From Antedon mediterranea (taxonomy: Eukaryota; Echinodermata; Crinoidea; Comatulida; Antedonidae), in contig NC_092670.1 of NCBI RefSeq assembly GCF_964355755.1, positions 8,679,201 to 8,743,200 of the forward strand: a stretch of 64,000 nt of DNA. Direction: 5' to 3'. This document shows positions 1-64,000 of the stretch, in pieces; positions within the stretch are counted from its first letter, which is position 1, and the number at the start of each line of letters is the position of its first letter. The position numbers were made by a program, and so were the translations under genes. The notes below the pieces were generated by a model, which saw only the letters and a program-made list of their open reading frames with translations, did not search any database and was not told the DNA's origin.

Positions 1-960
1 ACCGAAGAAGAGAAACGCTTCAGCTGCAGCAATATATTGACCATCGCGGCATGTTGATGAGGAAAGACAACACTACCGAGACCTAGTAGCAGAAGCCAAG
101 CAGTCCCTAACAACCAAGTCATTTCTTGGTGGTGAAAATACATATGACTTGACTGGTAGGATGCACTACAGTTTTGATTTTGCACAACAAGTGCATTACC
201 ATTGCGATCCTCATCAGCCAGGTCCTGTGTATTTTCTTTCTACCAGAAAATGTGGACTGTTCGGAATTGCTTGCGAAGCTGTTGGTCAGCAAGTCAACTA
301 CCTTGTTGACGAGAGTCACTGCGTCTCCAAGGGATCAAACTCTGTCATTTCGTACTTGGATGATTTTTTCAAAACACAAAGCCTACACGAAAGAGATGTA
401 TCATTGAACTGCGACAACTGTTCAGGGCAAAATAAGAACAAATACATGCTGTGGTATCTTGCGTGGAGATGTCTTACAGGTCGGCAACGACTCTATTAGC
501 CTACACTTTTTAGTTGCGGGTCACACAAGTTCTCTCCGGATGCTAATTTTGGTGTTTTCAAACAAAAGGTACCGAAGAAGCTTGGTGAGCAGTCTCAATG
601 ATATCGTTAATGTAATGGAAAACAACTCCAAACAAGGCACCAACCTTGCAAGAGTAGTCGGATGGGAGGATGGTACAGTGAATGTACCAACACTTGGACT
701 GGCAAGCATTTCTGTCAAGGTATTTCCGGCCATTGCCAGGGATCAAGTCACTGCACCACATGAGGTAATTGTGAAATTAATAAAACTATGTTTCTTCTTT
801 TACTCAGTTTGTTTAAATACAAAATTACACCTTCCAGTTTATTAACAAACAAAATCAAATGATAATTTCAGATTCAGTAAGGATGAACCAGGCGTCATCT
901 TCACTAAAGAGTTTATCGACCAAGAAGAGAAACGTTTTCAGCTTTTAAAGAACGCCAATC
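1..960 (+). pseudogene. Decayed DUF7869-like (transposon-derived) gene
   Basis: The best reading frame is open from about position 44 to 497 and encodes a stretch with 'FDFAQQVHYHCDP', 'PGPVYF', 'RKCGLFGI', 'QVNYLVDE', 'NCDNCSGQNKNKY' and 'WYLAWR'. This pattern is familiar from multi-copy invertebrate proteins now labelled DUF7869, thought to have an RNase H-like fold from a mobile element. After 497 the similarity continues only by changing frames ('HFLVAGHT' then a frame reading 'FSPDANFGVFKQK', then 'VVGWEDGTVNVPT' up to 761). A GT-AG intron fits 762-870, followed by 'RFSKDEPGVIFTKEF' to about 960. At least two frame breaks make this a pseudogene rather than an active copy. The 5' end is cut by the window edge. 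Family assignment is from memory of motifs; the decay is seen directly. Confidence 0.6.
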
Positions 961-2699
961 AGCTTCCATTGGAGAATGCGGAATAATTCCATCACCAGGT
1001 ATGACACCAGCAAGACAGTGGTACCTCTACGAAAAAAATAAGGGAGTTTTGCACTGTGGCAACTCGAGATATTGTTGCGCCTCTTCCCACTGTTCGACGA
1101 CCAAACAATCATGGTGAGGATGAATTGATACCGCAAGCGTCAAACTTCAAAATGTTGCAGAACAGTCAAATGTACCAAAAAAAGGAGAAAAGTATCAAAA
1201 AAATGAATTCTGTTACAGTTATACAGTACCATTGTAAATTTGCGAAAGAAAAATTAAATTAATATCAATTATGATATTAATATAAATTATGATATTAATA
1301 TCAATTATGATAATTAATTACTAAAAATTATGTCAATCACCTGTCAACATTGCCCTGTAAGAATTTGTATAATCATGATCTAGAAGTGAGTTATTTTAAC
1401 CGATTGTATGCTAAAAAAAATTCATAAATCAACATAATTATGTATTTTTTAATTTTTGATTTTAAATATGAAGATGACAATAAAATTGAAAGAAATTTAA
1501 AGTATAATCTTTATTCGTATTCATTCTTTAAGTGTGTTAAAATTTCATGTAAATCCATTAATATTAACTAATGGTATCCAAGGGAGAAATGTGTTTGTGG
1601 ATATTGAATAGAACCAATGTTATGGTTCCACTGAACTTCAAAGGCTGTTTTCTAATTGTTGATAATCTATGAATTCGGAAGTGCTTTGTTGAAATCGGGT
1701 CATATCTTAATTGCCTTGGAAGAAATAAAAGCAAGTTACATATTTTTGGAAAGCTTAAAGAATGGAGATTAATATTATAATAATAATTAAAAATGTTTAA
1801 TTTCAACACAAGGCTCCTTTTGTGGTGACACGACCCATATGTCATTTTGGTGATGGTTCTGACACCGCTGTTCTGCTGTGACGAATCTTGTAAAGCATAG
1901 GCCTATAAAACTAACGAACGATATAGGCAAATAGGTAAGTTAGGGATGATTAGCTAAACGTTGTTCCTTATTTGACTATGAAAAGTTTCATAGCCGTACC
2001 ATAGGCTACTAGAAGTAGGACCTAGTGGCAGTGGTTTTTCAGTTCCTAAATCTGAATATACTGCTTTTAACTTTTTTTATACAGGCATAAAGGCTTGGAA
2101 TAACCTATCCATTCAGCAAATTGAAAACAAGAGTAATTTTAATAAAAATGTGCTCGACAGGTCGACGATCAAGAATGAGGCCCTATACGATACGCCTAAT
2201 AGCCATATAATAAGTTACTCGTAAACCGTAGAGTCTATGCACACTGTATTTATGAACGGCGCCCCGTACTACTAAAATCAATTAGTAAATGCAATAAATG
2301 CGCTTATTAATATTATGTAGTTGTTTGTTACGCTTGGTTAGCCTCATTGTTTATCATTTCCAAAGCATTGTTGTTACTCTTTCGTAAAAAAACAGTATGA
2401 TGATCCTGATGTAGGCTATACACGATTTTTGGTAGCTGTTATTAGCTATTCCTAGGCCAGTTTATACCTACATTTTTGTGATTATTAAACGAACGCAGAT
2501 ATCTTGAAAATCATAAAGAACTAATATACTACACGTACGGTGAGTTTTTACATTACGAACTGTGCTTTTTTATTCGGATAATAAGGAGTGGAGATTAGGC
2601 CTGTTAAGTGTTATTACAGTATAACTAGGCCTGTACACAAATTTTGTTCTGCAGAAGCCATCTTGCAGATTGTATCGTATCGTTTTATCATACAATAAT
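961..2699. other. Intergenic, no gene seen
   Basis: AT-rich sequence with many stops in all frames. A short direct repeat of the form ATATTAATATCAATTATG occurs at about 1262-1315. The open frames here are short, low in conserved motifs and look like chance. I see no RNA gene or recognisable mobile element. Confidence 0.6.
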
Positions 2700-2866
2700 A
2701 TGATACAACGGCTTGCCATTAATTTAGTTATATCATGGAGGTAACCTCAATGGTTATGATATAACGGAGGTTGCCTCCATGATGATACAACGGCTTGCCA
2801 TTAATTTAGTTATATCATGGAGGTTACTGTACCTCCATGATATAACTAAATTAAAATTCGAATATA
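2700..2866. repeat. Short direct plus inverted repeat cluster
   Basis: A block containing 'GATACAACGGCTTGCCATTA' followed by 'TTAGTTATATCATGGAGGT' occurs twice (about 2701-2742 and 2782-2826), and its reverse complement 'ACCTCCATGATATAACTAA' follows at about 2830-2850. The result can fold into hairpins. This may be a remnant of a short MITE, but no flanking target duplication is clear. Confidence 0.55.
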
Positions 2867-3689
2867 TTCACTGAAGTGCAATTATATTCAGTGCAATACT
2901 GTTCGACTTAATTGCAATACATTTTATTTCCATTTCAGTTAACTGCAATTGAATTACACTTAAATCTAATTGTATCCTAGTTAAGTACAAGTTAATCGAC
3001 ATAAAAGGTGATACCAGCAGATACAATTTAACAACAAAACAAACCAATAAGGTTCACTTAATGGAATTGTATTATTTTTGTATACATTTGTTCATTCATT
3101 ATTCTGACTACTTTAGAAGAGATTGTGTTCTTAAAGTTCGATTTTTTTCAAAATAGACAAAAGTTTACCATATTCTGTGCATGCGCTTTGCATTCAACAT
3201 ACCGTTACGCTAACTTGGACAATTTACAACTGAATAACTGATACTTGAGGTATAACAATATTATGTACAGTATGTTGATATATAGTGTCTCAACGCTTCG
3301 ATCAATATATACTTCGATTGTCCTCTGAGAATGCAGTCGTCAACAATAATGTAATTTTATTAACAAAGCAAACAGTAATGCATTCGTAACAACAACAATG
3401 CCAGCCGTATTTACCCAGACAGCAGGCGGTACACGACAAACAGCCTTACTGGCGTGACAACATTTGTATTTTTCCATCAAGAAAAAAAGAATGAGTTATT
3501 ATAGAAAATTATGGATAAGCCCATAGGCACATGAAAAGTAAAGTTAAAAGTGGTTCATTAAAAAAAATCTAGGAAGCCTGAAAACTGCAGTAGGAAAACA
3601 CTTTCATTGGGTAAGACTGCCCTCCATCTTTGGGCATTATTATGAGCAATCTTGGTATACTTCATTCAGCAGTCACTTGTCTCGCACAT
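2867..3689. other. Intergenic, no gene seen
   Basis: AT-rich DNA without a credible open frame. It leads directly into the truncated LINE, so the 5' junction of that element lies somewhere near 3690. Confidence 0.55.
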
Positions 3690-5210
3690 ATATAAAGTCC
3701 TGGTCCAGACAACATCCATCCATGTCTACTTAACAAGTGTGCTGAGGAGTTATCAGAACCCTTGTATCTTTTATTCAAGAAGTCTACAGAGGAAGGTAAA
3801 CTACCAAAAATATGGAAACGAGCTGATGTCTCTCCGATCTTTAAGAAAGGCAGCAAATCACAAGCGTCCAATTATCGACCGATAAGCCTAACATGTATTA
3901 TTTGCAAGATCTTTGAACATATTATTCGTAACAACATACTACGACATGTTAAGAACAATGCAATACTAACAACAGAGCAACATGGTTTTGTTGAGAAGAA
4001 ATCATGTCTGACAAATCTTTTAGAATTTATGGAAGATGTTACTAAGGCTTTGGATGACAACAATAATGTTGATGTCATATTTTTGGACTATAGTAAAGCT
4101 TTCGACAGCGTTCCTCATAGGAGATTACTCATGAAATTGGAGAGCTATGGAATCAAAGGTCAATTGTTATTATGGATTAAAGATTTTCTTGATAACAGAC
4201 AACAAAGAGTCAAAGTGCGTCATGCTTCTTCCAGTTGGGCTGATGTAATTAGTGGAGTTCCACAAGGCTCGGTGTTGGGCCCTACATTGTTTGCATTATA
4301 TATAAATGACCTACCAAAGTATGTGTCTAGTCATATAAAGCTATTTGCTGATGATACAAAGATCTACTCAGTAGTTAACAATAGAAATGATGGGCAATTA
4401 TTACAAGAATCTTTAAACAATGCACTGCAGTGGAGTAAAGAATGGATGTTGGCTTTTAATAAAAGCAAATGCATGGTGATGCACTTTGGGCATTCAAATG
4501 TTCATTTTAAATACCAAATAGATGAAGTTGAACTGGAAACAGTTGAGAAAATAAAGGACCTAGGAGTACTAATTACTAATGACTGTAAACCAAGCCAACA
4601 CTGCGCCAAAGTATCTCAGCGGGCCATGAACTGTTTAAGAAGCATCAGAAGGACTTTCGTATATATGGATAAGGATTGTTTTAACGTCATCTACAAGCAT
4701 TATGTACGCCCACATCTCGAATTTTGTGTTCAAGTATGGAATCCGTATCTTCAAAAGGACATAAATGTAATTGAAAGAGTACAACGTCGTGCGACTAAAT
4801 TAGTTCCATGTATCCGTTCATATTCATATGAAGATCGTTTAAAGTTTCTTGGCCTAACAACCTTGTATGACAGAAGAATTCGAGGTGACCTGATTGAAGC
4901 ATATAAAATTGTTAAAGGTTTCGAGGGTGTAGCCAAGGATGACTTTTTCCAAATGAGAAGTAACATTAGCAGAATTACTCGAGGGCATCACCTGAGATTT
5001 TTCAAGCCTACTTTCCATAAAGGATTGAACTGTAGAAGACATACCTTCTCGCAACGAGTAATAAACCATTGGAACAGTTTACCAGCCGACGTTGTCAATT
5101 CTGAGACCGCTAATACCTTCAAGAATCGCATTGACACAATGTAGTTGATATGGGGTTTAAAAAGGCACATCGCCTAAACTTTCCCATTATAACTAAACTA
5201 AACTAAACTA
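3690..5210 (+). mobile_element. 5'-truncated non-LTR retrotransposon (CR1/Jockey-like LINE)
   Basis: This is the 3' part of a LINE. It starts inside the reverse transcriptase domain, just after a TAA at 3693-3695, and runs past the ORF stop (5142-5144) through a short 3' UTR to a tail built from the repeated pentamer CTAAA/TAAAC at about 5190-5210. Short microsatellite tails instead of long poly(A) are common in CR1-like and related LINEs. The endonuclease and ORF1 are absent, as expected for 5' truncation during target-primed reverse transcription. Confidence 0.85.
3696..5144 (+). CDS. LINE reverse transcriptase, 5'-truncated ORF2
   Basis: The frame is open from 3696 to the TAG at 5142, about 482 codons, and has no genuine start codon because the element is truncated. 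Reverse transcriptase motifs occur in order: 'SPGPDNIHP' at the start, 'NYRPISLTC', 'FLDYSKAFDSVPH', 'SGVPQGSVLGPTLFALYIND' and the catalytic 'LFADDTKIY' (FADD box). The thumb and C-terminal region follow ('FNKSKCMVMHFG', 'LEFCVQVWNPYL', 'RVQRRATKLVP'). It would copy element RNA at nicked target DNA. With no internal stop it is a young insertion, but it cannot move without the missing 5' half. RT identity is certain; the exact clade is not. Confidence 0.9.
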   Translation, partial: SPGPDNIHPCLLNKCAEELSEPLYLLFKKSTEEGKLPKIWKRADVSPIFKKGSKSQASNYRPISLTCIICKIFEHIIRNNILRHVKNNAILTTEQHGFVEKKSCLTNLLEFMEDVTKALDDNNNVDVIFLDYSKAFDSVPHRRLLMKLESYGIKGQLLLWIKDFLDNRQQRVKVRHASSSWADVISGVPQGSVLGPTLFALYINDLPKYVSSHIKLFADDTKIYSVVNNRNDGQLLQESLNNALQWSKEWMLAFNKSKCMVMHFGHSNVHFKYQIDEVELETVEKIKDLGVLITNDCKPSQHCAKVSQRAMNCLRSIRRTFVYMDKDCFNVIYKHYVRPHLEFCVQVWNPYLQKDINVIERVQRRATKLVPCIRSYSYEDRLKFLGLTTLYDRRIRGDLIEAYKIVKGFEGVAKDDFFQMRSNISRITRGHHLRFFKPTFHKGLNCRRHTFSQRVINHWNSLPADVVNSETANTFKNRIDTM

Positions 5211-6150
5211 ATATTCGTTTAAAGTGACCGGGTATGCTGCGAGTTGGTCGTCTGGGCTCTGACACTGACGATGTAATATCGACGTCATGAAGGTCAGATA
5301 TCATCAGTAGTGGGAGCAGGTGTCAGAGTCGGCACTGGTAGGGTACAGTAGGCAATCATTAGGCATTTCTCTCCCTTAGTAGAATCAGTCCATTTCACCC
5401 GGGTTTTTGAAAAAATCCGGGTAATAAATCTTGGTCTGTTTTAAACAATTTACCAGTTCTGATTGTTTATCTTGACACACATGAGAGGCCAGCTGGAGTG
5501 CGACAGACACTTCACTACAGAAATTGCTGAAAACCATGTAGGAATTTTCATGAGCTGTCCAGGTGACCTTGTTGTAAATGACCTAATAGTACCCTTGGGT
5601 TATATTTGATGGGTAGTTAATATAATCAAATTACAATTGTGTGTTTTATGGGCTGACACTCTTGACAGGCCTGTGGACCATTTCTGCTAAGGGAGAGTTT
5701 TGCCTCATGATGGATCAACCTTGCACGAATAATCGGCTGGGATTGTCAGCTTAATTATTATTTTAGTGAGCCTTTTCTCTGTAAGATGGTAATCATCTTT
5801 GCTGTTTGAGTCCTCTTTGGAACACAATTCCTCAATGCGATTGAAGAAATGTCGAAGAGAATACCTTGTACTGTAGGATTCAGTATGTTTGACTCTGTAC
5901 GCTGTACTGACTGAAGTGCCATCAATTTACGAGATAAAGTTGATGGGCCTTTGACTTACGATCGGCTAAGACGTACACGTACACAAGATCACCAACTTTA
6001 ATATCAGAGCTTATTGAAAAATGATGATTGATTCATGATTGGCTAAATGGCGTTGTGTGCTGTGATAGAGCGAGGCATGGTATTTGTGAGCATAGTTGGG
6101 GTAGTTCGTCTTCAACATCACCGACAGCTTTCTCAGCGATTGGGTTCTTA
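5211..6150. other. Intergenic, no gene seen
   Basis: No credible coding frame. A small hairpin with arms ACCCGGGTTTTT/AAAAATCCGGGT lies near 5397-5424. Nothing else is recognised. Confidence 0.5.
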
Positions 6151-7965
6151 TTTGGGTTTTGGTCTAGGAGCAAGGTTGGCGTATGAGCCATAAAGAGGCT
6201 GTCCCGATTACACCGTATACTGTAGTAGACTGCCATACATGACATTCGCTGTCAATAATGTACACGGCTGTAAAATATGGAACGCCGTTTAGGCGATGAT
6301 AAAATTGCATCGATGTAATGAAAATTGCGTCGATGTGATGAAAATTGCGTCGATGTGATGATAATTGCTTCGATGAAAACTGCATCGATGAAAACTGGAT
6401 CGATAAAAATTGCGATCTCCCTGCTGTTTTAGTGCGCACTCACTGGGCGCTTGTCTTTAACGCGCTATCGCAAGCGGTAAACATGCTTATCCTATCAAAA
6501 TATTCAGAAACCGTCAACTTTTAGCAACATAATAACATTATTAACATCATTATTAACATCATCATTTACTTTACTAGTAGGCCAAGTAGTAATTTTCATC
6601 ATTGATTGAATTAGAACCATTAATGGAATTTTCATAATCAATTCATCACATCGATGCAATTTTCATCTATGCAGTTTTCATCGATGCAATTTTCATCTAT
6701 ACAGTTTTCATCGATGCAATTTTCATCGACGCAATTTTCATCGACGCAATTTTCATCGACGTAGTTTTCATTGATGCAGTTTTCATCGATGCAATTTTCA
6801 TCGACGCAATTTTCATTACATCGACGCAATTTTCATTACATCGACGCAATTTTCATTACATCGATGCAATTTTCATCGACGCAATTTTCATTACATCAAC
6901 GCAATTTTCATCGACGCAATTTTCATTGCATCGACGCGATTTTCATTGCATCGATGCAATTTTCATCGACGTAATTTTCATCATCGATGCAATTTCATCA
7001 TCGCTAAAAACTTGCGGCATTCCATAGTTAAGTGATGTTATACATTCTTGCAATTGATCAAATCAATGTGTCGTAAAGTCATTGTACCAATGTTGTATCT
7101 CAATTGTTCGATATAGTAACAGACCATGTCATTTTCAGCCAAATTACCCACTGATCCAACAATCAACCACTAACATTGAAGTAACAATGTAACCACTAAT
7201 GTGTGACAAACTTTATTGATAACAAAATCAATTTAACTATGGTTTAATATTCTTAAACATTTTTTGACAGTTGGAAATATTTGACTTTGTTAAATTTCAG
7301 TTTTCATAATTAATCGTTTATATTTTCATTATTTTTTTATTGCCTCTTAATCTTAATTGAATAATCACGCTGAAAGAATAACTTATGAATTGATACTAGA
7401 AGAATGGTTGTCGTAACAACAACTATGGTTTAATATTCTTAAACATTTTTTGAAAGTTGGAAATGTCTGACTTTGGGTTTTGGTCTAGGAGCAAGGTTGG
7501 CGTATGAGCCATAAAGAAGCTGTTCCAATTACCCCGTATACTGTAGTAGTCTGCCATACATGACATTCGCTGTCAATAATATACACGGCTGTAAAATATG
7601 GAACGCTGTTTACGCAAGTTTAGGCGATGATAAAATTACATCGATGTAATGAAAATCGCGTCGTTGCAATGAAAATTGCATCGATGTGATGAAAATTGCG
7701 TCGATGAAAATAGTATCGATGAAAACTGCATCGATGAAAATTGCATCGATGAAAATTTCAGTCGATGTGATGAACATTGCGTCGATGAAAAACTGCGTCG
7801 ATGTGATGAAAATTCTTAAACATTTTTTGAAAGTTGGAAATAATTGACATAATTAATCGTTTTTACTTTCATTATTTTGTTATTGCCTCTTAATCTTAAT
7901 TATATAATCACGCTGAAAGAATAACTTATGAATTGATACTAGAAGAATGGTTGTCGTAACAACTA
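6151..7965. repeat. Duplicated segments with CGATG minisatellites
   Basis: A segment beginning 'TTGGGTTTTGGTCTAGGAGC' occurs at about 6152-6315 and again at about 7473-7650. Each copy runs into a minisatellite built from CGATG plus TGAAAATTG (6296-6410 and 7620-7815). Between them, 6640-7005 carries the same minisatellite in the opposite orientation (CATCGATGCAATTTTC and variants). Two further unique blocks are repeated: one containing 'TTTAATATTCTTAAACATTT' (7226, 7430 and 7810 regions) and one containing 'GAAAGAATAACTTATGAATT' (about 7367-7425 and 7908-7962). Open frames across the minisatellite just translate the repeat and are not genes. Confidence 0.8.
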
Positions 7966-8246
7966 GGCAATGATTTCGGTTTGCTCCATTTTCCATTTAA
8001 AAAATTGTTTCTCCCAGTTTTATAAAGTGTTGTACCCAACTATACCGAAACAGTGCAAAGGTGAAATACTGTCACATTTGAAACTTGAAAGCAACTTCCC
8101 AGTATTTGGTATGGAGTATCACTTTGATTTTCTAGTTTTTTACTCACCACAAAAAAAAATTAATACTGTAGTTTGGTAAAGTTATATGTACTATTTTTAT
8201 TGATAATCAAACACCACTATTAACTAATGTTGTATCTTCACAGAAA

Positions 8247-8324
8247 ATGGAGTCAAGAATACGTCATTATATGCTAAGAGAAGGAGTTAGACAAGAAATT
8301 ATAGATGCCCTTCAAGACAAAAAA
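8247..8324 (+). CDS. Ankyrin gene, first coding exon (SAM-like part 1)
   Basis: A pyrimidine-rich acceptor ending TCTTCACAG at 8243 is followed three bases later by the ATG at 8247, so a 5' non-coding exon probably lies upstream. The exon encodes 26 residues starting 'MESRIRHYMLREGVRQEI' and ends in phase 0 at a GTTAGT donor. With the next exon it makes a helical segment of SAM-domain character. The start is chosen because this is the first ATG after the acceptor; a longer coding 5' end cannot be excluded. Confidence 0.6.
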
Positions 8325-11300
8325 GTTAGTGAATAAACATTTAAATTTAATGTGTACATTTACTATTTCCCCAGTAGTTTGTAATATATATGCCGGGTAC
8401 ATTGCCAGGTACTTTGCCTCCAATCTTTTCACTGTGTGTCCGGTTTAATATGCTGATGCTATGGTTATTTTGAATACCACATGTAGGCCTAGATGATTAC
8501 TATAATAAACTAATGACACCAAAGCCTAATCAAACTGCGCCCCTGGCAGTCTCACCTAACAATCCCTTTGAGAGTAGACATTTCAACATATGGCGCAAAC
8601 TAAATCCTATGTTCAGAAATTGTACTACCAAACATTGATTTATTCCTTCAGTCTATTCTGAGAACGGCATTGGTCAAAAAGTGAAAACGCATCTAAAATC
8701 TTGTTCACATCCATGTCCTGTCAAAAATTAAATGTGCGCTAATACTGGAAAATTCCTAAATATAATCTTCTGTGGACTAAGTTCTATCTATGTGATCAAC
8801 ATTTGTCAAAATCTGTTCTGTATTTTTGTAAGTAAATAACAGACAGACAAACAAACAGACAAATAAACCAGGGTGATGCAGTAACTTCCATTGTAAACAT
8901 GGTTATTCTTTTACAGTTGAATTCTGTTGCTCAAATCAACAAGACATCTGATGAGACTCTGTTGAAGACTTATGGACTGAAATCAATTGAAATTGAGAAA
9001 ATACGGCGTGGAGTTGAAATGTTTGAATTGCATCACAAAGAAGAAACGGTAAATTGTTCAGATTTCTAGAAATTTCTTTATATTAGGCAGTACTACTACA
9101 CTGTAGCCTATACTTCTCATATTTTGTTTGTTTTGTCCAGTTACATATTTTCTATACTGTTTTCTTTTGCTTAGTAAATATTGACATTCATTTTTTAAAT
9201 ATAAAATATAACATTTAATGAATTATTTATTAATTAGTCTAGTATGTATCCATTTGATTCCATATTTATCTTTGACATTTTTTAAACTACTGTTTTTCTA
9301 AAAAATTATTAAAATATGTTTTGAAATGATTATGTTTTTAACCACAGGAAGATATAAAACTCGAGTCAATTAAGACTGTTGTGTCGAATCCGACTTGGGA
9401 TCCGACTTTTCAACAGGCTTCCAGCTCTAGAGAAACAGAGGTAATGGTTCTTAAGAATGTTTAAATGATCATAAAGTAACAAAGCTACCATTAATAAATA
9501 AAATTCAATCTCAGAAATAATGTGATATTGCCATTGGAATGTGGTGCAGATGATTCAATGGTAAATTTTCCTGCTATCCATTCATGCAAATTGTACCATG
9601 TACATTTTTAGTCGCGTGGACGCGACTCTATAGTTCACTATGTCGGTCGGTCGGTCGGTCTGTCGGTCTGTCTTTCGGTCCGGTATCACTATGCATTTTA
9701 GCACGCGACTTATGGCTGTGGGCCTTGTTCTACTACAGCCAGATAGATTGAAACTTTATCAAAATTGTAATAATTTACATTTGTTTATCAGTTGATCTCG
9801 AGTTAAGGTTCTAAAAAATTCTTACAAAGATAAAAACAGTGAGAAGTTTGCAAAGCTACAGTAAATCTGCTATAAAAACATGCCGTAAGAGTCATCATTT
9901 ATTCAAGGCCAAATTTGTGATTACTTTGCATACCATACAGAATTTAGCAAATATACTGTAAAAATATTAAACTTCTTTTTTCTAGTAGTTTAATAGTTCA
10001 ATCTAAATTTGGATGATGTGTTGAATGGTGGTTATGGTGGTCGCACAATTAAAGAAGTTCGCAACAAATTCGAAAGCTCCTCGCACAATTAAAGAAGTCC
10101 GCAACAAATTCCTCGCACAATAGTACAGCTAGTCAGTATGGAACGCCATCGCTGCCTCCGGCAGCAAACTTTAATTCTATTCGGCTCTTTTACCATTACA
10201 TTCGGCTCTTTTAGCATTCGGCGAATTTCTATTCGGCCCATTTACCATTACGTACGGTTCTTTCAGCATTCGGTGCATTTCTATTTGGCCCATTTACCAT
10301 TATACGTTCGGCTCTTTCAGCATTCGGCTCTTTTTTATTCGGCCCATTTACCATTACGTTCGGCTCTTTCAGCATTCGGCTCTTTTTTATTCGGCACATA
10401 TTTACCAATACGCTCGGCTCTTTCAGCATTCGGCTCTTTTTTATTCGGCCCATTCACCATTACGTTCGGCTCTTTTTGATTCGGCCCTTTTTTGTTCGGC
10501 TCTTCTGCATTATTACGTTGGAATCTTTTTAAATCGGCATTTTTTTATATGGCGCAATTAAAATCTAACCTTTGACATGTGGTCAAATGGAAGAAAATCA
10601 ACGACTGGAAATGAGTCTATGAAAAGTTTACAAACATTTCATCATCATGGCGCCAACCATGAGTAGCCAACCGATTAAAGATGTGTTGAATAACCTAAAA
10701 TTTATTCATCTTTTAACAAATTTTGAGAGAGAAAGGGTAAATTATTATTATTAAATGTTAGGCTGACACTAGGCTAGGCCTAGCTAGCCTAGGCCATAAA
10801 TTAAACCTTTTCTCTCTCAAAATGGTCAATAAGGTAGGACAATTGCAAGTTCTCTAACACATTAATCATGTCAATTAAATGATCAGTCATATTGAAATAG
10901 CCTTCAAATTCATTTAATTCAACCAACCAAACACTCTACATGCTGCATCTATATGTTTTGTAAACTTTTTATAGACTCATTTCCAGTCGTTGATTTTCTT
11001 CCATTTGACCCCATGTAAAAGGTTAGAATTTAATTGCGCCATATAAAAAAATGCCGATTTAAAAAGAGCCCAACGTAATGCAGAAAGAGCCGAATAAAAA
11101 AGGGCCGAATCACAAAGAGCCGAACGTAATGGTAAATGGGCCGAATGCTGAAAGAGCCGAACGTAATAGTAAATGGGCCGAATAAAAAAGAGCCGAATGG
11201 AATGCTGAAAGAGCTGAACGCAATGGTAAATGGGTCAAATAGAAATGCGCCGAATATTGAAAGAGCCGAACGTAATGGTAAAAGAGCCGAATAGAATTAA

Positions 11301-14300
11301 AGTTTGCTGCCGGAGGCAGCGATGGCGTTCCATACGGACTACTGTACTTTAATTGTGCGAGGTACTTTCGAATTTGTTGCGGACTTCTTTAATTGTGCGA
11401 GGAGCTTTCGAATTTGTTGCGGACTTATTTAATTGTGCGAGGAGCTTTCGAATTTGTTGCGGACTTCTTTAATTGTGCGAGGAGCTTTCGAATTTGTTGC
11501 AGAATTCTTTAATTGTTCGAGGAGCTTTCGAATTTGTTGCGGACTTCTTTAATTGTGCTTAGCTCTTCTTTAATTGCGCGTTTCTTCTTTATTTGTGCAT
11601 TTCGTTTTATATTTTCATGCTTTCTTTTGTTTATATGCGATTTCTTCTTTAATTGTGCGATTTCTTCTTTAATTGTGTGATTCCTTCTTTAATTGTGTAA
11701 TTCCTTCTTTAATTGTGTGATTCTGTGTTATTGTGCGTGACAGTTGTGGGCCACCGTAGATTCTGACCTAGGAATAAAGATTAAACAATTATGTACCTAA
11801 ATAAATGTAGTTATGAATTTAACTTTAGTTGATATCTAAAGTAATTTTTTAAATGTTGGAAATGTTGTGTTTACTTTTATGATTTTAAGGGAGCACATAG
11901 CAGACATATAACAGATGTCTTAATCACCAGGTGAGTTATTTGATTCTATACAATAAAATTCAAGAAAAATATCCTTTTTAACTTTATTTATTAGAAAATG
12001 AAAATCATAAGAATTTAATTATTGAATGTCCCTGTTTTTTAGAAATATATTGGAAGATGCTATTTTTGGGAGAAAAGGATTACAAGAAATTGAAAAAATA
12101 TGTATGAATGAACCACACCTTGTGAAAACCATCGATAAGGTATTGGAAATGTATGCATTCACAATTACCAAGAACAAATTGAATTTATTAAAAATGTATG
12201 TTTTTAGCAATTTAAAAAATCCATACATTTTAAAATGTATACCAACATAAACAACATACTTATGGTACACAAAATATATATGTAACTTAATCTGTGAAGT
12301 CCAATGAACAGACAGCATTTTTACATTTTTAAAATAACAACTACTGTACCAAATACTACAATTAGACTGCTTTTAAAAAAACATGCACAGAACCAACTAG
12401 AGAAGAGAACACATTTTTAAACTGTTTTTAGTTACAAATTAGTTACAGACATTTACTTATTGGATTGGTTATTGTGTAAATGAATTTTTACATTAAATAA
12501 TTTTCATTTGGTTCATTCACTTTACTTCAGAAAAGAAAACTAAGTAAATAAATAAAATATTGTATTATAAAAATATTTTTGATTACACGCATTAATTACA
12601 TTTATATTTCGAAAAATAGAAGTTTAGTGGTGAAAATAAAAGAGAATGTAGACCTATCAAAACAGACACTTTTAATTAGTCAACTTGGTATTATCATGTG
12701 AAATCTGTATCCAAGAAAGTGTTTGCAATTCTTTATATCCTTAAACATGTAAAACCTTTATTAATTTTAGGTCAACTTTATCTTTCTCTTGTTCAACAAA
12801 TTTTGAATACCGCAGCAATTATATTGTCAAACTTGCCTACTACTACTAACTTTAAAAAATGTGGGACAAGACTTACTGTGTATGTAATGCCCATTTCTTC
12901 TCACTGTTTAAGTATGTTGATGCCACTTGGTTGGTTAAACCTTAGGTACATAATCTGAAAAGATCATCTTATAAGTGTTTAAATGGAGATTTACCCGAAT
13001 ACTGTACCATTCATATTTGAAATTTGATAATGAAAATCATGAACATTTTACCAGAAATACAGTATTGTTTCATTGTTTCACTTTGCCTCAAAACAATATA
13101 TAAAAATACAATACATGGAAAAGAAATAAGAAAAAAAAAACTAGAGACAGGATTCCTAGAAGAAATATCTTACTCTTTCTAATGATATTTAAAAAAAATT
13201 CCTGTTTGACCTTTGTTACATTTTTAGTCTTTCTTTGTTTATTCACCTTACTTTTATTACTACCATATATATTACATTTCTTTTGGAGACTCAACTTCAA
13301 GGCTCCTTTTGGTTTATTTGAGTCACCAGACATAGAACAAAGTTAAGTAAGTTAAATAAGATATGTTTTTTATGTTTTTTTGATATTTATTTGGAAAAAA
13401 ATTTAAATATTAAATTCATCATGTATTTTAAGTATCTTCTGTGGTAGTTCACACGTAGAGCCCCTTTTTTGAGGTACCAACATGTCAATTTGTTATCTAT
13501 ATTTCTGAAGTCTGAAGTCTTCTTAACAAACAGCGATCACGACATTGAATAATACATGCAATGTAATGCATTATATTGCAAAATACAGAAACAAATGTAA
13601 AGGCCAATTGTATTCATCTAGAAACCAATCTATCCCTTGATTATTATGATTCCTTGCATGATGGAGACACACCACTACATCTATATCTGATGCGTTATAA
13701 AGTTGAATTAGATAACAAACTGTCTCGTAACCAACGGTGCATCTAACTCCAAACAATGTATGTACATATAATTTTACAAATAGTTCATAAACAGTAGGCT
13801 AATATTTCTAATAGCACCCTCTCCAATTGTAAAGCATCTTGAAACCTGTTATAGGCCTAGATAATTATGATTCTTTGCCTTATGGACATACCACTACATC
13901 TATATCTAAGAAAGAGTTCTGAAGTTAAATTAGAGATAGTAAACTGTCTTATAACCAATGGTGCATCAATCACAACTCCAAACAATGTATGTACATTTAA
14001 TTTTATAAATAGTTTATTAACGGTAAGCCAACATTTTTAATTGCAATAATAGGTATTAGAAATTTCATATCAAAAAACACAGCTTGAATTGAAAATTGAT
14101 TAAATTATAAATTACAGTAAATTAATAAAAAAACAAATACATTGATTTAATTAATTAAATTTGGAACACATTAAATGATTGATTGATTGACTGAAATGTC
14201 TGAATTTCTTTATTAACCAGAGTCGCATAATACATACAATATAAAAGCAATTAAATCATGAGAAACAGTTAAATATCTTTATCAGAATGCCCTGTGAATT

Positions 14301-17300
14301 ACCAATTTTGTTTTAGTAAGACTTTATAGCTAAACAAATTTTATAAAGATCTGTTCATAATCCAGATGGGGTCAACATTCATGAGATATGACTTGAGTCT
14401 TTGCTTCAAAGTAATTATGTTGGTCAATATTGACAGGATTCCCAAAAAGTAAATCTAATCACTCTAGAGTAACTGGTCTCCTAATTTCACCGATTTAGAA
14501 TATAAAAGTATATATAAAATATATATATTAAAAATGTGTAAAAATACAACTTTATAATATATTATTATATTACATACAGTAAAAATACAATTTGATTTAG
14601 TTGCAAACCATTTTTAATAGAAAAATATAACGCAGAATACTATAAGCATTCATTTAAAAGGAAAGGTGTAAATATTTGTTTAAAGTAAGAAGAGACTAGA
14701 GATACATTAACCACAAACAAAGTAATGTACTATTAATTTATAGTACATCCAATGTAATGATATAACACAGTAATCAGTATTACACTATTATCATTTCTCA
14801 ATGTGAAGATACATTTTGCAAAATAAGGAAAACAAACAACTGTTATTTTAATTGATTTTATATGAATTTATGGTTTAGATGAGTATTAGAGCCTTTTTTA
14901 AATCTTAAAGTAGCAGCAATTTTATATTATATATCATGAATAATACCACCAAACTTACGAGTTAAATAATCAGTACTAGAGCCTTTATCTTAAAGTAGCA
15001 ACAGTAAATCAGTAGGCCTAATGATTATGATTTATTTCAGGATGGGAACACCCCACTACATCTATATCTTAGCATATTCACTACAAAGTTTGGCTATCGT
15101 CGGATGGGGGGTGGTCAATTTGAATTAGAGATACTGAACAGTCTTGTACATCCAGATGCATTAACCACATCAAACAAAGTAATGTACAATACGTTTTAAC
15201 AAAAATAATGTAAACTTTGAACATGTCTAATTTTTTTTCCTGTAAAGGCAATAAAGCATAGTGCACCAATGTAATGACATAGCATAGTATTGTGTTTCAT
15301 CTTTATTATATTACAAAGCAGGATCCACATTCATGAAATATGGCTTGGGTCTTGCTTCAAAGTAATTATGTAATTTAAAAGAGGAATACTGACAGGATTC
15401 TCAAAAAGTAAATCTAAAATCATTGCAGATGTTTGTAGATCAGTACTAAAGCCTTTTTCAAAATCTTAAAGTAGCAACATGGCAATCTTATAGCATCTAG
15501 TTGTAATCCAGTAGGCCTTAATAATTATGATAGTTCATAAACAGTAGCAAAATATTCATCCTAATAGCATCCTCTCCTCAGGGAGTGAACTATATACTTA
15601 TGTGCACGTAAGGCAACAGACCAATTGTAAAGCATTTGAAACCAGTTATAGGCCTTGATAATTATGATTCTTTGCAGGATGGAGACACACCACTACATCT
15701 ATATCTAAGGAGTTCTGAAGTTAAATTAGAGATAGTAAACTGTCTCGTAACCAGTTCATCAACCACATCGCCAAACAATGTATGTACATTTAATTTAATA
15801 CAAATAGTTCATAAACAATAGAACAATCCCTTGGTATTAGACATTTCTAGTCTAAACAACACAGCCCCCACTGATAAGAAAGTGCTTATTTTCAACAAGC
15901 TGGTGTAACACAAATAAAATCACAAAAATTATGGAACATAGGGGAATCTATAGATCGATAATTATTGGAATGTATGATCAATAGAAATGTTTTTCCTACA
16001 CCAGGCCTTCAAGGCTCTATTAGAGTCACCAGACATAAATGTATCTACATTTCTGAAGTCTGAAGTCTTCTTAAAACAAGGATCACGACATTGAATAGCA
16101 CATGCAATGTAACGCATTATATTGCACATTGTGGAAGATACATTTTCAAAATACAGAAACAAATGTAAATGCCAATTGTATTCATCTAGAAACCAATCTA
16201 TCCCTTGATAATTATGATTCCTTGCAGAATGGATACACACCACTACATCTATATCTAAGTAGGAGATCTGATGTTAAATTAGAGATAATAAACTGTCTCG
16301 TAACCAACGGTGCATCAATCACAACTCCAAACAATGTATGTATTTAATTTTACAAATAGTTTATTAACGGTAAGCCAACATTTTTAATTGCAATAATAGG
16401 TATTAGACATTCATATAAAAAAAATACAGCTTGAATTGAAAATTGATTAAATTATAAATTAAATTAATAAAATAAATTAAAAAATACATTGATTTAATTA
16501 GTTAAAATTGGATGATTGATTGATTGACTGAATTTCTTTATTAACCAGAGTCGCATAATTATCTGATCAGAATGGTCCTGTGAATTACCAATTTTGTTTT
16601 AGTAAGACTTTATAGCTAATCAAATTTGATAAACATCTGTTCATAATCCAGATGGGTCAACATTCATGAGATATGACTTGAGTCTTTGCTTCAAAGTAAT
16701 TGGTCAATAGGATAGGATTCCCAAAAAATAAAAAACTAACCACTCTAGAGTAACTGGTCTCCTAATTTCACTGATTTAGAATATAAAAATATATAGAAAA
16801 TATATATATTAATAAAAATGTGTAAAAATACAACTTTATACTATATTATATTACATATAGAAAAATACAATTTGATTTAGTTGCAAACCATTTTTAATAG
16901 AAAAATGTAACGTAGCATTCATTTAAAAGGAAAGGTGTAAATATTTTTAAAAGTAAGAAGCGACTAGAGATAAATTAACCACAAACAAAGTAATGTGCTA
17001 TTAATTTATAGTTCATCCAATGTAATGATATAACACAGTAATCAGTATTACACAATTATCATTGTACAGTGTGAAAGATACATTTTACAAAATAAAGAAA
17101 ACAAACAAACTGTTATTTTAATTGATTTGATATGAATTTATATGGTTTTTAAATTATTATTATAAGTGCAGATGTTTAGATCAATATTAGAGCCTTTTTA
17201 AAATCTTAAAGTAGCAACAATTTTATATTATCTAGTTTTAAACCAGAAGGTTAAGATAATTATGATATATACTTGAGTATAGTCCATCGTTTAGCTCATC

Positions 17301-20300
17301 ATCTGATAAAGTGTGGTATTAAATTTAAGAGAAACTGTCCAGTCTTGTACATCATGATGCATTAATCACATCAAAGTAATGTGCAATAAATGTTAACAAT
17401 TTTGTTTCACCTTAAACTTAATTCTTTTTTCCTATCATGCAATTAAAGTATTGTGTACCCAATGTAATGACATAGCATAGTATTGTGGTTCATCTTTATT
17501 ATATTGCAAAACGGGAAAAATACTGAACCTTTGCAATACAATAAAGAAATAAACATATGACTGATACCTTAAATTAGAGATAGTAAATGTACATTTAATT
17601 TAAAGCTCAGATACAGGCAGGAATTTTAAATATAATATCTGGTTGATTGTACATAAATCAAATATTTGTAATAGAAATCAAGATGAAAAAACATGAATTT
17701 CCCTTAAAATGGTCAAATACAAAATTTGGCAAAATTCTGCTATAAAAACCAGGAAGACTTTTTTTCAGTAGTTAGGTAGTTTTACCTAGTGTAATAACAT
17801 GTCTGATGACTCCCTAGATGGTGAAAAAAGATGGTGGATATACGGTGGATAATTTTTGCTATAGCATGGAAATAAAACTCTGAAGTTGAATAAAAATACT
17901 AGAAATGTAACATTCAAGTTATATTACCTATATTTAGTCATCTGATAACATATTTTACCACACCATTTATTTTTCATAGCTTTTTAAAAAGCCTCTCTAT
18001 TTACACAATTTGTGTACAAAAGAATAGAGATATTACTGTGTAATTTGAAGTATTCTCCCACTGATAAGAAAGTGCTTATTTTCAACCAGCTCGTGTAACA
18101 CAAAAAAAATCCCAAAAATTGTGAAACATAGGGGAAACTATAGGTCGATGTTTATTGGAATGATCAATAGAAATGTTTTGCCTGCACCTGGCCTTTAATA
18201 CAAATAGTTCATAAACAGTAGGCCAATATTCTAATAGCACCCTCTCATCGGGGATTAAACTTATATCCTGCCGTGCATGTAAAGGCAACAGACCAATTTT
18301 AAAGAATGAAACCAGTTATAGGCCTTGATAGTTATTATTTTTTTTTTTTTTTTTTATTCAGTATATTACACAGAGGCGCCTTACAAGATGGAACCATCTT
18401 AGCTTCAAGGCGCCTCAGATTAACAAATACAACATTTTAAAATAACTAACAGAAACATCAATTAAATCTTCCAGAATTAACAAGAAATTGTTGTACATAA
18501 TAAAATAATAAAGCATTTTCACAATTCGAAAGAAGATCGGAACCAAAAATAAAAATTTCACTTAAAAATGTAAAATTAAATGTTAAAGAAAAATCCTTGG
18601 CTAAGATATCCTCAATAATTGAGTTAGCGCTTACAAGTAGAATATCTCTTTGTGTATTATAATTAGGGCAGTAACATAAGAAATGAAGCGGATTCTCAAC
18701 ATTAAAGCCACAAGTACAATTTGGATTGTCCCGAAGTCCATGTAAGAATAAATGCGAATTGAGACAGCTGAAACCAAGTCGGATTCTAGTGTGAATTTGG
18801 TTAATCTTCTTATCACCTGTATCATAATAAGAACGTTTTTTTGTTTCAAACAAATTGGATTTCAGTAGCAATTTTTTAAACTCAACAAGAAATGAGGAAT
18901 TTTTTATTTCATTATTTAACTCATTCCAATGTGTTATAATAGATGGGACAAAAGATAAACGATATGATGTGGTCTTACAAAATGGAATTATTATATTTCG
19001 GATGTTACGCAAGTTATAAACTTCAATATTGTCAGAAAAATTAAATAAGGAGTAAAGATACACTGGTGTTAACTTATGAATAATTTTAAAAAACAGTATT
19101 AGGTTAAGAAATTGTCTACGTTTTTCCAATGATAACCAGCCTAATTCTTGTCTTAATGCATTATGACTTGTATGTTTCCACGCACCAGTACATATTCTAC
19201 CTGCAGAAATCTGGATATTTTCTAGTTCATCACTTAATTTAACTGGGATATTACACCAAACAGGAGCTGCATATTCCATTAATGGTCTAACGTGTGATAT
19301 GTAAATGTGACAGAGAGCCTGTCGAGGTAGAATATGTTTGACACGACGTAGCATATTTAAAGATAAAGACGCTTTGTTAATTACAGATTGGATATGGGAA
19401 TCCCACTTGAGTTTTGCATTAAGCATTACACCAAGATGCCTATGATCATTTACAAATTGTAGATTTACATTATTGAAATTTAAACTAACATAGTTATCTA
19501 AATGTTTACGTGTAAACAGTATAGCTTTCGTTTTGTTAGCATTGAATGTTACTTTCCATTTTTTTGCCCAATTATAAATGACATTAAGATCACCATTTAA
19601 TTTTTGTTCTGAAATATTACGATCTGTACAAATATCATATAACGAAGTATCATCTGCATATAAACTAATATTAGATTTGATATTATCAACCATATCATTT
19701 ATGAATACAATAAATAAAAATGGACCCAAAACAGATCCTTGGGGTACTCCTGCTGTAATGGTCACCCAAGGACTGGTAGTTCCTTCAATAATAACACGTT
19801 GCTCACGTGAGTTTAAGTAACTTTGGAACCATTTTAGAAGAGTGCCATTAATTCCATATTGATTTAATTTGTATATAATCCCATTATGCCAAACTTTATC
19901 GAAGGCTTTGGAAATATCCAAAAATACCGAGATTACTTCTTTCCTTAAATCTAAAGCTCTATTAAATGTATCTATAAGATAAAGAAGTTGATACGTTGTC
20001 GAGTCACCTGGTGTAAAACCAGATTGGAATTGAGTAAGAAGTTTATTATCCACAAAGTATTTATATACTATATCAAAAACTGCACGCTCAAAAATTTTTG
20101 CAAAGTTGGAAAGTATGGATATAGGGCGGTAGTTCTCAATAAGAGATTTATTGCCTTTTTTATGCAGAGGAATGACATTTGATTTTTTCCATTCCACAGG
20201 AAAATATCCTTGGCTTATGCAGAAGTTATAAAGCTTTGTCAAATGGGGTGCAATAATTTCAGCAGATTCTATTAGTATGATACTGTGAATTTCATCAGGT

Positions 20301-23300
20301 CCCATCGCCTTGTTTTTATCCAGCATAGTTAATAATTTCATGATCTCATCAACAGATAATTTGAGAGTTGAGAGTCTCGATGCAGTTCTATATGTGAAGT
20401 CCGAAGGAAAATCATCATGATTAGGAATAAACGATTGAGATTTAAAATAATTGTTAAACGCTTTAACTTTCTCACTATTTAAAGTTAGGACATCATCGTT
20501 TAATTTGATTGGAGGAATCTTATAATATTGTTTGGAATTACAAACTGAATTTATGGTAGACCACCAAGTTTTTGAATCACAGTTTTTATTCATTAATAAA
20601 TCAAATTGTTTATCCAAAAAAGTTTGTTTAGCTTTTCTTATTGCTTTAACAACTTTTGCGCGAATTTTCTTAAAACGTTGCATATGCGAATTTGAGTTAT
20701 TTCGAGTGGAATGGGCGCGATTTCTTTTGCGAATAAGAGTTCTAATATGCGCATTAATCCAAGGCTTGTCATTAGGACGCACAGTTATAATTTTAGATAT
20801 AATATAGTTATCAACACAATTATTAAATAAGTCAATCCAATTATGACAAACATCTTCAACCTTTGAAGATGAATAAACTTCTTCCCAATTTACAGAATTA
20901 AGAGCATTACGATATAAATTAAAATCAGTTTTTTCAAAAAGATATATTTTACGATTGTATGGCTTGTCCCGTGTGATACGAATATCAATATTTGCATATA
21001 CTGGACTGTGATCACAATTTAAAAGTGGGCACAATGCACCAAAATCATTAATATATACATTTTGACTAGTAACTATATGGTCAATACAAGACCGTTGGTC
21101 TTTTATACAACGTGTTGGCATATTGATGTGTTGAGTTAAACCGTTTTGTTGTAAAAATTCGTAAAATGATTTTCCAAATCTATTTGTGTTTCCATCATTG
21201 TACCAGTTGTTATTTTGAGCATTCATATCGCCCATCATTAAAGTTAAGCTGTGTCGAGACAAAACAAAGTTATTAGTACTGTTTTGAAAATAGTCAAGTA
21301 GATCCTGATCAGATTGAACATCACTTTGTGGTGGCCTATAACATACATAAGTCAAAATCGTCCAGTTTGAAACTTGTATTTCACACCTTATCACATCTGA
21401 CAAGAGATCATTGCAAATATGGGAATTAACTAAGTGTATAGAATTAGATATGTAAAAAGCACATCCGCCGCCATGGCGGTTTCTATCATTTCTAATAGGT
21501 TCTTGATAACCGTCTAGTAAAATGTCATGGTTCAAGATAGTTTGATCTAGCCATGTTTCTGTTAAAGCAATAATATCATAGTTATTTAAATTTGCTAGGT
21601 GTTGAATTTCAGCTAGTTTACCTGGAACGATTAGACTACGTATGTTAATATGGTAAACTGTAAACTGTTCCGGACCAGGATTTGGATGTATATCGCCGCA
21701 CATTAAAAGCATGCAGATTAGAACATTATTACGCCCCAAATTTATGATAAATAAATTATCCATTATCAGTAAAAAAAATAAGTAAAGTACTCACTTTAAA
21801 AACGCTAGCACATATGAGAACACTTAGCCAAACGAACATAGTAAACATTGAAATAAAAACAAGAGAACACGTTTTTGCTATCTAAAATCAACAAATAATG
21901 GTCAAATTCCGTCGGTAAGAAACGTACTGTTAATGACACCGCACAGTCTAAACGTTCTTAATGTTCAGCAATCAGTCGTTCAAAATCATTTTCATTCTTG
22001 ATATGCTTGGGTTTTTCTTCACCTTTACACAGGGCCCATATCTTGCATCTGTTAGTCCAGGCACGTTGAACTCCATCATGGTGTCTTACCTTCCAAAAGA
22101 GATTGAAATTTGCTTTTGTTAGGTCTTCCGAGATATAAACCGGCATACCCTTCAGTTTGGATTTGGCTGCAAACACATTGTTACGGGTCCTGATTGAATT
22201 GAACCGAACAATTATTGGCCTAGGCTTGTCAGTAATAGGACCGATTCGATGAGATACTTCAATATCGTCGGACTTGAAAGTGATACCCATTTTGTCGCGA
22301 ATAACCTCCGCCACCAAATCATCAGTTGACTTTGTCGAGTCCTGTAAACCGTAGAATCTAAGGTTATTACGACGTGAATATTGTTCTAAATAGTCCAATC
22401 TGGTTTCAATATTACTGATTTGCTCCTGCAGTTTATCAAATGCTTTGTTTAATGTCTCAGTAATAGAAGTAGTCAGCTCCTGAAGCAAGTCTTTCTTCAG
22501 CTTATCAACATCTAACTTCGGGGCCATGATTACACTTGCTTTTTTACAGTACCACCACTGTTTTACATATCAGGTCACAATCACAGCTGGTAATTTCGGC
22601 CAAATTTACTAATTTGCATAAGTGACGCAGATGTTTGGAAACCTTATTGAAGGATTTTGATTTGCATATGGCTAGCACAGTAATAGTTAACCTTGCAGCG
22701 CTTTCAACGGCGAGCCAATGGCAATAGATGCGGTATCATGGGGGTAAAATACTCACTGCTTATTTACACCGACAGAGCATTGACCATCATCTTTAAAAGT
22801 TTACATGATAAGTCCTAGATTCTATTTACGATGATAATGATACAATCGGGAAAAAACAAAGATAAATGTCTCTTTGAAAGGTGAAAATCGAGAGCAAAAA
22901 AGTTGTACGTGCTCACTCACCCAATGTCTCTGCTTATAGTTATTATTCTTTTCAGGATGGAGACACACCACTACATCTATATCTAAGTAGGAGATCTGAA
23001 GTTAAATTAGAGATAATAAACTGTCTCGTAACTAACGGTGCATCAATCACAACTCCAAACAATGTATGTACATTTAATTTTACAAATAGTTTAATTACAA
23101 TTGTAATTCTAAACCAATGAGGCTTAATAATTATGATTTATTTCAGGATGGAAACACCCCACTACATCTATATCTTAGCTTATTCCGATTCAGTTATTTT
23201 GGCTATAAATTTGGTTATGATCTGATGGAGGATAACAAATTTGAATTAGAGATACTGAACAGACTTGTACATCCAGATGCATTAACCACATCAAACAAAG

Positions 23301-26300
23301 TAATGTACAATACATTTTAACAAATAATGTAAACCTTTAACATGTCTAATTGTTTTTTCTTATCAATTTGTCATAGAATTAAAGTATTATAGTGCACCTG
23401 ATGTATTGACATAGCATAGTATTGTATTTCAACTTTATACAGAATAATACAATTTGATTTAGTTGAAAACCATTTTTAATAGAAAAATGTAATGCAGAAT
23501 ACTATTGGACATTCATTTAAAAGGAATGGCTTAAATATTTTTAAAAAGTAAGAAGATAAGACTAGAGATACATTAACCACAAACAAAATAATTTACTACT
23601 ATGGGGCCTGTGTCTGCTGCAACTGCTCAAAGTATGGTATAACTTATACCGTATTTTTATACGGTATTTTTTATACCGTATTTTTAGTACCCCGTTTCTG
23701 CTAACAATACTTCTTGGGTGGTCGTGTTAAATTTCATCCTTTTTACCCAAATTGCCATTCATTTATTTGGTCGATAATTAAAAGTCGCAATACAGGAGGT
23801 TTTACGTCTCGCTTTCAACAGCCTAGCCCTAGTTATAGGGCCCGTTTCTGCTGCCAACCCAAAATATACCGTATAAACATACCGTATATATACCGTATAT
23901 GAAATTCGTGCACCGTTTCCGCTGCACATACTTCGTGGGTGGGTTGTAAAAAAGTTGGCTTTCATTACCCAAAATGCATTTCGTGAGACGGAAGTATGGA
24001 TTGACATCGTGTAGTGAGGTTTTTACCTACATGCTGACAAAAACAAAACAATGATGGTTTCTCAAAACGTCGTAGCATTGCTTTCTATTTTAAATCTAAT
24101 GAGCAGAAGTGGCAACGAATTTACACCGCACATACAAGCACAATCTAGAAATGTCACTATAAATATATAAACTCTGTTATTCAAATTGAGTTTATATTAT
24201 GCTATATTATCCTATATTGCCGTTTTAATTTCCATTTTCTATTATAGAGTACAGTATTTTACCATGATTTTACATCACGTTGTTGTCGTCAGGGAGTTGT
24301 TATTAGACTCCCGGTTGTCGTGTAAGAACATTCGATTTATTGTAATTAAAATCTCGGTATCTCTTCTGTTGCCATGCAGTCTCCCCCCAACTTTCGCTTC
24401 CCCCCACAATTGAATTGCAAAAATAGTGATTTGTTCGGTCCACAGTGACATTTTGATCTGTTGCTTGCTTTTACACGTGTTTTTCAACTTTCAATGCAGT
24501 AGAAAAACCAAAACAAACGCGTCGCGCTCTGTTAGTTTTTGACCTCGTGTCATGAGTCGGGTCACATTTACGGTATATTTTGAGTGCAGCAGAAACGGGG
24601 AACGAAATATACGGTATATTTTGGAATATACCGTATAATATCCACAAACGATGGGCCCCGTTTCTGCTGCCAAAAATATACCGTATATATACGGTATATT
24701 TTATATACGGTATATTTTTTGGCAGCAGAAATGGGTCTCATAAAAAATATACCGTATATATTTGCGGTATATATACTGCATAAATATCCCCATCGTTTGT
24801 GGATATTATACGGTATATTCCAAAATATACCGTATATTTCGTTCCCCGTTTCTGCTGCACTCAAAATATACCGTAAATGTGACCCGACTCATGACACGAG
24901 GTAAAAAACTAACAGAGCGCGACGCGTTTGTTTTGGTTTTTCTGCTGCATTGAAAGTTGAAACACACGTGTAAAAGCAAGCAACAGATCAAAATGTCACT
25001 GTGGACCGAACAAATCACTATTTTTGCAATTCAATTGTGGGGGGAAGCGAAGGTTGGGGGAAGACTGCATGGCAACAGAAGCGATACCAAGATTTTAATT
25101 ACAATAAATCGAATGTTCTTACACAACGTGATGTAAAATCATGGTAAAATACTGTATAATAGAAAATGGAAATTAAAACGGCAATATAGGATAATATAGC
25201 ATAATATAAACTCAATTTGAATAACAGAGTTTATTTATAGTGAAATTTCTAGATTGTGCTTGTATGTGCGGTGTAAATTCGTTGCTACTTCTACTCATTA
25301 GATTTAAAATAGAAAGCAATGCTACGACGTTTTGAGAACCATCATTGTTTTGTAAAAACCTCACTCACACGAGGTCAATCCATACTTCCGTCTCACGAAA
25401 TGCATTTTGGGTAATGAAAGCCAACTTTTTTACAACCCACCCACGAAGTATGTGCAGCGGAAACGGTGCACGAATTTCATATACGGTATATATACGGTAT
25501 ATTTATACGGTATATTTATACGGTATATTTTGGGTTGGCAGCAGAAACGGGCCCATGGGGATATTTATGCAGTATATATACCGCAAATATATACGGTATA
25601 TTTTTTATGAGACCCATTTCTGCTGCCAAAAAATATACCGTATATAAAATATACCGTATATATACGGTATATTTTTGGCAGCAGAAACGAGGCCATAGAG
25701 ATGTTGTGAGAGCACAGAAAACATCGTAATGGGGACAAGTAATTCGTTCCCTCCCCCGAGTTATTGTCTTTTGCAATGTTGTACTGCTTTTGTATGCTCT
25801 TCAACTTTGAGTTTACTTGCTTTGGAGACAAGTCTATTCCGTACTCCTGCTTTATTTTTTTAGAAATGTCTTTATAAATGTGGTTGTCCCTTTTATTACC
25901 TTTTAGTTGGCCGGACATTTTAGCTTCCCCACCCATATTTGAAAATTGGTAATAATATTTTATACCACTAAATTACAGTTGAACCACTCTCATTTGTACA
26001 CCCCTGTTTAAGGGACACCCTTATTAAGGAGTCAAGACTTACTGTTAAAACAAAAAGCTACATGCCTAACCTTCCCCACACAGATTTATATAGTAACTAC
26101 TGTGACGCCTTCGCTCCACATTTTCGCCGAATATATCTATGCACGTGTGTAAAACAGGTGACAGCGACAGAAAATAAAAACACGATGTTGACCTCATGTC
26201 GCAGGTTAAAAAAATACGGTATTTTTTATTGGTAGCAGAAAAGGGTACAAAAAATACGGTATAAATTTGTAAATAGTTTATCCACAAATTTTGTGGGGAA

Positions 26301-29300
26301 AATACGGTATACAAAATATGGTATTTTTTTTATGAGCGCAGTTTCTGCTGCCAAAAAAATACGGTATAAATACGGTATTCAAAAAATACCGTATAAAGTA
26401 TAGTATTTTCTTGGCAGCAGAAACAGGGCCTATAATAGTGCATCCAATGTATTACATTATTATCATTGCACATTGTGAAAGATAAGCACATTGTGAATGA
26501 AAGATTGTGCAAAATAAGGAAAACAAAGATAAGACTGTTATTTTAATTGATATGTAATGACATAGCGTAGTATTGTATTCATCTTTATTATGTTGCAAAG
26601 TGGGAATGATACATTTTCCAAAAAAAAACAAAACAAGTAACAGTGTTATTTTTATTTTGAATTGTAAGTTCAACATTAAAGATGTATTGGCCCTCTTGAC
26701 TAATTCCCAAAAAAAAAATAAATAAAAATTCCAGTCAAAGTTTTCGATCAAAACATATCTCATAATCCAACGCTCTGTATGCATAATAAAAACTTCCTCG
26801 CGATCTGTGTGAAAACACCTTCTCAACCGTGACAAGTTGTAAACAATACTAATTAGCATCATGCATAATGCATACTCATGTTTTGAAATCTTTGTTTACT
26901 TTCACTCGCGACGATTTTCCAGACGAAATGTAATCAAATTAATTTACCTGTTAATTATGTAAACGTGTTGTTTTTGGCTCGAATTTTCGACTTAAAGTGA
27001 ATGACTTTAATATTACTTTGATATGGCAAATTTAAATTTAGAATACTTTGACCTTCATTTTTTTGTGTTTCAATGGACATAATACATCTTTAATTGATGG
27101 GTTTTTTAAATAATCAACATCATGGCAGATGTTTGTAATAGTAAAGTAACAACATGCCCACTTTAGAGCATCTGGTTGCAAACAAGTAGGCCTTTATGAT
27201 TATGATTTTTTTCAGGATGGAAACACCCCACTACATCTATATCTGAGCATATTAAATCCAGAGTTTATAATTTATCTGATGAGGGGTGGTACATTTGAAT
27301 TAGAGATTCTGAACAGTCTTGTTCATCCAGATGCATTAACCACAAACAAAGTATGTACAATACATTTAAACAAATAATTTAAACATTGAACATATCTATC
27401 TTTTTTTTCTTGTGATGGATAGTGCACCCAGTGAAATGACATAGCATTGTGTTTCATCTTTATTATACAAAGCGGGAAACATACTGTACATTTGCAAAAT
27501 ACAATAAAGAAATAAACATATGATGACTGATACCTTAATTATAAATTGATTAGTTAATATGAATTGATCATATTATATTGTAAAGAATGAAACCAGTTAG
27601 TGGCCTTGATAATTATGATTCTTTGCAGGATGGAGACACACCACTACATCTATATCTAAGGAGTTCTGAAGTTCAATTAGAGATAGTAAACTGTCTCATA
27701 ACCAATGGTGCATCAACCACATTTCCAAACAATGTATGTACATTTAATTTAATACAAATAGTTCATAAACAGTAGGCTAATATTTCTAATAGCACTGTCT
27801 CATCGGGGATTAAACTTATATCCTTCCGTGCATGTAAAAGCAACAGACAAATTGTAAGGAATGAAACCAGTTATAGGCCTTGATAATTATGATTCTTTGC
27901 AGGATGGAGACACACCACTACATCTATATCTAAGGAGTTCTGAAGTTCAATTAGAGATAGTAAACTGTCTCATAACCAATGGTGCATCAACCACATTTCC
28001 AAACAATGTATGTACATTTAATTTAATACAAATAGTTCATAAACAGTAGGCTAATATTTCTAATAGCACTGTCTCATCGGGGATTAAACTTATATCCTTC
28101 CGTGCATGTAAAAGCAACAGACAAATTGTAAGGAATGAAACCAGTTATAGGCCTTGATGATTATGATTCTTTGCAGGTTGGAAACACACCACTACATCTA
28201 TATCTGAGATGGAGTTCTGAAGTTAAATTAGAGATAGTAAACTGTCTCATAACCATTGGTGCATCAACCACATCTCCAAACAAGGTATGTACATTTAATT
28301 TAATACAAATAGTTTATAAACAGTAGGACAATATTTCTAAGCACCCTCTCCTCAGGGAGTAAACTCATATCCTTCCCCGCACGTAAGGGCAACAAACCAA
28401 TTGTAATTAAGCATCTCCTTCCGCGCACGTAAGGGCAACAGACCAATTGTAAAGCATCTAAAAACTTGATAATTATGATTCTTTGCAGGATGGAGACACA
28501 CCACTACATCTATATCTGATGAGTTCTGAAGTTAAATTAGAGATAGTAAACTATCTTATAACCAATGGTGCATCAATCACATCTCCAAACAATGTATTTA
28601 CATTTAATTTACACCTCTGGCAAACTATGCCAACAATGTTTTTTTGCTTCCTTATATCAATACAAATCAATTTTTTGCTGTTGGCCGAAAAAAAATTGGG
28701 ATGCTTGGTCAGTACAGGGGCCAAAAGGTCAATATGGTCAAAGTTAAGACTTTGCGTAACTTGGTGAATATTTTTTGTGCCAAACTACTTCGAAGATCCC
28801 TATTCCTATTCACTCTAATGGGAAACTTTTGCCAAAAGTGGACGGAAAACCCTTTTCTGACCACTGGTCAAGAAATTGGTCATATGAATATCTCAGCAAC
28901 CACTGGACAGAAAGTGATAATTGTGGTCTCAAATTTCTTGCAAAGTATATGTTTATATTTGTTCTAATGTATTAAAAATAATAAAACTGTCAATAAACCC
29001 TTAATTTTTTACTTTGACATATAGCCGGCACAAAATTGTTTGCTTGCAGCTCACTTTTCATATATCAGACATTGTTGGGCGGATATGGTTGTAGTTGGTG
29101 TCAAAATACTCAGAAGATACATATTTCTATTCACTTTAATGGACAACTTTTGCCAAAAAATGACCATGAAACTTTATATTTGATCATTGGTCAAGAAAAT
29201 AGCCATATCAATATCTCAGCAACCACTATTAGTGGTTGCTTTCTATATAGAAAGTTATAATTTTAGTCTCAAATTACTCGCAATATATAATTATACTTGC

Positions 29301-32300
29301 TCTAATACAACAGAAATACACAAAATGTTTAAAAACACCTTATTTTGACATTGAACCTATAGCTGGTACAAACATTTTTGCGTGGAGCTTACATTTTTAA
29401 TAACTAGCGAATGTTGTCTTTGCTTCAAAATACATTGATATCACTCTAATGAACAAGTGCCAAAAGACATATCATGACCACTGATCAAGAAAATGAAATA
29501 TTTAGCAACCTGGTGGTCACAAAGTGATATTTTTCGTTCATAGACATATTGTATTTCATATTTTAATTATAATTTGTAGATTTAATATGAATTAATGGTT
29601 TTAAAATAAATAATCATCATATTCAGTGCTACTGTATTCATTGCAGATGTTTGTAGGCTAGTAATAGAACTTTTTTGTAAATCTTAAAGTTGCAACATGT
29701 CTATTTTATAGCATGTCATTCTAAACCCGTAGGCTTTAATGGTTATGATTTATTTCAGGATGGAAACACCCCACTACATCTATATCTTAGCTTATTCACT
29801 ACAAAATTGGAATTAGAGATACTGAACAGTCTTGTACATCCAGATGCATTAACCACATCAAACAAAGTAATGTAAAATACATTTTAACAAATAATTTAAA
29901 CCTTTCATTTGTCTAATTATATTTTCCTGTCATGGAATTAAAGTATAGTGCACCCAATGTAATGACATACTGTAAGTATTGCATTTCATCTTTATTATAT
30001 TAAAAAGCGGGAAAAATACTGTACATTTGCAAAATACAATAAAGAAATAAGCATATGACTGATACGTTAATTATAAATTGTAGATTTAATATGAATTGAT
30101 GGTTTTTAAATAGATAATCATCATCATTGCAGATGTAGATCAGTACTAGAGCCTTTTTTAATCTTAAGTAACAACATGGCATTTTTATAGCACCTAATAA
30201 GTATGATTTATTTCAGGATGGAAACAAATTAAACCTAGTTTAAGCAACGTTGGGCTCGGTTGCATCTGGATGGAAGACCGTCTAGAAATAGCGACGGGTG
30301 CTGTATATACACCAGAGAGTGATGGTGTAATGATAATATCGGACTAGCATGTGATAGGCATGGGTTCGGGGTTATCTCTACCATACTAATTGCATCCTTA
30401 GGCAAGATGCTTTACTCTCATTGCCTCATCCTTCGGATGGGATGTAAAGCCGTTGGTCCCGTGTACTTAACAGTGCACTTTAAAGAACGTGGTACACTAT
30501 TCGAAAAGAGTAGGGACCCAGTGTGCTGATCTGGTAGGCGCTGCACTGCTGGCTGCCGTTGGTCCATGGAGGGCCCAGAATAATACATTTTTAGCTATGT
30601 TTACTGGGGCACCACCAATATTCCACACCCAATTTATTAATTAAAAATTTCAAACATTTGTATTCATGTTTCGCATTACTAAAAACTCCCTCGTTTTAAC
30701 TTGTTTTTTAGTCAGTTCTATTCTTATGAAACAAGTCTAAATCAGGAACATTTTAGTCATGAAAGTATTTTTTTTTTAAAGAAGTCTTTCTATTTATCTT
30801 TAACTATTTTTACTGCAATGTATAATGATTTATTAAATATTAAATAAGGTTTTTCAATATTATTACTGCTGTTTGTAGATCAGACATGGAGCCCTTTTTT
30901 ATTTGAAATACCAACATGCCAATCAGGGGCGGTTGCAGGACTATTTTAAAAGGGTTGCCCAAATATTCCAGGGCTGTAGACACTGAGTAATTGACCAAGC
31001 AAATTGTATTCTCTCACTGTAGTGAGCTAGCAAACAGAGGATTATAGCCTATTATTCCTCCGGTAATAAAACATACGCGACTAACAATATAAGATAACAT
31101 TTTTTTTTTCGTTCATTGCGTCACGGGGAAGTCCCCGATGAAGGACTTCTGGTACGGTAAAAATAAATAAATAGATTAGGGAAAAACACCGGCAAAACGC
31201 AATAATTATGGACAAATTGATTATTAGCCTTGGCAATATGCCTAATATTTAAAAGGAATGAATATAGGCTATATTTCGTCTGTCGATGATTTTTTTTTTG
31301 TCGCGAAGTTCATGTTTGAATGCTTGATCCATTAGAGGTAATCTGTGATGACGCTAGTAGCACTGATATGCGTGGGTAATTTATGAATGGCGTAGTAGGC
31401 TACATACACGAGCCTAGATCTGTACTGCCGTTCATCTTCAGAAGTTTATCGACCGACATTTATTTATTTTTTGTGGCAATCAAAGTTGAATATATATACT
31501 GAAATGTTGTAATTAATTAATTTGAAACGATATGAAAAGATGAGGAAATCTGTGAGAATGAGAAAAAGTCGCCCCAACCGAGACTCAAATCATATAAACA
31601 CAGCAGGCAAAGAACATTAATTCTAAACCGCCCGGTGATATACTGAAATTTAATTAATTAATTTGAAACGATAAAGGTGAGGAAATCTGTGAGAATGAGA
31701 AAAAGTCCCCCCAACCGAGACTCAAACTCGGACCATCTGCTTGATATGCAGTTGCCCTAACCATTAGACCACTGGGGCTTTCATGGTATTGTTCAAACTC
31801 AATTGGATAGTGACTCTTTAACATTCTCGGCGTGGTACAGCGGAACAGCACTAGTCCTCAGTTGTACGCACGCGCAACAGAGATCAAATTGATACACCCT
31901 CATCTTTCAGTATTTTTATTCACGAGGCGGGATCTCCGAAGAGATATTTTTATATATATAAACACAGCAGGCAAAGAACATTAATTCTAAACTACCCGGT
32001 GATATACTGAAATTTAATTAATTAATTTGAAACGATAAAGATGAGGAAATCTGTGAGAATGAGAAAAAGTCGCCCCAACCGAGACTCGAACTCGGACCAT
32101 CTGCTTGATATGCAGTTGCCCTAACAATTAGACCACTGGGGCTTTCATGGTATTGTTCAAACTCGATTGGATAGTGACTCTTTAACATTCTCGGCGTGGT
32201 ACGGTGGAACAGCACTAGTCCTCAGTTGTACGCATGCGCAACAGAGATCAAATTGATACACCCTCATCTTTCAGTATTTTTATTCACGAGACGGGATCTC

Positions 32301-35300
32301 CGAAGAGATACTTTTATATATATAAACACAGCAGGCAAAGAAAATTAATTCTAAACCGCCCGGTGATATACTGAAATTTAATTAATTAATTAACTATATA
32401 TATTTCTCATGTGTAGTAGAGCGTTTCTTTGATTTGAATAGTTTGTATTATAACACAAGTTCATTTTGGATTTTAAGTAAATTACCAATGGTTTACTCAA
32501 AGTCATGTAGCTAATCCCTCATTATTCAATAAAAATGTTATTACTATACTACATTGTTGAAAAATAGATTGCGTGATATGAAAATGGATTGATAGTAAAA
32601 CGTAACAAACATACGTTTTTGTCTGGTTATTAGGTATTCATGCATTCATGAAGCGGAGGATTATTTTTGTAGCGTTCCATTTAAATTAAATTTTGCTACA
32701 AAGAAATATTTTGCTTTTGAAGGTTGTTAAATTTGTTGGCGCCAGCATTACTTCTTTTACCAATTTTACCAATTAATCTAACATCAAAACATTCAACAAT
32801 GATACTTTATGACTACGCCTATCAAGTTCCGGCTCCGGACCCCCACCTCCCCGAAATGTTAAAGGTTCCCTTTTTTAGAGAACACACTAACTACATTTTT
32901 TTTTTTCGTCAATGCGGTACTTCTGGTACGGTAATAATAAAATACTATCAATTAATGTAAATTAATTATTATTATCAAATAATGATTTAAAAAAGTTACA
33001 CAAAAAATATGAAGATGCTGCTATAAGTATTGAGGAAAACGTTAAATTGTATTATTTTGAATTAAATGCTAAATTAGTCAGCAGTTAATTAAAACCACAA
33101 TTTTCAAAATTCATTTTCATTTATCCACTATAAACTGTACAATAAATAATAAATATAAAACAAAGAAATTAATTATAGGAAATTTGCAGAAAGAACGGAA
33201 AACAAAACTATATGCAAAATTATGATTTGGCCTTAAATTGGAAAAAACGCAATAATTATGCAGGCCCGTAGCCAGGGGGGTTTTTATGGTTCGGGCGAAC
33301 CCCCCTTAACCAACTGCGAACCCCCATCCCCGAAATGCCCAATACCTCACCCTCATCTCCAAAAATCCTCCAAATACGTGCCCCACAGTACAAAAAGTTG
33401 TTTGTAAATTGAAAAATTCGTAAACTTGTTCGTGAACCTTCTTCTCTGTATGAGCGTCAACTAGTGATACGTGTCTGTAAATTTCTAAAAGCTGCAAATG
33501 AATTGCCGATTTTAACCTGAAAAATAAATGTTTGGTCCCTGCATGTAACATGATATTGACGCGTCTCATAGCGAGCTGGCGCACGAACGATTCGTACAAA
33601 GGACACCGCCAGACAACTGCGTACCTATAATTGTTTAGATCACTGGCAGTCAGGCAGCATGCATAAAGTATATAGCCTTCCGACGTACATCAGTATTTAT
33701 GTGCGACTATGAAGTATAATGTATCATAGAGGATTATATAGTGAATATTAATATTTTACACTATAATATCTATGGTATCAAGTACTGTAGTTCACATTAT
33801 GGCATCCGATTATTTTTTTCTAGACCACCAGCCGATACGTACTAAAATGTATCAATATCACCTTTTACATATTTATATTCCTCAACAAATTGCTGTCAAT
33901 AAATATTATAGATAGAGCTAGCAAATAGCATTTGCCTTCACCCAGTGTGCTTTTTTCGGGGCTGCTCCTAGATATACGTTCGCATTGAACTTGAACGCAA
34001 AACAAAATACGGAGTAAATGATCAAACAATCGGCGGTTCCGCACAGAGCACGCACATCTAACATACGGCAACAAATAGTTATCGTCATTTAAATTATCGA
34101 CGTGTTTGAGGAGGAGGAAAAAGTACGATCTTTTTGCTCATTGGTTATATAGCATGCTGCACGAGAGTGTCTTTTCCGGCCATCTAGGGGTGTCATTTAA
34201 CAAAATTCGCTTCGCATCAGGCTGGGGGGAGGGGGGGGGGGTGTTTGACCCAAATATTTAATGTCCGAACCCCCCCTTGACAGATCCTGGCTATGGCCCT
34301 GATTATGAACAAATTGACGACCCAATATGACAGGTTTTCTCGAGCACTGTGTGTGTTGGCCTCCTTTCGTACCTCTCATCAGGAGAGATATACATCTCCC
34401 TGCTCTCATGACGCGCGTACCACAAGCAACTAGTCAATCAGAAAGTCATTCTGTGCATGCTCAGAAACGTATCTACACTTATCTGTGAGTGGTATAGTAG
34501 GCCTATTGGTGACTGCTGTGCATTTACTAAAATTTCAATATTAATAATAACCAACGGTGCATCAACCACATCTCAAAACAATGTAGCCTATGTATATTCA
34601 ATTTTACAAGTAGTTCATAAACAGTAGGCCAATATTGAAACATAAACAGTAGGCCAATATTGAAACCAATTATATCTCTTGATAATTATGATTCTTTGCA
34701 GGATAAAGACACACCACTACATCTATATCTAAGAAGGAGTTCTGAAGTTAAATTAGAGATAGTAAACTGTCTCGTAACCAACGGTGCATCAACCACATCT
34801 CAAAACAATGTATGTATATTCAATTTTACAAGTAGTTCATAAACAGTAGGCCAATATTGAAACCAATTATATCTCTTGATAATTATGATTCTTTGCAGGA
34901 TAAAGACACACCACTACATCTATATCTAAGAAGGAGTTCTGAAGTTAAATTAGAGATAGTAAACTGTCTCATAACCAGTGCATCAATCACATCTCCAAAC
35001 AAGGTATGTACATTTAATTTTACAAATAGTTCATAAACAGTAGGACAATATTCCTCTGTATGTATATTTAATTTTATAGATGATCTATAAACTGTACGTC
35101 AATACTACTAGCAACAGTAGATATTAGACATTTCAAGTCAAATAACACAGCAGTAATTAGGGAAATTGAGGCCTAGACCTACTCATTTGATTCAGATCAA
35201 AACAGTAACATTTATTTGTTTTATATATTAAATATTATATATATTTGGATTTTATAAACATATCTCCTGTTAGTGTTAATGGCGCTAATGTAGTTTCGTA

Positions 35301-38300
35301 CCCACCTCTTAAAATGACTCAAAATTGTTTTAATAATTCATCCAACCTACTCATGGGTTGTCGACAACATTTTGCAAGCATAACATGGTAAAAAATCGAT
35401 AATTTTTTATTTATAATTATTTTTAATGAATTAAAGTATTGTGTACCGAATGTAATGACATAAACATATTGTATTTCATATTTTTAATTATAAATTGTAG
35501 ATAATATGGATTGATGGTTTTAAAATAAATAATCATATGCAGATGTCTCTAGACTAGTAATAGAGCCTTTTTTAAATCTTAAAGTAACAAAATGTCTATT
35601 TTATAGCATGTCATTCTAAACTCGTAGGTTTTAATGATTATGATTTATTTCAGGATGGAAACACCCCACTACATCTATATCTTAGCTTATTCACTACAAA
35701 GTTTGGCTATGATCTGATGGAGGGTGATAGATTGGAATTAGAGATACTGAACAGTCTTGTACATCCAGATGCATTAACCAAATCAAACAAAGTAAGGTAA
35801 AATTTAAATATAATTTAAACCTAAAACCTGTCTTTTTTTCTATCATGAAATAAACATATAATGTATTCAGTGTATTGCATTATTATCATTTTATTGCAAA
35901 TTGTGAAAGATACATTTTATTATATTACGATATTCTTATTATGAATTGTGATTTAATATTTATTGAATTACAGCTTTTTAGTAATAATATAATATTCTAC
36001 CTATTCAGATTATAAACATTTGGAAAGTATAATATTTCATAAAGAAGTTATTTAATTAAACTGATTAATCATTGTGTATCAACCAGAAATTCATTTTACT
36101 CTACCAGTTTTTATTTTTATTATTGTTATTATTATATCATATTATTATCGTTGTTGATTCATAGACTTTAGAACAGGCGTGACATGTACTGATATATTTT
36201 TTATGATTAGTTTGTTTAGGTTTGTATAACATATCAACTAAATTAATTATTTCTTAACAATTAAATCACATTTGTTTATACTAGATGTTTGTTTATAAAG
36301 GCAACACAATTACTAAAGTTTCAATATTTAATAATTGAGTAAACAATTTTTTTTAAATCTTAAAATCATGCATCATCACATCACATGTAGTATTGGATTA
36401 TTGTCATTATATTACAAGTAAAAGCCAATTATATTTCATCTAGTAGCCCTTGATAATTATGATTCTTTGCAGAATGGAAACACACCACTACATCTATATC
36501 TGAGATGGAGATCTGAAGTTAAATTAGAGATAGTAAACTACCTCATAACCAACGGTGCATCAACCACATCTCAAAACAATGTATGTACATTTAATTTTAC
36601 AAATAGTTCATAAACAGTAGACCAATATTCCTAAGAACCCTCTCCTCAGGTAGTGAACTTAAATCCTTCCACACACATAAGGCAACAGGTCAATTGTAAA
36701 GCATCTTGAAACAAGTTATAGACCTTGAAAATTATGATTCTTTGCAGGATGGAGACACACCACTACATAAATATCTGAGAAAGAGGTCTGGAGTTAAATT
36801 CGAGATAGTAAACTGTCTCTTAACCAACGGTGCATCAACCACATCTCTAAACAATGTATGTATATTCAATTGCTGTACTGTACGTCAATACTACTAGCAA
36901 CAGTAGTTATTAGACATTTCAAGTCTAAATATCACAGCAGTAATTAGGGAAATTGAAGCACTTGATGGATTGAATTTTTTTTGTTAACCAGAGTCATACA
37001 CCTATATGAAAACAATAAAAGCAATTGAAATTATGTAAAATCACAATTTTATACTATATTATATTACATACATACGGTAATAATACAATTTGATTTAGTT
37101 GCAAACCATTTTTAATAGACTAGGGGTCAGTCTTTACCGAAAACAACCACAAACAACCGAAAACAACCGTAAACAACCCGAAAACAAACCGAAAAGAAAA
37201 TAAAAAATCTATACCGAAAACAATTTTGTATAATATTTTTGTTAATGTCGCCCTCTATTGATGGGTGTTTCTAAAGCTAAGACCATACAGAAAGAAAACC
37301 GCGCGCACAAAATCCAAGGAAGACCCTACAAAATAGTAGTGTGCACAAAATACAACTCAAAATCCTACAAATTCAATGATATACACAGTAGACTACATTT
37401 ACTTACAAAATCTATAAACACATTTCGTTTTTAGTCTTTATATTTTCCAAAACAAAGCATGATTTTACCTAACTTTGCGTGATTAAGGATAAAAACGTTA
37501 TTTACTCGACTGCGGTAATTTTACTGAATAGATTTTATTGTGAATCCTTTATCGTGAGCTTGTTTTAAGTATACTTCATAGTCCTTAATATTATCAATAT
37601 TCTTTAAATATTCTTTAAAATATCATTTTGTATTATCTTTGAAAATCTATAATTAAATTGATCATGATTAACCATAGTCAATTTACTTTCTATACTATGG
37701 ATTAACGTATTCACAATTATTGTGAAGAGTAAATGCGTTGGTTTCTGGATCAAAAATCGACAGAATAAAATTAAAATATTTTTATAGATTCTCTAGGTAA
37801 ATGCAATGTTATCATTGATTGATTGATTGTACGATTTTTAGTTGTATTTTGGGCACGTACTACCATTCCGTAGGGTCTTCCTTGGCTTTTACACACGCGG
37901 TCTTCTCTCTGTCATGGTCTTAGCTCTAGAAACACCCATCAGTAAAAGGCGACCTTAAAAAGTCATATACAAATTTGTTTTCGGTATTTAGACTAATTTA
38001 TTTTGTTTTCGGTTTGTTTTCGGTTGTTTTTGGCTGTTTATAGTTGTTTTCGGTTGTTTATGGTTATTTTCTGTTGTTTTTGGTAATTAGACTGACCGGA
38101 TACTAGGGGTGCATTAACCACAAAGTAATGTACTGTAAATAGTGCATCCAATGTTATACAAAAAATGAGTGTAATATGGTACAAATAATGGCATGAGGGG
38201 ACTGATGAAAGGTAATATTTCAATGAGGGGAATCTAAATAGATTCCTGTCATTTGAATCAGATTGAATGAAGGGTAGCTTTATTTGTTTTATATATTAAA

Positions 38301-41300
38301 TATGTATTTGGATTTTATAAACATACCTCCTGTTAGTGTTAATGGCGCTAATGTAGTTTCGTACCCACCCCTTAAAATGACTCAAAATTGTTTTAATAAT
38401 TCATCCAACCCACTCATGGGTTGTCCACAACATCCTGCAAGCATACATTTTAATTTTTGTTAAATAATTTTTTATTTATAAATATTTTTAATTAATTAAA
38501 GTAAATGTGTAATAAATTTTGACAAATAATTTTTTCACCTTAAACTTGTCTAATTCTTTTTTTCCTATCAAGTATTGTGTACCCAATGTAATGACATAAA
38601 CATGGGTATTTCATATTTTATTTATAACTTGTAGATTTAATATGGATTGATGGTTTTTAAATAAATAATCATCATCATTGCAGATGTTTGTAGTAATAGA
38701 ACCTTTTTTTAAATCTTAAAGTTGCAACATGTCTATTTTATAGCATGTCATTCTAAACTCGTAGGTTTTAATTATTATGATTTATTTCAGGATGGAAACA
38801 CCCCACTACATCTATATCTTAGCTTATTCACTACAAAGTTTGGCTATGATCGGATGAGGATTGGTAAATTGGAATTAGAGATACTGAACAGACTTGTGCA
38901 TCCAGATGCATTAACCACATCAAACAAAGTAAGGTACAATTTAAAAATAATTTAAACCTAAAACTTGTCTTTTTTTCTATCATGAAATAAACATATAATG
39001 TATTCATTGTACAGTACTGCATTATTATCATTTTATTGCAAATTGTGAAAGATACATTTTATTATATTACGATATTCTTATTATGAATTGTGATTTAATA
39101 TTTATTGAATTAATACAGCTTTTTAATAATAATAATATAATATTCTACCTTTTCAGATTATAAACATTTGGAAAGTATAATATTTCATAAAGAAATTATT
39201 TAATTAAACTGATTAATCGTTGTGTATCAACCAAAATTCATTTTACTCTACCGGTTTTTATTTTTATCATATTATTATTGTTGTTGATATATATAGATAC
39301 TCATATACTTTAGAACAAACGTGATATATCTTTAATACAATTATTTTGATTTGGGTTGGTATAGCATATCAACTAAATCAATTATGTCTTAACACTGACA
39401 GTTAAAGCACATTTGTTCATAGATGGGGAAGACGCCGGTGTCTATTTTAAAAGATAATGATCAGATTGACCTAGAAGTAAAACACACGATATTGAAGATA
39501 TTTGACAGTAAGTTAATGTTTTAAAATTAATTTAATCCCCTGAATCCAAACCTGTTTTAATTGTTAGCTTTAGTTTTAAATTTAAAACAAGATTCTTTAC
39601 TTGATTTTGTACAAAAACTAAGTTTTTCACTTCTTCAATTCATGGAATTTTAAAAGTTTTGAGAATACATCGATTTCTGCTGTGTTTAAATTCGTGTCTA
39701 AGCCTGTTCAGCTTACTAGAAGGTGCCAGAAGAGACACGTGAAAATCAATCTAAAACAAGAGATAATAACGACCAACATTGATTTCAATGTCTTGAGCGA
39801 CATCAGCCTCACTACTTATTACTGTACTGTATTATTGTAATCAGTCATGTAATTTGTGTGTACACGAAACGATGAGACAGTGATAATAAGTATCTTGCCT
39901 AGTAAGTAATATGGCGCTAACAGGTTTTGAGTACTGTACGATACTTTACTTTTATGCCATAATCATGCTGATGAATTTGAACATCATTTACTGTATTTTT
40001 ATTGCTTTTATTTGATTTCTGTAATCACTGGATTGTATTTTCAATGTATGGAAATTGTAAATTGAACAAAATGCTCTACTTGATTTAATAGGCAGAAACC
40101 TAAATTTTATTTAGGAGTTTTAGAAAATTTATGAAATAAAATAAAGAAAATTATACTTGGCACCTGAATATATTTATTATTGTTACAGTAGCTAAAAAGT
40201 CTTCAGTGGGTCAAGCAGCAGCAGCAAAAGGTACAACTGGAAAAGAATTTGAAAAAGAACCAACATCTGCCACCACCACAACTGCATTACTGTCAACGTC
40301 TAAAAAAATGTTAACATGTAAGCCTTCTTCAAAATGGATGTAAAATATTCTAATTTTGAATAGTACAAACAAAATGCGACCAAAGATTATGATTATACAA
40401 TTTAAAACAACACATACAAATATTATGCAAACAATGAATGTCTTATAAGTTAGTGAGAATATTCCATGGGTTGAAATATTGACTGCCATATTTAACAATG
40501 CAGAACTGAATTAAATAGAACATTTAATCGCTCAACTTATCCTGATTTTTTCACCATTTGTATTCAGTATGTAAGCTTTATGCAATTTGGCCTGTATTAT
40601 ATGTCACTACTTTAAAGCACAATAAAATCTGTCTATAGTCTGTATTGCAGTTAAATCAGTATTATAACAATCATTTCAATGTCTTATTAAGTAGGATATC
40701 TATATAAATACAGTGTAATTGTAATCGTTATCAAGTTTCTATCTCACTTTCTATTGACAGCAAAAACAAATTAATTACATAAAGCAATAATACTCCTTTA
40801 CTTTTCAGTTAATGTCACAGTTCATCTCAAAAGCATTAAAGTTCCACCACATCCACAGTATGTTGTAGACATGTTTGAAGACATTTTTGGTGGAAAAAAT
40901 GTTATACATGCTTTGGGGTCCTGAGAAAAAATCCTCTACAGTACTTGATTAGACAGAAATTGAAATTTTATCTAGGAATTTTTGAAAATTCCTGAAATAC
41001 AAAATAAAGAAAATTACACTGACATTACACATTTGTATATTATTGTTACAGTAGCTCAGAAGTCTGAACTGGATCCAGCAGCAGCAGTAGGTACAACTGG
41101 AAAAGAATCTCAAAAAGAACCAACATCAATGTCTGCAACTACCACAACCGCAGGATTGTCAACGTCTAAAAAAATGTTAACATGTAAGCCTTCTTCAAAG
41201 TGGAAGTAAAATATTCTAATTTTGAATAGTACAAAAAAAATGCGACCAAAGATTATGATTATACAATTTAAAACAGCACATATAAATATTATGCCCTATT

Positions 41301-43137
41301 TAACAATGCGGAACTGAATTAAATAGAACTGTATTGCAGTTAAATCATGTCTTATTAAGTAGGAAATCTATACAAACAGTGTGTAATTGTTATCATCAAG
41401 TTTCTTTCTCAATCGATTTCTATTGACAGCGAAAACAAATTACTTACTTAAAAACGATAATTTTTCTTTATTTTTCAGTTAATGTCACAGTTCATCTCAA
41501 AAGCATTAAAGGTCCACCACATCCACAGTATGTTGTAGACATGTTTGAGGACATTTTTGGTGGAAAAAATGTTATACATGCTAAAGATCTGCCAAAACAA
41601 AGTGACAAAGTTAGAGAACTTGTACAATTAATAAGAGACATTGGTTTTACCATTAACGCCCTTGAGCGGAATTGTATGAAACTTCATCTTGATACGTTAC
41701 ATCCAAGGGCTGTATTTCTTCTAAAGTGCTTGTACACTAGTGGAAGGCTTCTAAGGTTTTTAAGTCAAATATTAGTTTCTGAAGAACATCGGTCTAAATT
41801 TGTTGCTCAATGGAATTTGCTAATTGATCAACTGCAATTTGAAGAAGTTTTCAAGGGTGTGAAACTAAAAGGTAAGAAATATTACTTGAAATTTCTTATT
41901 TCCTAGTAAACAATAATTAAAATACCGTTGTAAATGCATACATACACATATCAAGCACAAAATCAACAAAGAGCAGTCAGTGTGAATAAAAGAATTTATT
42001 TTGAACAAAACTTTTTTTCAGAAAAACTTGCATTACCAACACCAATATTACCAGCAACACCAGGACCAATATCACCAGCAACACCAGGATCAATATCATC
42101 AGCAACACCAGGGCCAATATCACCAGCAACACCAGGACCAATATCACCAGCAACACCAGGACCAATATCACCAGCAACACCAGGACCAATATCACCAGCA
42201 ACACCAGGACCAATATCACCAGCAACACCAGGACCAATATTACCAGCAACACCAGGACCAATATCACCAGCAACACCAGGACCAATATCACCAGCAACAC
42301 CAGGACCAATATTACCAGCAACACCAGGACCAATATCACCAACTCCATTAATAAGTAAGTTTACTTTGCGGTTGCTATAATTTTATCGATTACAAAAGTA
42401 GAATTGTTTATGCATTTAACCTATAAACTGTACAATGAATTTGCTTTAGTTTTACCATATTCATTGTTGCTAGCGAATAAGCAACATCCACTAAGAAAAT
42501 GCGCTATATAGATTAGATAAAAATGAGTTATTATTATGCATAATGTTTATTATGTGATGTTGGTCATGTGTGATACTTATACTTTATGTATAATCAATTT
42601 TATATCTCTAAAGAACATTCTACAAAACAATTGTTTGAGCTGATTGTCGATGTCAATTCTTTCTGGAAAGAGTATGGATATGTTAGCCTACTGAAATTAT
42701 TACTATGCGAGTTTCAAAACAAAACATCTTTAATTGCAATACAGAATGGTAAAGATGCACATGGTCTCTTCAAGCTACTTGTGGGGCCAGGGATTCTCAA
42801 CAATTCCGATGTAACAGTTCTTATTGAAGCTGTCTATCTGAGTTGTTTAGTTGGTTTAGAATCAAAGATAATGGATATGGTACCGTCATTTAAAGGATTT
42901 GAGAATGTTGAGGTTCGTAAATTCTCAAAACGTAGGCAAAATTTAGTTAACTTTGGTTTTATAATAAGCATTGACACAATGAAATGGATTGAGCAATTGT
43001 ACAATGTTAAGTCAGAAGACCAATGGGATTTGATCTTCAAAATTGAAATATTAGGTAAATTGCCATTTTTAGCTGAAAAGCTTAAACAAGAAAACATGAT
43101 GGAGGAGTACGAAATCATAACATCATCTGATAACTAA
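8247..43137 (+). CDS. Large multi-exon ankyrin-repeat gene (whole locus)
   Basis: One plus-strand gene, assembled from exons with matching splice phases. Order: SAM-like N-terminal exons (8247, 8917, 9348), linker exons (11890, 12043), 17 intact one-repeat ankyrin exons (15041 to 38928), a final ankyrin-like exon (39423), Ser/Thr-rich cassettes (40189, 41052), a helical exon (41479), a Pro-rich VNTR exon (42022) and the terminal exon ending in TAA at 43137. Junctions are phase 0 up to 39423, apart from one phase 2 junction, and phase 1 afterwards. No frame break is needed if all intact exons are joined. Ankyrin repeats form protein-binding solenoids; the partner is unknown. No transmembrane segment or signal peptide was seen. 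The introns contain LINE, SINE and fold-back insertions. Which ankyrin exons are actually spliced in cannot be told from sequence. No orthologue recognised. Confidence 0.7.
8917..9048 (+). CDS. Ankyrin gene, exon 2 (SAM-like part 2)
   Basis: Acceptor TTCTTTTACAG, 44 codons, donor GTAAATT, phase 0 at both ends. The segment 'LLKTYGLKSIEIEKIRRGVE' resembles the C-terminal half of SAM domains (the 'LkelGI..G.r.kIl.aI' pattern), which oligomerise or bind other SAM domains. The match is by eye and modest; a death-fold domain is an alternative. Confidence 0.6.
9348..9440 (+). CDS. Ankyrin gene, exon 3
   Basis: Acceptor AACCACAG, 31 codons, donor GTAATGG, phase 0-0. Encodes a polar, probably disordered stretch beginning 'EDIKLESIKTVVSNPTWDP' between the SAM-like region and the ankyrin part. 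No domain recognised. Confidence 0.6.
9608..9690. repeat. GTCGCGTGGACGCGAC repeat with TCGG microsatellite
   Basis: A GC-rich inverted motif (GTCGCGTGGACGCGAC) is followed by a run of TCGG tetramers and variants at about 9642-9683. It differs in base composition from the surrounding intron and resembles the tip of a dispersed repeat, but I cannot name the family. Confidence 0.5.
10033..11758. mobile_element. Fold-back element with minisatellite arms
   Basis: A large imperfect palindrome inside the intron between exons 3 and 4. The left arm holds blocks with CGCACAATTAAAGAAG, then GGAACGCCATCGCTGCCTCC at about 10139, then a minisatellite of CATTCGGCTCTTT/CGGCCCATTTACCATTACG units to about 10520. 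The right arm carries the reverse complements in mirrored order from about 11030 to 11570, continuing as more AATTGTGCGAGGAGCTTTCG units to about 11740. The centre is near 10770. The ends TATGGTGG (10033) and CCACCGTA (11751-11758) may be the terminal inverted repeats. No transposase is present, so it would be non-autonomous. The boundaries are estimates. Confidence 0.7.
11890..11930 (+). CDS. Ankyrin gene, small linker exon 4
   Basis: A 41-base exon between acceptor GATTTTAAG and the strong donor GTGAGT. It encodes 'GAHSRHITDVLIT' and ends in phase 2. Its last two bases (AG) plus the first base of the next exon give Arg, and the next exon then stays open, which supports the model. Such a short exon still needs RNA support. 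Confidence 0.5.
12043..12139 (+). CDS. Ankyrin gene, exon 5, cap before the repeats
   Basis: Acceptor TGTTTTTTAG, donor GTATTGG, one base then 32 codons, ending in phase 0. Encodes 'ILEDAIFGRKGLQEIEKIC' and ends 'PHLVKTIDK'. Joined to any class A exon this gives '...TIDK-DGDTPLHLYL', the usual helix-turn-ankyrin junction, so it is probably the N-cap of the ankyrin solenoid. Confidence 0.65.
12140..12670. other. Intron, no feature seen
   Basis: AT-rich intron sequence after the cap exon. The open frames here overlap the exon or read through repeats of A and T and are not convincing. Confidence 0.5.
12690..13080 (+). mobile_element. LINE remnant (RT C-terminal fragment)
   Basis: A degraded fragment encoding 'VKSVSKKVFAILYILKHVK', 'LYLSLVQ', 'LGWLNLRY' and, after a few bases, 'KCLNGDLPEY'. 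These match the region after the reverse transcriptase domain in CR1/Jockey-type LINEs ('vSKKvs..i..L', 'lY.SLvqP', 'L.W..L..R', 'kclnglaP.Yl'). Catalytic motifs are absent and the frame breaks near 13015. It is a relic within the ankyrin gene's intron. Confidence 0.6.
13081..13655. other. Intron, no gene seen
   Basis: AT-rich intron. The reverse complement of a piece near 13270-13330 ('GAGTCACCAGACATA') recurs at about 16020, showing that intron sequence was copied together with the ankyrin exons. Confidence 0.45.
13660..13757 (+). pseudogene. Dead class A ankyrin exon
   Basis: Starts 'DGDTPLHLYLMRYKVELD' but the acceptor dinucleotide is lost (TTGCAT instead of TTGCAG), and deletions break the frame in the second half. 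A donor-like GTATGT remains at 13758. Unlikely to be spliced in. Confidence 0.7.
13880..13986 (+). pseudogene. Dead class A ankyrin exon, acceptor lost
   Basis: The body is intact ('PLHLYLRKSSEVKLEI', 'NGASITTPNN', donor GTATGT), but the acceptor region reads TTTGCCTTATGGAC, with no AG where other copies have TTTGCAG. It is probably skipped. Confidence 0.65.
15041..15178 (+). CDS. Ankyrin exon 1 of 17 (class B, 46 aa)
   Basis: Acceptor GATTTATTTCAG, donor GTAATG, phase 0-0. Begins 'DGNTPLHLYLSIFTTKFGY', has a GGG-containing loop and ends 'LVHPDALTTSNK'. Class B exons have a longer segment between the two ankyrin helices than the canonical 33-residue repeat. First intact repeat after the cap exon. 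Confidence 0.75.
15678..15779 (+). CDS. Ankyrin exon 2 of 17 (class A, 34 aa)
   Basis: Acceptor TTCTTTGCAG, donor GTATGT, phase 0-0. 'DGDTPLHLYLRSSEVKLEIV' then 'NCLVTSSSTTSPNN'. The turn that reads TNGAS in its siblings is shortened to TSSS, so it is one codon shorter than most copies. Confidence 0.75.
16228..16335 (+). CDS. Ankyrin exon 3 of 17 (class A, 36 aa)
   Basis: Acceptor TTCCTTGCAG, donor GTATGT, phase 0-0. 'NGYTPLHLYLSRRSDVKLEI' and 'NGASITTPNN'. Its upstream intron matches that of the dead exon at 13660, so the two arose by one segmental copy about 2.57 kb apart. Confidence 0.75.
17270..17374 (+). pseudogene. Degenerate class B ankyrin exon
   Basis: Scattered similarity to class B (CCAGTCTTGTACATCATGAT near 17339, then ATGCATTAATCACATCAAAG), without the TPLHLYL core or a working acceptor. 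A relic of an exon copy. Confidence 0.5.
18458..21763 (-). CDS. LINE ORF2: endonuclease and reverse transcriptase
   Basis: 1101 residues, starting at ATG. Residues 1-30 are hydrophobic and end in 'CGDIHPNPGP', a 2A-like motif. An APE-type endonuclease follows at about 33-265 ('HINIRSL', 'ALTETWLD', 'GGGCAFYI', 'GDMNAQ', 'CDHSPVYANID'). The reverse transcriptase spans about 480-760 ('NYRPISILSNFAKIFE', 'FLDISKAFDKVWH', 'AGVPQGSVLGPFLFIVFIND' and catalytic 'LYADDTSLYD'). The C-terminal part ends with a Cys/His cluster ('CTCGF...ENPLHFLCYCPNY'), common in this LINE group and probably for RNA binding. The enzyme nicks DNA and primes cDNA synthesis on the element RNA. All catalytic motifs look intact and there is no stop. 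CR1-superfamily placement is by motif style only. Confidence 0.93.
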   Translation of the reverse strand: MDNLFIINLGRNNVLICMLLMCGDIHPNPGPEQFTVYHINIRSLIVPGKLAEIQHLANLNNYDIIALTETWLDQTILNHDILLDGYQEPIRNDRNRHGGGCAFYISNSIHLVNSHICNDLLSDVIRCEIQVSNWTILTYVCYRPPQSDVQSDQDLLDYFQNSTNNFVLSRHSLTLMMGDMNAQNNNWYNDGNTNRFGKSFYEFLQQNGLTQHINMPTRCIKDQRSCIDHIVTSQNVYINDFGALCPLLNCDHSPVYANIDIRITRDKPYNRKIYLFEKTDFNLYRNALNSVNWEEVYSSSKVEDVCHNWIDLFNNCVDNYIISKIITVRPNDKPWINAHIRTLIRKRNRAHSTRNNSNSHMQRFKKIRAKVVKAIRKAKQTFLDKQFDLLMNKNCDSKTWWSTINSVCNSKQYYKIPPIKLNDDVLTLNSEKVKAFNNYFKSQSFIPNHDDFPSDFTYRTASRLSTLKLSVDEIMKLLTMLDKNKAMGPDEIHSIILIESAEIIAPHLTKLYNFCISQGYFPVEWKKSNVIPLHKKGNKSLIENYRPISILSNFAKIFERAVFDIVYKYFVDNKLLTQFQSGFTPGDSTTYQLLYLIDTFNRALDLRKEVISVFLDISKAFDKVWHNGIIYKLNQYGINGTLLKWFQSYLNSREQRVIIEGTTSPWVTITAGVPQGSVLGPFLFIVFINDMVDNIKSNISLYADDTSLYDICTDRNISEQKLNGDLNVIYNWAKKWKVTFNANKTKAILFTRKHLDNYVSLNFNNVNLQFVNDHRHLGVMLNAKLKWDSHIQSVINKASLSLNMLRRVKHILPRQALCHIYISHVRPLMEYAAPVWCNIPVKLSDELENIQISAGRICTGAWKHTSHNALRQELGWLSLEKRRQFLNLILFFKIIHKLTPVYLYSLFNFSDNIEVYNLRNIRNIIIPFCKTTSYRLSFVPSIITHWNELNNEIKNSSFLVEFKKLLLKSNLFETKKRSYYDTGDKKINQIHTRIRLGFSCLNSHLFLHGLRDNPNCTCGFNVENPLHFLCYCPNYNTQRDILLVSANSIIEDILAKDFSLTFNFTFLSEIFIFGSDLLSNCENALLFYYVQQFLVNSGRFN
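21958..22527 (-). CDS. LINE ORF1: coiled-coil RNA-binding protein
   Basis: 189 residues from ATG. Residues about 5-55 are a heptad-rich helix ('LLQELTTSITETLNKAFDKL', 'NIETRLDYLEQYSRRNNLRF'), predicted coiled coil. The rest resembles the RRM-like and C-terminal domains of L1-type ORF1 proteins ('IEVSHRIGP', 'RPIIVRFNS', 'KLKGMPVYISEDLTKAN'). It would bind element RNA as a multimer and act as a nucleic acid chaperone. It lies upstream of ORF2 in the usual LINE order. There is no zinc knuckle. Confidence 0.88.
   Translation of the reverse strand: MAPKLDVDKLKKDLLQELTTSITETLNKAFDKLQEQISNIETRLDYLEQYSRRNNLRFYGLQDSTKSTDDLVAEVIRDKMGITFKSDDIEVSHRIGPITDKPRPIIVRFNSIRTRNNVFAAKSKLKGMPVYISEDLTKANFNLFWKVRHHDGVQRAWTNRCKIWALCKGEEKPKHIKNENDFERLIAEH
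22956..23063 (+). CDS. Ankyrin exon 4 of 17 (class A, 36 aa)
   Basis: Acceptor TTATTCTTTTCAG, donor GTATGT, phase 0-0. 'DGDTPLHLYLSRRSEVKLEI', 'NGASITTPNN'. The LINE inserted only about 8 bp upstream of the splice AG, so the poly-pyrimidine tract is now bordered by the 5' end of the LINE. Splicing of this exon may be weakened. Confidence 0.75.
23147..23299 (+). CDS. Ankyrin exon 5 of 17 (class B, 51 aa)
   Basis: Acceptor GATTTATTTCAG, donor GTAATG, phase 0-0. The longest ankyrin exon: 'DGNTPLHLYLSLFRFSYFGY' followed by 'KFGYDLMEDNKFELEIL' and 'VHPDALTTSNK'. The inserted FRFSYFGY piece is found only here. Only 83 bp separate it from the preceding class A exon. Confidence 0.75.
24275..24487 (-). 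pseudogene. Myb/SANT-like fragment in left palindrome arm
   Basis: Minus-strand frame with 'MSLWTEQITIFAIQLWGEAK' and 'GGRLHGNRRD', resembling the N-terminal Trp helix of Myb/SANT-like DNA-binding proteins carried by some DNA transposons. The second and third helices are missing. Mirror copy of the fragment at 24993. Confidence 0.5.
24993..25136 (+). pseudogene. Myb/SANT-like fragment in right palindrome arm
   Basis: 47-codon frame from ATG to TAA, starting 'MSLWTEQITIFAIQLWGEAK'. It is the inverted copy of 24275-24487 with a few substitutions. Presence on both arms shows that the palindrome arose by inverted duplication of DNA that already contained the coding piece. Confidence 0.5.
25700..25936 (-). 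pseudogene. Myb/SANT-like domain fragment, best preserved
   Basis: Frame open on the minus strand from 25936: 'GGEAKMSGQLKGNKRDNHIY', 'KDISKKIKQEYGIDLSP', 'QVNSKLKSIQKQYN'. This fits the second and third helices of a Myb/SANT-like domain (the spacing '..I...i....G...s..Qv..K...l...Y'). The first Trp helix is absent, and the frame runs into repeat sequence below 25700. It partly overlaps in homology with the arm fragments ('GEAK', 'GN.RD'). Probably a broken accessory protein of the host transposon. Confidence 0.5.
26431..27215. other. Intron, no gene seen
   Basis: AT-rich intron between the fold-back element and the next ankyrin exon. Its start continues the ankyrin-locus intron interrupted at 23602 (ATAGTGCATCCAATGTA). 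Confidence 0.5.
27216..27350 (+). CDS. Ankyrin exon 6 of 17 (class B, 45 aa)
   Basis: Acceptor TTTTTTTCAG, donor GTATGT (the other class B exons use GTAATG or GTAAGG), phase 0-0. 'DGNTPLHLYLSILNPEFIIY' and 'LMRGGTFELEILNSLVHPDA'. The loop ('ILNPEFIIYLMRGG') is the most divergent of the class. Confidence 0.75.
27629..27733 (+). CDS. Ankyrin exon 7 of 17 (class A, 35 aa)
   Basis: Acceptor TTCTTTGCAG, donor GTATGT, phase 0-0. 'DGDTPLHLYLRSSEVQLEIV', 'NCLITNGASTTFPNN'. Identical in sequence to the exon at 27903. Confidence 0.78.
27903..28007 (+). CDS. Ankyrin exon 8 of 17 (class A, identical copy)
   Basis: Same 35-residue exon as at 27629, exactly 274 bp downstream, with the same flanking intron sequence, so this is a recent tandem duplication of one exon-intron unit. 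Phase 0-0. Confidence 0.78.
28177..28284 (+). CDS. Ankyrin exon 9 of 17 (class A, 36 aa)
   Basis: A third unit at the same 274-bp spacing but diverged: 'VGNTPLHLYLRWSSEVKLEI', 'NCLITIGASTTSPNK'. The first residue is Val instead of Asp and the last is Lys. Acceptor TTTGCAG, donor GTATGT. Confidence 0.75.
28489..28593 (+). CDS. Ankyrin exon 10 of 17 (class A, 35 aa)
   Basis: Acceptor TTCTTTGCAG, phase 0-0. 'DGDTPLHLYLMSSEVKLEIV', 'NYLITNGASITSPNN'. The donor is GTATTT instead of GTATGT, so it may be a weaker splice site. Confidence 0.7.
28640..29570. repeat. Degenerate tandem repeat, about 330 bp, three copies
   Basis: Three diverged copies of a unit with 'TATTCCTATTCACTCTAATG', 'AACTTTTGCCAAAA', 'GGTCAAGAAAT' and 'ATCTCAGCAACCACT' are seen near 28790-28940, 29110-29260 and 29440-29530. 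Open frames here are chance products of the repeat. Confidence 0.6.
29759..29866 (+). CDS. Ankyrin exon 11 of 17 (class B, 36 aa)
   Basis: Acceptor GATTTATTTCAG, donor GTAATG, phase 0-0. 'DGNTPLHLYLSLFTTKLELE', 'ILNSLVHPDALTTSNK'. It lacks the 10-residue loop (FGYD..MEGD..) of other class B exons, so it is class A length with class B ends. Confidence 0.75.
30216..30225 (+). pseudogene. Class B exon destroyed by SINE insertion
   Basis: A normal acceptor (GATTTATTTCAG) is followed by only GATGGAAACA of a class B exon, then SINE sequence begins. The remaining exon body is not found after the SINE, so the exon was lost through the insertion plus deletion. Confidence 0.65.
30226..30590 (+). mobile_element. 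5S rRNA-headed SINE (SINE3/Deu-like)
   Basis: The start (30235-30315) matches the 3' half of 5S rRNA: 'AAGCAACGTTGGGCTCGG' near 30243, then 'CTGGATGGAAGACCGTCTAG' and 'GACGGGTGCTGTATATAC', which mirror the 5S segment holding the internal control region ('TGGATGGGAGACCGCCTGGG', 'GGGTGCTGTAGGC'). The 5' end of the 5S head is missing. The body has 'CATCCTTCGGATGGGATGTA', 'AGCCGTTGGTCCCGTGTA' and 'AAGAGTAGGGACC', a central region familiar from deuterostome (Deu) SINEs. Such elements are transcribed by RNA polymerase III and mobilised by a partner LINE. Confidence 0.75.
30591..31559. other. Intron with partial transposon ends, no gene
   Basis: Contains 'AGGGGCGGTTGCAGG' at about 30924, resembling the tip of a common invertebrate DNA transposon, and 'ACGGGGAAGTCCCCGATGAA' near 31126. 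The stretch AACGCAATAATTATG at 31197-31210 matches the flank of the element at 33261 and serves as its empty-site paralogue. No exon was found. Confidence 0.5.
31708..31778 (-). tRNA. tRNA-like sequence, copy 1 (mutated)
   Basis: 71 bases that fold as a cloverleaf on the minus strand (acceptor GCCCCAG, D arm GTCTAATGGTTAGGGC, anticodon loop ATATCAA, T arm CCGAG-TTTGAGT-CTCGG). The acceptor's last pair is lost (G1 faces G72), and the T loop has T instead of C at its third position, which damages box B. Likely a pseudo-tRNA within the repeat unit. Confidence 0.6.
32072..32142 (-). tRNA. tRNA-like gene, copy 2, intact cloverleaf, anticodon AUC
   Basis: 71 bases on the minus strand: acceptor GCCCCAG pairs with TTGGGGC (G7-T66 wobble), D arm GTCTAATTGTTAGGGC, anticodon stem CTGC/GCAG, seven-base loop ATATCAA, T arm CCGAG-TTCGAGT-CTCGG. 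Boxes A and B are both good. By standard numbering the anticodon is AUC, which would read the Asp codon GAU. The body does not look like standard animal tRNA-Asp, and the fifth anticodon-stem pair (A-A) is missing. It may be a SINE head rather than a working tRNA. Confidence 0.6.
32371..33260. other. Intron, no gene seen
   Basis: AT-rich. 'GTACTTCTGGTACGGTAA' near 32920 resembles 'GGACTTCTGGTACGGTAA' at about 31144, so this stretch is a diverged copy of 31100-31230. No exon found. Confidence 0.5.
33261..34301. mobile_element. Non-autonomous DNA transposon, 1041 bp
   Basis: Ends are CAGGCCCGTAGCCAGG and CCTGGCTATGGCCCTG, inverted copies with a few changes, followed inward by GGTTCGGGCGAACCCCCC and GTCCGAACCCCCC. 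A 6-bp direct repeat ATTATG flanks it (33255-33260 and 34302-34307). The uninterrupted site AATAATTATGGACAAATTGA exists at 31201-31220. There is no transposase ORF; the short frames inside lack motifs. The superfamily is not assigned. Confidence 0.75.
34547..34583 (+). pseudogene. Truncated class A ankyrin exon
   Basis: Only the 3' part of an exon ('NGASTTSQNN') is present, followed by a donor-like GTAGCC. The TPLHLYL half is missing and there is no acceptor. A relic of the unit repeated just downstream. Confidence 0.6.
34702..34809 (+). CDS. Ankyrin exon 12 of 17 (class A, 36 aa)
   Basis: Acceptor TTCTTTGCAG, donor GTATGT, phase 0-0. 'DKDTPLHLYLRRSSEVKLEI', 'NGASTTSQNN'. Asp-Lys replaces Asp-Gly at the start. 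Next copy 197 bp downstream. Confidence 0.75.
34899..35003 (+). CDS. Ankyrin exon 13 of 17 (class A, 35 aa)
   Basis: Acceptor TTCTTTGCAG, donor GTATGT, phase 0-0. 'DKDTPLHLYLRRSSEVKLEI', 'NCLITSASITSPNK'. The NGA turn is shortened to SA. Confidence 0.75.
35190..36300 (+). repeat. Left copy of a 3.1-kb-spaced segmental duplication
   Basis: The block from about 35190 to 36300 (intron, class B exon, intron) recurs at about 38290-39410. Shared landmarks include 'CTCCTGTTAGTGTTAATGGC', 'AATTCATCCAACC' and 'AACATTTGGAAAGTATAATA'. In this left copy the position equivalent to the final ankyrin-like exon (39423) is degenerate (about 36285). Confidence 0.75.
35654..35791 (+). CDS. Ankyrin exon 14 of 17 (class B, 46 aa)
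   Basis: Acceptor GATTTATTTCAG, donor GTAAGG, phase 0-0. 'DGNTPLHLYLSLFTTKFGYD', 'LMEGDRLELEILNSLVHPDA', ends 'LTKSNK'. Lies in the left copy of the segmental duplication shared with 38791. Confidence 0.75.
36473..36580 (+). CDS. Ankyrin exon 15 of 17 (class A, 36 aa)
   Basis: Acceptor TTCTTTGCAG, donor GTATGT, phase 0-0. 'NGNTPLHLYLRWRSEVKLEI', 'NYLITNGASTTSQNN'. Confidence 0.75.
36748..36855 (+). CDS. Ankyrin exon 16 of 17 (class A, 36 aa)
   Basis: Acceptor TTCTTTGCAG, donor GTATGT, phase 0-0. 'DGDTPLHKYLRKRSGVKFEI', 'NCLLTNGASTTSLNN'. The invariant Leu of TPLHLYL is Lys here, and 'SEVKLEI' is 'SGVKFEI'. It is the most diverged class A exon that is still open. Confidence 0.72.
37122..38100. 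mobile_element. Fold-back MITE-like element with AAAACAACC arms
   Basis: Tips GGTCAGTCTTTACC (37132) and the reverse complement of GGTAATTAGACTGACC (to about 38097), each followed by a minisatellite of CCGAAAACAA units (37137-37215; mirrored at 37975-38080). Further inward the arms also match: 'ATGGGTGTTTCTAAAGCTAA' at 37261 with its mirror near 37920-37942, and 'CAAGGAAGACCCTAC' at 37316 with its mirror near 37872. The middle is unique AT-rich DNA. There is no ORF and no clear target duplication. Confidence 0.65.
38791..38928 (+). CDS. Ankyrin exon 17 of 17 (class B, 46 aa)
   Basis: Acceptor GATTTATTTCAG, donor GTAAGG, phase 0-0. 'DGNTPLHLYLSLFTTKFGYD', 'RMRIGKLELEILNRLVHPDA', ends 'LTTSNK'. 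Last canonical repeat; 494 bp before the final ankyrin-like exon. Confidence 0.75.
39423..39507 (+). CDS. Ankyrin gene, final ankyrin-like (C-cap) exon
   Basis: The acceptor ends TTGTTCATAG and the donor is GTAAGT. Enters in phase 0 and leaves in phase 1. 'MGKTPVSILKDNDQIDLEVK' keeps the 'GKTP...L' core of an ankyrin repeat, so it likely caps the solenoid. From here all junctions are phase 1, which separates the freely swappable ankyrin block from the C-terminal block. Confidence 0.65.
39508..40188. other. Intron, nothing else seen
   Basis: AT-rich intron without a recognisable exon or mobile element. The last 80 bases before the next exon match the intron end before 41052. Confidence 0.5.
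40189..40317 (+). CDS. Ankyrin gene, Ser/Thr-rich cassette exon, copy 1
   Basis: Acceptor TTGTTACAG, donor GTAAGC, phase 1-1. 'AKKSSVGQAAAAKGTTGKEF' then 'EPTSATTTTALLSTSKKML'. Low complexity, probably a flexible linker. It and the following exon are copied about 860 bp downstream (41052 and 41479). Because it is symmetric, both cassettes, either or neither could be spliced without a frame change. Confidence 0.6.
40809..40924 (+). CDS. Truncated duplicate of the helical exon (alternative end or dead)
   Basis: Acceptor TTACTTTTCAG. 'NVTVHLKSIKVPPHPQYVVD', 'MFEDIFGGKNVIHA', then 'LGS' and TGA at 40922. It matches the first 35 residues of the 41479 exon almost perfectly, then diverges exactly after 'VIHA', where the duplication ends. 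Splicing into it would give a shorter protein with no C-terminal domains; otherwise it is a dead copy. Confidence 0.55.
41052..41183 (+). CDS. Ankyrin gene, Ser/Thr-rich cassette exon, copy 2
   Basis: Acceptor TTGTTACAG, donor GTAAGC, phase 1-1. 'AQKSELDPAAAVGTTGKESQ', 'SMSATTTTAGLSTSKKML'. One codon longer than copy 1, with the same ends. Confidence 0.65.
41479..41871 (+). CDS. Ankyrin gene, unrecognised helical domain exon
   Basis: Acceptor TTTATTTTTCAG, donor GTAAGA, phase 1-1, 131 codons including the split ones. Begins 'NVTVHLKSIKGPPHPQYVVD' and continues with amphipathic helices ('KVRELVQLIRDIGFTINALE', 'HPRAVFLLKCLYTSGRLLRF', 'EHRSKFVAQWNLLIDQLQF'). The composition and the constraint suggested by the near-perfect duplicate at 40809 argue for a real folded domain. 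I do not recognise the family. Confidence 0.7.
42022..42354 (+). CDS. Ankyrin gene, Pro-rich VNTR exon
   Basis: Acceptor CTTTTTTTCAG, donor GTAAGT, phase 1-1, 110 whole codons. After 'EKLALPTPILP' it is almost entirely an eight-residue repeat, ATPGPISP, with about 12 copies and variants GSISS and GPILP. The DNA unit is 24 bp, so copy-number changes keep the frame. It would be an extended, possibly O-glycosylated or SH3/WW-binding spacer between the two C-terminal domains. The long frames seen in the other phases and on the minus strand are artefacts of the 24-bp periodicity. Confidence 0.7.
42045..42345 (+). repeat. 24-bp minisatellite (coding)
   Basis: Tandem 24-bp units of ACCAGCAACACCAGGACCAA-type sequence with ATATCACC or ATATTACC between them, about 12 copies, differing by single bases. 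Lies wholly inside the coding exon 42022-42354. Confidence 0.9.
42614..43137 (+). CDS. Ankyrin gene, terminal exon, unrecognised C-terminal domain
   Basis: The acceptor TATATCTCTAAAG at 42613 continues the phase 1 frame, giving 173 residues and a TAA at 43135-43137. Begins 'HSTKQLFELIVDVNSFWKEY' and includes 'LLKLLLCEF', 'AHGLFKLLVGPGILNNSDV', 'VLIEAVYLSCLVGL', 'KWIEQLYNVKSEDQWDLIFK' and ends 'EYEIITSSDN'. All-helical appearance; the 'LF.LL..pgiLn..DV..L.E' stretch is faintly like death-effector folds, but this is not a claim. AATAAA-type signals follow at about 43384 and 43566. Confidence 0.7.
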
Positions 43138-44060
43138 ATTGGTTATATGCATTAATGTCACTAATATTTTTTAGTATTAGCTTGCTGGTCAGTAGGCCCT
43201 ATTACTGTATATACTGTTTTATTTTTAAATTGTATTATATATCTTTTATACTGCTCGTTTGTAACTGTCATAAATTTCCTAATTTTATTAAACATGCAAA
43301 GACAAATGTTTAAACATTTTTTTAACAAAAATTTGAAAATGTAAAAAAAAAAATGTACTAAAGTGCTGCAAGTTTAAAATACAAAATAAACTGAATCTAA
43401 TCGTGATAAATGAATTCATACAGCAGGTAAACAATTAAAAACAATTCAACTAATTGTAACAAGAACTAATCTATTCAATGTTTATATTTAATTTAAATAT
43501 AATGGCTATATTACAATTTTTGCTTAGGTAATTATTTTTACCATTGTCTACAAAAACTTTTACAATAAAGGTATTCGTTTTTCCATGATGTGTATGAAAG
43601 TTTCTTGACTATTAAATTACATTGTAAATAGTAAAATATATTTTACAATTTGCAATGTAATTTAATATTCAAGAAACTTTCTATAAATTTGTAACAACTT
43701 TTGCTAGACTTAATAATCCTCATCATTCCACTGGAAAAGGACACTTTTATTTAGTAAATATAAATTTTTTAAATTAAATTGAACTTAAAGTAAATATAAA
43801 TATTTTTGTAATTCATTGTGTTACTAACCAGAAATTCTATGTCAACATGAATTTTATTTAGGACAAATAAAATGAAGTATAAATAATTTGAAATTTGTTA
43901 AGTTAATAATAGATTCATTTTATTGTTTTTAACATAATTACAGTATTTTAATTATGTCATAATAAGTAAGTATAATAAGGTAGGTTTTTGTTAATAGCAG
44001 GGAGTTGCTACAGCTCCCTGATAATAGAGAAAACCAAGCAATCACATATACAGTACTATA
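43138..44060. other. 3' flank of ankyrin gene with perfect hairpin
   Basis: No coding frame. Candidate poly(A) signals at about 43384 (AAATAAAC) and 43566 (CAATAAAG). A near-perfect hairpin spans about 43596-43683: GAAAGTTTCTTGA...TTAAATTACATTG and its mirror CAATGTAATTTAA...TCAAGAAACTTTC, probably a small palindromic MITE rather than a terminator. Confidence 0.55.
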
Positions 44061-44200
44061 TTAAAGGTTGGTTTCCACTTGGGAAAACAAGGTCGTAAGC
44101 GCAACGTAAGCAAATTGACCAATGATAAACGACTTTTTAGATAATCCATCGCTTGTGATTGGTCAAATTACTTAGGTTATGTTGCGTCCCTGCTTTAGTT
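44061..44200. repeat. MITE-like fragment
   Basis: 'GGTTGGTTTCCACTTGGGAA' then CGTAAGCGCAACGTAAGC, with inner inverted pieces TTGACCAATGATAAACGA and TCGCTTGTGATTGGTCAA. Similar in style to the element at 46227, but the right tip is missing. Confidence 0.4.
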
Positions 44201-45400
44201 TAATGATCATTCCCCATAATAAAGATATTGCTTAAAATTGAGACCTTAAAATATTTTTAGTGTGTTAAGTGCGGAAGACTGTCAATTGCAAACAAACTTA
44301 CTTGAGTTTTGTTTCTCTTTTGAAGAAAATTCACTTAGGTTTACTCTTTCTTTAAAGTGTTTTATCTATATTCTCTAACATGTTTATTGTTAAATGTCGT
44401 TCCCTAATCAAACCAGGTAATTCTTTTTTTCAAGTTGGTGGATGTGTTCCACATCTGTTCTTTCTCATTTATAATGTTTACCTAGGGCTACTACACAGTG
44501 TAGCACTATTAAACTCTTAATTATATTTGTTCTTACTTTTTTCATTTCTTAAATAAAATTGCAAAAACCTATATGAACATGTCTTGCAGTACACTATGTG
44601 TTTCTTAAAGTTGAGTATATCGACGTTTCAGCTGTTACTATCTGTTTTATGAAGTAATTATATAGGTAGGCCTAACTAAACTCTTAATTATATTTGCTTT
44701 TACATTTTTATTTCTTAAATACAATTTCAAAAAAAGATATGAACATTGCTTGCTATATAGGTAGGCCTAAGCGGAAATGTTGTTTTAATAACTCAATTGG
44801 ATGCAATATGGTTCTACAATACATACAGTTTGAAGAAACTAAGGACAGAAATATTGATAAAATATTTAGTTAAGATTTGAACGTCGTGAAGTGGTTTCCC
44901 GAAAGATCGTAAAATCAAAACGGTACTGGGTATGACCAACTAGCGTTATTGTCACCGGCTAGTCATCCATTCATAGAAGTACTAATGTAGTAGCCTACCT
45001 GTACGGTGACCATAGAATGTGACCCGAGGCATGACTAACTACGACTTTTAGATGATAGAAAGTTGAGAAAAATTGTTACGAGTAGTTGTACGACATGAAG
45101 ATGTTTATGAAATTATGTTAAAGATGTAAAAACATATACATTAGGCATATAAACAGTAATGTGTGTTAGTAAAAATAATAATATTATGTAAAAAAGATAT
45201 AAGGAAGAAAAGCAAAGAGATTATGGAGCGGCTGTACCTGAATATACAATATAAATATTGTAAGGTTAAAAACTAGAAATTTAGGCGATCTTGTCAAAGG
45301 TCAAGCGCCTTCAGCCTGCCACGTTTCGATATTCAATATTGAACTTGAACGTTTCCCATGACTAAAACTTAACGAACCAATTATACAAATTATACATTCT
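44201..45400. other. Intergenic, small direct repeat, no gene
   Basis: A piece containing 'AACTCTTAATTATATTTG' is present at about 44513 and 44680, each followed by diverged 'TTTCTTAAAT' sequence. No credible coding frame. Confidence 0.5.
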
Positions 45401-45401
45401 A

Positions 45402-45520
45402 AAGCACTGTCTACACTATCAAACTTTATGTGAAAAATGTGATATGCCCAAATATGGTAGTGATATCATCGTGTCCATATTTGGGCACATCACATTTTTT
45501 TGTCACATAAAGTTTTTTTG
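45402..45520. mobile_element. MITE cut by a LINE insertion
   Basis: 'CACTGTCTACACTATCAAAC' tip, then a near-perfect internal palindrome of AAATGTGATATGCCCAAATATGG...CCATATTTGGGCACATCACATTT. The right side stops at ACATAAAGTTT, where the other tip should continue, and LINE sequence starts. Confidence 0.6.
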
Positions 45521-45529
45521 ATCTTGTTT

Positions 45530-45895
45530 TTTTGTATAAATGTATTAATTCTTTATTTGACTATAACTTAGTTAGTAATTTTTATCTTAGAGTCCCTAGT
45601 CATCGTCTTAGAAGAAATTCTACTTTTCATATTCCTTTTAGTAGACTAAATGTTTTAAAAAATGGTTTTATTAGTAGATTAAGTCAAACTTATAATTCTT
45701 TTACTTTAAGAAACCCTGAGTTAGATATCTTTAGTAATAATTTCCGTAAGTTCCGTAACATTGTTAGTAGTTTAGTTTAATGTTTTTTTCTTTGTATATG
45801 TTCGTGTTTGTCTGTGTTCCCTCCTGTAAGTGGTGTACCATGAGCTCACTGTTGGTTGGGAAATGAATAAATAAAAGATAAAATAAAAATAGTCA
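45530..45895 (+). mobile_element. LINE 3' fragment inserted in the MITE
   Basis: 82-codon frame (45532-45780) encoding 'MYKCINSLFDYNLVSNFYLR', 'RLRRNSTFHIPFSRLNVLKN' and 'RLSQTYNSF', the pattern of the extreme C-terminus of LINE/RT proteins ('R.P..R......i...R.n..k.gfi.R....wN'). It is followed by a short 3' UTR and an A-rich tail with AAATAAATAAAAGA. Heavily 5'-truncated; not a host gene. Confidence 0.6.
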
Positions 45896-46226
45896 GGACA
45901 GAGCTTAAGGAAACGCCTTGTCACTGTAAAAAAAAATCCAATAGCCCTTTCTAAGTATTTGTCATTTAATAAAAGACCAACTTATCCCAAGTTTCACAAT
46001 TTTATTTAAAGGTATAGTGTCTTTTACCTCTTAATTAAATAAAAATAATGCAATTCCGTTTTTCAACAAATTTTTTTTGTTTAAAGCCATTATTTTGACT
46101 AACTCTGGCGCTCCTAAAATGTAGTTTACCGCTTTATCATATCCCCTCTTTGTAATAATAGTAATACGATTTTGCATTTGTGATTATTTCTGAAAACTGA
46201 TCCCACTTTATCTAAATTACCCTTGA

Positions 46227-46434
46227 GCGTAGTTCCCACTAGCGATGCAACGTAACGCAAACGACGCAACGTAAGAAAATGCCCTTCCAATAATTGTGTT
46301 TGCCCCCGCCTGCGTGAAATCACACCTGTGATTTTTGCAGCACTGTTGCATCGTTGGTTCCCACTTGTGATTACGCAATACAGCACTTTGCGTCAATACT
46401 TCGTTGCGTTGCGTTCTAGTGAGAACCACGCTTT
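46227..46434. mobile_element. MITE with TIRs GCGTRGTTCYCACTAG
   Basis: Left tip GCGTAGTTCCCACTAGCGAT, right tip the reverse complement of CTAGTGAGAACCACGC. Both are followed inward by GCAACG repeats (CGATGCAACGTAACGCAA and the mirror of TTCGTTGCGTTGCGTT). About 208 bp, no ORF of its own. Confidence 0.65.
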
Positions 46435-46439
46435 AGGGC

Positions 46440-46900
46440 AAATGTTAATACAATGCAATTATTATGCACTAATTATTGCTATATATGCACACATTATTGT
46501 GGTAGTATCATCTTATGGGGTATGTCACAAAACTAAGCAGTCCAAAATGTTGATATTTTTAGAAAAATGTTCAAATTTCCGATTTTTTCAATTATTATGC
46601 ACTAATATTTCCATATATGTACATATATTTGTTAGTATCATCTTATGAGCTCATAGTAAGCATTTATTTCACAAAATAAAAGTTTAGAAATTTGTACTAG
46701 GCCTATAGTACAAGCATTTTTTCCAAAAAGGGGCGAAATTCCGACTTTTTAAAATGCAATTATTATGCACTAATTATTGTGATATACGCATCTGTATTGT
46801 GTTAGTATCATTTTATGTAATCACAGTAAGCATTTATGTTAAATAATAAAATGGTAGAAATTCGTACATCAATTCCTGTACTAAGTACAGGAATTTTGTT
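46440..46900. repeat. Three diverged about 150-bp repeats
   Basis: The phrase CAATTATTATGCACTAAT, followed by an AT-rich TATATGCACA-type stretch and TTAGTATCATCTTATG, recurs near 46455, 46588 and 46757. Non-coding. Confidence 0.6.
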
Positions 46901-47537
46901 TAAATGGGCAAAATTGCGGAGTTTTAACAAATATAACAATGATATACTTTTATTCAAAATATTTGGCTTGTATTTAGACAATATTGTACATTTATATTCG
47001 GGAAATATGGACACGGTCACAAGATGAGGTAGTAATACACGATTTAGTGTAACAAAGTGAGTTGCTAACTGAAGTAACACCTACATTGCAAACGTATAAA
47101 TAATAATTGCCCTGTCTAACGACGACTTTTATATAACGAGTTCAGAAAGAGAAGAATGTTCACGACTTTAATTTATTTCAACAAAAATCAAAATTGTGTA
47201 TAATATAATATTAAATAGGCATACAATATATAAAATAAAAGTATATACACAAATAAAGAAAGAAGTTTAATCTTCAAGTGAAGGACAATCAGATAAGTCA
47301 AAATATTTAAAAGTTTTCCCATAAATATAAACATATCAAATAATACTAAAAAAAAACAATTTTAAAAACGTTTTTTTTTTCTAAATAAACATTCAAGTAG
47401 GCGTATTGCTATTGTAATTATCTAATCTAGATGATACATGTTTCTTATAATTAACTTCAAGTGTACATTGAATATGCAGTTAATGTTATCGTCAATAGAA
47501 GTTGGTAACTTAGCTCCATAGTAGCTTCACATACTAC
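46901..47537. other. 3' flank of the Mab-21-like gene
   Basis: No coding frame of note. On the minus strand GAAATAAATT near 47170-47180 could be the poly(A) signal of the Mab-21-like gene, about 360 bp past its stop. Confidence 0.4.
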
Positions 47538-49580
47538 TTAAATGGTACCATTGCATACCATTTTCATAACCTGCATTAGACCTAATAAACTTTCAATAAT
47601 GGTTTTCAACATGTACACATCACCGTGTATTAGTTGAAATAAATTCATACCATTTACGAAATGAGAAGCGGCGTATGTATTGCCATTTGTAAGTGCCACT
47701 CTTGCAATTATATAGAACAAAATTACTTCTAACGTAAACGTAACGTTATGACCTTTAGTAACGTATTGAAATAAACCATCAATTTCCCATGACCTATAAA
47801 TCAAATCTCTACGATCGGCTATTTCTATTTCCATGAGAGAAATGTTTGGATGTCTGTGTACCTGCAAAGTAGTACGAACATCTTCAATAGCCTCTTTTAA
47901 ATCGATGTCATTACCCATTAAGTAGTGGAATTTTACCAAGAGAGCACGCATTCCTAAGAAATTGTCACCTTTTCCGTTGGGGTAGACCATTTCACCTCCT
48001 GTACTGTAGTAATTCAAGGCCTTCTTTTGATACTTCCTCAGTTCTTTCAGTGGACATTTATTTCGTAAGCACGCTAGCACAGACGTGATTAAGTCTCCTA
48101 AAAGCTGATACAATGTTGTTCTAAACACTTTATCATATCCCTTCACTACAATGGATTTAATATCCCTAATAATTGGTAAGATGGATTCTGTATTTCTGAT
48201 AATTTCTGTAATGGAAACATTGTTGTTCAGCCAGAAAAGGACTTTGCAAGAGATTAGCCCCATATCAAAGAAAGAACACCTTCAAACGATTTCGGAACTC
48301 TGTAAGACATGTTGAAGCCATTGGATGATTCAAAAGATCAGCCTTAAACTTTAAGTAGTCACCACTTTCATGTACGTCTACAATATCTAGTTTAACACAT
48401 ATCTCACGGCTGATGTCACCTGTTAAAGATACTTCGCCACCTGCAATACCTGACATCACCATCACCCAAAGATCGTGTTTAGTTGCTGTCAATATTTTAC
48501 TCACGTCGTCACAAAGTTCATCCGATAAATGACCAATTACATTTTGCTGTGGAATAAAGTAGTGTGGCAAATATCTCTTCTGATAGCAATTAATCAGCCA
48601 ATCTAGGACTTGTCTGATTAAATCCATGGTGTTGTCAGATGAAATAGTTTCACACACCCATAGGCAAGCAGTCTTGATGAAATACGAACAGAATGGTGTA
48701 GGTTCTTGAGACTCAAACAGTTTGCGTCTTTTCTTGATAGCTTTCAAAGCAAACATGCAGCCAGCAAATGGTTCCGGCATTTCTTGAATGAGCTTTCTCT
48801 CTGCAACAGAAAATGACAATCGCCATTCAATGTCTTTTGTCCAACGGGAACTACAAGACATTCTAGATTTGAGATATTGTTCAATAACTCTTGTGATGGC
48901 CATTTACTTGCCCTCTGCCTTGTAAAAAAGTTGTCAGTAATAGGTGGCCATGACTGGCATGGTAAGCAATGCACTAAATCGCTTGATAGGTCAGATGCTG
49001 TAGACGGCTGTTGTAGTGATGGTCCGTGTATTTCAGCTCCAGAATAATGTACATCCTCATAAACACAGTTACTCTCCAAAAATTCTTTATAGCTAGTGTT
49101 CCAGTAACCATCAGATGAAGGTAAATCCATTGTTCTTATAGCATATTCCTTCAAAGTACTATTCTTCAAAAAGCCATTTTCATCAATGAAACTGCCGCTT
49201 TCATCGTCAAACACTTTAAAACTTTCTTGAATGCTCTTTTCATCCAATACTTTAAGTTTCAAATATGCTCGTTCATTTTTATATAGTTCAGCTATAACAC
49301 ACACGCTTTGTTCTTTTTCCTTCGGATGTTGCCAACACACTGTCGCAGAAGATAACATAGCCATCATGTCTACATCACCCAAAATGTATTTAGGCATTCC
49401 TTCACAGAAACTTCCACTGGTATACATTCGTTTAATTATTTGGTTTTTCTCTGTTTTGTTATATATCTCTTCAAAAATCATTGAACAAGATATTTGAGCC
49501 AATCTTTCAAATGTTTTACATGCAATTACCTCATTTGCAAACTCATCCATCACTAGTCTCGTGTTCATATTTTCCGCCAT
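47538..49580 (-). pseudogene. Mab-21/cGLR-like nucleotidyltransferase, two frame breaks
   Basis: About 675 codons on the minus strand, intronless. Segment 1 (49580 to about 48850) starts 'MAENMNTRLVMDEFANEV' and holds 'SGSFCEG...YILGDVDMM', which fits the nucleotidyltransferase signature GS-x(11)-DhD, then 'CLVVPVG'. Segment 2 (about 48850 to 48265) continues the Mab-21 core ('DIEWRLSFSVAERKL', 'CSYFIKTACLWVCETI'). Segment 3 (48263 to 47538) is a helical, TPR-like tail ('RALLVKFHYLMGNDIDLK'). Segments 1 and 3 share a frame, and segment 2 is shifted. One missing base in the AAAA run near 48845 and one extra base near 48258 (T/C-rich TTCTTTCTTT) explain both. Family members make cyclic dinucleotides or are developmental proteins. 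The ORF track start one codon earlier is GTG; ATG at 49580 is preferred. Either a young pseudogene or a sequencing error in homopolymers. Confidence 0.75.
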
Positions 49581-49800
49581 CACAATATAATTTTGTTCAC
49601 AATTGTTTTACTTAAACATGCACCTGCAAAATAAACAGTAAACAAATGTATAATGTAATGTAGGCACGTTTGATATAGCACAATATAACAAAGTTGCAAT
49701 ATATGCAATATTCATGTATGATGACCTGGATTTGTTTAATGGACCGTTACAAAAATAGCTTTTTATCTGCTTTTAACAACACAAACTCGGTGTGTTAAAA
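49581..49800 (-). promoter_or_regulatory. 5' flank of the Mab-21-like gene with possible UTR splice acceptor
   Basis: On the minus strand TTTATTTTGCAG at about 49626-49637 lies about 45 bp upstream of the ATG and looks like a splice acceptor, so the coding exon may be preceded by a non-coding exon further right. No TATA box or initiator could be chosen. The satellite and fold-back element start only about 220 bp upstream of the ATG. Confidence 0.35.
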
Positions 49801-49838
49801 ATGAAACTGGGTATTGTGTATTTGATACTATTGTTCAG
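49801..49838 (+). repeat. First, partial monomer of the 56-bp satellite
   Basis: 'ATGAAACTGGGTATTGTGTA' then TTTGATACTATTGTTCAG, identical to satellite monomers, cut at the fold-back insertion. Sequence left of 49801 no longer matches the monomer, so this is the array's edge. Confidence 0.9.
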
Positions 49839-50589
49839 GGGTGTCACGAAAGCTCAGACCACGAAAGCTCAGACCCCCTAAGACCTAAGATCACGAAAGC
49901 TAAGACCCAACACCTAAGATTACAAATACTAAGATATACTACAGATTAAAAACAATACTTGTTAATCCATACATAATTTTAAACACAGTAGGTTTCATTT
50001 ATTACCATAAATATAATTTAATACTACCGCAAAACATAGATAAACTCACATTATTTTCGCCCGTTGAGTAAATGTATATTTTTTCTTTACAACAAACAAA
50101 CTTGACGGGTTGTTTGTTGGTATATATTTACTCCATTGTGTTGGTTCAGAGGATGTTTTTCTTACGCACCTGCCTTTCTTGTATTTTGACTCCAAATTTG
50201 TTGACTAACTTTATCCTGAACACCACACTTTAAAATTAGGACTTATAAGTACTTTCAGAAGGAGAAACACATAATAACAAATAAATAAATCCTTTAAATT
50301 GATGATTTTACATATGTGTTTCTTTGTATACTGTAATGTAACTCCTCGAGCTCCCACCATGCTCAAGGAAGGATCTAAATCTCCCTACTCCAATCCAGGA
50401 GTTCTTCTACGCATGTGTAGATATCTACTACGTCATCATATATATATCGTATTTTACTTGCGGTCCGGCCATATGTAGTATTTACTCGCACTTCGCTATT
50501 TTATACCGTATTACTTATATACTGTATATATATCGCTTTCCCAGACCATCCTCCTCAGCTATATAGGCTAATACACATGAAATTATGAA

Positions 50590-53500
50590 ATTACATGACA
50601 TTTATTATTTGTCATCCTTCAAGGCAGGTATTGTATGATTCCACTGTACATATTCGTATACCTGCCCTGACGTATGACAAATAAGAAATTTATTATTTGT
50701 CATCCTTCAGGGCAGGTATTGTATGATTCCACTGTACATATTCGTATACCTGCCCTGACGTATGACAAATAAGAAATTTATTATTTGTCATCCTTCAGGG
50801 CAGGTATTGTATGATTCCACTGTACATATTCGTATACCTGCCCTGACGTATGACAAATAAGAAATTTATTATTTGTCAGCCGTCAGGGCAGGTATTGTAT
50901 GATTCCACTGTACATAGCCGTATACCTGCCCTGACGTATGACAAATAAGAAATTTATTATTTGTCATCCTCCAGGGCAGGTATTGTATGATTCCACTGTA
51001 CATATTCGTATACCTGCCCTGACGTATGACAAATAAGAAATTTATTATTTGTCAGCCGTCAGGGCAGGTATTGTATGATTCCACTGTACATAGCCGTATA
51101 CCTGCCCTGACGTATGACAAATAAGACATTTATTATTTGTCATCCTTCAGGGCAGGTATTGTATGATTCCACTGTACATATTCGTATACCTGCCCTGACG
51201 TATGACAAATAAGACATTTATTATTTGTCAGCCGTCAGGGCAGGTATTGTATGATTCCACTGTACATAGCCGTATACCTGCCCTGACGTATGACAAATAA
51301 GACATTTATTATTTGTCATCCTTCAGGGCAGGTATTGTATGATTCCACGGTACATAGCCGTATACCTGCCCTGACGTATGACAAATAAGAAATTTATTAT
51401 TTGTCATCCTTCAGGGCAGGTATTGTATGATTCCACTGTACATATTCGTATACCTGCCCTGACGTATGACAAATAAGAAATTTATTATTTGTCATCCTTC
51501 AGGGCAGGTATTGTATGATTCCACTGTACATATTCGTATACCTGCCCTGACGTATGACAAATAAGAAATTTATTATTTGTCATCCTTCAGGGCAGGTATT
51601 GTATGATTCCACTGTACATATTCGTATACCTGCCCTGACGTATGACAAATAAGAAATTTATTATTTGTCATCCTTCAGGGCAGGTATTGTGTGATTCCAC
51701 TGTACATATTCGTATACCTGCCCTGACGTATGACAAATAAGACATTTATTATTTGTCAGCCGTCAGGGCAGGTATTGTATGATTCCACTGTACATAGCCG
51801 TATACCTGCCCTGACGTATGACAAATAAGACATTTATTATTTGTCATCCTTCAGGGCAGGTATTGTATGATTTCACTGTACATATTCGTATACCTGCCCT
51901 GACGTATGACAAATAAGAAATTTATTATTTGTCAGCCGTCAGGGCAGGTATTGTATGATTCCACTGTACATAGTCGTATACCTGCCCTGACGTATGACAA
52001 ATAAGAAATTTATTATTTGTCATCCTTCAGGGCAGGTATTGTATGATTCCACTGTACATATTCGTATACCTGCCCTGACGTATGACAAATAAGACATTTA
52101 TTATTTGTCATCCTTCAGGGCAGGTATTGTATGATTCCACTGTACATATTCGTATACCTGCCCTGACGTATGACAAATAAGAAATTTATTATTTGTCAGC
52201 CGTCAGGGCAGGTATTGTATGATTCCACTGTACATAGCCGTATACCTGCCCTGACGTATGACAAATAAGACATTTATTATTTGTCATCCTTCAGGGCAGG
52301 TATTGTATGATTCCACTGTACATATTCGTATACCTGCCCTGACGTATGACAAATAAGAAATTTATTATTTGTCAGCCGTCAGGGCAGGTATACGGCTATG
52401 TACAGTGGAATCATACAATACCTGCCCTGACGGCTGACAAATAATAAATTTCTTATTTGTCATACGTCAGGGCAGGTATACGAATATGTACAGTGGAATC
52501 ATACAATACCTGCCCTGAAGGATGACAAATAATAAGTCTTATTTGTCATACGTCAGGGCAGGTATATAGGCCTACGGCTATGTACAGTGGAATCATACAA
52601 TACCTGCCCTGAAGGATGACAAATAATAAATGTCTTATTTGTCATACGTCAGGGCAGGTATACGGCTATGTACAGTGGAATCATACAATACCTGCCCTGA
52701 AAGATGACAAATAATAAATTTCTTATTTGTCATACGTCAGGGCAGGTATACGAATATGTACAGTGGAATCATACAATAACTGCCCTGAAGGATGACAAAT
52801 AATAAATTTCTTATTTGTCATACGTCAGGGCAGGTATACGGCTATGTACAGTGGAATCATACAATACCTGCCCTGAAGGATGACAAATAATAAATGTCTT
52901 ATTTGTCATACGTCAGGGCAGGTATACGGCTATGTACAGTGGAATCATACAATACCTGCCCTGACGGCTGACAAATAATAAATGTCTTATTTGTCATATA
53001 GTCAGGGCAGGTATACGAATATGTACAGTGGAATCATACAATACCTGCCCTGAAGGATGACAAATAATAAATTTCTTATTTGTCATACGTCAGGGCAGGT
53101 ATACGGCTATGTACAGTGGAATCATACAATACCTGCCCTGACGGCTGACAAATAATAAATGTCTTATTTGTCATATAGTCAGGGCAGGTATACGAATATG
53201 TACAGTGGAATCATACAATACCTGCCCTGAAGGATGACAAATAATAAATTTCTTATTTGTCATACGTCAGGGCAGGTATACGAATATGTACAGTGGAATC
53301 ATACAATACCTGCCCTGAAGGATGACAAATAATAAATGTCTTATTTGTCATACGTCAGGGCAGGTATACGGCTATGTACAGTGGAATCATACAATACCTG
53401 CCCTGAAGGATGACAAATAATAAAAGTCTTATTTGTCATACGTCAGGGCAGGTATACGGATATGTACAGTGGAATCATACAATACCTGCCCTGAAGGATG

Positions 53501-53610
53501 ACAAATAATAAATTTCTTATTTGTCATACGTCAGGGCAGGTATACGGCTACGGCTATGTACAGTGGAATCATACAATACCTGCCCTGAAGGATGACAAAT
53601 AATAAATGTC
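50590..53610. repeat. 88-bp hairpin tandem array, two inverted blocks
   Basis: About 20 units in one orientation (50590-52390) and about 14 in the other (52390-53610). Each 88-bp unit is itself an inverted repeat: TTATTTGTCAT...TCAGGGCAGGTAT, a 25-base asymmetric loop, then ATACCTGCCCTGACG and TATGACAAATAA. Two unit types occur, CATCCTT with TATTCG and CAGCCGT with TAGCCG. The switch in orientation is at about 52392, inside a unit. Confidence 0.92.
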
Positions 53611-53837
53611 ATGTAATTTCATAATTTCATGTGTATTAGCCTATATAGCTGAGGAGGATGGTCTGGGAAAGCGATATATATACAGTATATAAGTAATACG
53701 GTATAAAATAGCGAAGTGCGAGTAAATACTACATATGGCCGGACCGCAAGTAAAATACGATATATATATGATGACGTAGTAGATATCTACACATGCGTAG
53801 AAGAACTCCTGGATTGGAGTAGGGAGTTAGATCCTTC

Positions 53838-54126
53838 CCCATGCTCAATGTTTTTGTTTCCATGGAGCGCCAAAAGAGGAACAATAATAGTACAAGCATA
53901 AAAACAGAAAGAAAACGAAACAAAAAAACTTATCATGATTTTTAAATTAAAATTTATTTGCCAGTATTTATTTCTTCGTACTTGCATGATTATACTATTA
54001 TCATTACAATTTTAATTTTACATTGTTCCATCCACACTGTAGATGAACTCCACAGAGTTTTCAGCCCTCTATATAATTTTTGCTCTTTTGACGTTCCATA
54101 GAAACAAAAACATTGAACATGGGGTA
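53838..54126. mobile_element. Small TIR element nested in the right fold-back arm
   Basis: 'CCCATGCTCAATGTTTTTGT' then TTCCATGGAGCGCCAAAAGAG at the left, and the mirror (CTCTTTTGACGTTCCATAGAA, ACAAAAACATTGAACATGGGG) at the right, about 289 bp apart. The matching place in the left arm of the host element (50341-50370) lacks it, so it entered after the palindrome formed. Confidence 0.65.
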
Positions 54127-54398
54127 GGCCTACTGTAGTACTGTAGGCTAGTCATTTTGTGTGCGAGAAAAACGTCTGTAAAATCATCAATTTAAAAATG
54201 TATTTGTTACTTTTTATGTGATTCTTTTTCATGAAAGTGCCAATTCTAAGGTGTGGTATTCAGAATAAATGTTGGGAGTTAAAATACAAGGCAGGTGCGA
54301 AAGATAAATATTTGTAATCTTAGGTGTTGGGTCTTACCTTTCGTTATCTTAGGTCTTAGGGGGTCTGAGCTTTCGTGGTCTGAGCTTTCGTGACACCC

Positions 54399-57300
54399 TA
54401 TTGTTCAGGTTCACATTGATAGGACCATGGAACTGGGTATTGTGTATTTGATACTATTGTTCAGGTTCACATTGATAGGACCATGGAACTGGGTATTGTG
54501 TATTTGATACTATTGTTCAGGTTCACATTGATAGGACCATGGAACTGGGTATTGTGTATTTGATACTATTGTTCAGGTTCACATTGATAGGACCATGGAA
54601 CTGGGTATTGTGTATTTGATACTATTGTTCAGGTTCACATTGATAGGACCATGGAACTGGGTATTGTGTATTTGATACTATTGTTCAAGTTCACATTGAT
54701 AGGACCATGGAACTGTGTATTGTGTATTTGATACTATTGTTCAAGTTCACATTGATAGGACCATGAAACTGGGTATTGTGTATTTGATACTATTGTTCAG
54801 GTTCACATTGATAGGACCATGGAACTGTGTATTGTGTATTTGATACTATTGTTCAAGTTCACATTGATAGGACCATGGAACTGTGTATTGTGTATTTGAT
54901 ACTATTGTTCAAGTTCACATTGATAGGACCATGAAACTGGGTATTGTGTATTTGATACTATTGTTCAGGTTCACATTGATAGGACCATGGAACTGTGTAT
55001 TGTGTATTTGATACTATTGTTCAAGTTCACATTGATAGGACCATGAAACTGGGTATTGTGTATTTGATACTATTGTTCAAGTTCACATTGATAGGACCAT
55101 GGAACTGGGTATTGTGTATTTGATACTATTGTTCAAGTTCACATTGATAGGACCATGAAACTGTGTATTGTGTATTTGATACTATTGTTCAAGTTCACAT
55201 TGATAGGACCATGGAACTGGGTATTGTGTATTTGATACTATTGTTCAGGTTCACATTGATAGGACCATGGAACTGTGTATTGTGTATTTGATACTATTGT
55301 TCAAGTTCACATTGATAGGACCATGAAACTGGGTATTGTGTATTTGATACTATTGTTCAAGTTCACATTGATAGGACCATGGAACTGGGTATTGTGTATT
55401 TGATACTATTGTTCAAGTTCACATTGATAGGACCATGGAACTGGGTATTGTGTATTTGATACTATTGTTCAGGTTCACATTGATAGGACCATGGAACTGG
55501 GTATTGTGTATTTGATACTATTGTTCAAGTTCACATTGATAGGACCATGGAACTGGGTATTGTGTATTTGATACTATTGTTCAGGTTCACATTGATAGGA
55601 CCATGAAACTGGGTATTGTGTATTTGATACTATTGTTCAAGTTCACATTGATAGGACCATGGAACTGGGTATTGTGTATTTGATACTATTGTTCAAGTTC
55701 ACATTGATAGGACCATGGAACTGGGTATTGTGTATTTGATACTATTGTTCAAGTTCACATTGATAGGACCATGGAACTGGGTATTGTGTATTTGATACTA
55801 TTGTTCAGGTTCACATTGATAGGACCATGAAACTGGGTATTGTGTATTTGATACTATTGTTCAAGTTCACATTGATAGGACCATGGAACTGGGTATTGTG
55901 TATTTGATACTATTGTTCAAGTTCACATTGATAGGACCATGGAACTGGGTATTGTGTATTTGATACTATTGTTCAAGTTCACATTGATAGGACCATGGAA
56001 CTGGGTATTGTGTATTTGATACTATTGTTCAAGTTCACATTGATAGGACCATGGAACTGTGTATTGTGTATTTGATACTATTGTTCAGGTTCACATTGAT
56101 AGGACCATGGAACTGGGTATTGTGTATTTGATACTATTGTTCAAGTTCACATTGATAGGACCATGAAACTGTGTATTGTGTATTTGATACTATTGTTCAG
56201 GTTCACATTGATAGGACCATGGAACTGGGTATTGTGTATTTGATACTATTGTTCAAGTTCACATTGATAGGACCATGAAACTGGGTATTGTGTATTTGAT
56301 ACTATTGTTCAAGTTCACATTGATAGGACCATGGAACTGGGTATTGTGTATTTGATACTATTGTTCAAGTTCACATTGATAGGACCATGGAACTGGGTAT
56401 TGTGTATTTGATACTATTGTTCAAGTTCACATTGATAGGACCATGGAACTGGGTATTGTGTATTTGATACTATTGTTCAAGTTCACATTGATAGGACCAT
56501 GGAACTGTGTATTGTGTATTTGATACTATTGTTCAGGTTCACATTGATAGGACCATGGAACTGGGTATTGTGTATTTGATACTATTGTTCAAGTTCACAT
56601 TGATAGGACCATGAAACTGTGTATTGTGTATTTGATACTATTGTTCAGGTTCACATTGATAGGACCATGGAACTGGGTATTGTGTATTTGATACTATTGT
56701 TCAAGTTCACATTGATAGGACCATGGAACTGTGTATTGTGTATTTGATACTATTGTTCAGGTTCACATTGATAGGACCATGGAACTGGGTATTGTGTATT
56801 TGATACTATTGTTCAAGTTCACATTGATAGGACCATGAAACTGGGTATTGTGTATTTGATACTATTGTTCAAGTTCACATTGATAGGACCATGGAACTGG
56901 GTATTGTGTATTTGATACTATTGTTCAAGTTCACATTGATAGGACCATGGAACTGGGTATTGTGTATTTGATACTATTGTTCAGGTTCACATTGATAGGA
57001 CCATGGAACTGGGTATTGTGTATTTGATACTATTGTTCAAGTTCACATTGATAGGACCATGGAACTGGGTATTGTGTATTTGATACTATTGTTCAGGTTC
57101 ACATTGATAGGACCATGAAACTGGGTATTGTGTATTTGATACTATTGTTCAAGTTCACATTGATAGGACCATGGAACTGGGTATTGTGTATTTGATACTA
57201 TTGTTCAGGTTCACATTGATAGGACCATGGAACTGGGTATTGTGTATTTGATACTATTGTTCAAGTTCACATTGATAGGACCATGGAACTGGGTATTGTG

Positions 57301-60300
57301 TATTTGATACTATTGTTCAGGTTCACATTGATAGGACCATGGAACTGGGTATTGTGTATTTGATACTATTGTTCAGGTTCACATTGATAGGACCATGGAA
57401 CTGTGTATTGTGTATTTGATACTATTGTTCAGGTTCACATTGATAGGACCATGAAACTGGGTATTGTGTATTTGATACTATTGTTCAGGTTCACATTGAT
57501 AGGACCATGGAACTGTGTATTGTGTATTTGATACTATTGTTCAAGTTCACATTGATAGGACCATGGAACTGGGTATTGTGTATTTGATACTATTGTTCAG
57601 GTTCACATTGATAGGACCATGAAACTGGGTATTGTGTATTTGATACTATTGTTCAAGTTCACATTGATAGGACCATGGAACTGGGTATTGTGTATTTGAT
57701 ACTATTGTTCAGGTTCACATTGATAGGACCATGGAACTGGGTATTGTGTATTTGATACTATTGTTCAAGTTCACATTGATAGGACCATGAAACTGGGTAT
57801 TGTGTATTTGATACTATTGTTCAAGTTCACATTGATAGGACCATGGAACTGGGTATTGTGTATTTGATACTATTGTTCAAGTTCACATTGATAGGACCAT
57901 GGAACTGGGTATTGTGTATTTGATACTATTGTTCAGGTTCACATTGATAGGACCATGAAACTGGGTATTGTGTATTTGATACTATTGTTCAAGTTCACAT
58001 TGATAGGACCATGAAACTGGGTATTGTGTATTTGATACTATTGTTCAGGTTCACATTGATAGGACCATGGAACTGGGTATTGTGTATTTGATACTATTGT
58101 TCAAGTTCACATTGATAGGACCATGGAACTGGGTATTGTGTATTTGATACTATTGTTCAGGTTCACATTGATAGGACCATGGAACTGGGTATTGTGTATT
58201 TGATACTATTGTTCAAGTTCACATTGATAGGACCATGGAACTGGGTATTGTGTATTTGATACTATTGTTCAAGTTCACATTGATAGGACCATGGAACTGG
58301 GTATTGTGTATTTGATACTATTGTTCAGGTTCACATTGATAGGACCATGGAACTGGGTATTGTGTATTTGATACTATTGTTCAGGTTCACATTGATAGGA
58401 CCATGGAACTGGGTATTGTGTATTTGATACTATTGTTCAAGTTCACATTGATAGGACCATGGAACTGGGTATTGTGTATTTGATACTATTGTTCAGGTTC
58501 ACATTGATAGGACCATGGAACTGTGTATTGTGTATTTGATACTATTGTTCAAGTTCACATTGATAGGACCATGGAACTGGGTATTGTGTATTTGATACTA
58601 TTGTTCAAGTTCACATTGATAGGACCATGAAACTGGGTATTGTGTATTTGATACTATTGTTCAAGTTCACATTGATAGGACCATGGAACTGGGTATTGTG
58701 TATTTGATACTATTGTTCAGGTTCACATTGATAGGACCATGGAACTGTGTATTGTGTATTTGATACTATTGTTCAAGTTCACATTGATAGGACCATGGAA
58801 CTGGGTATTGTGTATTTGATACTATTGTTCAGGTTCACATTGATAGGACCATGGAACTGTGTATTGTGTATTTGATACTATTGTTCAAGTTCACATTGAT
58901 AGGACCATGGAACTGGGTATTGTGTATTTGATACTATTGTTCAAGTTCACATTGATAGGACCATGAAACTTGGTATTGTGTATTTGATACTATTGTTCAA
59001 GTTCACATTGATAGGACCATGGAACTGGGTATTGTGTATTTGATACTATTGTTCAAGTTCACATTGATAGGACCATGAAACTGGGTATTGTGTATTTGAT
59101 ACTATTGTTCAAGTTCACATTGATAGGACCATGGAACTGGGTATTGTGTATTTGATACTATTGTTCAGGTTCACATTGATAGGACCATGAAACTGGGTAT
59201 TGTGTATTTGATACTATTGTTCAAGTTCACATTGATAGGACCATGGAACTGGGTATTGTGTATTTGATACTATTGTTCAAGTTCACATTGATAGGACCAT
59301 GGAACTGTGTATTGTGTATTTGATACTATTGTTCAAGTTCACATTGATAGGACCATGGAACTGGGTATTGTGTATTTGATACTATTGTTCAGGTTCACAT
59401 TGATAGGACCATGAAACTGGGTATTGTGTATTTGATACTATTGTTCAAGTTCACATTGATAGGACCATGAAACTGGGTATTGTGTATTTGATACTATTGT
59501 TCAGGTTCACATTGATAGGACCATGAAACTGGGTATTGTGTATTTGATACTATTGTTCAAGTTCACATTGATAGGACCATGAAACTGGGTATTGTGTATT
59601 TGATACTATTGTTCAAGTTCACATTGATAGGACCATGAAACTGGGTATTGTGTATTTGATACTATTGTTCAAGTTCACATTGATAGGACCATGAAACTGT
59701 GTATTGTGTATTTGATACTATTGTTCAAGTTCACATTGATAGGACCATGAAACTGGGTATTGTGTATTTGATACTATTGTTCAAGTTCACATTGATAGGA
59801 CCATGAAACTGTGTATTGTGTATTTGATACTATTGTTCAGGTTCACATTGATAGGACCATGAAACTGGGTATTGTGTATTTGATACTATTGTTCAAGTTC
59901 ACATTGATAGGACCATGGAACTGGGTATTGTGTATTTGATACTATTGTTCAAGTTCACATTGATAGGACCATGGAACTGGGTATTGTGTATTTGATACTA
60001 TTGTTCAGGTTCACATTGATAGGACCATGGAACTGGGTATTGTGTATTTGATACTATTGTTCAGGTTCACATTGATAGGACCATGGAACTGGGTATTGTG
60101 TATTTGATACTATTGTTCAAGTTCACATTGATAGGACCATGAAACTGGGTATTGTGTATTTGATACTATTGTTCAGGTTCACATTGATAGGACCATGGAA
60201 CTGGGTATTGTGTATTTGATACTATTGTTCAAGTTCACATTGATAGGACCATGGAACTGGGTATTGTGTATTTGATACTATTGTTCAAGTTCACATTGAT

Positions 60301-63300
60301 AGGACCATGGAACTGGGTATTGTGTATTTGATACTATTGTTCAGGTTCACATTGATAGGACCATGGAACTGGGTATTGTGTATTTGATACTATTGTTCAG
60401 GTTCACATTGATAGGACCATGGAACTGGGTATTGTGTATTTGATACTATTGTTCAAGTTCACATTGATAGGACCATGAAACTGGGTATTGTGTATTTGAT
60501 ACTATTGTTCAGGTTCACATTGATAGGACCATGGAACTGGGTATTGTGTATTTGATACTATTGTTCAGGTTCACATTGATAGGACCATGGAACTGGGTAT
60601 TGTGTATTTGATACTATATTGTTCAAGTTCACATTGATAGGACCATGGAACTGGGTATTGTGTATTTGATACTATATTGTTCAAGTTCACATTGATAGGA
60701 CCATGGAACTGGGTATTGTGTATTTGATACTATTGTTCAAGTTCACATTGATAGGACCATGAAACTGGGTATTGTGTATTTGATACTATTGTTCAAGTTC
60801 ACATTGATAGGACCATGGAACTGTGTATTGTGTATTTGATACTATTGTTCAAGTTCACATTGATAGGACCATGGAACTGGGTATTGTGTATTTGATACTA
60901 TTGTTCAAGTTCACATTGATAGGACCATGGAACTGGGTATTGTGTATTTGATACTATTGTTCAAGTTCACATTGATAGGACCATGGAACTGGGTATTGTG
61001 TATTTGATACTATTGTTCAGGTTCACATTGATAGGACCATGGAACTGGGTATTGTGTATTTGATACTATTGTTCAGGTTCACATTGATAGGACCATGGAA
61101 CTGTGTATTGTGTATTTGATACTATTGTTCAGGTTCACATTGATAGGACCATGGAACTGTGTATTGTGTATTTGATACTATTGTTCAAGTTCACATTGAT
61201 AGGACCATGGAACTGGGTATTGTGTATTTGATACTATTGTTCAAGTTCACATTGATAGGACCATGGAACTGGGTATTGTGTATTTGATACTATTGTTCAG
61301 GTTCACATTGATAGGACCATGGAACTGGGTATTGTGTATTTGATACTATTGTTCAGGTTCACATTGATAGGACCATGAAACTGGGTATTGTGTATTTGAT
61401 ACTATTGTTCAGGTTCACATTGATAGGACCATGGAACTGGGTATTGTGTATTTGATACTATTGTTCAGGTTCACATTGATAGGACCATGAAACTGGGTAT
61501 TGTGTATTTGATACTATTGTTCAGGTTCACATTGATAGGACCATGGAACTGGGTATTGTGTATTTGATACTATTGTTCAAGTTCACATTGATAGGACCAT
61601 GGAACTGGGTATTGTGTATTTGATACTATTGTTCAAGTTCACATTGATAGGACCATGGAACTGGGTATTGTGTATTTGATACTATTGTTCAAGTTCACAT
61701 TGATAGGACCATGGAACTGGGTATTGTGTATTTGATACTATTGTTCAAGTTCACATTGATAGGACCATGAAACTGGGTATTGTGTATTTGATACTATTGT
61801 TCAGGTTCACATTGATAGGACCATGAAACTGGGTATTGTGTATTTGATACTATTGTTCAGGTTCACATTGATAGGACCATGAAACTGGGTATTGTGTATT
61901 TGATACTATTGTTCAGGTTCACATTGATAGGACCATGGAACTGGGTATTGTGTATTTGATACTATTGTTCAGGTTCACATTGATAGGACCATGAAACTGT
62001 GTATTGTGTATTTGATACTATTGTTCAGGTTCACATTGATAGGACCATGAAACTGTGTATTGTGTATTTGATACTATTGTTCAGGTTCACATTGATAGGA
62101 CCATGGAACTGGGTATTGTGTATTTGATACTATTGTTCAGGTTCACATTGATAGGACCATGGAACTGGGTATTGTGTATTTGATACTATTGTTCAAGTTC
62201 ACATTGATAGGACCATGGAACTGGGTATTGTGTATTTGATACTATTGTTCAGGTTCACATTGATAGGACCATGGAACTGGGTATTGTGTATTTGATACTA
62301 TTGTTCAAGTTCACATTGATAGGACCATGGAACTGGGTATTGTGTATTTGATACTATTGTTCAGGTTCACATTGATAGGACCATGGAACTGGGTATTGTG
62401 TATTTGATACTATTGTTCAAGTTCACATTGATAGGACCATGAAACTGTGTATTGTGTATTTGATACTATTGTTCAAGTTCACATTGATAGGACCATGGAA
62501 CGGGGTATTGTGTATTTGATACTATTGTTCAAGTTCACATTGATAGGACCATGAAACTGGGTATTGTGTATTTGATACTATTGTTCAGGTTCACATTGAT
62601 AGGACCATGGAACTGTGTATTGTGTATTTGATACTATTGTTCAGGTTCACATTGATAGGACCATGGAACTGGGTATTGTGTATTTGATACTATTGTTCAG
62701 GTTCACATTGATAGGACCATGGAACTGGGTATTGTGTATTTGATACTATTGTTCAGGTTCACATTGATAGGACCATGGAACTGTGTATTGTGTATTTGAT
62801 ACTATTGTTCAAGTTCACATTGATAGGACCATGAAACTGGGTATTGTGTATTTGATACTATTGTTCAAGTTCACATTGATAGGACCATGAAACTGGGTAT
62901 TGTGTATTTGATACTATTGTTCAGGTTCACATTGATAGGACCATGGAACTGGGTATTGTGTATTTGATACTATTGTTCAGGTTCACATTGATAGGACCAT
63001 GAAACTGGGTATTGTGTATTTGATACTATTGTTCAAGTTCACATTGATAGGACCATGGAACTGGGTATTGTGTATTTGATACTATTGTTCAAGTTCACAT
63101 TGATAGGACCATGGAACTGTGTATTGTGTATTTGATACTATTGTTCAGGTTCACATTGATAGGACCATGAAACTGGGTATTGTGTATTTGATACTATTGT
63201 TCAGGTTCACATTGATAGGACCATGGAACTTGGTATTGTGTATTTGATACTATTGTTCAAGTTCACATTGATAGGACCATGGAACTGGGTATTGTGTATT

Positions 63301-64000
63301 TGATACTATTGTTCAAGTTCACATTGATAGGACCATGGAACTGGGTATTGTGTATTTGATACTATTGTTCAAGTTCACATTGATAGGACCATGGAACTGG
63401 GTATTGTGTATTTGATACTATTGTTCAAGTTCACATTGATAGGACCATGAAACTGGGTATTGTGTATTTGATACTATTGTTCAGGTTCACATTGATAGGA
63501 CCATGGAACTGGGTATTGTGTATTTGATACTATTGTTCAGGTTCACATTGATAGGACCATGAAACTGGGTATTGTGTATTTGATACTATTGTTCAAGTTC
63601 ACATTGATAGGACCATGAAACTGGGTATTGTGTATTTGATACTATTGTTCAGGTTCACATTGATAGGACCATGGAACTGGGTATTGTGTATTTGATACTA
63701 TTGTTCAAGTTCACATTGATAGGACCATGGAACTGGGTATTGTGTATTTGATACTATTGTTCAAGTTCACATTGATAGGACCATGAAACTGGGTATTGTG
63801 TATTTGATACTATTGTTCAGGTTCACATTGATAGGACCATGGAACTGGGTATTGTGTATTTGATACTATTGTTCAAGTTCACATTGATAGGACCATGAAA
63901 CTGGGTATTGTGTATTTGATACTATTGTTCAGGTTCACATTGATAGGACCATGGAACTGGGTATTGTGTATTTGATACTATTGTTCAAGTTCACATTGAT
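54399..64000 (+). repeat. 56-bp satellite array, about 171 monomers
   Basis: Head-to-tail 56-bp monomers (GTTCACATTGATAGGACCAT, then GGAACTGGGTATTGTGTATT, then TGATACTATTGTTCAG) run without interruption to the window end. Nearly all variation is at three positions: G or A after CCATG, G or T in CTG(G/T)GTAT, and G or A in TTCA(G/A)GTTC. Two neighbouring monomers near 60605-60680 have an extra AT (58 bp). Rare extras are CTTGGT (58969, 63229) and CGGGGT (62502). No reading frame is open and no pol III box is obvious. The true array is longer than the window. Confidence 0.97.

Follow-up and report, generated by a model that had tools for sequence, protein, structure and literature searches.

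An exon-modular ankyrin array in a candidate sensor or adaptor gene of the crinoid Antedon mediterranea

Structure of the gene and its ankyrin exons

The window analyzed here is a 64-kb stretch of the Antedon mediterranea genome (NC_092670.1, positions 8,679,201 to 8,743,200), and positions are given within it unless a genome coordinate is shown. A gene model spanning 8247-43137 contains 26 coding exons and encodes 1,292 amino acids; it is open throughout, with GT-AG boundaries at all 25 introns, and its exons are listed in Table 1 together with decayed exon copies. An acceptor is present directly 5' of the N1 start codon, which suggests a 5' UTR exon further upstream. Exon N2 looks SAM-like by eye, but this assignment is not made here, as no SAM match was found either in Pfam or among the sequences of solved structures. 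A Pfam scan of the N, array and C2-C3 parts and of the C1a reading frame matched no NACHT or NB-ARC nucleotide-binding domain.

Seventeen intact single-repeat ankyrin exons lie between 15041 and 38928, and can be sorted into 11 of A type (34-36 amino acids, with nucleotide identity averaging 90-94%) and six of B type (36-51 amino acids), which carry an inserted loop. A preliminary description of this DNA had proposed one ankyrin repeat per exon, each with its own acceptor and donor, and this is borne out: all 17 have an AG acceptor, a GT donor and 0-0 phase. The same description placed the array at 13660-38928, and although its count of at least 17 phase 0-0 exons stands, its start does not; the copy at 13660 is decayed and the intact series begins at 15041. 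The spliced array matches the Pfam Ank profile (PF00023) with an E-value of 7e-65 (211.7 bits, cut-off 21.1) in 12 stretches, and 192 genomic instances of the pattern 'AG + D G [ND] T P L H' compare with 0 for a reversed control; the array is therefore not a product of chance.

Table 1. Coding exons of the gene model and decayed ankyrin exon copies in the window.
Feature	Position	Strand	Phase	Remarks
N1	8247..8324	+		ATG start; ends in phase 0
N2	8917..9048	+	0-0	
N3	9348..9440	+	0-0	
Decayed A	13660..13759	+		Frameshift; without AG acceptor
Decayed A	13879..13986	+		AG acceptor gone
B-type exon 1	15041..15178	+	0-0	
A-type exon 1	15678..15779	+	0-0	
A-type exon 2	16228..16335	+	0-0	
A-type exon 3	22956..23063	+	0-0	
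B-type exon 2	23147..23299	+	0-0	
B-type exon 3	27216..27350	+	0-0	
A-type exon 4	27629..27733	+	0-0	In 274-bp tandem unit
A-type exon 5	27903..28007	+	0-0	In 274-bp tandem unit
A-type exon 6	28177..28284	+	0-0	In 274-bp tandem unit
A-type exon 7	28489..28593	+	0-0	
B-type exon 4	29759..29866	+	0-0	Short loop
Decayed A	34541..34582	+		Tail only
A-type exon 8	34702..34809	+	0-0	
A-type exon 9	34899..35003	+	0-0	
B-type exon 5	35654..35791	+	0-0	
A-type exon 10	36473..36580	+	0-0	
A-type exon 11	36748..36855	+	0-0	
B-type exon 6	38791..38928	+	0-0	
K	39423..39507	+	0-1	Ankyrin-like; closes the 0-0 series
C1a	40189..40317	+	1-1	Linker
C1b	41052..41183	+		Linker; duplicate of C1a
C2	41479..41871	+		RRM-like fold; TRADD-like N-domain candidate
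P	42022..42354	+		24-bp coding minisatellite, 12.5 copies
C3	42614..43137	+		Probable tandem death effector domain; includes stop codon

Duplication of and selection on the ankyrin exons

A tandem sister gene (C1:8616642-8668307) has the same layout, encodes ~1,330 amino acids and contains 20 intact ankyrin exons, eight of A type and 12 of B type. Its exon units have been amplified separately from those of the window gene: a two-exon unit of ~1.04-1.06 kb is present three times in the sister gene (93-96% alike), while the window gene has one full copy (~86-87% alike) and a decayed half copy at 13823-14364. Within the window, a 274-bp unit of one exon and its intron is repeated 3.0 times at 27577-28406 with a 94% match, so the earlier statement that introns were duplicated along with the exons is correct. 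As judged from sequence comparison, array length is changed by tandem duplication, because the sister-gene units were amplified separately; the unequal crossing-over previously suggested finds support between these paralogs, which differ in exon number. Gains and losses of exons would be harmless to the reading frame because the exons are symmetric, and with copied and diversified exons the binding surface can in principle grow, shrink and change over evolution. All 19 B-type exon matches in the genome fall within the two-gene cluster. On a tree, the A exons group by gene (3 label changes against a shuffled mean of ~6.4, with 2-3 of 500 shuffles as low) and the B exons show no significant grouping (4 label changes, with 74-75 of 500 as low).

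Selection within the B exons is uneven. The dN/dS ratio is 2.02 for the loop (codon bootstrap 1.22-3.83) and 0.39 for the scaffold (0.21-0.74), a difference with a Fisher p of 1e-4 and, by tree-based count alone, p of 0.05; the loop estimate is to be read with the pairs being non-independent and the loop region having been defined after the exons had been inspected. In 32 equal-length gap-free B pairs the corresponding values are 2.18 (1.44-3.79) and 0.54 (0.35-0.86). A loop ratio of about 2 with a scaffold at 0.4-0.5 points to diversifying selection on the B loops within a maintained fold. The inserted loop connects the two helices and lies outside the usual ankyrin binding face. In the A exons, no single region reaches significance.

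A different reading of the array is neutral churning of exons, in which unequal crossing-over among repetitive introns proceeds under relaxed constraint and no ligand drives diversification. Whole-exon dN/dS is indeed near 1 (1.33 for A, 0.95 for B), decayed copies are still present, and one array intron holds a retrotransposon. However, an intact frame with acceptor and donor persists in 17 of the 20 ankyrin exon copies, the B exons combine a constrained scaffold with a loop ratio above 1, and constraint is also seen between the window and sister genes in end exons N (0.29) and K (0.27), with few changes each, and C3 (0.44); C2 gives 0.77. We regard neutral churning as unlikely.

C-terminal domains and their relatives in the genome

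The predicted model of C2 has an RRM-like fold (pLDDT 92), and several comparisons bear on its identity. TRADD-like_N is the Pfam family matched by most members of the C2 family (three of 16, best E-value 0.0012), and no Pfam family matches the copy in the window. Against the human TRADD N domain (1f2h) the model scores Z 5.5 with an rmsd of 4.1 over 100 aligned residues, at rank 5; IS200-type transposases score higher (Z 6.2). Foldseek returned nothing significant (best E-value 0.33), and a C2 profile found nothing credible among the sequences of solved structures. For TRADD-N domains, Kaur et al. (2021, PMC8195603) describe a tiny residue followed by Ser, sometimes Cys, in the turn that links strands 2 and 3. 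By eye, Ser or Cys occupies this turn in 15 of 16 C2 rows, and is preceded by Gly or Ser in nine of the 16; the window copy has Asn-Cys. C2 bears a weak resemblance to a TRADD-like N domain.

C3 is probably a tandem death effector domain (DED), as judged from its predicted structure. Death effector domain entries of caspase-8, cFLIP or viral FLIP fill every one of the first 12 Foldseek rows (probability 0.54-0.98, E-values 0.3-2.3), with a model of mean pLDDT 72 that includes two stretches below 50. VIA-align gives Z 10.1 (rmsd 3.5, 150 residues) with the first non-DED row at 6.2, in a range, below Z ~13, where by the program's own note helical bundles may share only a common arrangement. The window C3 has no Pfam match, one of four relatives matches the DED profile (PF01335) at an E-value of 0.096, and a C3 profile found nothing credible among solved-structure sequences.

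There are at least 150 C3-like matches in the genome (150 scored among 264 candidates). Ankyrin-exon clusters, which make up 3.8% of the genome, contain 51 of these 150, where ~6 are expected; the clustered copies are non-independent, and two of them are the window and sister genes. The other 99 lie outside such clusters. No A or B exons are present in the 33 kb examined at C8:5.03 Mb or the 30 kb at C3:28.59 Mb, where C2/C3 relatives lie, and 29.5 kb near C4:34.85 Mb, with two of the three C3 relatives of 75% identity, likewise has none; on these comparisons, therefore, the C-terminal module does not generally come with an array of the window type. The one-repeat exon style does recur in other large ankyrin-exon clusters of the genome.

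Interpretation and relation to known systems

The explanation that we favor, and consider fairly likely, is a single intact gene in which an exon-modular ankyrin solenoid forms part of a fast-evolving sensor or adaptor of the immune or cell-death kind. The predicted protein would comprise, in order, a short N domain, 17 ankyrin repeats and a closing repeat, a TRADD-like N domain, a Pro-rich linker and a tandem DED. All intact ankyrin exons are probably spliced in together as a rule, giving the full array. Through unequal crossing-over of near-identical exon-intron units, paralogs, and probably individuals too, would come to differ in the number of repeats; the variable B loops would touch changing ligands, and binding would be relayed through the death-fold C-terminus. 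The immune function is proposed from family company only.

The array might instead serve combinatorial splicing, with transcripts carrying differing subsets of the 17 exons and many solenoids made per gene in each individual. The frame-neutral bank of exons that was first described is real, as all 17 are 0-0, any subset would remain in frame, and the N exons, with N3 joined directly to K, also give an open frame. Because the B loops differ strongly, exon choice would alter the surface, and for the same reason one B exon cannot simply be exchanged for another. Against this use, donors and acceptors are by eye nearly uniform inside each exon type and look constitutive, and the identical A exons at 27629 and 27903 would give length and no variety. 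There are limits on how short introns must be to force an exclusive choice of exons, and the shortest introns of the two arrays (72-89 nt) are not short enough. We consider combinatorial splicing improbable. That the array is several separate short genes or pseudogenes is very improbable, since although introns of 3.9-6.6 kb cut it into blocks, and repeated blocks are present, the window locus has one start-exon set and one full end set in a single open model, and the sister gene has the same layout.

The favored single gene can be compared with several known systems. Vertebrate ankyrin genes have single-repeat, symmetric (frame-neutral) exons, and the window gene resembles them in this; it differs in the 90-94% identity of its A exons and in the separate amplification of units in its sister. 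In Dscam1, one exon is chosen per cluster; such clusters similarly have tandem near-alike exons within one gene, whereas every ankyrin exon of the window can be joined in series.

Fungal NLR ankyrin arrays show repeat-number polymorphism and positive selection (Dyrka et al., 2014, PMC4986451), and share with the window gene very similar repeats and, probably, a repeat number changed by recombination and positive selection at some repeat positions. Unlike these, the window gene has no nucleotide-binding domain match, its units are exon plus intron, and its variation is seen here between paralogs rather than individuals. Animal lineage-specific expansions of TRADD-N, death-effector and ankyrin proteins, with many copies per genome, have also been described (Kaur et al., 2021, PMC8195603), and the window gene would likewise join candidate TRADD-N-like and death-effector-like domains to ankyrin repeats in a family of many copies. 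The systems of that paper mainly begin with a death-fold and TRADD-N unit, which a variable part follows, and the word 'exon' occurs 0 times in the main text; the window gene has an exon-built array and a different order, with ankyrins, a candidate TRADD-N-like domain and then probable tandem DED-like domains at the C-terminus.

A broader proposal, which we think rather unlikely, is a germline-diversified intracellular recognition repertoire, in which hundreds of death-effector-linked genes of one animal genome would have ankyrin sensors made of one-repeat, frame-neutral exons, with repeat number and loop sequence differing from individual to individual and perhaps, through splicing, inside a single individual. 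If the present reading is true, an animal would attain by exon duplication what fungi attain by recombination of ankyrin repeats, and the length and contact loops of a sensor coupled to cell-death-type signalling would change without a break in frame. Whether symmetric exons make receptors evolve faster could then be tested directly, since exon number is unequal in the two sister genes and the one-repeat exon style recurs in other clusters.

Architecture and history of the ankyrin exon array

The genome analysed comprises 354 Mb in 18 contigs, with the window on contig C1 (8679201-8743200). A scan of the window for relatives of the ankyrin exons recovered 20 copies of two types: type A, of 34-36 residues, is a near-standard ankyrin repeat, and type B, of 36-51 residues, carries its additional residues between the two helices. 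Seventeen of the 20 (11 A and 6 B) are intact, all bounded by AG and GT and all with a whole number of codons, in agreement with the count of at least 17 swappable exons in the preliminary description; the coordinate at which that description began the array, 13660, belongs to a dead copy. A 274-bp A unit is present three times in the array.

When the 17 ankyrin exons are spliced between three start exons (N) on one side and the closing repeat (K) with five end exons on the other, the result is a single open frame of 1,292 residues, with 26 coding exons and GT-AG boundaries in 25/25 introns. Start and ankyrin exons are in phase 0-0, as previously described for the latter, K is 0-1, and the end exons are 1-1; the frame of the spliced model is preserved when all 17 ankyrin exons are skipped. 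Array introns range from 83 to 6,620 nt, and the longest contains a LINE-type retrotransposon. Features of the window and of another piece of the genome are listed in the table.

Features in the window and on another genome piece (L027)
Feature	Position	Strand	Description
Reverse transcriptase ORF	3696-5141	plus	482 residues, matching reverse transcriptase; lies upstream of the gene
Minisatellite	10175-11296	both	TTCGGCTC-type units, facing each other
Decayed ankyrin copy	13660		frameshift, without AG
Decayed ankyrin copy	13879		AG gone
LINE-type retrotransposon	18461-22569	minus	1,110-residue ORF with endonuclease and reverse transcriptase matches; adjoining 203-residue ORF
Decayed ankyrin copy	34541-34582		nothing but the tail
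Cut-off copy of C2 exon start	40810-40924		stop at end; in a duplicated block that also gave rise to end exons C1a and C1b
Exon P	42022-42354		coding minisatellite with a 24-bp unit, in 12.5 copies that match at 96%; sister counterpart 45 nt only
Mab-21/cGAS-like gene	47541-49607	minus	three overlapping reading frames; adjoins the death-adaptor-like gene that carries the ankyrin array
Mab-21_C match	48268-48903		E 1.3e-12; no Pfam match in the two neighbouring frames
C2-like (TRADD-N-like) exon	L027:407-802		followed by the next ORF
B-box ORF	L027:1086-1781		B-box zinc finger match, E 1e-5

A tandem paralog on the same contig (8616642-8668307), the sister gene, ends about 11 kb short of the window. 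Its layout is that of the window gene, with 8 intact exons of type A and 12 of type B in an open model about 1,330 residues long, and it carries an additional, broken start-exon copy and one headless B exon; exon number and order in its array differ from those of the window gene. Repeated units were taken from the 25 longest matches of each array comparison, and among these an A unit with two exons, about 1.04-1.06 kb long, occurs three times in the sister (93-96% alike), matches window 15649-16650 at about 86-87%, and in one half also matches 13823-14364, the site of a decayed exon; the sister also repeats a B unit, about 430-446 bp long, at 93-95%. Exon-intron units were thus tandemly duplicated in each gene separately. 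In exon trees the A exons cluster by gene, and the B exons do not significantly do so. A genome search placed 19/19 B-exon matches within the two-gene cluster and none elsewhere; A-exon matches of at least 79% identity (20 of the 150 scored from 517 candidates) also lie only there, the remainder being at most 65% identical among the matches listed.

Selection within and beyond the repeats

For whole exons, pooled pairwise dN/dS comes to 1.33 (A) and 0.95 (B), averages that mask a split within the exon. For B, the ratio is 2.02 in the inserted loop (codon bootstrap 1.22-3.83) and 0.39 in the remaining scaffold (0.21-0.74), estimates drawn from non-independent exon pairs and with loop bounds set after the exons had been seen, yet the loop is the part absent from standard repeats. 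Replacement and silent changes counted on the B tree are 105:15 in the loop versus 38:24 in the scaffold (Fisher p 1e-4; the loop by itself against expectation, p 0.05), and 32 gap-free B pairs of equal length give 2.18 (1.44-3.79) and 0.54 (0.35-0.86), respectively. The A exons show 0.37 in the helices and about 2 in other parts, none significant singly (contrast p 0.03).

Between the window gene and its sister, the exons at the two ends are mostly under constraint, with dN/dS at 0.29 for N (8 replacement, 7 silent), 0.27 for K (about 4.5 and 3.5), 0.44 for C3 and 0.77 for C2.

Death-fold candidates and their genomic company

End exon C3 probably encodes a tandem death effector domain, as judged from its predicted structure (mean pLDDT 72). 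The best 12 Foldseek rows are death effector domains of caspase-8, cFLIP or viral FLIP (probabilities 0.54-0.98, E 0.3-2.3), and VIA-align gives Z 10.1 across 150 residues, with the first row of another kind at 6.2, in a range (below about 13) where by the program's own caution helical bundles may merely have a common arrangement. End exon C2 is a possible to probable relative of the TRADD N domain. Its model is of high confidence (pLDDT 92) and has no significant Foldseek match; the TRADD N domain ranks fifth structurally (Z 5.5), below IS200-type transposases (up to 6.2). TRADD-like_N is the Pfam family matched by most of the 16 C2 members (3/16, best E 0.0012), the window copy having no match to it, and 15 of the 16 aligned rows carry, by eye, the Ser/Cys reported at the turn between strands 2 and 3 of TRADD-N. 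No family was assigned to the N exons from Pfam or solved-structure sequence comparison.

C3-like matches (150 scored of 264 candidates) have internal stops in only three cases. Fifty-one, including the window gene and its sister, lie inside ankyrin-exon clusters and 99 outside; the clusters, defined by A-exon matches padded by 50 kb, cover 3.8% of the genome, and about six would be expected with the same padding (p 4e-33, overstated because clustered copies are not independent). Clustered matches are, by eye, on the same strand as the local ankyrin exons, and 10-kb samples from five further clusters contain 4, 5, 2, 8 and 10 one-repeat, phase-0 exon candidates, called by a rule that placed some donors too early. 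We infer that the clustered C3-like exons belong to genes together with ankyrin exons. A listed C3-like match lies within 5 kb of 16 of the 26 C2-like matches, with the death-effector-like exon first in 13 pairs and last in three (the window gene, its sister, and a locus on contig C8).

A separate cluster of more standard type at 12.4-14.4 Mb on contig C5 (sample L018), with 99-nt phase-0 exons, contains no C3-like match among the 150 listed. On contig C4, a five-exon ankyrin pattern occurs four times with nearly constant spacing, at 16419234-16421715 and at three comparable sites as far as 17633169, which suggests whole-gene duplications.

A proposed variable solenoid joined to a signalling end

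Symmetric exons would allow repeats to be gained or lost through unequal crossing-over with the frame intact, while selection would keep the scaffold and favour change in the loop. Fungal ankyrin receptors are reported to show repeat-number polymorphism and positive selection (Dyrka et al. 2014, PMC4986451), and Kaur et al. 2021 (PMC8195603) suggest that ankyrins next to TRADD-N domains might recognise molecules of invaders. The product in Antedon mediterranea would be a solenoid variable in length and surface, coupled to a death-fold C-terminus that could build signalling complexes.
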